64,000 bases of DNA, taken from contig CM020618.1 of assembly GCA_009829735.1 (NCBI GenBank), positions 30,728,894 through 30,792,893 of the forward strand, written 5' to 3'. The notes beneath the pieces were generated by a model. The model was not told the origin of the DNA. It saw nothing but the letters and a program-made list of their open reading frames with translations, and ran no database searches. This document shows positions 1 to 64,000 of this stretch, in pieces. The stretch's first letter is position 1, and the number at the start of each line of letters is the position of its first letter. The position numbers were made by a program, and so were the translations under genes. Origin of the DNA: Pyropia yezoensis (taxonomy: Eukaryota; Rhodophyta; Bangiophyceae; Bangiales; Bangiaceae).

Positions 1-2
1 TG

Positions 3-719
3 GACATGGCCGCCGCCGTCCTCACCGACGTTTTTGCGGGCGGGCCCGCCGCCCGGGGGGGCCACCGCGGCCACATCCCGGTCGTCCTCGACGCGGACGG
101 GCTGTACCTGCTCGCCTCCCGGCCGGCCGTGTGGGAGGCCGCCCGCGGCTACCGCGGCCGGCTGGTTGTGACGCCCAACGCGGCAGAGGTTACCCGCCTG
201 GTGGCGGCGGCCACCAAGCTGGGCTTCCCGCAGGGCCCCCCCGGCGGCGGCAGCGGTGGTGACGGTGGGGGGGGGCCCGACCTGGCCGCCCTCCTTGGCC
301 ACCGGGGGGTGCTGGTGGCCAAGGGCGCCACCGACGTGGTCAGCTGGCGGCCCGCCACGGGCGTCGACGGCGAGCCAGTGGGCCAAGGGGGCGACTGGAA
401 GGTGGACGTGGGCGGCTGCCCGCGGCGGGCGGGCGGCCAGGGGGACGTCCTCGCCGGCTGCCTCGCGGCGGCGGCCATCTGGGAGGGCCTCGCCACGCCG
501 CACCCGCCGCCACCGCCGTCTCCGCCGGCCGACGGGGACGGGCCGGCGGCGGGGGCGCCGGCTGTAGCCCCGCCGACGCCCCCCGCCGCCGCGTACGCCG
601 CGTGCGTGGTCGTCCGCAACGCTGCGGCTGCGGCGTTTGCCAAGCACCGCCGCGCAATGGGCGCGGCCGACGTCCTGGCCGAGGTGGGGGGGGCGTTTGA
701 GGAGCTGTTCCCGTGCTGA
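3..719 (+). CDS. NAXD: NAD(P)H-hydrate dehydratase, 3' part (start outside window)
   Basis: Repairs hydrated nicotinamide cofactors by ATP- or ADP-dependent dehydration of (S)-NAD(P)HX. Counting from the ATG at 6, VVLDADGLYLL lies near residues 26-36, TPNAAEVTRL near 56-65, VAKGATD near 104-110 and RRAGGQGDVLAGC near 140-152. The Asp in GGQGD is the family's catalytic base region, and the RR.GGQGD form is that of the eukaryotic enzymes. The reading frame is open to the left window edge, so the true start and N-terminal half are missing; the ATG at 6 is only internal. A Pro/Ala/Gly-rich loop (about residues 163-195) is an insertion compared with the compact family fold and is typical of this genome's low-complexity expansions. 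It ends with TGA at 717-719. Family assignment is secure; cofactor preference is not visible. Confidence 0.85.
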   Translation, partial: DMAAAVLTDVFAGGPAARGGHRGHIPVVLDADGLYLLASRPAVWEAARGYRGRLVVTPNAAEVTRLVAAATKLGFPQGPPGGGSGGDGGGGPDLAALLGHRGVLVAKGATDVVSWRPATGVDGEPVGQGGDWKVDVGGCPRRAGGQGDVLAGCLAAAAIWEGLATPHPPPPPSPPADGDGPAAGAPAVAPPTPPAAAYAACVVVRNAAAAAFAKHRRAMGAADVLAEVGGAFEELFPC

Positions 720-3448
720 TGGCGGTCACACGCGAGAGGGCGGCGGGGGGGGGGGGGGGGGGGGTTGGGGGTTGGCTTGGACAGAGAGGGGGAGCGGGGT
801 GGATGCACAGGGTGCTGCAGTCGCGGCTGTCGCTGCCGTGACGCGGGTGGGCGTGGCGGTTTGGTGTGGTGGCGGGCGCCTTTCGTGGTGCCCCCGCTGC
901 CACATTTGATCGTGCCGAGAGAGCCACGCAGAGGGGTCGACGAGCGCGCCCTCCCGCCCTTTTTGTTCATGAAGAAGTGCATCGACCCATGCTGGACGTG
1001 CGCGCCGGGGCTGGCGTGCAACTCCTACTCGCACACTTGCGTGCGGCGCTACTAAACCTGCAGTGATGGGTGTTCACGAGGGTGGGGGTGGAATGTGGGG
1101 ATAGGTGAGGGCAGGGGGGACAGGGTACAGCGGCGCCCGTCCACCAGCCAGCCTGCCGTGCGGGCGACCTTAGTTTTGTTTTTTCCTGTTATTGTTCCCA
1201 GGTGTCTCGAGGGGTGGGGGGCGCCGGCGCTCATACGACGGTTTGGCCCAGAGGCATTGGCGCCGGTTCGCGGGGGGGTGGTCCCGTTGTGGGCCCCCCC
1301 GCTAAGCCGTCCAGTCCCCTGGCCGCCCGTGTGCCAATGCGGCCGGGGTTGCGGTGGACGCCGGGTGGCGCCGCTGTCCGCGTTCGTGGTGGCAGAGGGG
1401 CAGGACGGCGGCGGGAGGGACCCCCGCAGGTCCCACGATCGATGCAGGTTCTCCCCTATCCCTGCAAGTGTTCCCTACGGCGAGGCATTCCTTTGCGTTA
1501 TTGTGCGGGTGGCCGTGAAGCACCACCCGCTCCCCTGCAGAGGCTTCCCACATTAAATAAAAAAGCCCGTCACGCGGGACACTATGGGAGCCACTCTTGG
1601 GCCACGCTTGCGGTGGTCGGAGTCGGGGAAAGTTGGGGGTCTGAGGGGGAGGGAAGGGGGTCGGGGAGGGAGGGGTGGCGTCACCTTCACCGGACAGGTG
1701 AAAGGCGAGCGGGGGGGTGGCGGCGGTAGTAAACAAATTGGGTGCGGTAGCAACGGGTGGGGCGGCAGAGGTCCGCCGCCGCCCTGAGAATCTATTCTAA
1801 TACATATGGCTGTGTGGTCCCCAGCTCCACAACGGGTGACGACGTCGCTCATCGCCCCCCACTCCCCCACCCCCTCCCCTCGCGGTCCTGGCAGTGACGG
1901 CGGCGGTGGCAGCGACAGCGGCGATGGCAGCAACGGCGGCGGTGGCAGCAAAGACGGAGGTGCCAGCACGTTGCAAGCATCAAGCGCTCGCCGGCCTCCG
2001 TCCCTGACACGACCCCGCCCCGCTAGGTGCCACCGCCTCCACCGCGACCTTGTCCGTCACTGGCAGCCGGCTGTGCCGCGCGAGGCGGTGCCGCGCGAGG
2101 CGCGGGAAAGCGCTCGTCAATCACAGCGGCAGCGCTCGTCGCTAGGCGCAGCGGAAAGCACGTACAGAAGACCCGCCAGGCCCACGTGCACTCTGCCCGC
2201 CACGTCGAAAGGGTATGCGTCGCCCCCCCCTTCGCGAAGCTCTGAGTGTCAAGTAGCCTGGATAAACTCAACCTGAAAACGTAAGTCAGGTCAGGGTCTT
2301 TTCGCGAACGCGCTTTCGGTTTTGCTCACTGACTGTACTAACCAGAAGGACAGAGGGGAAGAGACGCCAGTAACGTGACTTTTAATGTTCCAAAGTATTG
2401 CAGTTTGGCAATGGCCAATCGCATGCTGGCAGCAGAGGGCTTACCAATGGCGTGCTGCAACACGTCTCTCGGAAGATCCTGATGATTGGCTATGGCCACA
2501 ACTGCTCTCGCAACGAACGCTGGTTGGTCGAAACACTCTTGTTTTTTCATCGGATCTCGCCGGTTGGCCCTTTATCTCAGGTCATCTCTGTCAAGAACAG
2601 TGGGAAGCGCTCAGCCGGTGCTTGTTTTGCCCTCGAAGTGGTCAGAAATCCCGAGAGAATACCCGATCACACAGTTCGTACAACAACGGACCCTCATGCA
2701 GAGCAGTCATTGGCCAGAGAGGCAGCACCTGAGCCATATCATTGGTCAAACACAGTTTGCTCTTGCTCTTGTCCACATGGGACAAAATTGGGTGAACTGC
2801 AATAGGCTAGGCAGGTATCCTCCAGGGCTACCGGCTGACCGGCAAGCCGGTCTTACGGAACCAACAATACAAAGGTGAGATACAGGTACACATGACCATC
2901 GCGTGGGCGGTCCATGAGCGCGCTTCCTCAGCTGTGATGCCTCAGCGCGGTCGACGTTGGCTGTCGACCATCGATAGTTTGGCGAGTCCTTAGAGAAGGC
3001 GTGCAGCGTGGTCCCGCTGGTGGCGCAGACGGGCGTCACCGCGTGAAGCACGCGCAGGTGGAAGTAGGTGGAAGTACAAAACAGAATATGAAGGGCGTGT
3101 TGACCCTCGAGCTGTCGGGCTGCTCGTGCTCATAGGGTGGCTTGGGCGGGTGCGCGAGAAGAGATGAGCGCTGCTGACCAAGGCGGTCGGCGGCGGGCGT
3201 CCGCCGGCGAGAATCATACAGCCGGAAGCTGTCGAGCATCTCCTTGTCGTGAGTGTTCGACAGGGGCGTCCTCGCTCGGCAGGCGTCCCGCGAGGTGGGT
3301 GCCTTGCGCGGGGCTGCTGTGTGGGGGCGCCCACCCAGGATGGTCGCACCGCCACTGTGTCCCCGCCTTTCCCATCTGCTCCGTTGATATAAGCACTTCC
3401 GTCACCACCGCGGCAGGGCCCCGTAGCAGGGGCTGTACGTCCAGTCCT
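720..3448. other. Intergenic region with no recognised gene
   Basis: Open frames here are GC-biased chance frames without recognisable domains. It holds a run of 20 G at 745-764, other G-rich stretches near 1660-1780, and an imperfect GGCGGTGGCAGC-type repeat at about 1890-1960. A short Cys-patterned peptide could be read at 968-1055 (plus strand) but has no support beyond its cysteines. Confidence 0.5.
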
Positions 3449-5841
3449 TTAGCGCATTGTCAGGGGCATCACCCCCCTCCTTCTGACACGCACAGAGGCG
3501 GTGTCGATGCGCTTTGCGTGGTTGAGGGACACCCCCCCGTGAACCCTCCTCATGGTCGTCCACCTTGAGCGCAATGCGTTCCCCGCGATCCTTGCCGTCC
3601 TTGTCGCACCACCAACCCCCTTGGCCTTGGCCACGCGGAAGGTCCGCGGCCAATTGCGGCCATTAGTTTCCATCCAGGCAATCATGTCCCTGACCAGAGG
3701 CCATTGCCGTGCGCACTGATTCCGCTCTGCTCGACTCTCTTGGTCCGCCTCCCAGTCAAAGCCTTGGTCTGTGAGCCACTGCTCCTCCGCCGTGTCACCA
3801 AGGCCGCGCTCAAGCCGCACTTGCCGCATTCGGGCACCTAACGTGCAGCCATCGAGGACGCGCAAATCCCCCCTTTCCTCCTTGTACGCCCTCAGCTCAG
3901 TGCGGAAGGCTCTCCACTGGTCCGAGTCCTCCCGCACAAAAGGGGTAAGCGGAAGGACCGAGATGGGCAGCACTGCACTGTTCAGCCCGGCCATACCCGC
4001 ATCATCCAACACCTTCCAAACGGCACGCTCCACAGCCGCCACCACAATACGAGTTGGAAGATCCCCATGTGGCCCCACGTAAGAGTAGACGAGCGTCCGA
4101 CAAAAGCTCATTGGGGGGTGCTTCTGGTAGTGCGTGTCAAACTTGGTCGGCTGCCGGCCGATGTTGCCGATACCAAGCATGTGCCGGTGGTTGTTGTCCC
4201 TGGTATCGAAGCCGCGCTCAGCCGTAGGTAACGGAACAGCATAGTCCTCGGCGCATCGTTTGCCGACGTAACCCATACCCAGGCATGTCTTGCAACCATC
4301 GTTGACGTAGACGTAGATGTACACAAGCCTGGCGCCACGCGCCTCTGACCGAGCCCACCTGGCTGCCTCATCGGTGACCAGCGTCTGAGGGTGTAGCGCG
4401 CCGTCTGCTGCCGCCCGCGCGGCCTCTTCCAGAATTGATCGCATTGCCTTCTTCAGAATCTGCATCACCTTGCGCCACTTCCGCTTCTCGGACCGGGTCG
4501 CTCCTGGTGGAAAAGCACGACGACCTGACCGGTCCGCCTCACCGTCGAGCGACACCCACGGGGCCGCCACCGAGGGAACCGTCGAGGATACCCCCCACTC
4601 TGTGAAGACCGTTGTGGGGGCTCGCACAGGGATGCACATTGCCCCAAAATCACGATCGTACTTACTGAACCGCCTGGCCCTTTCTGCTTCACTATACCCC
4701 TGTCCCCGAAGCTTGGTTCACGCACTGCCGCGGCTGGGACTTGGGAGACGTCAGCGTCCCCGGGGGCCTCCGTACTGCTCCCGTCGTCACTGCCACTTTC
4801 GACGACGCTCCAGTCCACGCCGTAGCGCTGTAACCGCTCTTCTTCGCCCATCATGCTCTTGTCGCCACCGGCGGCATCTTCCTCTGCACCACCAGTACCG
4901 TCCTCACGAAAAAAAGCACTGCCCGCTGTGCCCTCCGCCCGGCGCGCCGTGCAGGGGGTCTCATGGGTACAAATCGCCGCCGCGGGGGCGGGCACGCCCG
5001 ACCGGCGCGCTCGCTTGCCCGACACATTGACGGGAGCTACCTCGTCGTTTGATGAACCATCGGACGCGAGCACCGGCGACGTCGGCGCCGGCGCAGGGGT
5101 GGGGTCTTCACATCTCGGGGAACCCTCCTCGGACATTAAGGCTGGTGAACCTGGCGCAGGGGGGGTAGCATCGTCCTGTTGGCGCAGGCGCCTGCGCGCT
5201 CGCCTCACGGGAACCACATCGTTACTCGAAGAGTCATCGCCGGGCACCGGCACCGGCGCCGCTGGCGCAGGGGGGGCAGCACCGCCCGGCTGGCGCAGGC
5301 GCCGGCGCGCTCGCTTGACGGGAGCCACGTCGTCACTCGACCAATCATCGCCGTGCATGATCACTGGTGACGCTGGCGCAGGCGCAGGGGGGGTAGACAC
5401 GCTGCTATCACCGAGCACGATAACTGGTGACGCTGGCGCAGGCGCAGGGGGGGTAGACACTCTGCCATCACCGTGCACGATTACTCGTGACGCTGGCGCA
5501 GGGGCAGGAGGGTGTAGACACGCTGCCATCACCGGGCACGGGCACCGGTGCCGCTGGCGCAGGGGTGGTAGACGCATCACCACCCTAGGAGCCCCCGCCG
5601 GTAGGCACTTCACTACCTGGGACACATACGGGAGGTGGCCCAGCAGGAGGTAGTGTACCACCACCCCAACCTGGGTGGAAAAAACAACAGTGTCCCAGTA
5701 TCTCCCGATCCTCAGGGGGCACAACGCCGCGTACACCCAAGCCTCGTACATCCGTCCGGCTACCTGGAAAGCCATGGCGTACACACGCACTCGGGCTGGG
5801 GTACAGGCCCCTTCCGCCGGGAAGAAGGTCCCATGGAACAT
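3449..5841 (-). CDS. GIY-YIG-like plus helicase-associated (HA) domain protein, one inferred intron
   Basis: Two overlapping minus-strand frames join cleanly if a 68-nt GT-AG intron (4665 down to 4598) is removed: exon 1 is 5841-4666 (392 codons), exon 2 is 4597-3449 (382 codons plus stop), both phase 0. Exon 1 encodes a Pro/Ala-rich, acidic, repeat-bearing region (units built on PAPAPASPVI and KRARRRLRQ, a nuclear-localisation-like basic patch). Exon 2 contains VYIYVYVN then GYVGKR and a later VERAV...GLN, the order of motifs in GIY-YIG nucleases, followed by W-x4-LRAYKEE...LGARMRQVRL...WLTDQGFDWE, which fits a helicase-associated (HA) domain. The HA match is better than the GIY-YIG match. 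Cellular role unknown; it could be a domesticated or homing-type nuclease. The N-terminus is uncertain because the minisatellite begins just upstream. Confidence 0.5.
4598..4665 (-). other. Inferred GT-AG intron, 68 nt
   Basis: On the minus strand the donor is GTAAGT at 4665-4660 and the acceptor CACAGAG ends at 4598. Removal keeps phase 0 and moves reading from the repeat-rich frame to the HA-domain frame. Inferred from frame logic and splice consensus only. Confidence 0.45.
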
Positions 5842-5938
5842 CGACTGTGCGAGGGGGTGGGGGAGGGGGTGCCGCTACGCAATAGCCACGCGGACGAGGG
5901 GGGAAGTCGTGCAACCCGTGGCCAGTGGGCAAATCAGG

Positions 5939-6109
5939 AAAACCGGGGGTACGGCAGGTAACCCCGGGGGGATGGTGTGTGGCCCGTGGCCAGGGGGGAA
6001 GGCGTGCGACCCCGGGGGTAAGGCGTGTGACCCGTGGCCAGGGGGGACGGCAGGCAACCCCGGGGGGAAGGCGTGTGACCCGCGGCCAGGGGGGAAGGCA
6101 TGCGACCCC
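5939..6109. repeat. GC-rich minisatellite, left part of a split array
   Basis: Imperfect units built from AAGGCGTGTGACCC, GTGGCCAGGGGG and CAACCCCGGGG. The same units in the same orientation resume at 9963, on the far side of the 6110-9962 transposon, so one array was split by the insertion. The GACCCC at 6104-6109 is one copy of the target duplication. In minus-strand translation the units read as PPG-rich (GSHAFPPG, LPAVPPG) in a frame that shifts from unit to unit. Confidence 0.85.
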
Positions 6110-6387
6110 ACGCCTACTCAAGAACCAGTGTATCGGCTCTCTTGGATACTCGCAAATCGGAACGTCTTTCATTGGCCAGCGTCAGGCAATTCTCGCGCCT
6201 TAATGGTTGCCTGACCAGGTGTCATGCGTCAGGATGTGGCAAGTTAATTAAGTCGTCACACGTGGTTCTGGATTAACGTCGGTCCAATGAGAGGTGGACA
6301 CGATACAAAACTTGGAGGCAATATTTCATCGTGTGTACGCCGCTCCAATGGAAGAGGAGCTCTCGCCCGCCCCCGCCCACCAGCACG
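6110..6387. other. Transposon left terminal region
   Basis: Contains the left inverted repeat and about 265 bp of lower-GC DNA. Nothing coding is seen. Confidence 0.5.
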
Positions 6388-9300
6388 CTAGTCCCTCGCT
6401 ATGCATGACCCCACTCGGCGACGATAGCCATCCACCACCTTCTTGGCCTCTTCGTGGAGGTCATTTGCCCACTTCTTCCAATCCTTCTCCATCTTCTCCA
6501 CGCTCGCCGCACAAAGGTCATCACTGAAACGCGATGATCTCAATCTCCGGTCACTGGGTCGAGTCACGTGCGTTCCGCGAGCAGAGCTTGGCTTGCGGAT
6601 GGAAGACTGCAGCCGGCGAAGAGCGTCCGTGGCGGGATGAGTCAGCGCCATCGTGCGCAGCAGTTGCCTACAGGACTGTGCGTGCGATGGGGCCGTGAAG
6701 CGGGCACCGTGTTGGTTAAAATTGCCGTGGCAGGCCTCGATCCCCTGTTCGCCGTGCAGCCCAACAGTCCCGTGCCGCTGCAGAAAGGTGCCCACGTGGT
6801 GCAAGAGGACGTGACGTGCAGCTTGGGCGAGACGCACAGCCAGCTGAAATTCTCCTTGAGCAAGGCAAGAAAAGCCTTGGCGTCCTTCTCAATAGCGCCA
6901 CGCTGGTCCTGGGGGACAATCTCAGCCTGGTTCAATGCGGATATCAGCCTCCTCCAGAGCAGCCAGGCCCGCTTGTAGGCGGCCACGTGCCCGTCAGGAA
7001 CAAGGCCTGTGATTGCCTGCCAGATGCACTCGCTCTTCTCAGCAATGACGTGGCAATGCCGCCCAATAAATGCCCCTCCGTGATACGGTACTGGCTTCAC
7101 ACCAACTCTCGAGTACAGTGTTGTGTCCGGTGTATCCGCGAAGACCGTGCCATCAAAAGCATTTCGTTGCACAATTACCGCCTCAATGGCCAGTCGGAGC
7201 AGTCGAAGAGTTACTCCCATGGTCAAGTGAAGCGGCATTGGCACGATCTGCCGTGGCGGAGCCACGAGGAGTGGTGGGCGCTCGATGGAGAGGTGGGCGG
7301 CCAGGCCCAGCTGCACGGCCATGCGCCCATTAGACACAAGCTCCGCTCTCATCTCAGACAGGTGGGCCGATGTCCCTTCGGGGTGGCAAGCAGTCACGTG
7401 CTGCATTGTGCCGAAGGCACCATCCAAAATACAGTGCGTACTGCTGGGGGCCTTCGTGGCCAGGCACCACAAGCAAGGCAGCGAGGCATGGGGGCCCTTG
7501 TGCCCCAACACAGTACACACTGCCATATAGTCCCCGTTGAGGAACAGACGGACAGCGCGTCGGCGGCCCCACACCCCCACCCCGTGCAGCAAAAGGTCTC
7601 TCAGCTGGGCCGCGTGGCCCGCTAGCATCGCCTCCAACTCAGCGTATCCGTCGCTCTCGCATGGGCAAGTGGACGCAAGCACTGTGTTCATGAGGCGATT
7701 GGGGCAGGCTTGGTTCAGGAGCTCCACGACAATCTTCACTGACGAGGGGCTCCCGCCCTTGTCCAGGCCAATGCAGATGTGGACGTCCCGCATGTCAGCT
7801 GGAGGGTTGCCGTCGGGCTAGCGAGGTTCGCTTCCACTGGGGTCGGGGTAGTCTCGGGTGCGCGGTATGGGCCGGCCATGCTCGTCATACAGGTAGCGCT
7901 CAACGAACAGACCAGCTGCCCACAAAGCTGCAACCCGTCTTTCAACGGCCAGCCACAGATTGGAGAGTTGCGCCCCGGTTTCCCCGACGGAGACAGCTGA
8001 GGCAGGGTGGCAGGCCAGTAAGCTCCGGGCTGCGCGCAGTGCGTGTGCGCTGGCCATGCCACACTTCGCGCCACCAAGAGCTCGTCGGATCCAGCCAAAC
8101 TTGGCGTCGCTTAGGCCAACAGCTGCTAGCAGGCCGACCTGCTGGGTAGGCGAGAGCACGGGGCTGGGCTCGACAACAGCCGTCCATTGGGCCACGTCGC
8201 GGTCCCGCGATGTTGCAGCGCGCTTGTTGCGCTGGCTTCGCTTCACATGTGACTTGAGAGGGACCACACGGCGCGAACACAGGCTCGTTCGCCCATTGGC
8301 GTGCTTCACACGCACCTCCGCCGGTCTCGAGAGGGCCAGAAGTGCAGACACCACACTGTCAATCTGCAGATCTGCGCGATCAGCAGGGCTCCTGGCGCTG
8401 CGGACGCACGCCAGGTAGCGGGCTGTGACTGCGGCAATATCCGGGCGGTGTGCCACGTTGTAGCACAATAGGGTATCCGCTGCACGTCCACTCTCAGGGA
8501 ACACTCGCCAGGGGGGATCGGCACCAACGTCACCGGGAGGCCAAGGTTGCTGTCCTTGGAGCGCAAGCCACGGGACCAAGATGGGAGCCCAAATGGGAGG
8601 GGTTTGTTGTTCTGCCTTGGCCGGCGGTGGATTCGCCGCCGGCCCCCTCGCTATAAACCCTCGGAGACACTACTAACTACCCTCCACCCCAAGATGCAAG
8701 TCCCTCTGGTCATACGTAACTTATGGATACCGTGACCAGTACGGACGCTCAAATTGAAAGCCAAGGATTAGAAGTAGCCCCCCCTAATATTAGGGTCACA
8801 ATACGGCCGACCATATTGCTACACACGTGCGCGTCGGCCGAAATCGTGACGCCGCGGCTCCCAGTCCCGCCATTGACAGGCTCGACAGCAACAGACGCAG
8901 GCACCACAGGTGTGACGTCCGCAACACGATTGGCCGTCTGGTCCTGCACCGAACGGATGCCAAAAGGAGAGTGCAGTCTCGAAACTCATCTGGCGACAGC
9001 AATGTGAGCATCCTGGGCAAGGGCTCAGTCCCGCCCACAGCGGCACCCTTGCTCGTCCTCTTTGACTCACGTGCACACGCGAGTTGGAATAGGGACTCTA
9101 GACTCACCTCCGAGGCGGGCCGTGCCATCGTGGCACTGGATGGAGTTTGCGGCGCGGAACAGGGCTGCTGCTGCATGTACGCTCGCCTATAGCACGACTC
9201 GCATTGGCCGAGAGCGACGCCTGACGCATCAACCCCTAGGCTCCGACGGCTGTGACACAGCGGCAGGTCTGCCACTGCAGCAAGCAACCGTCGACGCGGC

Positions 9301-9401
9301 CCAGTGGATTGGGCCACCCGCTCGGAATCTCTCCACGCCTCGCTCCGCGCAGTGTTCCTCAGGAACGAATTCCGGCAAGTGCCGCACACCCACGCCAGCA
9401 C
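6388..9401 (-). pseudogene. Transposon-borne gene with GLDKGG, FLNGDY and PCLWC motifs, disrupted
   Basis: Reading from 9401 down: a Cys-containing N-terminal part (CGTCRNSF, CESCYRR); an inferred 164-nt intron (donor GTGAGT at 9107, acceptor TGCAG ending 8944, phase 0 both sides); then a basic region interrupted by the solo LTR 8459-8823; an in-frame TAG at 7818-7820; GLDKGG, PNRLMNT, FLNGDY, GHKGPHA, PCLWC; a 5-nt tandem duplication near 6809-6818 that shifts the frame; and HHVGTFL, GEQGIEA, HGNFN in the last frame down to 6388. The order GxDKGG / GDY / GHxG-PCLWC / EQGIEAxH resembles an uncharacterised, repeat-associated protein family I know from animal genomes; I do not know its Pfam name and infer it to be the transposase. 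A 39-nt GT-AG segment spanning the TAG could be a tiny intron, but the 5-nt duplication is a real break. Confidence 0.6.
8459..8823 (-). mobile_element. Solo LTR of the outer Ty3/gypsy family
   Basis: This 365-bp sequence matches the LTRs at 43939-44302 and 63644-64000. It begins TGTAGCAC and ends TTGCTACA, and is flanked by CACGT at 8454-8458 and 8824-8828, a 5-bp target duplication. With no internal retroelement sequence it is a solo LTR, expected from LTR-LTR recombination. Orientation matches the minus-strand outer element. It lies inside the transposon gene, and subtracting it plus one CACGT restores the reading frame across the site. Confidence 0.93.
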
Positions 9402-9949
9402 TCTGCCAGAAAATGCAGTTCTCAGCTCAGAGCTCGAGAGGACACTGCAAGAACAAAGGATGCACTGGCCGCGGTCAGTCTTGCGTGCCTACAGCGGTGC
9501 CATGCGTGGAAAAACCACTCTCAACTGGCACCATCCTGATGATCAACGACCAGGGCTTCAAGGCGGACAGGCGGTGGCATGCAGTCATCTCCACTCGCCT
9601 CCGTACCCTAAAAAATTTGAACAGCATACCTCTGCGGTGAAGCGCGGCGGGCGTCATCTTTGGACCGTCCTTGCATTGTTAACCACGTGGCTCAGGCCTC
9701 GTGGTGTGGATCACCTGAAAGGTGTGCTCAAGCTTGAACTCGAGGCCGCGTGGGGGGGGGGGGGGGACAAGACAGCACAGGTAGGGGCGGAAGTGGTGGG
9801 GTGAGCGCCGGCCGGGTCGACGACGTCGGTCTCGAGTGCGTTGCTCTCGGTTTTCAGTCTCTCCGGACTCACCAGAGCAGCGGTCTTTCACTGTACGCGG
9901 GCGATTCAATCTGTAATGGGCCTGTCGGTTTTCAATCCAAAAGAGCCAC
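9402..9949. other. Upstream part of the 6110-9962 transposon
   Basis: Probable 5' region of the minus-strand transposon gene; more N-terminal coding sequence could lie here but no clear motif is seen. Contains a run of 12 G near 9752-9765. Confidence 0.4.
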
Positions 9950-9962
9950 CTTGAGTGGGCGT

Positions 9963-10510
9963 GACCCCGGGGGAAGGCGTGTGACCCGCGGCCGGGGGGG
10001 ACGGCAGGCAGCCCCGGGGGTAACGTACGTGGCCCGTGACCAGGAGGGATACCAGGCAACCCTGGGGAGAAGGCGTGTGGCCCGTGGCCAGGGGGGAAGG
10101 CGTGCGACCAGTGGCCAGGGGGCAAACCGGGCAAACCGGGGGGGAGGGCAGGCAGCCCCGGGGGTAAGGTACGTGGCCCGTGACCAGGAGGGAAATCAGG
10201 CAACCCCGGGGAGAAGGCGTGTTGCCCGTGGCCAGGGGGGAGGGCGTGCGACCCGTGGCCAGTGGGCACACTGGGCAAGCCCGGGGGGAAGGCAGGCAGC
10301 CCCGGGGGTAAGGTACGTGGCCCGTGACCAGGAGGGAAACCAGGCAACCCCGGGGAGAAGGCGTGTGACCCGTGGCCTTGACCAGGGGGGGGGGCGTACA
10401 TCCTGTGTCCAGGGGGGGAACCAGGGAACCCGAGGGGAAAGGCGTGCGACGCGTGTCCAGGTGCCAAACGAGGCAAAGGCAAGCCGGGGGGGAAGGTAGG
10501 CTGGTCACCC
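9963..10510. repeat. GC-rich minisatellite, right part of the split array
   Basis: At least eight imperfect units (GGCAGGCAGCCCCGGGGG, TAAGGTACGTGGCCCGTGACC, AGGAGGGAAATCAGGCAACC and variants) continue the array at 5939-6109. GACCCC at 9963-9968 is the second target-duplication copy. Higher-order units of about 110-150 bp recur, for example near 10021, 10160 and 10300. Confidence 0.85.
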
Positions 10511-10986
10511 GGGGGCCCGCGTGGTCCGTGCAGTGGGCCAGAGGGGACACGTTGTGAAGCAGACGCGGACGGAGTGGCAGAGACCTTGGGCGCTCGTCTG
10601 ATCCACACACCACCCCGCCGCAACGTCGTATGCGGCCTTATCGGCCAGTACACGCTCGGACACACGCGCGGTCGCTTGGAGTACGGGCCGTCGCCGAAGA
10701 ATACATGGGAACCCCCCAAGACCCCGAGGACCTCCTCAACCGCAGTCGTTCCGACGAGGTCAGCCAACGGGGGTGAAGACGGACGGGTCCGAGAGAGCGA
10801 CCCCAGCGGGGGGGGAAGGGGGGCGGGGAGGGGTACATGAGGGCCACCGGGTGTCGCAAAAGCCCTGGGACGTGCACCAAAAGACAGCCAAACCCAACCT
10901 ACACCTCCTAACTCCCTACTCGCTCTACCACCGCAAAGAAGACGAGTATCCAGCGTGTAGAGGCGCGCCCGACTCACCCCGCACAA
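9969..10986 (-). CDS. Possible PPG-repeat protein ORF over the minisatellite
   Basis: The minus strand stays open from 10986 into the array and would encode a unique N-terminal part followed by collagen-like repeats such as GLPGFPPGHGPRTLPPG. The frame continues past 9969 into transposon sequence, which cannot be original. Whether this is a real gene or an open frame imposed by GC-rich repeats cannot be decided: two frames are open across the array, and the restored junction switches from one to the other. Confidence 0.25.
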
Positions 10987-11235
10987 CGCCCCACCCTATT
11001 CGAACTACCACCACAAAGCGGACGAGTAACCGGCGTGTAGAGGCTCGCCCTCACCGCGCAAAACACCCCACCCTACTCGCACTACCACCACTAAGAAGAC
11101 GAGTACCCGGCGTGCAGAGGCGCGCCCGCCTCACCCCGCACAACGCCCCACCCTACTCGCAATACGACCACAAAGAAGACGAGTACCCGGCGTGCAGAGG
11201 CGCGCCCGCCTCACCCCGCACAACGCCCCACCCCA
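10914..11235. repeat. About 82-bp tandem repeat, roughly four copies
   Basis: Units share GACGAGTAYCCRGCGTGYAGAGG, a GCGCGCCC block and CCCCGCACAACGCCCCACCC; starts near 10938, 11021, 11098 and 11180 give periods of 77-83 bp. The last two copies are nearly identical, indicating recent expansion. Confidence 0.8.
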
Positions 11236-12208
11236 CCCAGCACCCTAACTCACAACCCCCCCACCCCAGCCCCCCCCACCTTCACTCCCCTTCCCCCAGA
11301 CGTCTCCATACTAGCTCATGCAGCTTCTCGAATCGCTGGGTGTGGGCCTTGATGGAGCGGGGGAGGGTTGGGGGGGGGGGGGAGGGGCAGTGCGTCGTAG
11401 AGGTAGCCACGCGAGCCTCCCTTTCCCTCTCTGCTACGGCGCCTCTTTGGCGTCCCCCATCCCGAGCCTCCCCTCTCGGCCTTGAGGGCGGGCCACATGG
11501 GCGTGCTCGCGCACCGGCGTCCTTACGGGCAAAACGTTGTGATACCGGGTCTGTTAGCCCCAATATCGGGGAGGTTGCCTCGATATCGGTGCTCCCCTGA
11601 TTTGGTCCGCCCGTGGCACACCGCATGGCCCCGATATACAGGTCAAGTCGGCCCGAAAACGCGACATCGGCCTGGGACTGCGCGGGCAAGCCTCCTGGGG
11701 TGAAGGACGCAGTGGCCAAGCCCTAGCCGTGACGGCCACGGCAGGTGCACCAGAGTGGCAATGCTTACACTCCCTCTTCGCGGACAACTTGAAACAGATG
11801 TCCGAGCAACAAACATCCCATTGAGGTGTCAACTTCTCAGCCAATCGCAGAGAGAACAATCAAAGGATGCCCGAGTTTCACTTCCTTGTTCCTACGGAGG
11901 CCAAGTGTAGACCGTGAGCTGAGGTTTGGCTCTGTGTGGTCATCAAGAGCACGATCCTTCACCACAGAGTGCTCATGAAGTCATGTCCACCACAGAGGTG
12001 GTTACACGGCGCGAGGGCGAGTTTGCCGACGCCTTCCCGACAGCTGATTGGTCACGGTCAGCATTCATTGCTGTGCACTTTCGTGGACGGCGCACCTGCG
12101 CAGTGCCAGCTTATGAAGTAACGGCGTCACTGCGTGATGGCGCCCAGGTGCTCAGCCAAACCAGCGCCTGGCCGTTCCACTTCTCCCGTCTTCCGAGCAC
12201 CACTGTCC
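11236..12208. other. Upstream region of the CACTA-like gene
   Basis: No gene recognised. Contains a poly-G run near 11368-11382 and a cluster of CCCCGATAT-type motifs at about 11555-11640, including the palindrome CCCCAATATCGGGG. Confidence 0.4.
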
Positions 12209-14182
12209 ATGACGGCCTCTGCCTTTTGCTGGTGCCACTGTGGGTCATGCCTGGGCATCAACCCCCGCGATGTTCAATGGGTATCGAAGCGAACGCGCCG
12301 TAGGCACGCCGCCGCTGAGCTTTCTACTTATCAAAGCAACGTGGGGTCCCTCACAGGTGGCCCACGCGGCCCCCCTGGTGGTGCACCGTTGGGCGCGGGG
12401 CCAGCTGCGTTAGGACTGGGGGGTGCTGGCGGTTACTCGGGCGACGAGGGCGAGATCTCACCTTCGCCACTGGGCAGCGGGGCGGACAGCCGACAGGAGA
12501 TCCCTCTCGTGGACGTTTTGGACGCCTCAGATGATCAATCCGACCAAAGCTCTACAGACAGTTCGGAGGAGGGCGGACTAGAGACCTGGGCGAACAGATC
12601 AGTTGAAGAGGACGGTAGTGGTCCTGCCGCGGATCCACTGGACGATGAGGACGACCCTGATGACACCCAGACGAATGGCGTCCTCATTCCGGCGTCAGAC
12701 TCTGGGGCACGAGTGGGGGACTTTGCCATGTTTGCCTACATCGTGCATAATTCCTTGTCTCGCGACGCCATCAAGAAATTGCTGCGCCAACCGAGCGTGC
12801 GCATCAGCGCCAAGACGCCTTCTGAGCTGCTTGCTTTTGTGAAGCAAAATGTGCACATCCAATCATCAACTGTGGATGCTTGCCCCGACGGTTGCGTGGC
12901 TTTCACTCCCGGTCAAGCCGCCAGTACTTCATCCGGGTATGCGGATTGGCTCACTATAAGCTCAATGGCCTGCCGGCAAAGACCGTGGAATATTGGTCCT
13001 CGGCGGCGTGGCTGACAATGATGCTGTCTGATCCGAACTTAGGGCCAGAAGTGATGTCAAGTATGGCAGCTGCACGGGACGCGGCAACCAAACCTCTTGA
13101 CGGAATTTCCGACTGGTATGATGGGGAAAACTCTCTACGTTGCAGGCTCTACTCAAACTCGAAAGCTACGGGCGTTCCAGCTCCAGTGGACTACGGATAT
13201 GCCCGGCGGAGACAAGCTTGGATGCGCCACCGGCCACAATGGGTTCAAGCCGAACCGATTCCGCGATTTTCACGGAGTTTTCCACAAAACCCACATGCAC
13301 TTCCCTCCGCGGGACCCGAAACTGGAGAAGCCCTCTTCGGCGGCAATCGAGAGACTCGACGAACCGCTGCCAGCGTGGGCGCAAGTGCGCTAAGAGCTGC
13401 AGAAGCTGAAGCAAGCGGACTGTCTGTGGCCAATCGAACAAAATTGGCGAAAATGTCGGGGATTGAGGGCTACTCGTTATTCTTCTCCCCAAGTCCTGCG
13501 CAACGTGCTTCCTACCCCCACCTTGCCTACTTCTGGAGAATGGGCCCCGGCGGCGGCGCCTTACGACGTCATGCACATGCTGCTCCTGAATGTGTGCGCA
13601 CTGCCGTGGCAGCTCTTTGCCGGCCACATATGTCTTGGCGAGGATGAAGAAGAAGACTACGTGCTTCCCAAAGGCGTCAGGACGCTCATTGGACGGGAGC
13701 TGGCTGCGGCTTGTCAAACTGTGCCTCTCAGTCAGGCTCGATATCTGGGAAACATTGACATCAAGTTTAAGTCGTACAAGGCTGTGGACTGGATGTACTT
13801 CCTTCTCAGCACCGGCGAGGTCCTACTCGCTGGCAGGCTCCCAGACTTTTACTTTAATATGTTTATGGAGCTCAGAAAAGGCGCCCGTCTTCTGCTCAGG
13901 CCAGGCGGCATCACGGCGTCCGAGCTGCACGAGGCGGACGTCCACCTGCAGAGCTTCCAGACGGCGTTCTACACCCTTGTGTACCGCGGCCAAGTGGGCA
14001 GGCTGCCCGCTTGCGGCTTAACAGTGGCAGCGGCTATGGAAATTGTCCCAAACATCAAGAGCTGTGGACCTGCTTGGGTGTCTTGGCAATTTCCCATGGA
14101 GCGCCATGTCGGCGTTCTCGCAAGACTGATAACTTCTCGGTCAAATCCGCATGTTAATCTTTCCGCGGCAATTCGGAACACG
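12209..14182 (+). pseudogene. CACTA-like (tnp2-type) transposase, copy A, 5' part
   Basis: Starts at ATG 12209 with a C-x-C-x2-C motif (WCHCGSC) matching the N-terminus of the copy at 25159. It then has an acidic stretch, CPDGCVAFT, a frameshift near 12950, SDPNLG and DWYDG, an internal deletion of roughly 120 codons that removes the region holding the first catalytic Asp (LDGF in copy B), then TTDMPGG and GHNGFKPNRFRDFHG, a further shift near 13390, PYDVMHMLLLNV, and CGPAWVSWQFPMERHVG. These are the landmarks of En/Spm-CACTA tnp2 transposases. The frame is interrupted at codon 14183 by the TA-flanked element 14185-19123 and resumes at 19126. Non-functional through deletion, frameshifts and insertion. 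Confidence 0.8.
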
Positions 14183-14184
14183 TA

Positions 14185-14219
14185 TTGCTGTCGTCCCAAT
14201 TTTGGCGGTTGTGCATGTG
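14185..14219 (+). repeat. Left 35-bp terminal inverted repeat
   Basis: Perfect inverted match to 19089-19123; similarity stops abruptly inside it. Confidence 0.95.
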
Positions 14220-14804
14220 TACAACTGTACGTTTGCACATTGACAATTCCCAAAAATGGCCCCAAAAGGCGAAAGTGATTGACAAATATGAACCCACAGC
14301 ATCATTTGAGCCGGATTCTCGCCCTTTTTATGCGTGAAAGAGTCTAATTGTATGCGATATCGGACCGTCTATTTCGCATGACGCGACACCTGTCTATGTT
14401 TTTCACGATCTCGTCAGGCGCATTCCGTATTTACTGGACAAGCGATACGATCTCAGCATCTTGGGCTGACTGTTGTCTCCGGGTCACGGCTTCTCCGCCC
14501 GTAGCGCCAGCTACTTGGAGCTTTCCGCCGCTGGATGGCTGCGAAAGCCGAGATTCTCCGGAGATTGCCGCAGAATTGCCTGAGAACCAGCTCTCCAGCC
14601 TGGAAGCGGGGGGTCAGACTCACTGGCGCGGGCACAGTTGACAGAGCGGCGCGGAGCAAGAAAGCATCCACTCTGGGCAGAACCGTCCTTCACATTTTCG
14701 TGCCACATCGCCCGGCCTCCCCCCACATTCTTGCGGGACCTCCCCCCTCACCCCCACACCGTCATCTCTCTCCTTCGCCCGGACTTCACCCACGTGGCTG
14801 TGCA
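14220..14804. other. Transposon left non-coding region
   Basis: About 585 bp between inverted repeat and transposase ATG; AT-richer at first, no ORF supported. Confidence 0.5.
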
Positions 14805-15829
14805 ATGTGGTCCGAGGCCGACAGGCGCCACGCAGTGCGTATGGTCATGGTGGACCGGATGTCCGTGGCTGCCGTCAGTCGGAGCCTGCGCATGCCCTGT
14901 CGTTCTGTCGAGCGCTTTGTTGCCTACTACAGGGAGACTGGCGGTTCCCTCCACTACGACCCGGACAGGTGGAACCGTCACCATGACAACTGTCTGGACG
15001 ACGACGACCTACGAGACGTCGTCCTGAGGTCGTCGCTGCGGAGCCAGAGGTTTTTTTGGACGAGATTGAGTTGGCTGTTGCCCACATGGCGGCCCACGTG
15101 GACGGCGGCGTGGGGGTGTCGGCGTCAACTGTTAGTCGCATCCTCGCCTACAACGGCTACACAAGGAAGGTTATCGAGAAGGCGTTCCTCTCGCGCAACG
15201 AGGAGCAGCGTGCGGCCTGGGTGGAGGCACAGTGGCGCATTCCCCTGCGTTGTCGTGTGTACCTGGACGAGGCCCAACGCGTGGGACGGTCTGCACAGCG
15301 GCGTTGGGCTTGGGCGGTGCGGGGCGAGCGGGCTGAATGCTACGTGGCATCTTCGCACGGTGCGCGTACGAGCTTCTTCGTCGCCATGGCACACGATGAG
15401 CTCCTCGATTGGATGGTCACTCGTCCACCGCCTGCCCAAACCTCGGTGGACTTTTTGGTGTTTTTGCTGAACCACCTCCTCCGCCACATGTCGGCGTATG
15501 ACCCAGCTCGGACGTGGGCGGACCAGAGGGACCGGTGCGTTTTGAGTTTGGATAACTCGCGTGTCCATGATGATGTTGCGTTGACTGCTCTGCGTGACGC
15601 TGGAGTGTTTGTCTTGATGCTTCCCCCTTATTCCCCAGACTTTAACTCAATCGAGGATGTCTTCTCCGTGGGCAGCAGTTGGTTGCGTCGGCACTCGTCG
15701 CCAGCGCAGTTTAACGACTGGCCTATGTCAAGCATCGACACTATGCTCGGGTCTATCAGCGGGGCTATGTGCTCTGGGTTTGTGCGCGCGGCTGTGCGCC
15801 GCTACTTGTTGTACGTGCCTGGGGAATAA
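14805..15829 (+). CDS. IS630/Tc1-mariner DDE transposase, one frameshift
   Basis: Cuts and pastes the surrounding element at TA sites. From ATG 14805 the N-terminal helix-turn-helix region reads MWSEADRRHAVRMV...MSVAAVSRSL...SVERFVAYYRETG. The frame then changes between about 15010 and 15045 and continues as PEVFLDEI, VSASTVSRIL, GYTRKVIEKAF. The catalytic domain has YLDEAQ (first Asp), LDNSRVHD (second Asp) and LPPYSPDFNSIED (Glu), with 33 residues between second Asp and Glu by my count; it ends LLYVPGE then TAA at 15827-15829. The shift looks mutational: both frames read well only upstream and downstream of about 15030, before the T7 run at 15051-15057. Confidence 0.85.
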
Positions 15830-17496
15830 AGCTGGCCACTTCTTCATTACTGCACCACTCCTCCGGGGCGAGTCTGCCTCACGACACCGAGCATACCAAA
15901 AGCACCGCGCCAAAACGGTCGTCCCGCCGACCAGCCAGCGCCACCAGGCTGGAAGCCTTCTTGCGCCTGTCGGCAGTCCTTGCCGCGGCACAGACGCACA
16001 CAGGCGGAGCCCCTTTGGCGGAAAACAGCGCAGTATTTATGCGGCGGGGCGCAGCGGCGGACCAGCAGATGGCGAGCGGGAAAGCATATACGGTACCCTC
16101 CCTGCCGCCACGCAGCGCCCTCCACCACATGCCCATTCTCCCCTTTCACTGTTGATGGTCTGCCTGTGCCGATTTGCTCCCCGCCGGGGGCTCATAGACA
16201 CCGGGGACTGCCGCGGCCCCGCCGCTGGCCGCCGGTGCCAGCTCCCGCGCAAATCCACTCTGTGACAACACCCCGATGCCATCCCGACGCCAAAGGCGAC
16301 TGGTTTGTCGATAACGGTGGTCAGACGGCATCTATCGTTTGACTTTGGCTGCCGACGCCACGGCGCCGATGTCGGCCGTTGCCAGTGCCGCTCTCCAGCC
16401 AGAGGCGAGAGCTGGCCCGGCATCGGCGAGAGTGGTGGTCGTGGCCTGCGTCGAGCTGTCCATGGGGCCTACGGGACGGGATGGCAGCTCCCCGCCGCGA
16501 CGGCGACCGCCGAGGAGAGCCCCGCGCGCGGCAGTCCTCTCGTCCGCGTGATCCTGTGCGACGTCGGCCGCCAAGGCTGCGCCGCGGCCGGCTGTGGGGG
16601 CATCCAGCCACGCGCCGACGCGGTGAGCCTCGACAGGGATGGTGTGAAGAAGTGCGCGCGCGGGCTGAAGCGACAAAAACAGTAAAACATGAGCTCGAGA
16701 CGTCTTTGCCTCGATTAGATGCGGACGCTTTCCAACTTAAGGAGCTTAAGTATACGGATTTGACGAAACGGGTTGTGACTGGATGGATCCTGGCGTGTAC
16801 ACGGGCAGATGCCCAACTACCCATGTGTAATCCCTGGTAAATTACACCTGCACCCCTTCCTCCACGGGTACGTTGCATAGCACACAAGCCATTCTTCTCC
16901 ATCCAAATGCTGTGCCCGAGTGAACAAAAGCCTTTGGAGAGTCGACGGGGAAGATCCAGCCCCTGATTATAGCATGTTCGATGTCGGGATCTTACGATGC
17001 ATTGCAAGACATTTTTACGCCTCAGCCACCGACCACTCTTGCACGGTGGACGCAGAGCGGCGACCAGAACCAACGCCCCGCTCACGCCGGCCGGCACCCA
17101 CTGTGGGCTCCCGCCGCCCATTCCGACGTCGGCACCCTCACAACCATCACCAATGTCTTCACCACACCTCGGGATGCAATTTGCCGTCGTTCCCCTCCGG
17201 GCAGAGGCCCATGGGAGTGGAGAGGCGCATTCCTTCGACCCGTCTTCGACCCACCCAGGGTGAACCATGAGGCGCCCCCTTTTGGTAGCGCGGCCGCCCC
17301 CAACACAGCCGACACTGCAGTATACACCAACACCGCTCACACTGATGTCTGCCTGAGCGCCGACGCGTGGCGCCGTGGTCTAAAAAACGATGGTGAAAGG
17401 ACGGCCGCTGGAAGGCTGTCTGTTTCTCAAGAGGTACAGCCTATTGCAAAAAGAAGGCCAGACGAGCCATGGTGGCGTTTACATGACTTGCGCCCG
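15830..17496. other. Transposon interior between its two genes
   Basis: No recognised domain. Open frames at 16332-16676 (minus) and about 16690-16840 (plus) are possible exons of an unknown gene, but composition alone does not decide. Slightly repetitive C-rich DNA near 17080-17270. Confidence 0.35.
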
Positions 17497-18657
17497 TCAG
17501 TTGGCGCGATCAGCGCTCTCAGGCGCAGGGAAGAACGAGAGCAACCCCTCATCTCCCTCACGCATCTCCTTCAAAAATTGACGGAGAGACGCCCGAACGG
17601 AAGGCGCAGTCAAGCCCACTCGATCAGCACAACTCATCAACTCCCCGGAAACTTGCTCAGTGGTCCATACGCTGCTCGTGACAGAGCATCCGTTGAAGAG
17701 CATGTCGCCGCCAACAAAAAGGGACAGAGCCTGCCTTACCTTAGACAGGACGTCACCATCAGGGAGCTGGACGTAGCGCACAGCCGCTCGCTTGAGCTGC
17801 GCCCCAGTGACGCGGAAGTGGGGATTGCTCGACCCAAGCACCTCGGCAGGCGTAGCTGTCCCTGCAGCACGAAGACCAGCCTCTCGCACCACCCGTCTCA
17901 TCGCGTTGCGGTCACTCGACGAGTACCGCGGACGCTTGCGCATTGCCTCCTCCATGGCTGATACAGCAGTCTGCCGTGACCCACCGAGGTCTATCGATGC
18001 GATCAAACCAGGGGGCGGTTGGGTTGCGCCTCGGCCGCCAGCAGCGGCACTGTCAGCTACAGAAGCACCCAGGGTGCGGCTGGCCGCCCGCGACGCGCCA
18101 TCGTCCTCCAGGGCGGCGGCGACGCTTTCCGCCGTGCGCACTGCGGGAGAAGCCCCTGCCCCGCCCAGACCGTCCCGGTCAACCACAGCTGCCTGCTGCA
18201 ACACCGTGCTCAAGCGGGAGCCGGCTCGCGGTGTCAGCTGGGCCAGCTGCCCTTTGCCGGCCCGCGCCCGCTCCCTCCGGTCACGTGCGGTTGGCGACAT
18301 ATGGGCCAGGCGGGCCAAAACGCGGCCTTGCATGGCTGCCTCGTTGAGCTTGTCGCATGTAAACCGTCCCGGCACTCCGCCCCGCACTGGCTCCTCGAGC
18401 GTATCGGGGGTGTGGCCCTTCACACCACACGTCTCGCATGCAACGGAGCACTTCGCGCATGTATCCTTCTTGCAGGTGCAGCGCACGTCTGGTGCCTTGA
18501 CCAGCGGGCAGCGACGCAGGTCATGCCCGGGGAGGCGACAGGCGCCACAACGACGCGCCCGACCAATATCTGGCCGTTCAAAAAAAAAACCAAAGCATTG
18601 GCAACGCAGGGGAGACCATGTAACGCGATTCGTATAACCAATAAAAGAGCAGGCCAT
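17497..18657 (-). CDS. Zinc-knuckle protein carried by the Tc1/mariner-type element
   Basis: A 386-residue ORF lying entirely inside the transposon and convergent with the transposase. The N-terminus has a classical CCHC knuckle, CGACRLPGHDLRRC (C-x2-C-x4-H-x4-C), followed by further Cys/His pairs (CTCKKDTCAKC, CETCGVKGH). The middle is Ala/Arg/Ser-rich; the C-terminus (from about residue 270) looks folded, with regular charged/hydrophobic alternation, but I recognise no domain. A 10-nt poly-A/T tract in the first 30 codons could be a slippage site. Role is unknown; nucleic-acid binding is inferred from the knuckle. Single-gene Tc1/mariner elements do not normally carry such a partner. Confidence 0.55.
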   Translation of the reverse strand: MACSFIGYTNRVTWSPLRCQCFGFFFERPDIGRARRCGACRLPGHDLRRCPLVKAPDVRCTCKKDTCAKCSVACETCGVKGHTPDTLEEPVRGGVPGRFTCDKLNEAAMQGRVLARLAHMSPTARDRRERARAGKGQLAQLTPRAGSRLSTVLQQAAVVDRDGLGGAGASPAVRTAESVAAALEDDGASRAASRTLGASVADSAAAGGRGATQPPPGLIASIDLGGSRQTAVSAMEEAMRKRPRYSSSDRNAMRRVVREAGLRAAGTATPAEVLGSSNPHFRVTGAQLKRAAVRYVQLPDGDVLSKVRQALSLFVGGDMLFNGCSVTSSVWTTEQVSGELMSCADRVGLTAPSVRASLRQFLKEMREGDEGLLSFFPAPESADRAN

Positions 18658-19088
18658 TCACAGTCAGCCTTGATGCCTGCGCGACGACTCGAACCAGGGG
18701 ATCAGAATAACCAGAAAAAAAAAGCGCACGCTACAGACGGGGACAGGATGCCGCAATGAGAGGGGAACATACCGGGTTCGGCCGCCGTGACATTGCCCGA
18801 CGCACCGGGCGACGGATCAGCCATTGAAGCAATCCAACGCAGTGCACGGGCGGCGATGGGTGAGGACGATGGATGCCGCGGGCATGGCGGCCGTTGGAAC
18901 GACGAGAGAAGGGTGTGCGCGACGTCGGCAATGCCTCGTCGCCGGCGCGGAAAGTGGCCCTCTGATTGTCAATTATGACGATCGAATTCAACATATTTAT
19001 TTTGTGACAAAGATACTATTTTCACCGCATATTTCATCTTGAAAACGTAAGTCCCCTCTAAAGTTTAATTACCTCTCTTGTTGTCGTG
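18658..19088. other. Transposon right non-coding region
   Basis: AT-richer DNA before the right inverted repeat; no ORF supported. Confidence 0.5.
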
Positions 19089-19123
19089 CACATGCACAAC
19101 CGCCAAAATTGGGACGACAGCAA
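19089..19123 (-). repeat. Right 35-bp terminal inverted repeat
   Basis: Reverse complement of 14185-14219 without mismatch; followed by TA at 19124-19125. Confidence 0.95.
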
Positions 19124-19125
19124 TA

Positions 19126-19870
19126 CCTCGCCGAACTTGTTACCGGCGTTGGGAAGACGAATCTTCCGGAAGAATGGGCAGCGGCCACGGGTGAAGAGAG
19201 CAAGGACATCCATCCGAATGGGAGCTTTGTCGTTCCTAATGTCACGGAAGAACTTCAAGACCCCGTTCTCCTGCCTCCCTGTCGACCAGCGAAGGCCTTG
19301 GAAGGACAGAAGCTGGACAGCATGCGGGATGCTTTGGCTGAGGACGGCGTCGAGGGCGTTCCTGACGAAATACTGGCGAATCCTTTCGTGCGGCTGCTGC
19401 TGGACTCGGGTACGTTGGCAGGGTCGGCCCCCATGCCATCAGCTGACAACGGGCACCGGCGCCGGAACTACCTGGTCTCGATCGCGTCGTCGGTGCGTCA
19501 ACAACCGTCGAATGGGACGGTGGAAGTCGTCAGCTGCACAACGTATGGCCTGGTGCAACACTACGCACTCGTGTTTGTTGACGGCAAAGCGCGAGCCTAC
19601 GCGTTCGTGGAGAGGACGGTATCAGCGGCGGATCCGCAGGGCAAGAGCGGCCTTCCGGGGAAGCGGTTTGGCCTCGACTGCTTTTCCGGCTTGGGCGGGC
19701 ATCGGCAGCACGTGCACATTGGTTCCATCGTCTCCGTCGTGGTGACAATTCTTTCGCGTGAGAGGCACTTTTTCGCGAACGTGCGACAGCCGTTTTCTGG
19801 GTGGGATGGTGGGTCTTTCGGCAGATCTCATTTTCAATGTTCTCTTTTTTCAAATGTCCCGGGATTTTGA
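19126..19870 (+). pseudogene. CACTA-like transposase, copy A, 3' part
   Basis: Continues the transposase at 12209-14182 in frame after the nested element. YLAELVTG, EEWAAATG, VEVVSCTTYGLVQHYALVF, RAYAFVERTV and RHFFANVRQPF correspond in order to AELLEAF, DDWRAATG, VETVSLSTYGVMEHFLL, AVAYIRLV and RHHVLFTRETF in copy B. The region between the GP.W.FWQFP..ER landmark and this C-terminus is shorter than in copy B, consistent with further deletion. TGA stop at 19868-19870. Confidence 0.75.
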
Positions 19871-22217
19871 AGTAATAAAAATCCTCGGAATCGAGTTCCA
19901 AACTTGGAATCGAAATGCTGGAGCGCTCCGGCCCACTGGCACTGTCGCACTCCACTGCTGCTTGCGGCGACCGCCGTGGAACCGGTGTCCACTCCGCACT
20001 GCTGTCTTGCCGGCAGGCCATGGTCTCATCAACGGCGTCTTGGCTACGCCGCGGCAGTCCCCAGCAGTCGAGGCGGGCGCTACCTCACCTGTCGGCTACG
20101 TAGCGGGCGCCAGCAGGTTGTTGGCCTTGGCCAGCGGCGCTGCCGCGGCTGGCCGCGCCTGCTCCCCAACTCCCACGTCTCGGGTGTGGCCCCCCTCCGA
20201 GCTGGCCCTGGCGGATGTCACCCGTGTATACGACTGACGGGGTGCTCTGCCTCCATGTCCAGCACAATCGGTGCTGGATATAGATGCAGCGCACCCTGTG
20301 GCTGTTCACGTCCTGTGGTGACGGCGACCCGTCCGATGTCCGGCGGCCGCGGCGGCCAACATCAACGCCCCCGCCGCCTCGAGCTCGCGCTCCTTGCGCG
20401 CCGGCCTGTCTCCCCTGGCGGCCCCAGCATCGGCCACTCGGATGGCGGGCTGACTGACGGCAAGGAGGGCTGAAGCGGACCGTGGTACTGGTGAGAATGG
20501 TGGCAACGGCCACGAAAGAGGCGACAGCGGCCGTGGCAGCGTTTGTGGTTGAGCTGGCGGGTGGCTCGTTGGGCACCCGCGCTGAGCGGGCGTTGGAGCC
20601 AAGCGGGCGAGGGCGTGTGTCTGGGAGTCGGGGGCCGACAGGGCGAAGAGGGGGGGGGGGGGGGCGAGTTGGCTTGGCGTTGGTGTCGAGGCGGTCTTGG
20701 TGCTGGCTCTGTGGGTGTCTTGGCCCTTTCCTGTACGCTTGCCTTCGTCGCTCATCTCGGTCATCTTGTCTTCCCTTCGCCCCCCCCCCTCGCCCCCCCT
20801 CCTGCCCCGCCGCTGGATCGAGCTCCAGCATGTGAAGAGAGCGAAAGGGGCGAGTGAGCAAGTCATGCACCACCTCGAAAAAATCAAAAGGAAAGAACGC
20901 TGTGTTCTCGAGTGCTTCCTGGTCCCTCTGCAAGGAGCATGCAGAAAGTGCTACGAACGCCACGCGCACTCGTCAATTCTTTGTGTGACAATAGCCGCAA
21001 CAGGGGGGCCATCACGATCGGTGGCCCCAGCCGCGGCTCGCTCACCCGCACCGCCCAGGCGCGCCTTCTCAGGCACGGCAACGCCCGCCTTCCCATCCTC
21101 TCCAATCCCGCGCCCTGTTCGCTCCACGGGTGGCGCCGCGGGTATCCCCCTGCTTCCGCAGCTCCCTCCGAGACGCCGACAGCAGACGGCTGGATCTAAC
21201 GCGCAAAGCGTTCCAGGTATTATCTCTTCGCATACCTCCCGAGCCGTCCTGCCCGAAGGTCCTCGTTTGTGACACAGATGCGGGTCTGCACCGTGGACAG
21301 GGACCGACTTTTCTTCTCTCTTGTGTGTGGTCTTGTGTCCATTTCACTTGTCTGTTCCCTATTTTGACTGTAGTTCGACCACTTCCCAGGCACACCTTAC
21401 CGACCACGCGGGAGCCTCGGTCGTCATCGGCAGCGCCAGCTGGCTCATCAGGGTCTGCCAGTGGCGCCGCTGGGTCTGCTCAGCCGCAGCCCGCACCACC
21501 GAGGAGCGGTCTACCCGACAGAGACCCCAACTCCCAACGTACGGTGTCCCTTTCTGTTATTGTGCAGTGTCCTCGGGTGACGACATGACATGATTTTTAT
21601 TTGGCAGTAACTTTTTTTCTCACGAGATGGACATGAACTAACCTGCCCTTGATCTGATTCGTCAACTCATATTCCTCTCGTTTCTTTTTGATTGTTCTTT
21701 TATGCGTCGCACCAGCAGAGCTCTTGTCCGCCGCCGCTGCCACAGCAGCGGACGCCGCTGTCCAGGCGGTTCTCCATCAGGCGAGGCGGGGGGGGGTCAT
21801 GCGCGCTGTGGCAACTGTTCCAGTGCTACCCCCGCCCCCCGGCGGGTCCGTTCTGGAGGGGGCGGCGCTGCCCCCCTACGAGAAATGCGCGGGATATCCG
21901 GTCAAGGCTACTGTCTATTGAGTCACATTTTTGCCTTGGTGACAGATTGTGCCGGCTCCCCCCCATCCATCCCAGGCTCGGTCCGGAACAGAGGGGCGCA
22001 TGGTGCCGTGGCATGCGGGCATCTTCCTCCAATAATTTCCCGCTGACAGGTTTGAGTATTTTTGCCCAGGTTGATTGGAACCAGCCGTCGTCCTTTTGGA
22101 TCCGCAGATCCAGCTGACGAGCACACGCACCTCCCCTCGGCTGCTCCTGGCCATCAAGCCTCCGTGAGGGCACTAGCACAATGTTGTCACAAAAAGGCGG
22201 GAAAATGGCTTACATGG
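19871..22217. other. Region between the two CACTA-like genes
   Basis: No supported gene. It should contain the 3' termini of both CACTA-like copies (plus and minus) but no convincing CACTA...TAGTG ends were found; a CACTA at 22171 has no visible partner. A G-run lies at about 20649-20664, and C/T-rich DNA at 20760-20815. Confidence 0.4.
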
Positions 22218-25159
22218 TCACTCGGCGTCTATGGAGTGAGAAAAAGTCTCGCGGGTGAACAAAACATGGTGCCGGTTGTCTCTCGTGAAGCAGCCAACTG
22301 AGGCAGAGATGCTCATCGCGTCAATGTACCTCCGGGTGCCGTCGTACGCCTTGAACACATCCATGCTCCGGACCTTGTCAGCAATGCCATAGCGGCCTCG
22401 AGGATCCCTCCTCGAGCGCACCAGGCGGATGTAGGCAACAGCAGTCAGTCGCGCAGGCCCCTCGCACAAGAGAAAGTGCTCCATCACCCCGTAAGTGCTC
22501 AAAGAGACCGTTTCGACGGCCCTACCGTGAGACTGCCGGCGGTCTGACGATTGCACTCGGACGAGTGACGTTCTTCGTCGGTCGCAATCCTCGCCCATGT
22601 CCGTGTCACCTGCTCTCACGACGGTCCCGTCTCGCATTTCCATGCGGTAGCACTTCCTCGTTGTAGTCCCGTCTGCCACAAGCTCTGCGTCATGGCGCTG
22701 CAGAGCTGCAAACTGGGCACCAACGAGGTCCATACATGGCTCCACAGGATGCAGGAGGGTGAGGGCGACAACGTCGCCATCCAATACAGGAAAGCGCCAG
22801 CGACCGCCAGCGCCATCATCAGCTTCCACTCCGCCGACTGGATCTGCGATCGCGTCCCGCCCATACTGGCCTGTGGCCGCCCTCCAGTCGTCCGGGCACA
22901 TGCGCGACGCGAACGCCTCCAGGAGCTCTGCTCTCTGCCGCTTCGCCAGAGCGTTCACCAAGGACTGGTGGGGCTTGGACCTGCTGCCAATCATACCAGG
23001 AAGAGTCCCAATGTAGCGCTCCAGCGGAAACTGCCAAAACACCCAGGCCGGTCCGCACTGCTTGACGTTGGGTACGACGCCCAGCAAAGCGGCAAGCACA
23101 AAGAGGCACACGTTGAGGCGCTCCTTCCGCCCACCGTACACGATGTCGTAGAAAGCGACGAGGAACGCTTTGATCTCTGCCTCAGCCGCGCTCAGCTCGG
23201 AAGGCGACACAGCACTGGGACGGAATAGGACTCGCCCCGCCCGACACAGGCACATGAACATCTCGTAGAAGTTGTCGGGCGCTCTCCCGTACAGGAGGAC
23301 CTCTCCGCCACAGAGCAGGAAGAACAGCCAGTCAGCCGCCTTAAAGGATCCGCACCTGGTGTCAATGTTGCGCAGGGTGCGCGCCTGCCTGGCGGGCACT
23401 GTTGCGGCGGCCGCCTTGTACTCCTTCCCCATGGCGGTCCGCACCGTCCTGCCGAGCACGAATGCGTCGCTCACGTCCTTCTCCACCTCAAAAGTCCCCG
23501 TCGCCAAGCTCCACAGCTTGGGTACCACGTTGCAAAAGAATAAGTGCATGGGGTCGTATGGGGCGACGCCGACAGGACCCAAGCCCCAAAGGTAGGCAAG
23601 CGATGGGAGCTCGGCACGCGTGACCGGCCCGGGCGTAAGCATTGACGACCAGCCATTGACCCCGGTCTGTCGACTGAGCGCCTTGACATGTGCAGCAGGC
23701 CTACCAGCAGCCCGCATCGCCTCAACCTCGTCGGCGTCGCCTTGAATGCCACGGTCCGCGGCCTGCTCGTTGTCACTTCCGGGACTAGCGGCAGTCGTCC
23801 CGCTTACGCTTCCGCGGAGGTCCGTGGAGGGGGATGCCACGGAGAAGAGCTGCTTAGCAGTATGAGGGTCGACAGGGGGAAAGTAGTAGGTCGTACCCCA
23901 AAGCGTGCCGTGGAATGTCCGGAAGCGGTTGGGTGTGTGTACCCGGCGTGGCCAGTCATGCGCGTGACCGTCTGCCCGGCTGGCATATCGGTAGTGACCT
24001 GCACGCAGAAGGCGCGCAGAGTGTGGCCGTGCTCCTCCCCCTCGTAAATGCTCACGCCGGCGACGCCAGCTGCAAGAGAGTGCAGCTCCACCAGAAGCGG
24101 CCTCAAGAACGAGTCTAGGTCAATAAGCTCCCCCGGGCCAGGAGTAATCATGACGGGGAGCATGCACACAGTCTTAGTCCTCATCTCGGGCGGGAGACTG
24201 AGAACGGTGACCACCACAGGCCACCCTTTGCAGCCGGTCTGCCGCCAGGAGTCAAATCCATCCAGAGCCACACCAAACACAATGTCAGCGTTGCTCACGA
24301 TGAGGCCGTCCTTGACCATCTTTCGGAAGCTCGCCCCGTCATACCAGTCGCTGTACGAAGCTACGTCCTCCTCTGCTGCGCGCTGGCGCGCAATTACCAT
24401 GTAGTCCCGCATGGCCACCGAGAGCTCTGGGTCCAGGAGCATCATACGCAACCACGGTGTGATTGGCCAGTAAGGCACCACCATGGACGGCACAGAACCG
24501 TTCTTAAACCGCCGAGCGTTGCAGTGTACGCAGGTGACCGCATCATCATCGGTAGTGAAGGCCATGCAGCCGTTGCGACAGCAGGACACGTCAAGAGCGA
24601 CCAAGTTAACACTTGATCGCGCGAACGTGGCAACACGAGCAGGTGTTTGGAGCCGCCGGTATCCTCCCCGCAGCTTGAGGAAGTCCGACACTGTTGAGCG
24701 CCTCAGGTTGTGGTGTGCCGCGAAGACAAACTCTACAATGTCGTCAATGGCCCAACGGAAGTGCTCCAGAGAGAGGCAGGCACCATTAACCCCCAGCCTC
24801 AAAAGGTCATGGAGCATTTCCTCCTCCAGCAAGACACCCTCTGGGACCGTGGACGCGTCTGAGGAGTCGCTTTCATCGTCATCGTCAGACTGGTCATCAT
24901 CGTCATTGACGTCGGCTGCATTGTTGAGAGCCGCCGGCAAAGGAGCCGGCGGGAGTGGCTGCTCCGCGACGTCCATGCTTCCGTCCGGGAGGGTGGGCCC
25001 TGGGACAGCGCTGCCGCTGCTGCCGTCAGCATCCGGTGGCAAGCCACGCGCCATTCTGTGCCGGTACATAGTGATCCTGTCCGTGAGCTTGGGGCGCCCA
25101 AAGTTGTCGATAACACACGAATAACAAGAGCACCACACTTGATGAGCGGCTGCCTCCAT
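22218..25159 (-). pseudogene. CACTA-like (tnp2-type) transposase, copy B, one 2-nt frameshift
   Basis: Nearly complete tnp2-type transposase. From ATG 25159: CSCYSC, acidic segment, SCCRNGCMAFT and CVHCNARRF (zinc-binding pairs), DPELSVAMRDY, SDWYDG, FGVALDGFDSW (first Asp), WPVVVTVLSLPPEMR, ITPGPGELIDLDSFLRPLL, TTDMPAG (second Asp), GHAGY; then after the shift PNRFRTFHGT, PYDPMHLFFCNV, CGPAWVFWQFPLERYIG, and the conserved C-terminus to TGA/TAA at 22218. The shift sits exactly at a (TG)4 run, plus-strand 23933-23940; two bases fewer would give a continuous reading frame of about 980 codons. About half of positions match copy A by eye. Transposition of this copy would need that repair. Confidence 0.85.
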
Positions 25160-26283
25160 GTTTGTTCCAGGCGTTGCCACGATGGTGCGTTGCCGCAGGA
25201 AAGGAAGCGCGGTGTAGGGACGATGGGGCACACCAGGAAACGAGCTGGCCTTGCCCACGGACAATCCACGGGCAGACGGCTCCCGGCGGTTGACAAGCCG
25301 CGTCGCCAGCTTGCTGGGAAAGTAAGTGAGAACGAAGGTAATTTGGCCATCGTGTATTTCTAAACGGGCGCCAGAATGATTTGAGCTCGGCTGCCCGCCC
25401 TCTTTTTCAGACCAATGAGGGCGCGATTGGCACGCGCTCAGCTGAACCCCCCTGCCGCCCCGATCGACCGCCAGACGCCGCCCGGTCGGCCGCACCGCCT
25501 GCTTTGGGCGCGCTTTTTATATCCCGGTGGCTCGCGTGAGACCACCTCCCGTGGCGTGCCCGTGCCGCCCTCCCCCCCTGCCCCTGGCACCTTGCGCCAC
25601 TCCCCCTTGCCGGCCCGTTCGTCTGACAGCTGCCGACCAGCCGCACCACCTGATTTGGGCGCGCGATTTTCGAGGTGTCTCGCCACCACCTCCCGTGGCC
25701 TTGCCGCCCGACTTCAGGTGGCACGGCACCTCGCGCGCGCCCCACCGCCTGCCCCACTTCAGCCCCTCAGCCGTCGAGCGCCTCCCGAGGCCTCTTTTTG
25801 GCGCGCCTCTGTTCCGTGGCACGTGCCAGGCACACCACGCACCACCCCTGCCGCCGCCGCAGCACCCGCCGCCGCGCCAACCCCCCCCCTCCCCCCCTCT
25901 GACTACACCCCTTCCCCCGCCCCCGCCCCCGCCCGCCCCCTCTCCCACCCCCTCTCCCACCGTCGATTCTCGCACTCGCCTGTCGATTTCCGCTGGACGA
26001 ATCCTCGCTCAGGTGCAAGACCGCTGCGAGTGCCGCCTGCCAGTCTGCCGGCAGCTGTGGGTGGTGGACCCCCGCGATGGCGGGGTCGCTCCGGTTCTTG
26101 GGGCGCGTGCAACCCCCTGAACGTCACGCGCCTTTGTCTCGCACGCTGCCCCTGGTGGCTCCCTCCCTGCGTACCTCCCACCGCGGTGTTGGCGATTGTG
26201 CGCGCTTAGTCAGCCCCCCTCCTTCACCCTGACGTACCGTTTCTTTTGACGCTCTCCCCCTCAGCCCCCTGCTCTTTTCTACG
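25160..26283. other. Upstream region between divergent genes
   Basis: Spacer between the minus-strand transposase and the plus-strand ORF at 26284; C/T-rich (25550-25960). No gene recognised. Confidence 0.4.
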
Positions 26284-26994
26284 ATGTCGGGCGCAGCCGC
26301 GGTGACTGGCGCCAGTGCTGCAGCGACTGATGCTGGCGCTGGGGCGGCTGGCGGTAATGGTGTGCCGATCGCGCCGGCGCCTGGAGCGGTCAAGGTACCT
26401 CGGAAAAAAGCTAAGCTGAGCGACGAGAAACCTTACGACACCCCTGAGCTGGGTTTGGATGATGAAGATGTGCAGATGCTGAAGCAGGCCGTTCCCGTTA
26501 CGGTTAGGTCCCTGTTCAACCTCGATCTGACCTTCTGCCAGCAGAAAGCCGAGACCAAGGCGAAAGCTGCGCAGTTCCTGGAGCGCAAGGTTCCCGCCCT
26601 GCGACTGGCAGAGGACCACTGGGCGTCATTGTGCCTGTTGTCGAAGTGCACGACTTCCATGAAAGCTACTAGAGTGCGGCGCGACCGCCGCCGTCTCAAG
26701 GCCAAAATGAACCTGGAAAAGGCCCACGACGCGCAGCGAAAGGCCATTGATAGCGAGGTGGCCAATGAGACGGCGAGCGATGACACTGCGCAGTTGGTGA
26801 CCTATTTTCAGCTTGGCCACGTGGCCGTTGGCCACGTCGAAGTCGCTGGTGCCGGCGAGGTCGGCAGGCGGGGCGGCGCCAAGGTCGGCGCCGTCGTTGG
26901 CGTCGTGGGCGTCGGGGGCGTGGCGGGCGGTGCTGGCTGGGTGGGTGGCGTGGGCGGGTCCGTCGAGGGGGACGCAGTTGTCGGTGTCCTGTGA
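26284..26994 (+). CDS. Unknown ORF, paralogue of 27737-27997
   Basis: A 236-residue ORF from ATG 26284. N-terminus Ala/Gly-rich with a basic patch PRKKAKL; the central part (about residues 55-160) is charged and helical-looking, with FCQQKAETKAKAAQFLE, LRLAEDHWASLCLLSK and a basic run RVRRDRRRLKAKMNLEKAHDAQRK. After about residue 175 it becomes Gly/Val-rich, possibly read-through past a missed intron or the true end. The central part resembles the ORF at 27737. Its place next to the divergent CACTA-like transposase suggests it could be an accessory gene of that element, but this is only positional. Confidence 0.45.
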   Translation: MSGAAAVTGASAAATDAGAGAAGGNGVPIAPAPGAVKVPRKKAKLSDEKPYDTPELGLDDEDVQMLKQAVPVTVRSLFNLDLTFCQQKAETKAKAAQFLERKVPALRLAEDHWASLCLLSKCTTSMKATRVRRDRRRLKAKMNLEKAHDAQRKAIDSEVANETASDDTAQLVTYFQLGHVAVGHVEVAGAGEVGRRGGAKVGAVVGVVGVGGVAGGAGWVGGVGGSVEGDAVVGVL

Positions 26995-27592
26995 ATGTGG
27001 CGGCGCGGTCCCTTTGAGCGGGGGTTAGCCGTGGGCTGGACGGCGAGGTCGACGCCGTCTTGGGGGTGTCTGCCGGTTATTGTCGCGGTGGTGGTGGCAG
27101 TCGACGATGCCCCGGCACGTGCGGGAACGCTTAGGTGCAACGGGGGACAGCGTGGAGGGGATGGCGGGGGTACCGGCGGTAGGGTACGGGGGGCGGGGCG
27201 GGGAGGGGGGCTGCGGCGGGAGTACGTGTCGCACGGCGGTGGGAGGCAGTGGCGGTCGAGCACGCGTGAGATCGTGCGGCGGCGTGGTGTATAAACAGAT
27301 TGGGTCGATATGATGAATTAATTTTGAAACAGTACCGTAACGACCTGCACGAAAAGTGCGAAATCCCCGTGCTTACACTGTAAATCTCGAAAATTTGTAA
27401 GCATTGTAATTTAACTGAAATTGGTTTTATGCGTGCTTCGGTCTGTTACAGGAGCCAATCAAATCGTCGGGATGTTGCAGTCTCAGGCGACAGTTTGGCT
27501 GAACATCCAGTGACAATGACTTCATAGACAGCAGCCGCCACCCCGACTATCCCGTTACCTCGACGGGCCAACGGGTTATAACTGCCCTCAAA
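26995..27592. other. Spacer with an AT-rich island
   Basis: GC-rich to 27290, then a marked AT-rich stretch (27295-27450) that contrasts with surroundings and could be a transposon terminus or a gene's regulatory region. No gene recognised. Confidence 0.35.
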
Positions 27593-27736
27593 GTGAGTCA
27601 AATATTTCCCGTAGGGCCCCCGGCCTCCCCTGAGCGGCCGTTACCCCCTCCCCGTCGGCCGTCCAGGGCTCGGACGAGTGGGCGTGGCGGTGTAGAGCTC
27701 ACCAGCGATCCTTACGCCGGTCGCCGGTCGGTGGAT

Positions 27737-27997
27737 ATGCGCACAGCCACGGCTATCAACCGCATGAACGTCTTTGGCCCTCCTGGCCTCGGGTTTGCCG
27801 AGGCGGACCGGCGTGCGGTGACGAAGCTGGCTACGACGGCGGTGTTGGCGTTCAACCGGCGCGCATCATTCTGCCAACAGGCGCAAGCCTCCCTGGAGCC
27901 GGCGGTTCTGACGCTTGAGTGCCAAGAGCCGCGCCTGGCGGTATGTAAGTTGTCATGGGGGGCTTGCTCCCTGCTGTCCAAGGCGGCTAACAACTAG
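27737..27997 (+). CDS. Unknown ORF, paralogue of 26284-26994, probably truncated
   Basis: From ATG 27737 (the open frame extends upstream to 27593 without an ATG). GLGFAEADRRAV, SFCQQAQASLEP and GACSLLSK align with LGLDDEDVQML, TFCQQKAETKAK and ASLCLLSK of the upstream ORF at equivalent spacing. After the TAG at 27995 the same frame continues TSVKLKEKRRGRR, similar to the basic run of the paralogue, so either a short intron (CTAACAACTAGCAG looks like a branch point and acceptor) or a nonsense mutation is present. GTATGTAAGT near 27939 could be a donor. Confidence 0.4.
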   Translation: MRTATAINRMNVFGPPGLGFAEADRRAVTKLATTAVLAFNRRASFCQQAQASLEPAVLTLECQEPRLAVCKLSWGACSLLSKAANN

Positions 27998-29008
27998 CAG
28001 ACGTCCGTCAAGCTGAAAGAAAAGAGGAGAGGGCGTCGGGCGTCCGCTGCCGCACAAGCTCCACGGATGGTCGCCGTGCCCGCTCCCGCGAACGCGCAAC
28101 GCGTGTTCTTCAACAGTATCAACAAAATAGCAGGTGACGAACTGTACTGAACCCAATATTGGCAGATCTTGACAATCACATGGAACCCAATAGATTTTCT
28201 GTTTTCTACTTTCACAATGTTTGCCGTGACGTTTGAACACACGGTGTACTGGTTCACCGGTCGAAGAGATTTATTGTTTCTATGAACCTCATAATGTACG
28301 AGATCAGCAGTTGATCTGTGAAGCTTCTATGATGACATAGTTGTCATATGTTTTCTTATACTGACATAGTTGTAATTTTTGTTTTGTAGTAGTTGGCCCA
28401 TTGTTGAGTGATAATTTGTGTGCAATGACGGCTTATCACGCACTGTCAGGAGTCGATGGGGCTCTGAACGTGGAGTGCTTGTGACCAATGACGCTTTCCA
28501 CGTGGGACGCTGTGAACGAATGGATCGGACAGATATACCGACATCTTTTGTGCCTGATGCCGCGTTATCGGGGCACGGTGTCGTGTTTTTGGGGCAGGTC
28601 GTCGGACACGTCAGCGGCCGCTCGAGGGTCCATACAGCCCCGATATTGGGGCACAACGACCCCGATATTGCGGCTAAAGTTTTCCGTAGGGCGTGCCTCA
28701 TCCGACCTTTGCTGGTCGGCATGGGGAGGTGCGTGGCAAGCTTCTCGCAGCCGGTGGGCACGCGGCGCGGTTCCCTGGGTTCTGGGGCAGAGGTAGCCCT
28801 GTGGCTCATGGGCACGATGGGTGAGGAGTCATGATCAGGCTGCCTGGAGCTGACGGGCGGCTTGGCGATGAGGCGCCATGCAAAGACCATGATAGACGTG
28901 CTGGTGATTGCGTGAGGGCCACTCGCTCACTGCTATGACTACAACGCCAATGCTGAGAGCAGCCCCCCCTCCCCCCCTTCCCCCTTCCCTCCCTGACCGT
29001 GTGCTCCG
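27998..29008. other. Spacer, AT-rich in the first half
   Basis: No gene supported. Holds TGACATAGTTGT-type short repeats at 28330-28375 and CCCCGATAT-type motifs at about 28635-28672. The pyrimidine-rich tract 28960-28995 lies just past the stop of the iron protein gene. Confidence 0.4.
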
Positions 29009-30169
29009 TCAACAGAAGTTTGTGCCCTGGCCCGCGTTGGTCAACCCCCCCGCGCCGTCCTCACACACCGGGTGCGCCGCCTCTGGGTACTCTGTGTTGA
29101 GGGAGCCCACATCCGTGCAGCTAAGGCCCATGGCGTTGAGGGTCGGCGCGCCAAACGCGGCGCGCACGGCCGGCCAGGCAATGCGCTTGGTGCCGGCCAG
29201 GTAGGCCTGCTCCCGCACCGTCGACGCGGCGGCCGCGTCGACGGCGGCCAGGCCCGGCAGGGCGGCGGCGCAAAACGCCCACGCCTCGGCCGACTCCTTT
29301 GCCAGCACGTCGGCAGGGGACACGGCCGGGGAGGACACCTTGTACGCGTAGCGGAGGCACCCCTGGATGGGCGCCACCGCCATCAGCCCGCGGGTGCACT
29401 TGACCATGTCGAGCAGCGGCGCGGCGTTGCCAGCAGCGGCGACCATCGCCTGGCCGGCCTTCATGGCCGCCAGGAGGCGCACATTGACAGAGCTCCGGTC
29501 CCCGTCGAGGGTGCCAAAGTTCGCTGCCCGCCGCTCTGGCAGCACGTACGCCGAGTAGCCGGTGGCGTTGCCCGCCTCGAGGGAGCCCGCATAAAACGCC
29601 CACGCCTCGTCCCAGTGCTTGGTCGCGCCCGCATAGTCGCCGGCGCCGTACTCGGCAAGCGCCTCCTCGAGCTCGTGCTGGCAGTATTGTGGGATGAGAG
29701 AGAACTTAATGACCTTTTTGATGACCTGCGTCCGCGCGGCGGGGTCTGCTGCGAGCGCCCCGCTCGCGTACGCCCCGTACGTCGTCGAGTCGTTGCCGGC
29801 GAGGGCGGCGAGCAGGTGGCGGTCTGCATAGTCCCAGTCCCCCCAAAAGGCTTGCGCCTGTACCGCCAGGGGCTCCTCCTGGGCGGGCCCCGCCTCCAGG
29901 AACTCGGTGGAAAAGCCCTGGAGGGTGCGGTTGCCGTCCTCCTTGGCCGAATTGGCCCCCTGCGTGTAGACGGCCAGGGCGGTGGCGTAGTCGGTCTCAG
30001 CCTCCTCAATGGCCCGGATGTCCAGGTCAATGCGCGCGTGCTCCGACACGTCCGTGACGGGGGCGTAGCCGGCAATCGCCACGCCAGGTGACCCGGGTGC
30101 ACCCGCTACACCGACGGCGGCGGCGGCGACAGCGACAGCAGCGAGCGGCAGCCACTTGGCAGGCGCCAT
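29009..30169 (-). CDS. FEA1-like iron-assimilation (phytotransferrin-type) protein
   Basis: A 386-residue secreted protein. ATG at 30169 is followed by a signal peptide (MAPAKWLPLAAVAVAAAAVGVAG, basic start, Ala-rich core). The mature protein carries IDLDIRAIEEAETDYATA, then NSAKEDGNRTLQGFSTE, the signature region of Chlamydomonas FEA1 and related phytotransferrins, plus two similar alpha-rich halves (each with a YGAGDYA or WGDWDYADRH-type motif) and C-terminal Cys pairs. Known members bind ferric iron at the cell surface and are induced by iron starvation. No C-terminal membrane anchor is seen, so it may be periplasmic, unlike anchored diatom forms. Stop TGA at 29011-29009. Single exon. Confidence 0.75.
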   Translation of the reverse strand: MAPAKWLPLAAVAVAAAAVGVAGAPGSPGVAIAGYAPVTDVSEHARIDLDIRAIEEAETDYATALAVYTQGANSAKEDGNRTLQGFSTEFLEAGPAQEEPLAVQAQAFWGDWDYADRHLLAALAGNDSTTYGAYASGALAADPAARTQVIKKVIKFSLIPQYCQHELEEALAEYGAGDYAGATKHWDEAWAFYAGSLEAGNATGYSAYVLPERRAANFGTLDGDRSSVNVRLLAAMKAGQAMVAAAGNAAPLLDMVKCTRGLMAVAPIQGCLRYAYKVSSPAVSPADVLAKESAEAWAFCAAALPGLAAVDAAAASTVREQAYLAGTKRIAWPAVRAAFGAPTLNAMGLSCTDVGSLNTEYPEAAHPVCEDGAGGLTNAGQGTNFC

Positions 30170-30344
30170 GATGGACAGGGCTGCGGGCGGGGAAGGGGCG
30201 CACGGCGGGAGGTCCGACTGTTTTTCACTGGAGAGCCGTGGCGTCCACGGTGCAAGCACCCGCGGTGAGTGGGAACGTCTCTGCGCCGTCGGTGGGGGTT
30301 GCTTGAGCGGTGTGCCTCATCCATCCATGGCGACCGGGCCAGCG

Positions 30345-30350
30345 TTTATA
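30345..30350 (-). promoter_or_regulatory. Candidate TATA box of the FEA1-like gene
   Basis: TATAAA on the minus strand, 176 nt upstream of the ATG at 30169, in otherwise GC-rich DNA; would imply a 5' leader of about 145 nt. Position and consensus only. Confidence 0.4.
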
Positions 30351-31896
30351 CAGCGCTCGTGACGTCGGCGGTGTGCGGATCCCCACTCCTGCCTCCGTAG
30401 TCGCCGCCGAGCAGGCCCACTGGTAGCCACGGCTGGGTGCCTTGGCAGCAGAGATGGGCGTTTGAAACGCCAAACAGCCGCGCCCCATCCTCCCCGACCC
30501 CCCTTCTCGCATCCTCCCACTACACCCGGCGGTCGCCCATCGTCGGCCGACGCCGCCGGCTCGTCGCCGTCCCCCCCTGCCACCCGCGAGACGGCCGCAA
30601 GCGCACCGCCGGGGGCTGCACGATAGCGGGCGGCGGTGCGGCGAACCCCCCCAAGCCAGGCGCCCGCCGGTCCTCGCCGCGCGCGCGCGGCCGGCGAGGG
30701 AGGAGGCCGCGGCAGACACAACGAGGCGGCGACGCGGCGGGGGCGTGAAAAAAGGCGCCCCGCCAAGGGCGCAAACGGGCGCCCGCTGCAGAGGGGAGAC
30801 GGACGCAAATGTCAAGGGCATTGACCGCGTCGCGGTGGAGTGCAAATCCAAACGCGGCTGGCACGGCCCCGCCGCGTGCCGCCGTTTCCGCGTGCGGCGT
30901 CACGCCGGCAGGGCAGCAGCCCTGCGGCACCGCTGGTACGCGCTCTCAGACCGACGGGGCCCCTCCGGCCCGGCGACTCATCCTCCCCCCCCCCGCATGA
31001 GTCACCGCAGCAACCACACATTACAGGGCCTGGGTGCCGTTCCCCTCCGCGCTCCGGGCCCACCAGCGCGGGCGCCACGTCGACCACAGGGGCCGCCGCG
31101 CGGCGGCGGGGTGACGTAGCCCCACCCAGGGCTGACACCACCCGTTGACGCGCGCCCCTGGCGCGGGAAGGCCGCAGGAGCGGGGGGGGGGGAGCACCCA
31201 TCATTAGGATGGGTCCATGATGGGTCGTGCGGCCCGCCCAGAGGAAACACTCGGGGCGACAGCCGCGACGCGCGCACCGCCCCTCATCATGACCATGATG
31301 GGCGTGATGCCGCTGTTGCTGCGGCGGGCGCCGTCGTCATCATGTGGTGAAAGGATCCCTGCCCGCTGCCGTCACACCCGCGACAGGGTGGTGCGGCGGC
31401 GCGCGAAGGCGAGTCCTGGCGGGCCGAAGGTGGCACGACGGCCACGCCCGCGGCCGACGACGCCACGCACCGTGAGGGGTGCACGACAGGCACGGACACG
31501 ACGGACGGGGCGGACCAATCGGCGTGATCTTTTCCATTGCAAGCACCGCACGGTTGGATCACGGGGTGTCTGCGGCACAGATCCAGTACAGTACAGTACA
31601 GACACATGACAGCTGCAGGGGCACGATGTTTTTCTGAGACAGAAGATGCTCATGGTGCACCACTCCCTGCGTCTTTCCTTTTTCTTTTTTGTTTGCAGCT
31701 GCCACCGCCCTGCGCAAACGTTTCGAGTTGCACACACCACAGTCCCGACAGAGACCAGCGGGGCACGAGGAGGAGCACAGACACACCTACCTGGGAAAGG
31801 GCGCAGCGGTCCCCCGCATCTTGTTATGCCGTGGCAAATAGCGGCTGGGCGTGTGTGGCGAGGCCCCGGGGCCGACCCCGCCCAGACGGCCGCCCC
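30351..31896. other. Spacer between FEA1-like and Myb genes
   Basis: Very GC-rich; the several long open frames are chance frames. TACAGTACAGTACAG at about 31586-31600 is a short tandem repeat. No gene recognised. Confidence 0.4.
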
Positions 31897-34800
31897 TCAC
31901 GACCCGTCCACCGACAGACCGTCTGACAGCGGCACGCCGTCGCCCACGGCGGGCGCGGCGGTGGCGTCAGCGGCGGCCGCTGGCACCGCCGCCACAGGGG
32001 CGGCCGCAGCCGCCGCCGCCGGCCTCGCCGGCGGCGCCGTGGCCACCAGTGGGGTCAGGGGGGGCAGGTCGCCGGCCATCGCGGCGGCAGCGGCGGCGGC
32101 GGCCACCAACGACGAAAACGCCGGCGGCGCCGGCAGCGGCGCCGCGGGGGGCGCCCGCGACAGCGACCCGCCGCGCCCCCGCCCGCGGCTGCCGCGGCCG
32201 CGGCCGCGGCCGCCGATGCTGCCACCGCGGCCGCCACGGCCGCGGTCGCCGCGGCTGCGGCCACGGCCATGCCCGCCGCCGCTGCCGCCGCCACCGCCGC
32301 CGGCATCGCGGCCCCCATCGCTGTCGCCCTCGCTGCCAGGCCTCGCCGGTGCCCGCCGGGGACGACCCGACCGGCGGGGGGGCACCTTCCCGCCGCCCCG
32401 ACTGCCGGCGGCCGCGGCGCCCCTGGCGGAACGGCCCGCAGCGGGGACGCCCCTGGTAGCGGCGGCGGCACCCGGCTTGGGCCGCTTGCGCGGCGGCGAG
32501 CGCGGAGCGCCGTCGCCAGAGAGGCGCACCGGCCGCTGCCGCTTGCGGGACAGCCGCTCGGCTGCCGCGGCGGGGGCGCGCCCGTGGCCGCCGCCGGCGG
32601 CGGCCACGGAGGCGGCGGCCACGGGGACGGCGGCCGCGGGGGCAGCGGCCGCCGCCAACCCGGCGGCATTGCCGTCTCCACCGTTACCAGCGTCCGACTG
32701 TACTGTCGCCGGCGGGCCATCCATCGCCCCAACGGCCGTCGCCGCCGCCGGCGCGTCCGTTGCAGCCTCTCCCCGTTCGTCGACGGCTGGGCCGCCACCC
32801 CCCACCGCGGCCTCCCCCCCCTCCCGGGTGGGTTCGTCGTCCCCGCTCGCGGAGGTGGTGGGCGGTCGGCGCAGTTGCTCGAGGCCCGCAAAGTCCGCAT
32901 CGCCCGGGTTCCCTTCTGGTGCATAGTGAATGCGCCCCTTCTCGTCCCGAGCATAGTTGTAGTCAATGATCCACCCCGCCGACACCAGCTTTTGATAGTA
33001 CTCCTTGCACTGAATTCCCGTCCGGGTGGGGAAGCCCTGTGCAAAAGCGCCCCAGGCGTACGAAGTGCCCTTTCCGAGGCCCACCGCAAGGACGTGGTCA
33101 ACAAACTGCTGGTGCTCTGCCGCCGACCAGGGGCCCACGAACCACGTCTCGCCGGCGGGCTTGTGCCGCATGAAGAAGGTTTCGGTCGACGCTGAGATAA
33201 AGGCGTTCTTGTCCACCCGGCTCATGTCCTTCACGTGCCCGTGACTGACGCGCGTCCGCTTGCCAGCGTCATCATAGGGGAGGTAGGTGGCCATGTCGGC
33301 GAGGAGAGGGGCAGCAGGTTGGCGGCCACGCGGGGCATCGGGTGGGGGGGGAAGAGCGCTGCCGGGGGGGGCGGGATTGCCGCGAGTGCTCGCCGCCGGT
33401 GGCGAAGTAGAAAGGGAGGGCACGGGCAGGGAGGAGCGCCGCCCCACCGTCGATCGCGTTCGCCCCTCCCGTGGCCGCGCCGCCGCGGCTGCTGCCACCA
33501 ACGCGGGGGGCGCAATGGGCTCATCCACCACCGCCGGGGCCGGCGGCGGCGTCACCGCCGACCGCGCCCGCTGGGACAGCTGGTGGGATGGCGGCACGGG
33601 CATGGTCGCAAGGCGGCCACGTCGGGGGGCGGAGCGCCCGGCGGGGGAGGGCGCCCCCCGCAGCCCGCCGCCATCCACCACGTCGGCGGCCGCGGCGGCC
33701 CCCATCGGCGGGGGCCCCACGTAGGGCGCAGGCGGCTCGCGGGTGCGCTTGACGCGGGCCCCCCCGGGGGCCTTGCCCGCCCGCCCGCGGCTCACACCCC
33801 GCAGGGGGGATAGCCCACCACGAGAGGCGACAGGCGCCCGCCGCGGCGACGGCGTCGGCGGCTGCAGCGGCAACGGCAGCGGCGGCGGCGGTTCATCTGC
33901 CGGCGGCGCACCTGCCGGTGGCACCCCTGCGGGCGGCGGGCGTAACCGCGCCAGGGCGCCCCTCCGCCCCCCGCCCCGTCCAGCTCCACGGGCGGGCGCC
34001 CGGGCCCCCTTCCCCCCACGCCGATTCCCCCCACGGGCGGCCGCGGTCCGCGCTGGCAACCGCCGGGGTGGCAGCTTCGACGCGGCCGCACTCGATGGCG
34101 GCTGCCACGCCTTTTCGCTGCTCGGGGAGCTGCTCCTGCTGGGCGATGATGGCGGTACGTCAGAGGTGTAGTGGGGGGGGGAATAGGGGACGCTCGGCCG
34201 CGGTGGAGCAGAGGTGTCGCCCCCGTTGACAGAGGAGGCGGCGGGGGTGCGATACCACGGCGGCGGTGGCGCCTCGTCGCTGCTCCCCGACGGCGAAAAT
34301 CCAAAGCCGCGAAGAACGCCGACGGCGCGGAGCAGCAATGACGGAGGAAACCGCGGCTCAGGCGATGGTGACCGCGACGGCGAAGACGCCGGCGCACCGA
34401 CGCGGGGGCTGCCCCCGTCGTCCCCACGGGGCACCCCATTGCCACCGTCTCGGGCACCTTCGATGTCACCGTCCACATCACGGGGGTTAGTGGGGGTGGC
34501 GACTGCGCCCGCGGCAGCGGCGGCAGTCTCACCTAGCGCGCCATCGCTGCCACTGCCGCCACGGCCGTCGATCACGGGGTCCTCACCGGGCGGTGATGGG
34601 GGAAGTGACGGGGGCAGCGGCGGCGGCGACGGCGACGGTGGGTAGGCGCGACGACCGCCAGCCAGGATGCCGCCGCGCACAGCAGTCGCCGCTGCAACCT
34701 CCACGTCACCACTATTGCGGCGGCGGAAGACCCTGTCCCCACCAGGACCCGCGGGCGGGGTGGGCATTTGGCCGCCACCGCTGCCACCAACGCGGGCGCC

Positions 34801-35460
34801 GGGACCAACAACACCGCCAGGGCCGACGGCAGAGCCGACACCGACGCTAATATCAAGGGCCGGAGCAGCCGAAGGGCCACCAATCATGCCGCCAGGGGAA
34901 GCGGCGGTCAGCGGTACCGGCGGCAGGGGCGTCGACGCGCCGCCGTCGCCACCGACGCCGCCGTCGGCTGCCGACGGGGAGCCGCCACCGCCGCCCTGTC
35001 CAGCAGGCGCCAGCGCATCGCCAGCAACGGAGAAGGACGGCGATAACAGCGTTCCGCCGCCGCCACCGACGACAACCCGCGCTGCGAACGACGCCTGGAC
35101 AGCCGCCGCCGCTGCTGTCGCCATTGCCGCAGTCGCCGCGGCAGCGGCGACGCCCGCCTCTCGCCCGGCCGGGGTGGTGTCTGCCAGGAGCTCCCCCCCC
35201 CCAACCCCTCCCGCCCCCTTCGACACAGGCAGCTGTGGCGAGATGCGCCCGCACGCAAGCACCTCCTCTTCATCGTCCTCCTCATCGTCATCGTCGTCCT
35301 CTTGGTCGGGGCAGGGACCGACCACAGGCGGTGGAGACGTGGTGAGTGGCAGCGGCCCCACAGGCGGCGGCGGCTGCGGCGGTGGCAGCGGCGACCACGT
35401 CGGGAGGGTGGAGGCCGGAGGGCCCACGTCGCCGTGAGGGGGGGAGGAAGGGGGCTCCAT
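31897..35460 (-). CDS. Large Myb/SANT-domain protein with RGG-rich region
   Basis: An uninterrupted 1187-codon frame. Most is Gly/Ala/Pro/Ser/Arg-rich low complexity with an acidic DDDDDEEDDEEE run near the N-terminus, but at about residues 715-850 there is an ordinary globular segment: YLPYDDAGKRTRVSHG, then GPWSAAEHQQFVDHVLAVG...YAWGAFAQGFPTRTGIQCKEYYQKL, which fits a Myb/SANT repeat (spaced aromatic residues), followed by GWIIDYNYARDEKGRIHYAPEG. The C-terminal part has KRPKP and RGRG/RGG clusters. Likely nuclear, DNA- or RNA-associated. The true start may be the internal Met just before YLPYDD if the upstream Gly/Pro region is not translated; the unbroken frame over 2 kb of GC-rich DNA is weak evidence alone. 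Confidence 0.6.
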   Translation of the reverse strand: MEPPSSPPHGDVGPPASTLPTWSPLPPPQPPPPVGPLPLTTSPPPVVGPCPDQEDDDDDEEDDEEEVLACGRISPQLPVSKGAGGVGGGELLADTTPAGREAGVAAAAATAAMATAAAAAVQASFAARVVVGGGGGTLLSPSFSVAGDALAPAGQGGGGGSPSAADGGVGGDGGASTPLPPVPLTAASPGGMIGGPSAAPALDISVGVGSAVGPGGVVGPGARVGGSGGGQMPTPPAGPGGDRVFRRRNSGDVEVAAATAVRGGILAGGRRAYPPSPSPPPLPPSLPPSPPGEDPVIDGRGGSGSDGALGETAAAAAGAVATPTNPRDVDGDIEGARDGGNGVPRGDDGGSPRVGAPASSPSRSPSPEPRFPPSLLLRAVGVLRGFGFSPSGSSDEAPPPPWYRTPAASSVNGGDTSAPPRPSVPYSPPHYTSDVPPSSPSRSSSPSSEKAWQPPSSAAASKLPPRRLPARTAAARGGNRRGGKGARAPARGAGRGGGRRGALARLRPPPAGVPPAGAPPADEPPPPLPLPLQPPTPSPRRAPVASRGGLSPLRGVSRGRAGKAPGGARVKRTREPPAPYVGPPPMGAAAAADVVDGGGLRGAPSPAGRSAPRRGRLATMPVPPSHQLSQRARSAVTPPPAPAVVDEPIAPPALVAAAAAARPREGRTRSTVGRRSSLPVPSLSTSPPAASTRGNPAPPGSALPPPPDAPRGRQPAAPLLADMATYLPYDDAGKRTRVSHGHVKDMSRVDKNAFISASTETFFMRHKPAGETWFVGPWSAAEHQQFVDHVLAVGLGKGTSYAWGAFAQGFPTRTGIQCKEYYQKLVSAGWIIDYNYARDEKGRIHYAPEGNPGDADFAGLEQLRRPPTTSASGDDEPTREGGEAAVGGGGPAVDERGEAATDAPAAATAVGAMDGPPATVQSDAGNGGDGNAAGLAAAAAPAAAVPVAAASVAAAGGGHGRAPAAAAERLSRKRQRPVRLSGDGAPRSPPRKRPKPGAAAATRGVPAAGRSARGAAAAGSRGGGKVPPRRSGRPRRAPARPGSEGDSDGGRDAGGGGGGSGGGHGRGRSRGDRGRGGRGGSIGGRGRGRGSRGRGRGGSLSRAPPAAPLPAPPAFSSLVAAAAAAAAMAGDLPPLTPLVATAPPARPAAAAAAAPVAAVPAAAADATAAPAVGDGVPLSDGLSVDGS

Positions 35461-36070
35461 CGACAGAGCAGGTCAATAGAAAGAGGATGGGGACGGGGGG
35501 AGAGGAGAAGAAGCGATGGCGAGGAAAGGGTAAGAGTGGGAAGATAGCAAAGCAGGGAGGAAAGAGGGCGGGAGCGGCCGCAGCGGAGCGGGTAAGGAGG
35601 GAGTGGCCGAGAGCGCAGGGGGTGGACAAGAGGGGAGCCGTGGGCGGACCCCAGCAGCTCGCGCTCAGCGGCACGTACCTCCCGGCACTACCAGGGATGA
35701 GAACGCCTAGACGACGCTGCCGACCTGCGGCGTCACCCCGCCGTACGCACTCCCGGCGCTGCGTGTGCCGCCGCCGCCGCCGATGAGGGGCCGCGGGCGC
35801 GGGCGGGCAACGGTGTCGCAGAGTGCGGCGGTCGCGACCGCGCAGGCCAACATGCTGCCTGCCGCGCAGCTCTTCATCGTCCCGTGCCACGTGGCCAGCT
35901 CGTCCGGCAAGGTGATGGAACAGCAAAATCCCTTCGCTTTCTTCGCGCACGCTGCAAGGTCACAGCCTCCGCATCGTGCGCTGAACCTGGCTGATCCGCT
36001 TCACCACGCAGTTGAATAATGTATTTAGAGGTGTCGGCTATTGCATTACACTAATCTGCAATTGATCCAG
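35461..36070. other. Spacer upstream of the Myb gene
   Basis: A divergent 84-codon plus-strand frame at 35765-36019 (ATVSQSAAVATAQANMLP...) is possible but unsupported. DNA becomes AT-richer from 36000. Confidence 0.4.
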
Positions 36071-38029
36071 ACGGATAACCGCTCGGCTCTTTCGCCAAGA
36101 TCGGGACACATGAGTCTGGGTCGGAAAAACACAAATTTCGTTGAAAAATCACATCTTGCATTGACCAGATCGCCGCTTCGACTCATCCGTGCGCCTTCCT
36201 TATTCCCTCCTCCTGGCAACTATGAAGGCGGCTGACGTACTGGACCAGGTGGAGAAGCTGCGGAAGGATGGTGGAACCCTGAAGAGCGCCTTTGACGCTG
36301 TGTCGCGGGACACCGGGGTCTCTGTGCCCGCCCTCCGGGTGGCTTACCACCGTGCCCACCCCCGCAACCCCGGCGCCCACGGCAACGCCACCCTCTCGGC
36401 GGAGGAGGACGCCACGCTGGTGGCGCTGCGCAGGCGTTCAGCATGAACAACATGCCGCTCTCCAAGATGCAGGTGCGCCAACTCGTGCAGCGGAAGTGGG
36501 GGAAGGAGCTGTCCGCGTCTTGGCTGCGGAGGTGGGTCAAGCGGCACAAGGGACAGCTGACCCCCAGGGCGTGCAAGGAACTTTCCGACCAGCGGGCGGG
36601 CCCGCGAGTGATGCAGTCTGTTGAGGAATTCTGCGTGGAGTTGAAGGAGTTGCTGGAGCACCACCACTTCACCGCTGGGGGCATCATGAACTACGACGAG
36701 ATGCGGGTCGTCAACAAGGGCGGCCGCATGGTCATCCAGCGGGTCGAGTCGGCCGAAAAAGAGCGGGCCAACGCCCTATCAACGCGCCATAGTACCGTGG
36801 CGTCGCTGCTCTCGTTTGTCGCGGCAGACGGCTCGGTGTTTTTGAGCGCCTACGTCATGAAGGCCAAGTTTGAGGAGGGCCAGGTCGCGGACGTCAACTT
36901 CAAGCTTCACGCCGCCCCGAAGGAGAGCCGGCGGGAGTGGCCGAGGTACGACAGTTGGACGGAGACGGGCTTCCTGGACGGCGACACGTTTGCCCAGGTG
37001 GTGGACCTGGTGGCGACGGAATGGGCCGTGCGCAACCCGTCCACGAGCCTGCTGCTATTTGGGGACCGCCTTGGCGCCCATATGCGCCCGGATACCGTTG
37101 AGAAGGCCGTTGACCGTCAAGTGTACCTCTTCTTCCTACCCCCCAACACATCCCATTTCCTGCAGCCTCTCGACGCGTCCCCATTTGCTACATTTCACAA
37201 CCTTGTACGGCGGTCCGACGAGCAGCTGGTGATGGACGGGAAGCTCGTCAATATTGACACCTGTGACGCGCTGCTGGCCTCGGCTTTTACTGCTGAGCGC
37301 AAGGCCTTCCTCCTCCACATTGTGCGCGAGTCATTTGCGACTACGGGCCTGTACCCGTTCAACAAAGACAAGGTTTTGGCGCGCGCAAGGGACAACCTCG
37401 GCTTGGCGACTGCAGGGGAGACTGCCATGGACCAGATGCGAGCGGCGGCGTCGGAGGTCATCCAGGCGTCACGGGAGAGGATGGTAGCAGCCGCCGGGGC
37501 GGTGAGGACTGGACAGGATTCCGTACAGCGGGGTATTGTGCACTCCCCGGCGGCCCTCCTCGCCCAAGACAAGCTGCGCACGCCGGATCGGCTTCAGAAG
37601 GAGAAAGAAGTGGCGGAAAGGGCCATTGCGCGCGTCCAGTGACGGGAGGAGACGGCCAAGAAGAGGTCCGAGAATGCGGCGGCTCGCGTGGGGCGCATTT
37701 GCCGTGTGTGTGAGAAGAAAAAGCACAGGGGAGGGGGGGGGTGGGTCGTCTGTGAGTGTGCCCTCTTCCGGCAGTGCCCTGCCTGCAAGGGCAGCGCAAT
37801 TGCAGTCGAGGCTCTTACAGGGCATCGTGGTGGGTGTGATGTATCGAGTGCTTCAGTTCCCGCGTAGTCTTGTTGCGACACACGGCCCCTGCGCTCTTGT
37901 TCTTCTTATTCTTCTTTCCTCGTCTCGCGATTCCTCCGTTCTGTAATAGTGATTTTCCGACGCAATTTGTGATTTTCCGACGCTGACTCCATGTTGATTG
38001 GCCCGCGGAACGCGTCGTAAAAGTGACCG
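36071..38029 (+). mobile_element. Pogo-like transposon with decayed inverted repeats, approximate ends
   Basis: 36116-36154 and 37946-37989 form an imperfect inverted repeat (about 35 of 45 positions, core GTCGGAAAAWCACAAATT). Weaker similarity continues outward to CAG at 36071 and its complement at 38029. No clear TA duplication was seen, so the ends are approximate. It encloses the transposase at 36222-37867. Confidence 0.55.
36222..37867 (+). pseudogene. Pogo/Tigger-like DDE transposase, frameshift and in-frame TGA
   Basis: From ATG 36222 (MKAADVLDQVEKL) the frame shifts near 36425-36443 and continues as MNNMPLSKMQVRQLVQRKWG, an HTH-like DNA-binding region. The DDE_1 catalytic core shows NYDEMRV (first Asp), LLFGDRLGAH (second Asp), LPPNTSHFLQPLD (third Asp, pogo type) and FATTGLYPFNKDKVL. 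A TGA at 37640-37642 ends the main ORF, but the same frame stays open for 74 more codons to TAG 37865-37867 and encodes a Cys-rich tail (ICRVCEKKKH, CECALFRQCPACKG), which looks like the original C-terminal zinc finger. Two lesions, so probably inactive. Confidence 0.8.
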
Positions 38030-38947
38030 ACTGAATATCTAAGCACAACTTTTGAAAATACAGTACGTGTATTCAAAACTGATATGACAATAATACGAGA
38101 AAAGGGGAACACTTTTCAGCCTGTACAAGAGTGGTCGAGTTTGACAACACTACAAGTAAGTGATGGTCTTGCCTGCCGCCCCGCCCAACCCTCTCGGTTC
38201 TTTTTTGCGCGGACAACGTGCAATAACCTCCATCTTTTTCGGAAACGGGGACGGAGCCCGCATCTCACCGACGGCGCCGACAAGCCGGTTCCCAAGAAGG
38301 TTTGGTGTGGGCGTGCGGGAGATGTCGCCTGCGGAACGGGGCCAAGGAGCGATGAGCCAGACAGCCACGTCGCTGCAAGCAGTCCCCTCTGAGTAACTTC
38401 GTGAAGACTCGAAAGAGAGGTTTCTGACACTGGCGGGAGACGGTTGCGCGGCAGACCCTTCGTGCAGGCGCGACTGTCGCTGTAACTGCCACCACTGCCC
38501 AGCCAGTGAGACGTCGATGAGTGGCGGAGTGCACCATCTACTGGGATGACGTGCACTCAAGAAGGTTTCCCTACGATCGGCCACGCTTTAAGGACGGTGG
38601 GGCGCCGCCGCCGCCGCAGCCACCGCCCGGCACCGCCAACACCACTGGCACCACCAGTGACACTGCGTACCCCAGTCGAAGAGCGCTTGGCCAGCAGAGC
38701 AACTGCCGCTCTACCCCATCCCCGCCCGCCTCCGCCTGCCCCATTTTCGCACGCCTCCACCTGCGCCCACTCCTCGGACAAGTTGCCGCCGCTGCTGCGC
38801 GGCATTTGTTCCCGCCTCAACTTTCCCGGCCACGTCACACGTGGCATCTGATCCTGTGCTGAACCGTGCCTGCTTATGATCAATCAATGGAAGCCCCCCT
38901 CCCCGAGAGGGGCTCACAGCGAAGCCCTTCGACAGGTTCCTGCACTA
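38030..38947. other. Spacer
   Basis: No gene seen. Near-palindrome TTTTGAAAATAC/GTATTCAAAA at 38052-38081 could form a hairpin. If the Fanzor locus kept a guide-RNA, it would be expected just below 38950 (minus strand), but nothing diagnostic can be read. Confidence 0.4.
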
Positions 38948-41886
38948 TCACTGATGAACCGTGCGACAATTGCCCCCGCCGTCGCCAGCAGGGCTCGTCG
39001 CTGTGCGGGAAAAGGCAGTGGCCCCGTCCAGAGCCCTCACCGAGACTAGTTTGGTCGTCGCCCGGACAGGGTTGGTAGTACCACCACCGCCTTCACCGCC
39101 TCCACCGCCTCCACCGCCTCCACCGACTCCACCGCCAGCACTGTTCGACACAAGCCACGGCGGATGCCACTCCGACGTCGTGTCTCGGGACCACTGGGCA
39201 GTAGCAGCCCGAGGCCAACGAGGGTGACAGTTGCGGAAAAAGGGAAACGTAGACCGCCCCAGCAATGAACTGACCGCCACCTGCACGATGTGGCGCGCCG
39301 CATTCTTGTCCCGGTTGAAGTACAGCCGACAACAGTCGGGGTTGACACACTTCTTCACGGACCAGCACGCCAGCACATCATAGCCGCCAGAGCGCTTGCC
39401 ACTGACCGAAATCTCGGCCAACCGCCCCCGCGCCTCGCCGGCATCGCGCTCCTCTGCCCGTCCTCGCCCTGTTACGTCCCGTGGGGAGCACCTCCCGCGG
39501 CCGTCGCATCCGCAACGCCCCTTGGCCGCCCTCCGCTGGCTCTCCACCACCTTGCGCTTGTTGCTGTCTGCGTCACCACGCGCCTGCGCCGCACACTGCG
39601 CCACGTTGATGACCGGCCGCCTGTCATCCGGGGAGAGGTCGGTGGGGTAGACGAGCACAAGCCGACAGTGACAGTCGGCACAGGTCTGCGACGAGTTGTA
39701 CTCGTCTTGGGTGGCGAGGAAGCACCCAAGCGCTACTCGGCGCCTCAAGGCCCCCGCCCCGCCCCTCGTCGCTGCCGCCCCCCACACCACCAAAACGGCC
39801 TTGCCGTCCACGATGCGGCGACCAAATCCTCCGCCCACATTCCGTGCGACCTTGGCCGCGAACCGTCCACGCTGCACAAGGCGGTGGACGCGGGCCTTGC
39901 GCAGCGGCCGCAACGAGTCTTTGCCATAGGCACCAGCATATTCGGCTGTGCTGTGAAAGGAAGCCCAGGTCAAGGCGGCTGCCGCCAAGTCCAGCATCGT
40001 CGGCTGCTTGAGACACGTACCCTCAAAGAGGTCCTCTGGGGTGGCCTTGGAGCAGACTGGCCGGCTGGCCTCCCACACCGCTCGCCACGAGGCCTGCGCC
40101 CTTTCCATAATCACACCGCCCGACTGCTTGGCGTACGCAGCACTGCTCACAGACAGTGTTGCCCGCGACGCGGACAGGTGGAGGGACGTGATGGCGGGTG
40201 CCGTCGTCGTCCCTGCCACCGTCGACGACAGGCGCCCTCCCCGTGCGCCCCGGCATTCCCGTCGGCCCCCGCTGCCAGCATCGCCTCTGCACACAGCATG
40301 TTAATGAGCCACGCAAACGCGCACGTCTGGGCGAGCTCCTCCCGCACCTCCTTGCGGAGTTCTGCACGTGCCGCCCGCCTGGCCGATGCCACGGGTCCCC
40401 AGCGTTGGCGCTGCGACTGCCGGCGCCGCCGGGACCGGGCGACCTTGCCCGCCGCTGCCGCACTACCGCCACAGGCAGCACCACCACTCGCAGTCGCAAC
40501 GCCTTGGCCCACCTCCCCTGCCAAGGATGCATTGCCATTTACGTTGCCTGGCCCCACCGCACTGGCGACCGACTCGCCCCTGACAGCGGCGGCCGCCGCG
40601 TCGTCTACCACAGCCGAGGATGGCAGCGTCTTGGTCTTCTTCCGGGTCTTGCGTGCGACAGATAGGGGCGGCAGGGCTGCCCGCCTTGCTTCTGCCGCCG
40701 TCTTGATCGCCTGGGTCTGCGACGTTGAGGGTCGACAGTGGCGGCGATCCGGCTCAGCGCGGGTGCCGCGCGCGCGCTGAGCGCGCCAGGGAGTTAGCTG
40801 CGACCGTCTATGCCCTCTCCGACCGGTACGCAGACACGTGGAGCGACGGGACGACCACAAGGTCGGGATCCAGGACCAGCGAGTAGGCGGTGTTAATGTC
40901 ATTGACCCCCGGGTCCACGCCCACCACACACTTCTTGACCGTCCCGTCAAGGGGCAGCCCCAGGACGGCCGCCTGGTGTTCCAGCCTGGTAACTCCGCCG
41001 CCTGGCTTGATCCCGCGCCGCCACGCATTCGTCGGGCCTGGTGTGCTTGAGCGGCCGTCACCTCGGCCGCGTCGGCGGGCCGCTCCATGGTAAAATCAAT
41101 ACCGGTCCTGTCAGTAACAGCGTAATGGCAAAAGCGGGACCGCCTTGTACGCCTCCCGGCCATGGCGGCCAGCTTAGCGACACCGGCGCACCCATTATTG
41201 CCGCGTCCCACCGCCAACAGGGGGTGCACCTCGCCAAGCCCTGGGTGTGAGACGAGTTCAGCCCGTTCCATCGCCCGCCGCAGCAGCGTCGGGGTGACAT
41301 GCGCGTAGCGGCAGAGGTCGGGTGCTAGACGCGGAAGGACCGCATACGACGCGCGCTTCCGCGACAAGAACAGCCGCTTCACCTCAATGAGGAGGTGAAG
41401 AAAGAGCAGCCAGCGTTCCTGGCGGCGCGTCTCGGGGAGAGTGATGGCCAGCTCCGCGCCGACCTTCATCGACAGCACCCGCGGAAAGGCGGCCTTGAGG
41501 TCCGCAGCGATCTGCTGCTGTACGAAGGGTGGCGCCCACGCCGGCCACGAACCGTCCTTGACCTCGTCGGCACCCCCCATCTTCGTGTCGTCAATGAACC
41601 GCGTGAGCTTGCCGCGGAGGGCGCGACGCTCACGGTCTTGAGCGCGGCCCGCAGCGGTGGACGCCTGCGCCTGCGCCTCCGCGGTCGAGGGTGGATGCGG
41701 TAACAGCCCGACCACTTTCAGGGCGTCATCGACCATCACCTTGGCAAGGCACGTCACTGCCGTCTTTGCCGTTCGTGCCACGTGCACCGAGATGGTCATT
41801 GCCGCCGTCTGGAACGCAAGCGCATCGGCCGGGCCTCGCAGGTCCTTGCTGCAGGGCAGCGGCGCCTCTTCTTGAACGGTAGACAT
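38948..41886 (-). pseudogene. Fanzor (eukaryotic TnpB-like RNA-guided nuclease), frameshifted
   Basis: Fanzors are eukaryotic relatives of TnpB that cut DNA under guide-RNA control. From ATG 41886 (MSTVQEE) a basic helical N-terminal part (RLFLSRKRASYAVLPRL) leads to the RuvC-I motif VVGVDPGVND, catalytic Asp codon at 40915-40913, in a second frame. The first frame is used again for a Lys/Arg-rich region (about 40800-40260). The C-terminal frame has DEYNSSQTCADC (39706-39671; Glu in the position proposed as the rearranged RuvC-II residue of Fanzors, plus first zinc pair), CVNPDCC (39349-39329) and NRDKNAARHI, RuvC-III Asp. At least three frame changes (about 40960-41000, 40815, 40250) mean this copy is decayed unless introns explain them. 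A poly-Gly run from the 39081-39136 repeat and the tail to 38948 are probably extraneous. Confidence 0.8.
39081..39136. repeat. CCACCGCCT-type short tandem repeat
   Basis: About six 9-bp units, read as poly-Gly on the minus strand at the end of the Fanzor frame. Confidence 0.85.
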
Positions 41887-43938
41887 GAAGCGAGCATTGG
41901 CGGTTGCAAACGGCCTACCGCCCAGCCTGTCGCCGGTAAAGGCCGACTCCCGGGGGTGCTTTGCCGGGAGAGCCTGGCAGCAACCAGAGAGCTCGCCTTC
42001 GGGCCGCTGTGTCACCGCTGCGCCGCGACACTGTAAGGACTAAATCCTTACATCGCAATTCCTCCTGACTCGCTCAGAATGACCTACGGACGGCGGACTA
42101 AATGTCAGCCGTCAGCCACAGTTGTCAAGATTGCCCGTGGCCGAGCATACTTCGGCGCCCTCTTTTGATCCTTAACATCCAGGGTTCAACTCCATGTGTC
42201 CCTGTGATGACAATGCACCATGACGCTGGCGGCTCTACGTTGAGGCCAACACTGTACGCGGACACAAGAGCGTAGCAACGCGGCGTGTCAATGCGGCCGA
42301 CACCGAGGCGGCTTCACACCTAACGTAGAGGCCTCCATCAGGGGCCGCCATTTGGGGCCTCCATTTCGGGCCTCTATCCGAGGCCTCCATCCAGGGCCTC
42401 CATTGGGGGCCTCCGTTCGGGGCCTCCATCCAAGGCTGCCATCAGGACCCATCCGAGACCGCCATCCGAGTTCCAGAAGGTCCCATTGCCACGACAAGCA
42501 CCCGTGCCGACGCCGGGTCCTCGGACGGCCATGGAACTCTCTGAGCACGCCCTGTGAGAGAGGGGGTGGCCGCCCCCGCCGATTTCAAGGTACCTGGTGC
42601 CCGACATTTGAGGGTCTACGCGGAGGGTCTTCTGAGAGACCCCCGAGGGTGTATGTACGGAGGGACCGAGGGCGAGGGCAAAGGGAGAAGGGGGGAAGAC
42701 CATCGACCATCGTACCCGAGACCCCAAGCGAAAAGCACTTTACCTTCGACCACCTGCCCACCGTCGTCAAACGCACCCCCACTGCACGCCCCCACACCAT
42801 CGACACCCTTCTTCTTCCCCGGAGTCCCCACCGTCTCCTACGAGTGCGCGACCGCCGCTAGCAGTGTGTGCGGTGCGGTGTGGGCGTAGGGTCGGGCGGC
42901 GTGCGTGCGCGAGTGTGCGCGTGGGCTGCCGCTTGCCAGCGACAGGGGCAGGGCGTCGAAAAAATCCTGCATGGAGGCGCTCTCCTGGTAGACGAACCAG
43001 AGAGCATACTCAATGCCAGGCGTCATGAGGTACCTGTGGGGGCTGGCCGTTGTCGCCAGTGACTCGAGCGCATGACACAGCGCCTGGACCGCTGCAGCCG
43101 CAGCCGCCGCCGGTGCCGCTGCGGCTCCCAGTCGCGTGGTCGGCCATCATGTGCCCCAATGGGGCAGCACAACCCTCTCGTCGGCGTGACCGCCAGTCAG
43201 CTGGTCGGCCACACAGGCGTGGCGACCGACCAGAGCTGCGTCGGGAATAAGTACTCAACAAGTACAGGGTGCTACTTCATATGCGGTGCTACCGCTCCCA
43301 TCCAAATAGTAGCGCTTTCTCCCGAGCGCACCAAAATACGCCCAGGGCACACACGGCCGGGGTGCGAGAGGCTCAGAGCGCTGCACGCTCGAGACAGCCG
43401 CGCGGTGCACGGCGGATGCAATGGGGAGGTCAGTCGAGAACAAGACGGCCCAGGTGGTTGGTAAGCGGCGGGAGCAAGACGGCGCCGGGTCGGTAGTCGT
43501 CACGTCGATGACCACGCCAGTTGAAGAGGTGCGACGCCCGCGGTGAGGCCCGCCAGCGATCTACGCCGCCGGGTTCGTTATCTAGGCCAGAGGGCTGCGA
43601 CAGCCCAGCATCAGCCTCTCTCCGAGCACGCTCCAATCCCTTCTCGCCCGCGCATCACGGCACAGCACGGCACTGCCGCCGTTGCCAATGTTAGCAGCCC
43701 CCCGAGACACCCCAATGCACCAGTGCTGCGCTTCCCCCCCTGTACACCAGTCGTTGATGAGCGCCGTCGGGTCCAGCCCCTCCACCCCTCCCCTCCGGCC
43801 GTCTTGAAAATGGCCAACCGCCCTGCCCATCCTGGACGAATGCCGCCTCAGGTGCTGTCGCACACGTCCTCCTTCCACCTCTTTGGCTCTCCCATGTGTC
43901 TCCTCTGTACCGATGGTCGGACATCCTCTTCGGGGAGG
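41887..43938. other. Spacer with short tandem repeat, no gene
   Basis: No coding motif recognised. The GGGGCCTCCATYY-type repeat at 42328-42440 is listed separately. 43934-43938 (GGAGG) flanks the outer retroelement and would be its left target-site copy. Confidence 0.4.
42328..42440. repeat. About 15-bp GGGGCCTCCATYC tandem repeat
   Basis: Seven to eight degenerate units of 12-16 bp. Confidence 0.75.
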
Positions 43939-44302
43939 TGTAGCACAATAGGGTATCCGCTACAGGTCCACTCTCAGGGAACACTCACCACGGGGGATCG
44001 GCACCAACGTCACCGGGAGGCCAACGTTGCTGTACTTGGAGCGCAAGCCACGGGACCAAGATGGGAGCCCAAATGGGAGGGGTTTGTTGTTCTGCCTTGG
44101 CCGGCGGTGGATTCGCCGCCGGACCCCTCGTTATAAACCCTCGGAGACACTACTAACTACCCTCCACCCCAAGATGCAAGTCCCTCTGGTCATACGTAAC
44201 TTATAGATACCGTGACCAGTACGAACAATCAAATTGAAAGCCAAGGATTAGAAGTAGCCCCCCTAACATTAGGGTCACATTACGGCCGACCATATTGCTA
44301 CA
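43939..44302 (-). repeat. 3' LTR of outer element
   Basis: 364 bp, TGTAGC...GCTACA ends. Contains TATAAA on the plus strand at 44132-44137, pointing towards the antisense ORF, and a GC hairpin (CCGGCGG/CCGCCGG) near 44101-44121. Confidence 0.93.
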
Positions 44303-44314
44303 TATCCCTCCCTT
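44303..44314 (-). other. Polypurine tract of outer element
   Basis: Minus strand AAGGGAGGGATA directly before the TG of the 3' LTR, the expected plus-strand DNA primer site. Confidence 0.7.
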
Positions 44315-44865
44315 AGATTCGGCCCGTCCTCGGGTCGAGTTGCATTCGGGTTACCGAATGTAAGTGGGTCGCGTGACCGTTTACCAGTCGGGTGGGGCTT
44401 TGCGCCCTGTCGCGACAGACACCCCTTTTCGAGGTTGTCTGCGGGGGGTGCCCCCCTTTGTGTGGTACACACACGATCCGTTTTCCGGACCGTTAATTTC
44501 CCGATGCGGGTTTCTGTTCACGACCCCCCTTTCCGAGGGGTGGTGCAAGCGGATCCGCCACCAGGTGTCTGGTGGTAGGGGGGCCCCTCTCGAGTGGACG
44601 ATTGAGTGGGGGGCGGTTGGGGGTGACCCCCCTTGATTGCCCCGTGTGGGGGGGGCGTGGCTCCGGTCCAGGTGCCTGGGTGGAGCGCCCTCGTAGCTCG
44701 GCTGGCGTGGGTCGTCCCGCGCTGCCGTATCGCTCGTGCTGAGCTGTGTGGTTATATGCGCGGGTGCCCGCGCTTCCCTGGCTCGTCCGCGCGAGCGTTC
44801 CTCGTACCGGGTCGAGCCGGTTGCGGCTTTCTGGCACGGGACGCCCCTGCTACCCCGGTCTCACC
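44315..44865. other. Leader of the outer antisense ORF
   Basis: About 550 bp between polypurine tract and ATG 44866. A TTATATG at about 44750 could be a core promoter element; not tested. Confidence 0.35.
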
Positions 44866-46894
44866 ATGTCGGACCCCCAGTTACCCGGGAGCGAGGACTA
44901 CCTCCTGCTTGAGGAGGAGGAGGAGGTGATGCAGGACGACGTTCCCGTCTCCGCCACCGCTGCCGAGTGTTTCTTGGCGAGCTCGTCGGAGGACGAGGAC
45001 GACCGGGTGACCGTTCGTGTGGCCCCGGAAGGAGCGCCGGGCGGATTGTCGTCCGTGTGCAGCGGCACGACGGCTCCGTCGGGTGGCGGACCACCGCGTG
45101 CAGCGGTGGCCTCTACCGCTACTCCTCCGGCGGCCAGGATGGCTTCTGTCGCCGGTGCCGGCGCGACTCTACCTCAAGACGGCGTCGCCGGCGTGGCGGA
45201 TGGTCGTGGCCGCACCCCAGCCGAGCCGGCGCGGGTGCCCGCCCGGTGGGTGTGTCCGCGTCTGCGGGTAACGGGTCTACCCCTGCCGCCCCCGTGGTGC
45301 CCACGTCGGGCCCGGTTGGCGGCGATGCTCTGCCCGCGGTGCCGCGGACGCTTGGTGGTCAAGAAATGTCTACCCCGATGGCAGTGGACTCCGGGAGCTA
45401 CTCCGGGCGGGCGCCCGCCCTTCTTCTTCCTCCTCGGCCCCGTGCACCTCCGGCACCGGCCCATCTGCCGGTGGGGCATCCCCCGGCGCCCCCGATTCTT
45501 CCTGGTCCTGCCCGGGTTGCCCCGTTTGGTGGCGGCGTCGCCGTGGCGGCGGGTCAACTCGCCATGTCGATGTCCGATTTGGTGGCTCGGGTTCGAGGCA
45601 TGACTGTGCAAGAGTCGATGGAGTCCGATGGGTGGATGCGGGTGGACTTCCACCAGCCGCGTCTCCCTGGAGAGACCTCCCGGCGCGTCAAGGTGGACCC
45701 GAGTTGGGAGCGGGAGTTGGTGCGGCTGGTCAACCAGCCGAACGCGGTCCGAGTGGAGCATCATTGGATCCTGAGCCAGCCGGACGACCGGCATGCGCAG
45801 CTCTGGCGCACCCGGATTGGGCGGGGTGAGGTCTACCTCGACTCCGCCTTAGGGATATGCGACTTGATTGCCCCCGCGTTGCCGCGGGAGGTTGACTACC
45901 CGGCTAGTGCTCGGGGGATTGCGGCGGCGGCGGAGCCGGTTGCGTTTGGGGAAACGGTGGGTGATACCGGCCGGTATCCCGGGTTCGAGTACTTCCCGGG
46001 GGTATCCCCGTACCTGACGTTGACGGCTCCGTACCCGCCTATGGCGGGTTTGAAGTCAGCGTCGAGCTGGCGACGCAACCATGGTGTCATGGCGGATGCG
46101 TTCCGCACCGATATAACGTGTGCGTTGCAGACCGGTAACGGTCGCGCGCCGGTATACACTGCCGTGCGCCCGCCTCTCTGGCAGGAGGCGTAGGAACCCG
46201 CTCCTGCTTTCCGGTTTGACACCGGCTCCTGCCTCCGATACTTCGGGAGTGTGTTGGCCTCCCGTCCGGTCCACCCGTTGCAGGGTACCTTCACCCTTGA
46301 GGTTACCCTCGGGCAGGCTTCCTCCTTCTTGCTGTCCGTCCGCCGGCAGGGGCGCCTGTTTCATCTTCCGACGGGTGTCCGTCTGCACATCGCGCAGTTG
46401 GGCGTGGACATGATAGCCGCCAAGACCGGGTTGGCCCGGGAGTTCGAGGCTCTGCTGGCTGTACACGATGCCGTGAACTGGGCTGGGGTGTTGGCCCTTC
46501 CCCCGTACCGGGACCCGCAGGCTGGGGCTTCCCCCTTGCCTCGTCACTCGTTGCGTATCCGGCGTACTCAGCCGGGTGAGCCCAATTGCCATGGGTGGGC
46601 GTCCACCGAGGCTGTTGCTGACCTGGGTATTCCCATAGTTATCCATGACCCTCTTCAGGTCCTTGCCCCGTGGTTCGGTAACCCGATACCGGCGGCGGAT
46701 GGCCGTCGTCCCCGAGAGTGGGGCTCTGTGGGTGGGGAGCGTGAGGTGTCCCGTCGTCGGGCCGAGCCCCGCCGGGTTTACGGTGGGGCCCCTTCAGTAG
46801 GGTCCCACCGGGCCTCGTATCAGGTGTCACCGGCTCCGGTAGTAGCCGTGTCGGCTCCTGTGGCTCCTCTGGCTGCGCCAGTGTCACCTCCCGC
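44866..46894 (+). pseudogene. Antisense ORF of outer Ty3/gypsy element, part 1
   Basis: Runs opposite to gag-pol between integrase and 3' LTR. Starts MSDPQLPGSEDYLLLEEEEEV (acidic), then a Ser/Pro/Ala-rich linker; the frame shifts near 45235, after which MSMSDLVARVRGMTV, SDGWMRVDFHQPRLPGE and ALPREVDYP read as ordinary protein. A TAG at 46191-46193 interrupts it, followed in the same frame by LGQASSFLLSVRRQGRLFHLP and FEALLAVHDAVNW. At 46894 the inner element begins; the frame resumes at 56278. No known domain recognised. Antisense ORFs in this position are known in Tat/Ogre-type plant elements, but I see no similarity I can name. Confidence 0.6.
46890..46894 (+). repeat. Target-site duplication CCCGC, left copy
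   Basis: Matches 56273-56277 on the other side of the inner element. Confidence 0.9.
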
Positions 46895-47363
46895 TGTGGC
46901 AAAAACCACATGCACACACGGCACCCAAGTTGGGGCGGTGTGCAAGGGCTGCCTCCCGTGTCGGGGGAACCGGAAGAAGTGCAAGTCGCACACACTCTGT
47001 CCCTGTTGTGGGGCAAACCCCCCACGGACAAACAAGAGGATGGTGTGTGGTCCAACAGTTTCTTGGTCGGGACGGGGACGCAGGGCCAAGCCCCGCTGTC
47101 CCTCCCCTTATCCCCCCAGGGTCCACTCAGAATCTCGCCACTCAGAATCTCCCACCCCAGCACCTGCCCACCGGGCCACACGAAAATTCAAGACGATAAA
47201 TGCAGAAAACCGTCAAATCCAAGTTGGATTTACTACTAAGCTAACTATCCCAAACTTAGGGAATATGGACCCAAATGCAGGGGGAGGAACGGATCAGGCT
47301 AGTGGCCTGCCGCCCCTTGCATGGCACGTGTTGCCCCCCTGCCTGGGGGTCAATACTGCTACA
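46895..47363 (-). repeat. 3' LTR of inner element
   Basis: 469 bp; 443 bp (46898-47340) are identical to 55807-56249. Plus-strand ends are TGTGGC and GCTACA. Confidence 0.95.
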
Positions 47364-47377
47364 CTCCCCTCTCCTCA
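47364..47377 (-). other. Polypurine tract of inner element
   Basis: Minus strand TGAGGAGAGGGGAG immediately before the LTR. Confidence 0.8.
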
Positions 47378-47701
47378 GTTCCGACCGACCCGGTCGGCCC
47401 TGTGAGGGGGTGCGTAAACGAACGTCTCGGCGTTGGGGGCGCGACTTGCTGTCCCCCATCGAGTACGTAACGCGAATGTGGAGGCGGTCACGTTGACCGC
47501 CACTCTCCTCAAGCTTGCCCACTCGGCAGCTTGCTCTCCTCAGTTCACACTTCACCATCACCACCACCTCCCCTTCACCTTCCACTGGGCCGCCCCACGC
47601 TGGGGAGGCCACCCGTATACCCACGATCCGAGTCCCCCTCAACTCGAGGCGGGTCTCGTGCCGCGATAGCCAGAGCGTCTCTCCCCAACTTGGGGAGAGC
47701 C

Positions 47702-49619
47702 ATGGCGACCCCGGGAGTGGAGACGGACTCTCTAGATGAGCGTATGGAGGACACCACCTACGGTGCAGCACCCGCCGGGACTTCCGGCGGGGGCTCCGCG
47801 ATCGCTCCGGGGGATGGGACTCCCGCGTCACCCGGCTTTGGGTTGACGGCGGGGTCTCCCCCGGAGGCGGGACAAGTTGTCCCGCGTGAGGCCTTGGGGC
47901 GGTGGTTTTACCCCGCTTGGCCTCTCTATGAGGAGGGGTTGACTGTTCTTCGCTGTGGCCGACTTGGCGCAGCGATGGGTCGGGTATGGGACCGCCTACG
48001 GGAGAAGTATCCCCGTATGGTCGGGTTCCCTGCCGGCTTCAGGACGGACCAGTTTGCCTTCCTGGACGATGAGGAGGTTGAGGACGTTCAGCGTGCCAAG
48101 GCCATGGTGGACCGCGGGGGAACTATCCCGGGTCCCGGCGACTTGCCGACCTTTACTTGGGACGCGGTGGCAACTCGCCCCCCGTACCTTCACGAGGCCG
48201 ATCCGCACACTCATCACTTTGATGTGCGGATGGAGAAAGACTTCCGGCGAGGTCCCTACTTGGTGACCTCGGCTCAACTTGAGTTTCCTCAACAGTCTGC
48301 TGCCAGTAAGGAGCAGTACTATCCGAAGAAGCCCGAGTGGTGGCCTCAAGTTGAGGTCCCCTACGGGTTCCCGGCGTTGCTGCCACGGTTGCTTGACCAC
48401 TTCGGCTCCGTCATGTTGACGGCTGGCCCTGATCACCTGGTGTGGGCCATGTTGGCCACCCAGTGGCTCCTCGAGGTCATGTCGACCTGGGTGTCCTGTG
48501 TTCAGCGGCGGGGGATGCTCTGGCATCTCCCCCTCCGGCTCATCCAAGGTTTGGAACAGCTCACCCCTCAGCTAGTTGCTGAGGGGTGCTCATCAGGACA
48601 ACTCACTCTACTTGAGGAGATGCTCCGGCTCCATAAGTTTATCGAGTGGGAGAGCATTGAGCACAAGTTGCGCCGCCCCACTCGTGGGCCCAAGGACGAT
48701 GGCGCACTTCGCCAGTTCGTGTGGGTCGCTCGTGAACTTCACGACGGCCGTGTGGTCCTACGAGAGGGGTTGGGCATCGGGGACTACCCGTATGCCCCAG
48801 GGGTGGATCGCCACACTGCGCCACCCCCGGACAAGCCCATAGTTATGGCTGTGCCCTCATATGATGACCATATGACTCAACCTACTGCGGGGGCCCCAAG
48901 TCGGGGTCGCAGTTACACCCGGGTACCGCCACCTCGGCGTGCCCCTCCGCTTCCTCCTGTTCCTTTCCAGCCTCACGGGAACATCCCGATCAGCGTGGCC
49001 GTGGAGTCTTCCACCCCGGTGTCCCCCAACTTGGGGGCCACCCTCCTGACGGTATACCCCAAGTTCGTGTTACCGCCCACGCCTCTAACCTCAGAGATGA
49101 TGATCACCACGTTGGTGCGCACCATTTTCCTGGTTGGCTGCGTCGACCGCAACCCTCCAAAGTTCCGAGACTCCTCAACTTGAGGAGCGCGTTCGTACTG
49201 CAGTGGCGACCGCGAGTTGCGAGTCGGTGGCGGAGTTTATGACAGCCGAGTTGGCTCGCATTGGGGCTATTATGCCCCAGCCAGCCCCACTTGGGCGTGG
49301 CAAACGTCGCGCGAGCCGCGCATACTCGCCTCCTCGCCGTCGTCGCCGACACTCGCGGCGCTCTCCCTCCGTGTCGGAAGACGAGTTGTCTTACTCCGTC
49401 TCGGAGTCCTGTACCCCGTCGGAGACGGAGTCCGTCCAGCGTCTGCGTCGCAAACTTGCGCGCAAGACCAGGCAGAAGAGTAGCCACGGTCGGCGCCACG
49501 TGCGCGACCGTGAAGGGCGCGACGGTTCCGACTTGGAGCCGCCGCCCCTTCCAACGAGTGGAGACCGTTATAGGCGTGGGTCTCGCCGCTCGCCTCCACG
49601 TGAGGGCGAGGGCCGTTGA
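47702..49619 (+). CDS. Antisense ORF of inner Ty3/gypsy element, one frame change
   Basis: Convergent with pol, between integrase and 3' LTR. From ATG 47702 (MATPGVETDSLDERMED) about 475 codons read as a soluble, Trp/Pro-rich protein (WFYPAWPLYEEGL, RWDRLREKYPRMVGFPAG-like segments, PLRLIQGLEQLTPQLV, LLEEMLRLHKFIEW). Near 49115-49135 the frame changes and continues to TGA 49617-49619 with a basic Arg/Ser-rich tail (SPPRRRRRHSRRSPS), reminiscent of RS domains. The frame change may be an intron or an indel. One stretch aligns weakly with the outer antisense ORF. RNA binding is a guess from the tail only; no family recognised. A short gap 47378-47701 upstream holds nothing identifiable. Confidence 0.6.
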
Positions 49620-49757
49620 GTGGGAGAGTCTAGCATGCGTGCCTAGTTGGCAGCTGCCTTTGTTGCGAGAGTGTGAGGGTTAGGGCTGTAGTTAAAAGCC
49701 ACTCTGCGTACCACCTCGACTTGAAGCACTCTCTTGGCACTGTTGCTCGGCCTTCCC

Positions 49758-52700
49758 TCACGTTGAGGGAGGGCTGTTAGGGTCTATTTCATTCCGGGCA
49801 CAGTACGCCCGGACCTTCTCAGCAGGAAGGTCCTCCACATACTCCCACGTATCATCCTTGGCTTTGTAGCCAAACCAACGCACCCTCAACATGAGGCGGT
49901 TAGTGTCCTCATCCCATCCGTGGTCGATGAACTTATCGAACACGTACTCCTGCGGGCCCTGTTTGGCCGCAGGCAGTGAGGGGAGGCGCCACGCTTCCAA
50001 AGCACGCGCCCAAGCTGGGTCGCCTGCAGGCGGTGGAGCAACTTTGACCACGTCCTGTCTGTTCACTGTGCGGACCCCATCGTCACTTTCGATGGTGAAG
50101 CGCCGCCCATCAGTACGAAGGACCTGGTACGGCCCCTTCGTCTGGAATACCAACTTACCCCCAGTTGGGGTGTGTGAGTGAACCAACACCCAGTCACCCT
50201 GCTCGGGGACATGCTTAGCATTGCGCACCTTTTTGTCGAAGGTACGCTTGTAGCGCTTCTGTGCTTTATCCATCTCAGCCCTGACTTTAGGGATGAGGTT
50301 TTCGAGCCTAGCAGCGAACTCCGCCTTACTCTCAGTAGGAGAAGGCGTACTGCCACCATCCTCCCAAGTTGGGAGCGGCCGCTGCACGGCAATAGACCGC
50401 ACGCGACGGGGGGTCACAAAAGCGAAGGGTACTTCCCCGGTAGATGAGTGAACCTGCGAATTGTAGGCAGTCGTAAGGATAGAAATGTATTGGTCCCACG
50501 TCTTCACATGCTCACTCACATAGTGGCGCAGCTGCCGAGCAATAGTTGTGTCGAAGCGCTCCACCTGCCCATTAGTTTGTGGGTGGTAGGGGGTGGCGTA
50601 GTTTGCCTTAACCCCCAACATATCCAGCACTCCCTGAAACAGTACAGACGCAAATTGCGGTCCATTGTCCGATAGTGTACTATCCGGAATGCCATACGCG
50701 GCAACCCAGTGATCTAGGAAGGCTGACACGACCGACATGGCCGTGATCTCTGCCAGTGGGATCGCTCGCGTAAGTTTAGTGAAGCGGTCACAGATGACCA
50801 GGAGGTACTGGTTGCCCTCCTCGGTCACTGGCAATGGCCCAAGGATGTCCATCGCCAACGCGGCGAAGGGCTCCTTGGCCGGGAACAATAGCATAGCCGT
50901 ACTAGGCCGCCGTTCCATCAGACGGTTCTGTGCACAACTTGTGCAGGCAGCCACCCAGCTATAGATGTCCACCACCATGGACGGCCAGTAGTACCTGGTC
51001 CTCAGGGTCTGGTGCAGTTTACTAGACCCCAGGTGTCCACCCGGGGGAGCGTTGTGCTCCCTCTCAAGGATACTGCCCTTGAGGGATGCGGGGACGACAA
51101 GTTGTTCGGTCCCCTGGAATACCCCCCTCCTCACGAGGAGGCCATCGTCTCCCAGAAAGAAACGCGTCTCCACCACTGTATCCAGTGTATCCCTCTGCGA
51201 CTTGCAGAAGGGATCCTCGGCCTGGGCCTTCACCACCTCGTCCAGGGACAGGGGCGAGTACTTCTTATTCCCTGGCGCCTCGGGGTTCAACGCCTGACCC
51301 GAGCGCGTGACTACCCCCACGATGGGGATGTCCTCATCGACTGGGTTAGTGTCCAGCCCCTCGGTAGGTACCCGAGAGAGGCCGTCGGCAAGGGCATGTT
51401 GCCTGCCAGGTCGTTACTCAATGTCAAAGTTGAAGGGTGCCAGTCGCACCCTCCACCGATTGAGACGAGTGTTCGTACAGTCCGTCTTAAAGATGAACTG
51501 CAACGCGCGGTGGTCACAGCGGATGAGGAACTTCTCACCCTCTAGGTAGTGACGAAGTGACGTCACCGCCCACACCACTGCGAGTCCTTCCAACTCGGTG
51601 ACTCCGTAGTTCTTCTCGGCCAAGTTCAGCCCCTTACTGAAGTATCTTACCGGCAAGTACTCCTTGTCCGGCTGCTGCTGAAGCAACACACAACCAAGTT
51701 GGTCGTAGCTAGCGTCCACATCCAGGATGTAGTGGCCTCCCAACCTGGGAATAGCCAAGATGGGGGGCTTCAGCAGAAGGTCCCGAAGAGTCTCAAAGGA
51801 TTCCTGCTCCACCCGACTTGGGGGAGGCAGGTTCTTCGGTAGCGTTGAGCTCACTAGCTCATTCAACGGCTTCGCCACCTTGGCGAAGCCCTGGGTGAAA
51901 CGTCGGTACACGTTACACATCCCGAGGAAGCTCCTCATCTGGGTCTGGGTCCGGGGGTACTGAGCCTTACGAATGGCCCTCAAGTTCTTCTCGTTAACAC
52001 TGAGACGCCCCGGACGGACAACATGTCCCAAGTACTCCACCTCTTGAGTGATGAGGTGGCACTTACTCGCCTTCAGTGACACACCGGCGTCAGCAAGTAG
52101 CTTGAACACCTGGCCAAGATGGCCAATGTGTTCCTCCGGACTTCGGGAGAACACAATGATATCGTCTAGGTACACAAGACAGATCTGCCACCGTACTCCG
52201 GCCAGAATCATGTCCATAACAAGCTGGAAAGTTGCCAGCGCGTTACACAGACCAAACAGTAGGCGCTTGCACTGGTAGGTACCACAGTGACAGGTAAAGG
52301 TAGTTTTATGCCTGTCCTCCGGGGCAATGTGAATTTGCCAGTACCCCGCGTTACAGTCCAGGGTAGAGAACACGTTTGCCTCCCCCAGAGATTCCAGACA
52401 GTCGTCCATCCTAGGTAGGGGATAACTGTCCTTCACCGTGCTCTCGTTGAGCTTACGGTAGTCGATACAGAACCGGGGTGTCCCATCAACTTTGGGGACG
52501 ATAACCACCGGACTCGCCCACTCGGCGTTGCTGGCCTCGATCACATCGAGGGCCTCCATGCGAGCAACTTGCTCCTTAACGAGGGCCCTTGAACGAGGTC
52601 CTCCCCTATACGGTTGTTGGCGTATAGGGGGTGCACCGGGCTTCAACTCGATCCGGTGTTGGGTGGCTCTCATGAGTCCCAATTGACCATCCCACAACTT

Positions 52701-53741
52701 GTGATATTGGTCCAAGAGGCGTTCAACTTGAACCCTCAACCTGGGGGGGACACCCTCCATGTTCACATGGGGCCGAGGAGAGGCGGCCGACTTGGCTTGA
52801 TGCGTCTCCTTTCCGGACTTCTGGTCGCTACTTGCGCCCGCGTTGAGGGTGACCGCTACTACCGGTCCCTCGTGTTGGTCGATATAGCCGAACTTGGCTC
52901 CCGAATTGAAGTACTGGGGCGACGAGCTCAGGTTCATCACCTGTATCCTCCACGGGACTCCGGCTTTGGAGTCCATCGTGCCAAGGGCAACATGCACTTG
53001 GTGCTTGCGAGCAAGACGGGGGTGAGGGTGCACCAACCCGTTCCCCGTATAATCAGTTACAACATCAACGTGCGCCACCGAGTTGGGGGGCAACGTGACT
53101 TTACGGGCTAGACGCAGGGTAGCAGTACACCCTTCCCTCACAGAGCAAACAGGCTTCGACTGTGAGACTGTCACAGGAGCCACAGACTTTCCCATACCAA
53201 GGATGGGGATAGTCTCCCCATTCATCAACTTGACCCAGTACTCAGGGCCACAAATCAAAGGCACTTGTGTAACAACATAAGGGGTCCCCAGAAGCAGGGG
53301 TACCGATATATTCTCAACTACACCATAGGTCACGTCGACCTCATGGGTCCCCAACCTAGTTGGTAGGGTCACGGCACCAACGATGGGAAGTACCCCACCA
53401 TTGATGTCAATCATATGGTCAGCTTTGGACCTCCAGCGTTGGAGCTTCACCTCCTCAGGTAATAGCGACTTGCGTATTAAGGAGGCTCCTGACCCGGTAT
53501 CAAGTACGATACGGGCACAACAGGCGCGGCCGGGGGCAAGTTGCACCCGTCCAGCCACCTGGAAGTTCTCACCCGTCAGCACCGCGATGACCCGACGTGG
53601 GTTCACGTTCTTGGGGAGTCCTACCCGAGGTGGGCGGACTCCCTTAGGTCGCCACAGTATCCGGCACGGTTGGTTCGTCCTCCTGGCCCACTTGGCCGAG
53701 GCTGCCGTTGTGAGCTTCGGACGACCAGCCCCAACGGTCAT
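49758..53741 (-). CDS. Pol polyprotein of inner element (PR-RT-RNase H-IN-chromodomain), one nonsense codon
   Basis: ATG 53741. Aspartic protease IVLDTGSGASLIR (about residues 78-90) with LLLGTPY; reverse transcriptase from about residue 385, with FCIDYRKLN, LLFGLCNALATFQ and LVYLDD; RNase H with LDVDASYDQLG, TELEGLAVVWAV and CDHRALQF. A TAA at 51416-51414 interrupts the frame where FDIEYRPG.. is expected (a Tyr codon position); the same frame continues as RPGRQHALADGLSR, the end of RNase H, then integrase with HHCC finger (H..GGHLGSSKLH, CTSCAQNR), DILGPLP, SDNGPQFAS, YHPQTNGQVERF (D-D-E). A C-terminal chromodomain (LMLRVRWFGYKAKDDTWEYVEDLP) places it among chromoviruses. Confidence 0.93.
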
Positions 53742-53923
53742 TCGTTTCCCGCCGACTTGGCGTCCGAATCTGAGTGCGGGGAGGAAGACGACGAGTCCGA
53801 GGACGACGTGTCCGCCTCCTCCGCCGAGGGTGTGGCGACCGCGACGACCGGTCGAGACCCACCCTCGCGGCGTGAACGTACTTCGTTCGTAGCCGACTTC
53901 TTACTCGCATTCCTAACAAGATG

Positions 53924-55684
53924 TTAGATGCGTTTACTCAACTTGGGGCGATCATATGCCCAGTGTCCATCGGAGTTGCAGTTCCAACACCGATGGTCAG
54001 TTCCCGGAGGGGTCTTCCCAACTGGGGAAGACGAAGAGATACCCTGGGATGTTCCCACGGCAGCTACCACCCTCTCCTTGCGGATTCGGCGTGCCTCTCT
54101 CAACTCTCTGGCCTGGCGCGCCTTCTCCCGTTCCTTGGCCAACTCGGCCTGACGCTCCTGGCGTTGTTCCTCCCGCAACTTGCGGTAGGCCTCGCCTCTG
54201 CGATAGGCGAACCTGGCCAACTCGGCCAGGGTCGCCCGGGCAGTGTTATGCTCCCGGGTCTCCATCCGGACTGACCAATGGAGTCCCTCCACAAACCGAC
54301 TCTTCACCACAGCTTGTGGATGAAGAAACCCACACAGATTGTTGAGCTTACGGACTCGCTCCGCAAAGGACAACTCGTCCTCCGCCTCTTCCTGATGGGC
54401 TTGCGTAAACTCCTCGACTTGAGAAGCCAACGCTGCCTCATCAACCATGGCTCTCAACAACCAGTTGACGAGCTCCAAATAGGACGTCACCTCCCCAGCG
54501 CCTCCACTTGAGGAGCTGGGCATGACGGACATAAGTTCTGTCCGCAGGTCGCCCTTCGTGAACTCCTGTAGCATGTAAAAAGCCATGCCTTCACTTATGG
54601 CATTGTCGTCACAGGCTTTTGTGAAACGACGTAGGAACTCAAAGACACGGAGGGGGGGAGATCCATCCCACTCCGCTTTGTGCCCAAAAGAATGAAGTGC
54701 ATTCTTCTTGGCACGGCCCATGGCTCGGGCCTGGTCAGGACCATACGCCACCGACTTGTTGTGGAGGGCGTAGGTCTCACAGTCAAAGATCCGCTGGTAG
54801 ACCGGGTTGGCTACCTGGATCTTGGGCGGCACCTCACGTTGAGGGAACAGCCGCTGTGGCACTGGGGTAAGTTGACCCTCAGCGCCTGTAGTCTGGTACG
54901 GCGAGCTTGGTGTAGCCGCCGGCGTTTCCGGGGGGAACTCCCCCATGAAGGGCGTACGCCCCACCGAGTATGGTGTGGCTCCCTCGTTGGGAGTCACAGG
55001 TGTCGCCCCCAGTTCGGGGCGACCCGAGATAGGCGTGAGGAGAGATTCCCCCTGTGCCTGCGGGCTCGAGAGCCCCAATCCGGTCTGGACATTAAGGCCA
55101 TCTGGCAAACTCGCCACAATCTCATTCAGAATAGTATTCGTCATCGTGACCACCAGGTCCGGCAAAGTCTGCCGCAACACATTGGTCGCCTCCCGACGGA
55201 CAGTTTCCGCGAGGAGTGGATTGACGACTCCAGTTGAGTCTCGGTCCGCCTCCGGGAGTCCACCTGAGGGGTAACCACGCTCCTCAGGGGTCTCAACCGG
55301 GGGCATGGGCGCGAGCCCATCGCCGACCAACGGAGGTCCGCCGTCCTCCGAAAGCCTAGTTGGCGACAGCTCCAAGCCAAAGTTGGCTCCAACCCGAGTG
55401 GAACCCGCGGGGACAGTCCTCACCCCTTGGGACGTTCCCGTTGAGTATACCACACGGTGGCCAGACTTCGGCCCACCCACATCAGAAGTGTCACCCGAGT
55501 GAACTCCCGACTGAGTCGGGGTGGCCTGTTGCCCGCCCGTACTTCCAGTCCTGCTGGCTTGAGGGACCTCCAGTCCCTCTGCGACCCCAGGTAAACCCAC
55601 CTGTGTCTCACCAGTATTCAAAGGCACTGAAGTACGTGCGTCACCCGTGTACTCCCCGGACAACGGGGGGTCCGAGCTAGCCAT
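53924..55684 (-). CDS. Gag of inner element
   Basis: ATG 55684 (MASSDPPLSGEYTGD); an upstream in-frame GTG extends the frame but has no reason to be used. A long Pro/Gly/Thr-rich N-terminal half, capsid-like helical region (YGPDQARAMGRAKKNALHSF, DGSPPLRVFEFLRRFTKAC, AAYRRGEAYRKL-type segments), a highly charged coil (QERQAELAKEREKARQ) and a terminal zinc knuckle CWNCNSDGHWAYDR in which the fourth ligand is Arg (CGC) instead of Cys (TGC). About 180 nt separate its stop from pol, which is in another frame. Confidence 0.85.
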   Translation of the reverse strand: MASSDPPLSGEYTGDARTSVPLNTGETQVGLPGVAEGLEVPQASRTGSTGGQQATPTQSGVHSGDTSDVGGPKSGHRVVYSTGTSQGVRTVPAGSTRVGANFGLELSPTRLSEDGGPPLVGDGLAPMPPVETPEERGYPSGGLPEADRDSTGVVNPLLAETVRREATNVLRQTLPDLVVTMTNTILNEIVASLPDGLNVQTGLGLSSPQAQGESLLTPISGRPELGATPVTPNEGATPYSVGRTPFMGEFPPETPAATPSSPYQTTGAEGQLTPVPQRLFPQREVPPKIQVANPVYQRIFDCETYALHNKSVAYGPDQARAMGRAKKNALHSFGHKAEWDGSPPLRVFEFLRRFTKACDDNAISEGMAFYMLQEFTKGDLRTELMSVMPSSSSGGAGEVTSYLELVNWLLRAMVDEAALASQVEEFTQAHQEEAEDELSFAERVRKLNNLCGFLHPQAVVKSRFVEGLHWSVRMETREHNTARATLAELARFAYRRGEAYRKLREEQRQERQAELAKEREKARQARELREARRIRKERVVAAVGTSQGISSSSPVGKTPPGTDHRCWNCNSDGHWAYDRPKLSKRI

Positions 55685-55783
55685 GTTGGCTGACGATCCG
55701 TATGACACGGTCCACTACCACCGTTCCTCTGAGACAGAGGGCCCCCTACACCCGGGTGCACCCGGAGGAAAAGTTTACCTCTA

Positions 55784-55801
55784 TCCCCTGCTGCTCCACC
55801 A
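55784..55801 (-). other. Primer-binding site of inner element
   Basis: Minus strand TGGTGGAGCAGCAGGGGA, two bases from the LTR; starts TGG as expected for pairing with a tRNA CCA end. Identical to the PBS of the outer element. Confidence 0.85.
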
Positions 55802-55803
55802 AA

Positions 55804-56272
55804 TAAGGCAAAAACCACATGCACACACGGCACCCAAGTTGGGGCGGTGTGCAAGGGCTGCCTCCCGTGTCGGGGGAACCGGAAGAAGTGCAAGTCGCAC
55901 ACACTCTGTCCCTGTTGTGGGGCAAACCCCCCACGGACAAACAAGAGGATGGTGTGTGGTCCAACAGTTTCTTGGTCGGGACGGGGACGCAGGGCCAAGC
56001 CCCGCTGTCCCTCCCCTTATCCCCCCAGGGTCCACTCAGAATCTCGCCACTCAGAATCTCCCACCCCAGCACCTGCCCACCGGGCCACACGAAAATTCAA
56101 GACGATAAATGCAGAAAACCGTCAAATCCAAGTTGGATTTACTACTAAGCTAACTATCCCAAACTTAGGGAATATGGACCCAAATGCAGGGGGAGGAACG
56201 GATCAGGCTAGTGGCCTGCCGCCCCTTGCATGGCACGTGTTGCCCCCCTACCTGGGGGTCTATACTGCCACA
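55804..56272 (-). repeat. 5' LTR of inner element
   Basis: Pairs with 46895-47363. On the plus strand it starts TAAGGC where the other copy has TGTGGC. Confidence 0.93.
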
Positions 56273-56277
56273 CCCGC
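56273..56277 (+). repeat. Target-site duplication CCCGC, right copy
   Basis: Identical to 46890-46894. Confidence 0.9.
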
Positions 56278-56605
56278 CCCTGTCATGCGTGACGGGGGTC
56301 CCCGTCTCTGGTATGAGGGCGTTGACGCCCTTGTTGCCCGCGCAATGCGGGAGGGTCTCTCTGTTAGCTGGGGGGATATCCCCCCAGGTGCTGCGCTGGT
56401 TGGGTCAGCGCGTTGCTTCGGTGGCGTGCTTGACCGCCTCCAGACAGCTCTGGAGGACGTGGAGGCTGGCCGCAGCACCCTCGTTCAGCTATGCACCGAG
56501 GTAACTCGGGTGATTGACCGTCGTGAGATTGCCGACCGGTGGAGCAAGGAGGTATACGCGCTTACGCGTGAGTGGCGTCCCTCGGGCAGTGGGTCTACCC
56601 ACTGA
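56278..56605 (+). pseudogene. Antisense ORF of outer element, part 2
   Basis: Continues part 1 in the same codon phase once the inner element and one CCCGC are subtracted. Encodes PVMRDGGPRLWYEGVDALVARAM and a helical segment (GVLDRLQTALEDVEAG, EVTRVIDRREIADRW), ending TGA 56603-56605. The C-terminal helices look like a coiled coil. Confidence 0.7.
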
Positions 56606-57056
56606 GGAGTGCTATTGTTTGTGAGGGAGAGGGCCTCGGTGACCCTTATGGTGGCCGGGTAGTAGTGAGTATAAACTCATCCCCCGCTGGGGCGTTTGCA
56701 TGATACCAATGCGTGCCATTGGCGAGTACCCCGTCTGACTTAGTCGTGGCTTGCCTCGGTTCTTTCCCGCCTCCCCCAACCCATCCTGGTTGGTTAATAC
56801 TCATGAAGGTCAACCTTCCTTGGTCCGTCACTTGTCCCATGGATGAAGATTTACATTGGTGTAAGCCTCAGGTTACTTTGAAATTATCGGAGTTAGTCAT
56901 CTCCTTCAAGTAAACTTGTAAAAGTCAGTAGCTTACTTAGTTTGCTTAAGTCCGCTCCAACTTAGTGAACCTAAGTCTTGCCGAGTCCATGTGACACCCT
57001 ACTTAGTAGGTATAAGCCTCACCCCCCAACAGCCGAAGTCGGTGTCGGTTGGGTTG
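56606..57056. other. Spacer between outer antisense ORF and pol stop
   Basis: 450 bp, AT-richer (56690-57040); the two convergent frames end on either side. A place where convergent transcripts would terminate; no motif established. Confidence 0.4.
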
Positions 57057-60000
57057 TTACAGTAGGCGTCGTCGCCTCATGTAAGGCATGAGGAGTTGGC
57101 GGGGTATATTCGCCGCCTGTTCCCAGGTGGGTGAGTCGTATCCGACCCACATTACCTTGACGTACCAGGGTCCTGGTAGGTCCGGGTCGGTGTGTCCGAC
57201 CACGCTCTCTACTTGGTATGGAATCCCATCCGGTCCCACGGGGTCATCTGACCAGTGGGTTGTAAGAGCTTCATGTAGCAACCCAGCCGGTACCGGCTGA
57301 GGCTGTTCCGGCTTCGGAGAAGGTGTCACATCATTGAGGGTGATGCGTTTTATCTCCGTATCGGAGTGCAGGATGACAGAGTGATCATCTCTGTGTAAGA
57401 TCTGGTACGGTCCCTTGACCGGTTGCATAAGCTTGTTCCCTCGGAACTTCTGGTGTCTGATGTAGACCCAGTCACCTGTTACCAGGGTTGCGTTGCGCAC
57501 CCGTAACCGGGCGTCAAAGTTCTTCTTGTATCGAAGTTGTGTACGGTCAAGGGCACCCTTGAGCTTGGGTATCATCCACGATAGCTTGGCCAACCAAGCT
57601 AAGTGGATCCGTTCGGCCGGTCGGCCCTTCGGTATATCATACCGAGTGCATCTGCCCGGTGGCAGCGTCAGGTTCCCGACGCCCATTGGCATGACCCATT
57701 CCAGTGGTGCAATACTGGTACTTCGGTGGGGCCTGGCATTGTATGCCAGGGTCAAGACGGACAGAAGCCTGTCCCACGTCTTCGTGTGCTCCGCCACATA
57801 GCATTGGAGCATCTTCACGATGGTGCGGTTGAACCGCTCCACCTGCCCGTTGGATTGCGGGTGGTAGTCGGATGCCCGACGGGGTTCGATGCCGAACATG
57901 CCCAGGACCTTAGCGCAGGATGCTGACGTAAGGTTTGCTCCGTTATCGGAGAGGAGTTGCTTCATTACTCCGTAAGCACTGATCCAGTGGTCAGCGACCG
58001 CGTTCATGATCGTGTAGGCCGTATCGTTCGGGATTGCTACTGCCCGTGACAGCTTAGTAAAGCGGTCCGACATGACCAGGATGTACCTGTTCCCTTCTTC
58101 CGTTACCGGAAGCGGTCCGAGTATGTCGATAGCGACTTGCTCGTTGGGTCCATCCGGGGGGAACAATTTCATCGCGGATGCCCGCCTATGAAGACTCATG
58201 CGATTCCGTGCGCACGGGTGGCATCCCCGCACGTGGTCGATTACGTCGACGGCCATGGCTGGCCAGTAGAAGAACCTTCGCATTGCTGCGAACATGCGTG
58301 AACCCCCCGGGTGTCCGGCCGTGGGGTTCTCGTGTTCTCGTTCCATGACGGCCTGCCGTAAGGACACGGGAACCACGACCTGATGCCGTCCATCGGCGGG
58401 TGCCCGCCGATATATGAGTCCGTCCTCGTTCTCGGAGAAGATGCCGGCCGTGCCGGCCAGGAGGTTAGCACGATGGCGTTTACAGTCATGGTCATTGGCC
58501 TGTGCCTCGCGGAAGTCCGCGAGGGTCAATGGGCACGCAAGGTGTGCCATGGTATGGTCAACAATACCTTGGGTAGCATTACCCACCATGCACACCGGTA
58601 CCACCGGGATGTCTTCGTCCACCTGTCGGGTATCCCCGCTTGGGGTATCGAGTCGCGACAGCGCGTCCCCCAGATAATGGGTGGAGCCGGCATTATATAT
58701 GGTCCGGTAGTCGTGCTCGGCCATCTTCAGCCTCCACCGGGCTTGCCGACCGTGGCTGTCGGAATCCTTGTCACCAAGGTTGAGAAGCCATCGTAAAGGT
58801 TCGTGGTCGGACCTTACGATGAACCTGGAACCTTCCAGGTATGGCCGGAGAAGTTGCACTGCCCATATGACTCCGAGGCACTCGCGCTCGGTGGCACTAT
58901 AGTTACGCTCAGCCGGGTTGAGTGTCCGGCTGAAGTACCCTACCGGATGTAGGTTCGGGATAGCATTATCGGTACCGATGATGGTCTCTCCCTGGAGCAG
59001 GGTGCATCCCACTTGGGTGTCGCAGGCGTCGACGTCGATGACGAAGGCCCCGCGTCTATGCGGCAACGCAAGCACGGGTGGGGCTAGCAGAGCTTGCTTG
59101 AGCAGCTCGAATGCCTCTGCCTCGCTGGGCGAGGGAGGTTGGAGTACCTTTGGCAAGGCACTGCTCGTCAGAACCGTTAACGGTTTGGCTTTACGAGCGA
59201 AGTCGTTGACGAACCGTCGGTATACGTTGCACATCCCCAAAAAGCTTTTCAGCTGTGTCTGGGTGGTTGGGTATTGCGCATCCCGGAGTGCCCGGGTATT
59301 AGCTTCGAGCACTCCCAGTTTACCTGGTGTGATCTGGTGACCCAGATACTCGACTGTCTGCTGGAAGAAGGCGCACTTCTTGAGGCGCAGGGCTACCCCG
59401 GCGTTCCGCAAGAGGGTGAGTACCTCGTCGACATGTTGCACATGGTCATCCATGTTACGCGAGAAGACGATGACGTCGTCCAAGTACACCAGGCAGTTAC
59501 GCCACTTGACTCCCGACAGTATGATGTCGATGGCCCGTTGGAATGTGGCGGGGGCGTTGGACAATCCGACGGGCATCCTTAGGAACTCGTACACGCCACT
59601 GTGACAGACGAACGCCGTCTTGGGGATATCCTTTTCCGCCACTGGGATCTGGCAGTACCCGGCATTGCAGTCGATAGTGGTAAACACTGTGGCTTCCCCC
59701 AGCGAGTCGATACACTCGTCCATCCTTGGTAAAGGGTATGAGTCTTTCTTGGTAACCGAGTTGAGGCGTCGATAATCGATGCAAAACCGAGGGGTTTGAT
59801 CCTTTTTCGGTACGATCACGACTGGGGCACCCCACTCCGACATCGAAGGTCGGATCACCTTAGCTTCACTCATCCTCTTCACTTCCCCATCAACGATCTC
59901 TCGTTGCATAGGTCCCGCACGATGCGGTTGCGACCGCGCTGGTCCAGCTGTCACGAGTACCTGGTACCAGGTCTATACGGTGTTGGGTTGCCCCAATGGT

Positions 60001-61158
60001 ACCCAGCGCCCCGCCGGTCCACATGACGTCGTGCTTTCTTAGCATCCGTCGTACCCCTTCAGCTACCGAAGGGGGAAGGTGGTCGAGGTCAGCCTCGGCC
60101 AGTGCCTTCAAGGCTTCTTGGTCCTTTGGCGGCATGTCCGCCGAAGCCGCCGATGGGTTAGGCTTCCCGTCATCGGGTTGCTGTCGCTCGGTGGTCTCGG
60201 CGACCGCCAGCACCTCAAGTGGTTCCACTTGACCTTCCTTGTCAGGGGTAAGGATATCTCCTTCGTAGAGCTCGGCAATCCCGAGGATAGTTCCCTTCGG
60301 GAGGGTGACTGCCTTACGGCAATAGTTCGCCATCAGCAGCAGTGATGACCCCCCTGCTGGGAGGTCTGCGATACCATTGGCCATGGTCAACCCATGGCGC
60401 TTGTAGGTTCGTAGGTTGGACTGGACTCTGCAGATGCCTGCGAGGTCACAGTTAACCGGAAGGACGGTCTCCGATAGCGGCTCAAAGCGAGTCCGCTTGG
60501 CCAGCCGGAGTGTCTTCGGTTCTACGCTTGCGTATACCTCAGCCACGTTAACGTGGCTCCCTTGTAGCGTCAGGTCCCTGACGATAGCTGTCTGTCCTCT
60601 CTTCGTCGCGTCGGCCTCTTGAAGCTCGAAGGTCCTCCGGCCCTGCCGGATTGCATCAACGTGAACGTTGATGAAGGTGCACCCCAGTATGCAGGGCACA
60701 GATAGCGTCTCACATACCAGGAAGTCAACTTCCGTAGTAAGCTCTTCGATGGTGACCTGCAGCGACATCGCTGCGGTCGTACGAATGAGACGACCATTCG
60801 CATCCTTGATCGTGGGTCCCCGAGCAACTCTGACTCGTGGGAGCCACTTGTCCGGGAGGGTATCCTTCCGGATCAAGTTATGTCCAGCCCCTGTATCCAG
60901 TACGGGGTAATACGACCGGGTCGACTGGGGTTCAACCCCCCGTGTGGCTGATACCTCGAAGTTCGCTAAGGTGAACAGTACGCGGCCTACACCGATAAAA
61001 GGTGTAGCTCGGGCATCCTGAACAGGGCCCTTGTCTGGTTCCATGTGACGGGGCTTCCCGTCCTCTCCTCCCAACCTTGGAGGTTGGTCATCAATCCCCT
61101 GACGCCGTGTCGTCGGGGCCGGAAGGTGTACCCGGGGGTTGATGCGGCGTCGGCTCAA
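57057..61158 (-). CDS. Pol polyprotein of outer element (PR-RT-RNase H-IN-chromodomain), one frameshift
   Basis: First frame (61158-59890): protease YYPVLDTGAGHNLIRK with CILGCTFI, then a linker to ATQHRIDLVPGT. The frame shifts by one near 59925-59950, and the second frame (to 57057) has FCIDYRRLN, MPVGLSNAPATFQR, LVYLDD (residues 157-160 of that frame), RNase H (IDVDACDTQVG, ATERECLGVIWAV, SDHEPL, YLGDALSRL), integrase (H...GHPGGSRMF, CHPCARNR; DILGPLP, SDNGANLTS, YHPQSNGQVERF) and a chromodomain (YQVESVV...YVKVMWVGYDSPTWEQAANIP). No ATG opens the first frame (it begins at TTG), so expression by frameshift or read-through from gag is likely. The one-base shift before RT is probably mutational because the expected junction (PGT..) falls on it. 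Confidence 0.93.
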
Positions 61159-61241
61159 CCGCGCTCTCCGTGGGGCTTTCCCCGCGGCAGTCCGGGGTGG
61201 CTTGCTAGGGTTACCCCAGCGACCGCGTGTCGTCCTTCCTC

Positions 61242-63419
61242 TTACTCGTTTCCCGTGCTCGGCCGGGTACCGTCCTCCGGGGCATCCGAGGGAGGGGGTG
61301 CCTCCTCGACTGCCAGTACTCCTCCTGGAGCTTGCTGCTTACCCGGTGCCGGGCCTCGGGCGGGATACCCACCCATGGATGCCTTGCGTTGCGCAGCTGC
61401 CCGTAGAGACTCCTCCGGGATGAGTGGGCATGCGGACACCCAGTGTTGGGGGTCGCCGCACAACATGCATTCGGACGTGCCGGCCGTCCCGGGTGTCCGC
61501 GTCGGGTTGGCTCCAAAGGTCCGGTTGCCTGCCTCGGGTGCCCGAGTGCCTGCCCCTTGGTAGGCCTTGGGTCCCGGTGCCAACCGGAACATGGACTTCC
61601 CCAGCCGGTTGGCTCTACCAGCGATGTGCGGAGGTGCATCCGTACGTAATGCCCATGTCGGCAGGGGCTGGTGGGGGTTACCCGTAACCGGGGCATACCC
61701 CGTAGTCCGCACATACGGGGCGCGCCGACCCGCTCCCTCGTTGACCTGGAACTGGGTCCCAGCCGGGGCGATGTACGCTACCGTACCATGCTCATCAATC
61801 ACCGGCGTCGCCGGTAGCAACGGGTGGCCCTGTTAGTCGACTAGAAATTCATCCTCACCGGTAGGGGTATGTTCGGTCGCCACCAGTACTGGTGCGGCCT
61901 TACGTTCCACCTTCTCTTGCCTCGGTACCGGGGTAAGACTGGGCTTGCCTCCCTCACCCTGGGGCTTCGGGGCCAAGGCGCATTCCGGGTGTAGCACCCG
62001 GTAGGCGTCCCCTAGGGACTTGCACATATGCATCAGTCGACTGAAGTTCGTCCGGGCCGTATTGGCTCCCCGTGCGGATATCCGCACGTAGTTGGGTACT
62101 CCTGCGAACAGGATGGCCCGTAGTTCCCCTTCACCGAGAAGCTTCCCCAGCTCGTAGTCGAGCTCTTGGATCCGGCGTCCAAACATCTCCTCATCCTCCC
62201 AGGACTGGGCGGTGGCAGTGCGAAGGGCCCGATAGTGGTCTTCGCACTTGTCCTCACTGAGGTAGCTGCTAAGCAGCTCCTTCAATATCCCACGGTAATC
62301 CATGGGGGTGGCTGCGACCCTCATTCCCGGCATCGGGGATGCCTGGCGGAGGATGCCTCGAACCCGCTCGTCAACAAAGAACGGGAGGATCTCCAGCGCC
62401 AGCCCCTCGGTGACGAGTGCCTTGTCTGCGGCTGCCTTAAAGCTAGTCAAGAAGCCGATGGCTGCCAACGGGCGTCCGTTGGGGCCCCCGAACATAGGGA
62501 CTCCCTTCATAAGGGTCTGCATAGAGCGAATCGCTCGGTGCGAGGTCGTACGCATCGATTCCGATACGGCAGTGGATCGGTCCTCCAAACGATAACGTTC
62601 GGGAGTCAGTACCGACCTGAAGACTTCGTTGACAATCTCCGTGTCCGCGTCCTGGACATCCAGTCGCTTCGCCAGTTGATGAGTGAACTCATCGGACTCC
62701 AACCGCTTCAGTAAGCTCGCAGGAACCTGCGCTGTCATCGCTTGCATGAGTGACGCTGGAACTTCCGGCGTCGGCGCCTCGGGTACCCGAGTTGCCTGGC
62801 TTCCGTCGTCGAGGGGGTAATGGGAGACGGTACCGTCTCCCCCCATCGCCGACTCTGTTCCGGCGTAAGTGTCCGCCGGACCATGTCCGCGGAGCCCGCT
62901 CTGGGTGCTCCGAGCGTAGCGTTCCGTATGGCTACGTTCCAACCCACCCGACGAGTCGGATCCATAACCCGCCGTGTCCGGGGGTTGTCCAGGAGTAGCA
63001 ACACCGGGGTTGACCCTGGTGGCCTCCGAAAGTAGTCCGGCCGGTTCGAACCGTACCGGTGTGGGGGGGACCCGACGGGGTACCGTCGTATGGCGCGCTG
63101 ACATCAGCACCGCCATTGCGTCCTCCGTACGCTCTTGACGAGCGTCGAGCCCGGTGAACCGGGCTTCGATGCGAGCCAATGATGCCATCAGGGAGTCTCC
63201 TGGTGAAGGTGGCGGCGGCTTGAGGTCGGCAGAGGACAGTTGCGGCGGTCCGCCGCCCCCGGCCGTCCGTGCCGTACCAAACGTCGATCCGGCACCGGAG
63301 AGCATCGGCGTCTCAATGTTGTCGATCGGGTTACCGATCCCGGTTCCCGGGTTCAGCTCCGGGGTCGGCGTCGACGCCGATCCGTCACCTTGAACGTTCC
63401 CCGTCTCTTGGGTAGACAT
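61242..63419 (-). CDS. Gag of outer element with an in-frame TAA
   Basis: ATG 63419 (MSTQETGNVQGD). Disordered N-terminus, a helical segment SLMASLARIEARFTGLDARQERTED, capsid-like region (about residues 250-470: LGFLTSFKAAADKAL-type, MFGRRIQELDYELGKLL, NFSRLMHMCKSLGDAYRVL), then EDEFLVD and TAA at 61835-61833. The same frame continues for 192 codons with a CCHC knuckle, CMLCGDPQHWVSAC (C-x2-C-x4-H-x4-C), to the stop at 61242. The nucleocapsid is therefore separated from the capsid by a single stop, either mutation or a read-through design. Confidence 0.88.
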
Positions 63420-63624
63420 AGTCACAATCAGTCAACCGACGTAACAGTCACCACGAATAAGAGAGCGAGGGGGTAGTTGGGGGAGAGTAACCGTAGATCG
63501 CAGTCAAACGCAACTACTCAAAACAACCAACAGATCGCAGCACCACGAGTACAAGAAAAGGACTGGATCCCTATCCGTGTGCCAGGGCCGAAGACGGCGT
63601 CACCACAAGGGTGACGGAGACCCG

Positions 63625-63642
63625 TCCCCTGCTGCTCCACCA
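63625..63642 (-). other. Primer-binding site of outer element
   Basis: TGGTGGAGCAGCAGGGGA on the minus strand, one base from the LTR; identical over 18 nt to the inner element's PBS. The region 63420-63624 between it and gag is the untranslated leader. Confidence 0.88.
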
Positions 63643-63643
63643 A

Positions 63644-64000
63644 TGTAGCACAATAGGGTATCCGCTGCACGTCCACTCTCAGGGAACACTCACCAAGGGG
63701 GATCGGCACCAACGTCACCGGGAGGCCAAGGTTGCTGTCCTTGGAGCACAGGCCACGGGACCAAGATGGGAGCCCAAATGGGAGGGGTTTGTTGTTCTGC
63801 CTTGGCCGGCGGTGGATTCGCCGCCGGCTTCCTCGTTACAAACCCTCGGAGACACTACTAACTACCCTCCACCCAAAGATGCAAGTCCCTCTGGTCATAC
63901 GTAACTAATAGATACCGTGACCAGTACGGACTCTCAAAATTGAAAGCCAAGGATTAGAAGTAGCCCCCCTAATATTAGGGTCACAATACGGCCGACCATA
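63644..64000 (-). repeat. 5' LTR of outer element, cut by window end
   Basis: Matches 43939-44302 and the solo LTR 8459-8823; about 8 terminal bases are outside. Includes the perfect palindrome CCCTAATATTAGGG, present also in the solo copy. Confidence 0.93.

What the first reader, a model, noticed from the sequence alone, without database searches (positions are those of the whole stretch)
43939..64000. Two nested chromoviruses, each with a long antisense ORF between integrase and 3' LTR
Both Ty3/gypsy elements carry, besides gag and pol on the minus strand, a plus-strand ORF of roughly 560-780 codons (44866-46894 plus 56278-56605; 47702-49619) placed between integrase and polypurine tract. 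The outer one is proven to be a coding-length unit because the inner element's 5-bp duplication and exact subtraction restore its frame. Antisense ORFs in this position are known in plant Tat/Ogre-type elements, but those lack chromodomains; here both carriers are chromodomain elements. Two independent families with the same layout suggest a conserved accessory function in this lineage.
Basis: partly seen in the sequence, partly recalled or inferred. Interest (0 to 1): 0.88.

Follow-up and report, generated by a model that had tools for sequence, protein, structure and literature searches.

The report
Antisense gene in algal jumping genes
Two related families of retrotransposons in a red alga each carry an extra gene, written on the opposite strand to their usual genes, whose protein sequence has been kept by natural selection; the protein matched nothing known in our searches, and similar backward genes have so far mostly been described in flowering plants.

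Summary
Both nested Ty3/gypsy elements (LTRs, 5-bp target duplications, gag, protease, RT, integrase on the minus strand) carry a long plus-strand gene between integrase and 3' LTR. In the window both antisense frames are broken: the inner one by a frameshift, the outer one by a frame change, a stop codon and the insertion. Elsewhere in the 107-Mb genome open copies are common (724 codons in 76 of 87 scored inner copies; 825 is the commonest outer frame). The gene sits at a fixed place beside integrase in 143 of 200 sites checked and is under purifying selection (dN/dS 0.09 inner, 0.36-0.38 outer). The two antisense proteins are distant homologues; the outer one has relatives in Pyropia vietnamensis. 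The elements are sister families (RT 54% identical), so the gene was most likely in their ancestor. No accepted Pfam or PDB match was found, nor the plant Retand antisense domain Transposase_28; modelling failed. The inner chromodomain is good, the outer sub-threshold. Antisense genes at this position are a known kind; the protein family is new, and my searches listed no red-algal report. Most likely role (inferred): a nuclear accessory regulator.

The parts
43939..44302 (-). outer element, 3' LTR
   Evidence: repeat pair, TG...CA ends, GGAGG duplication
44303..44865 (+). leader between outer 3' LTR and the first ATG of the antisense gene; candidate place of an antisense promoter (inferred)
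   Evidence: coordinates
44866..46894 (+). outer antisense gene, first part (broken: frame change 45222-45228, stop at 46191-46193, inner element inserted)
   Evidence: tblastn of an unbroken copy's protein on L009/L001; ORF list; sequence
46890..46894 (.). target-site duplication of inner element, left copy (CCCGC)
46895..47363 (-). inner element, 3' LTR (right edge to within a base or two), followed by a pyrimidine-rich stretch (polypurine tract on the minus strand)
47702..49183 (+). inner antisense gene, main frame (open frame of this copy ends here; frameshift near 49125)
   Evidence: homologue P0001 in L005
49134..49619 (+). inner antisense gene, Arg/Ser-rich tail, in another frame in this copy
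49758..51320 (-). inner integrase with C-terminal chromodomain (last ~60 aa)
   Evidence: Pfam rve, H2C2; Chromo 25.5 bits as a C-terminal piece; HP1 in PDB E=2.6e-5
51414..53741 (-). inner protease-RT-RNase H (protease match weak)
   Evidence: Pfam
53924..55708 (-). inner gag with sub-threshold zinc knuckle
55785..55801 (-). inner primer binding site; same 17 bases as in the outer element (tRNA not identified)
   Evidence: sequence
55804..56272 (-). inner element, 5' LTR
56273..56277 (.). target-site duplication of inner element, right copy (CCCGC)
56278..56605 (+). outer antisense gene, last part
   Evidence: the unbroken copy L020 ends in nearly the same residues
57057..59954 (-). outer RT-RNase H-integrase with sub-threshold chromodomain
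59890..61158 (-). outer protease (Pfam matches just under their cut-offs)
61833..63425 (-). outer gag (no Pfam match; 25% identical to inner gag over 220 aa, E=5e-17)
63626..63642 (-). outer primer binding site
   Evidence: sequence
63644..64000 (-). outer element, 5' LTR (runs to 64008, past the window)

Best explanation
Each element carries a genuine accessory protein gene on the strand opposite to gag-pol, between integrase and 3' LTR, inherited from a common ancestor of the two families. The protein (647 aa inner in L005, 789 aa outer in L020) has a conserved core of about 350 residues and charged, low-complexity arms (acidic N-terminus in the outer protein, Arg/Ser-rich tail in the inner one). 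Shown: open frames, fixed layout, presence in most sites checked, purifying selection, homology between the families and to another Pyropia species, no similarity to gag or pol, no accepted match to known domains. Inferred: it is made from an antisense transcript that starts in the 3' LTR or the 340-560-base leader and converges on the integrase gene, and it works in the nucleus, binding element nucleic acid or chromatin to tune transcription, RNA export or integration of the element, like the roles proposed for Grande gene23, Retand TRP28 proteins and the antisense proteins of some retroviruses.
For: Open frames: inner, 87 of 87 scored matches stop-free in the matched part and 76 of 87 with a 724-codon frame; outer, 132 of 150 scored matches stop-free in the 208-aa query, commonest frame 825 codons. 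Fixed layout: 75 of the first 100 listed exact outer integrase sites and 68 of the first 100 inner ones have an exact antisense marker at the expected distance and orientation, 0 on the wrong side or strand; genome totals integrase vs antisense 944 vs 888 and 1180 vs 1044, reversed-pattern controls 0. Selection: inner dN/dS 0.093 in 7 copies (integrase 0.080 in 6), variable sites by codon position 19/23/110; outer 0.375, pol 0.113 in the same 17 copies. Other frames give 1.17-3.74, except the minus frame sharing third positions, which is worse than the antisense frame (0.161 inner, 0.354 outer core) and has up to 25 stops in inner copies and 10 in 369 codons of the outer core of L020. Protein comparison of two outer families scores best in the antisense frame (L045-L020: 1416, next 1208). 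Homology: four P. vietnamensis proteins 31-51% identical, three more by profile; inner-outer E=6e-8 and hhalign probability 84%. Nuclear role: Arg/Ser-rich basic tail of the inner protein and no membrane-type segment, plus reported precedents (PMC7264820, PMC11963269).
Against: No transcript or protein evidence was available. The outer gene's dN/dS is about three times that of pol. 6 of 28 outer copies examined have internal stops, L024 and L033 have net deletions of 1 and 25 bases, and 18 of 150 scored outer matches have stops. One minus frame of the outer core is nearly open (2 stops in 370 codons of L020; 0-3 in the four outer copies cut correctly), though it scores 981 against 1416 between L045 and L020. 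Structure prediction failed (mean pLDDT 29.8 and 38.8), so the fold and any nucleic-acid binding are unknown. The Arg/Ser tail is only in the inner family. The nuclear function rests on analogy.
Confidence: 0.55

Rival explanations
1. The antisense transcript, not the protein, is the functional product: it pairs with genomic RNA and feeds silencing or copy-number control, and the open frame is a side effect.
For: Antisense transcripts of LTR elements are proposed to act this way (PMC7264820); the gene converges on integrase.
Against: Codon-level constraint, dN/dS 0.054 over inner residues 1-480, and protein-level conservation at 31-51% identity across species are hard to explain without translation.
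Confidence: 0.1
2. The protein is structural or particle-borne: a second capsid-like or envelope-like component.
For: Helix-rich but low-confidence models; the position downstream of pol is that of env (established knowledge).
Against: No similarity to either gag (best E 1.2), no membrane-type segment, opposite strand to gag-pol, so it would need its own promoter.
Confidence: 0.12
3. The protein counters host silencing: it blocks small-RNA or chromatin silencing of its own family, which would explain fast evolution in the outer families.
For: Antisense protein about 60% identical between outer families whose integrase tails are about 90% identical; outer dN/dS three times that of pol.
Against: The inner gene is about as constrained as integrase; gag diverges as much as the antisense protein between inner and outer; no domain match points to a suppressor.
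Confidence: 0.17
4. A host gene captured once and hitch-hiking, or an open frame produced by high G+C content.
For: G+C content of the two stretches is 64% and 69% and favours open frames.
Against: 888 and 1044 antisense marker sites in the genome, four outer groups plus the inner family, observed frames longer than any of 500 simulations each, purifying selection.
Confidence: 0.03

Closest known systems
Plant elements with an antisense ORF between pol and 3' LTR (Retand, Grande, RIRE2)
   Same: [quoted passage not shown] PMC11963269, passages read).
   Different: Retand is a non-chromovirus lineage and 97% of its clusters encode Transposase_28 (PMC11963269); here the carriers have integrase chromodomains (inner clear, outer weak) and no Transposase_28 match was listed in the proteins or found in the genome.
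PvRetro13 (Phaseolus) and Boty (Botrytis)
   Same: Listed with antisense ORFs at the same place (PMC7264820).
   Different: Neither sequence nor chromodomain status was compared here; PvRetro13's protein is reported there to have an SMC domain.
Chromoviruses / chromodomain-bearing Ty3/gypsy elements
   Same: Chromodomain after integrase. The abstract of PMC3605345 (seen in the listing only) says chromoviruses occur in green and red algae.
   Different: No antisense gene was mentioned in the passages seen. PMC3350952 (passages) lists no retrotransposon chromodomain for Porphyra yezoensis (EST none, genome data not available). Chromodomain-bearing Gypsy lineages of Ectocarpus are not related to chromoviruses (PMC12477816, passages), so a chromodomain alone does not make a chromovirus.
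Antisense proteins of retroviruses such as HTLV-1 (mentioned in PMC7264820 and PMC11963269)
   Same: Antisense gene near the 3' LTR, regulatory role.
   Different: No sequence comparison was made.

Membership tests
LTR retrotransposon with antisense aORF between pol and 3' LTR (aORF-3R) | ORF antisense to gag-pol, between integrase and 3' LTR | tested here: met
LTR retrotransposon with antisense aORF between pol and 3' LTR (aORF-3R) | present in most copies of the family, conserved like other element proteins | tested here: met
   75 of 100 and 68 of 100 exact integrase sites paired, totals; dN/dS close to integrase in the inner family, about three times pol in the outer
LTR retrotransposon with antisense aORF between pol and 3' LTR (aORF-3R) | transcribed from its own antisense promoter | not testable with these tools
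   no RNA data
Retand lineage | antisense protein with Transposase_28 (PF04195) | tested here: not met
   not listed for the proteins at E up to 10 (HMMER filters drop most matches above about 0.1) and no match in the genome up to E=1 (its 14 control genomes gave no match over the cut-off, so there was no positive control)
Retand lineage | non-chromovirus, no chromodomain | tested here: not met
   chromodomain in inner integrase
Chromovirus | chromodomain at integrase C-terminus, inner element | tested here: met
   25.5 bits vs cut-off 25.1 for the C-terminal piece, 24.9 in L004, 22.7 for the whole ORF, HP1 E=2.6e-5
Chromovirus | chromodomain at integrase C-terminus, outer element | tested here: inconclusive
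   15.0-19.6 bits in six outer-type pieces, all below 25.1; PDB chromodomain hits only at E 0.58-1.3; same place and W-GY...TWE pattern
Chromovirus | RT groups with chromoviruses | not tested
   no tree with reference clades was made
Envelope-bearing (env-like) element | sense orientation and transmembrane segment | tested here: not met
   antisense; highest 19-residue hydropathy 1.39 in P0001, P0002, P0006
One antisense protein family shared by inner and outer elements | significant sequence homology | tested here: met
   E=6e-8, down to 3e-10 with L056/L059, profile probability 84%; the plain six-frame scores alone do not separate it well

The most novel reading that the evidence does not exclude
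An ancient antisense-gene system of red-algal chromodomain Ty3/gypsy elements, unrelated in sequence to the plant one: a dedicated nuclear factor that works together with the chromodomain integrase, either to steer the element to chromatin or to shield it from silencing. If so, backward accessory genes between integrase and 3' LTR arose at least twice and are a recurrent solution.
Probability: 0.3. Interest if true: 0.85.

Novelty: new variant of a known kind. Interest (0 to 1): 0.62.

Why it matters
The function of antisense genes in LTR retrotransposons is an open question (PMC7264820, PMC11963269). Here is another set, with no detected relation to the plant domain, in a distant phylum, in two sister groups with roughly a thousand marker sites each in a 107-Mb genome, one of which shows very strong codon-level constraint. 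That makes comparison possible: what the plant and algal proteins share in localisation or partners would point to the common function. It also shows that a chromodomain-bearing element can carry such a gene.

Tried and rejected
Structure: two AlphaFold2 jobs (with A2, 7 sequences; with A5, 12 sequences) gave mean pLDDT 29.8 and 38.8. No fold search was run, because such models give meaningless matches. Pfam at E up to 10: only DUF6214 at about 15 bits for the outer protein (cut-off 26.6), in 1 of 7 members of A4; taken as chance. PDB by sequence: a 3C-like protease at E=0.7 with the A4 profile, taken as chance; none for P0001.

Considered and dropped: 'antisense-only' mini-elements. L031 proved to be a copy interrupted by another element; the 3489-base array on C2 is a tandem repeat of an LTR plus antisense unit; L008 and L050, where no integrase was seen in the flank, were not followed up. 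A coding frame on the minus strand in the same stretch: the frame sharing third positions also has dN/dS below 1, but worse and with many stops; another minus frame is nearly open in the outer core (2 stops in 370 codons), but the two remaining minus frames have dN/dS 1.17 and 2.18. In one search the L041 rows were cut at the wrong place by my pattern and are not used; among them are two pairs where a minus frame beats the antisense frame (L041-L020, 179 to 162; L041-L005, 122 to 96). The other inner-outer rows there score 109-137 in the antisense frame against 76-109 for the best other frame, so the homology claim rests.

Sampling limits: the 20 loci were picked by me from the list, all on the + strand and none with a listed stop, so their openness is biased; openness is argued. 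In one search, 28 copies were used (L010-L020, L024-L040); L021-L023 (same places as L011, L013, L019) and the window copy L009 were left out. In one search, 17 of 19 loci had both regions; L029 and L031 dropped out. The non-coding spacer comparison had 8 copies (mean distance 0.050) and was not used further. The inner dN/dS uses 7 copies. In one search, 82 of the 100 listed inner antisense sites were typed in; the 18 left out lie beyond the last integrase site. Unpaired sites were not examined. Searches score only the best candidates, so diverged relatives of the inner family may exist unseen.

Literature: searches (one search failed on a term) listed no paper whose title, abstract start or passages seen report an antisense gene in red-algal Ty3/gypsy elements; only open-licence papers are held and most listed papers were not opened. 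Details of Boty could not be found.
Full report
What is there. The window lies in a 107.48-Mb genome of 11 contigs, three of them of 43.6, 34.3 and 29.4 Mb. The only named relatives of the antisense protein are from Pyropia vietnamensis, a bangialean red alga. Size and three large contigs fit what I recall of Pyropia yezoensis; the identity was not tested. The finding region holds one Ty3/gypsy element (43939-64008) with another inserted in it (46895-56272). Both have LTR pairs, 5-bp duplications (GGAGG; CCCGC), the same 17-base primer binding site, and gag, protease, RT, RNase H and integrase on the minus strand. Inner LTRs are identical at 464 of 470 and outer LTRs at 346 of 365 aligned positions, as expected from the nesting.

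The antisense genes in the window are broken. The inner stretch 47702-49619 has five stops when translated as stated: an open frame to 49183, then a second frame 49134-49619, the shift lying near 49125. The outer stretch changes frame at 45222-45228, has a stop codon at 46191-46193, and is split by the inner element at the CCCGC duplication.

Other copies carry the proof. A search with the inner antisense protein had 3743 first-look candidates, of which 87 were scored: all 87 stop-free in the matched part, 76 with the same 724-codon frame (my count). A 208-aa piece of the outer protein had 1163 candidates, 150 scored: 132 stop-free, commonest frame 825 codons. Layout test: 24-base markers in integrase and in the antisense gene (up to 2 mismatches) count 944 and 888 for the outer superfamily and 1180 and 1044 for the inner family; the same patterns read backwards gave 0. 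Among the first 100 listed exact integrase sites, 75 (outer) and 68 (inner) have an exact antisense site at the expected distance and orientation, none on the wrong side or strand. The unpaired sites were not examined; since only exact sites were listed, marker mismatches are a likely cause for some. If all copies were full length the two groups would make up at most about 20% of the genome; this is a rough upper bound by inference.

Selection. For 28 outer copies dN/dS is 0.359 over the whole gene and 0.275 in the core. In 17 copies with both regions it is 0.375 for the antisense gene and 0.113 for pol. For the inner family it is 0.093 in 7 copies, against 0.080 for the integrase end in 6; residues 1-480 alone give 0.054. 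The other frames give 1.17 to 3.74, except the minus frame that shares third positions: 0.354 (outer core) and 0.161 (inner), worse than the antisense frame in both cases, with up to 25 stops in the inner copies and 10 stops in 369 codons of the outer core of L020. Between two outer families the protein score is 1416 in the antisense frame and at most 1208 in any other (L045 vs L020). Simulated sequences did not reach the observed frame lengths in 500 runs each. Against: 6 of the 28 outer copies have internal stops and two have net frame-changing deletions.

One protein family. The outer protein has six matches at E <= 1, four from P. vietnamensis at 31-51% identity; a profile search added three more P. 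vietnamensis proteins and two unnamed ones. The inner protein had one match, unnamed, at 97%. A P. vietnamensis protein used as query on the own genome revealed further groups: L041/L042, L043-L060 without L056 and L059, and L056/L059, with identities to the outer protein of about 50%, 57-74% and 80%. In 19 of these 20 loci the integrase tail lies on the opposite strand just past the antisense stop (not seen in L050); it was also seen in 19 of the 20 loci (not in L031) and in 7 of the 8 inner loci (not in L008); L009-L020 do not reach that far. Inner and outer proteins align at 23% over 164 residues (E=6e-8), up to E=3e-10 with L056/L059, and by profile at 84% probability. RT is 54%, integrase 37%, gag 25% identical. 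So the families are sisters and the gene is most simply ancestral. The antisense protein diverges faster than integrase (about 60% against about 90% between outer groups) and about as fast as gag.

What the protein is. No Pfam domain beyond a chance-level DUF6214 hit, no accepted PDB relative, no similarity to gag or pol, no membrane-type segment, an acidic outer N-terminus and an Arg/Ser-rich basic inner C-terminus. The most conserved part is around residues 121-240 of the L020 core, with 74 of 120 columns invariant in the seven sequences of A4. AlphaFold2 gave mainly helices at low confidence.

How it may work. Shown: a selected, protein-coding, antisense gene present across the families. 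Inferred: an antisense transcript from the 3' LTR or leader; a nuclear accessory protein acting on element RNA, DNA or chromatin. This analogy comes from Grande gene23 (nuclear, own promoter) and Retand TRP28 (predicted DNA binding), as reported in PMC7264820 (parts 1 and 2 of 3 read) and PMC11963269 (passages). A silencing-suppressor role is a live rival because the outer gene evolves fast.

Known or new. Antisense ORFs at this place are a described kind. New here, as far as my searches went, are the protein family, the host phylum, and a chromodomain carrier. The inner chromodomain is convincing (25.5 bits as a C-terminal piece, 24.9 in L004, HP1 E=2.6e-5). The outer one is below threshold in the six pieces tested (15.0-16.0 bits in the outer family and L059, 17.4 in L044, 19.6 in L042) and its PDB hits are at chance level, although the position and the W-GY...TWE pattern agree. 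Transposase_28 was not found in the genome at E<=1 (without a positive control). PMC3350952 (passages) lists no retrotransposon chromodomain for Porphyra yezoensis, on EST data only. Whether the elements are chromoviruses by RT tree was not tested.

Check.

Noticed in passing
G000:C2:9880079-9892183 (L062 = 9883500-9887200): Four antisense-gene copies in tandem at about 3.49-kb spacing. The unit read in L062 is LTR, leader, antisense gene and part of the spacer, without gag-pol; the 212 bases of the next unit held are identical.
   Followed up: partly
G000:C1:3594616, 3598481, 3602344: Three antisense markers on one strand at 3.86-kb spacing, only the first next to a listed integrase marker: possibly another tandem array.
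   Followed up: no
L056 430-3156, L059: Antisense protein looks mosaic: N-terminal third like the L043-L060 group, the rest like the outer family; suggests recombination between families inside the gene.
   Followed up: partly
window 8459-8824: A further copy of the outer-family LTR, 94.8% identical to the LTR in L031 over 366 bases, seen as a by-product of a comparison.
   Followed up: no
window 55804-55806 and 46895-46897: The PBS-side end of the inner 5' LTR reads TAA where the 3' LTR reads TGT (plus strand), although the LTRs are otherwise nearly identical.
   Followed up: no
window 38948-40294 (minus strand), next to 40147-42015 (minus): A 448-aa ORF outside the elements has a Cas12f1-like/TnpB zinc-ribbon match (PF07282, E=5.8e-4, 20.4 bits, cut-off 26.3) and an NRDKNAARHI string like the TnpB/Fanzor end motif (recalled); the overlapping 622-aa ORF upstream had no Pfam match. 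Possibly a Fanzor-like gene.
   Followed up: partly
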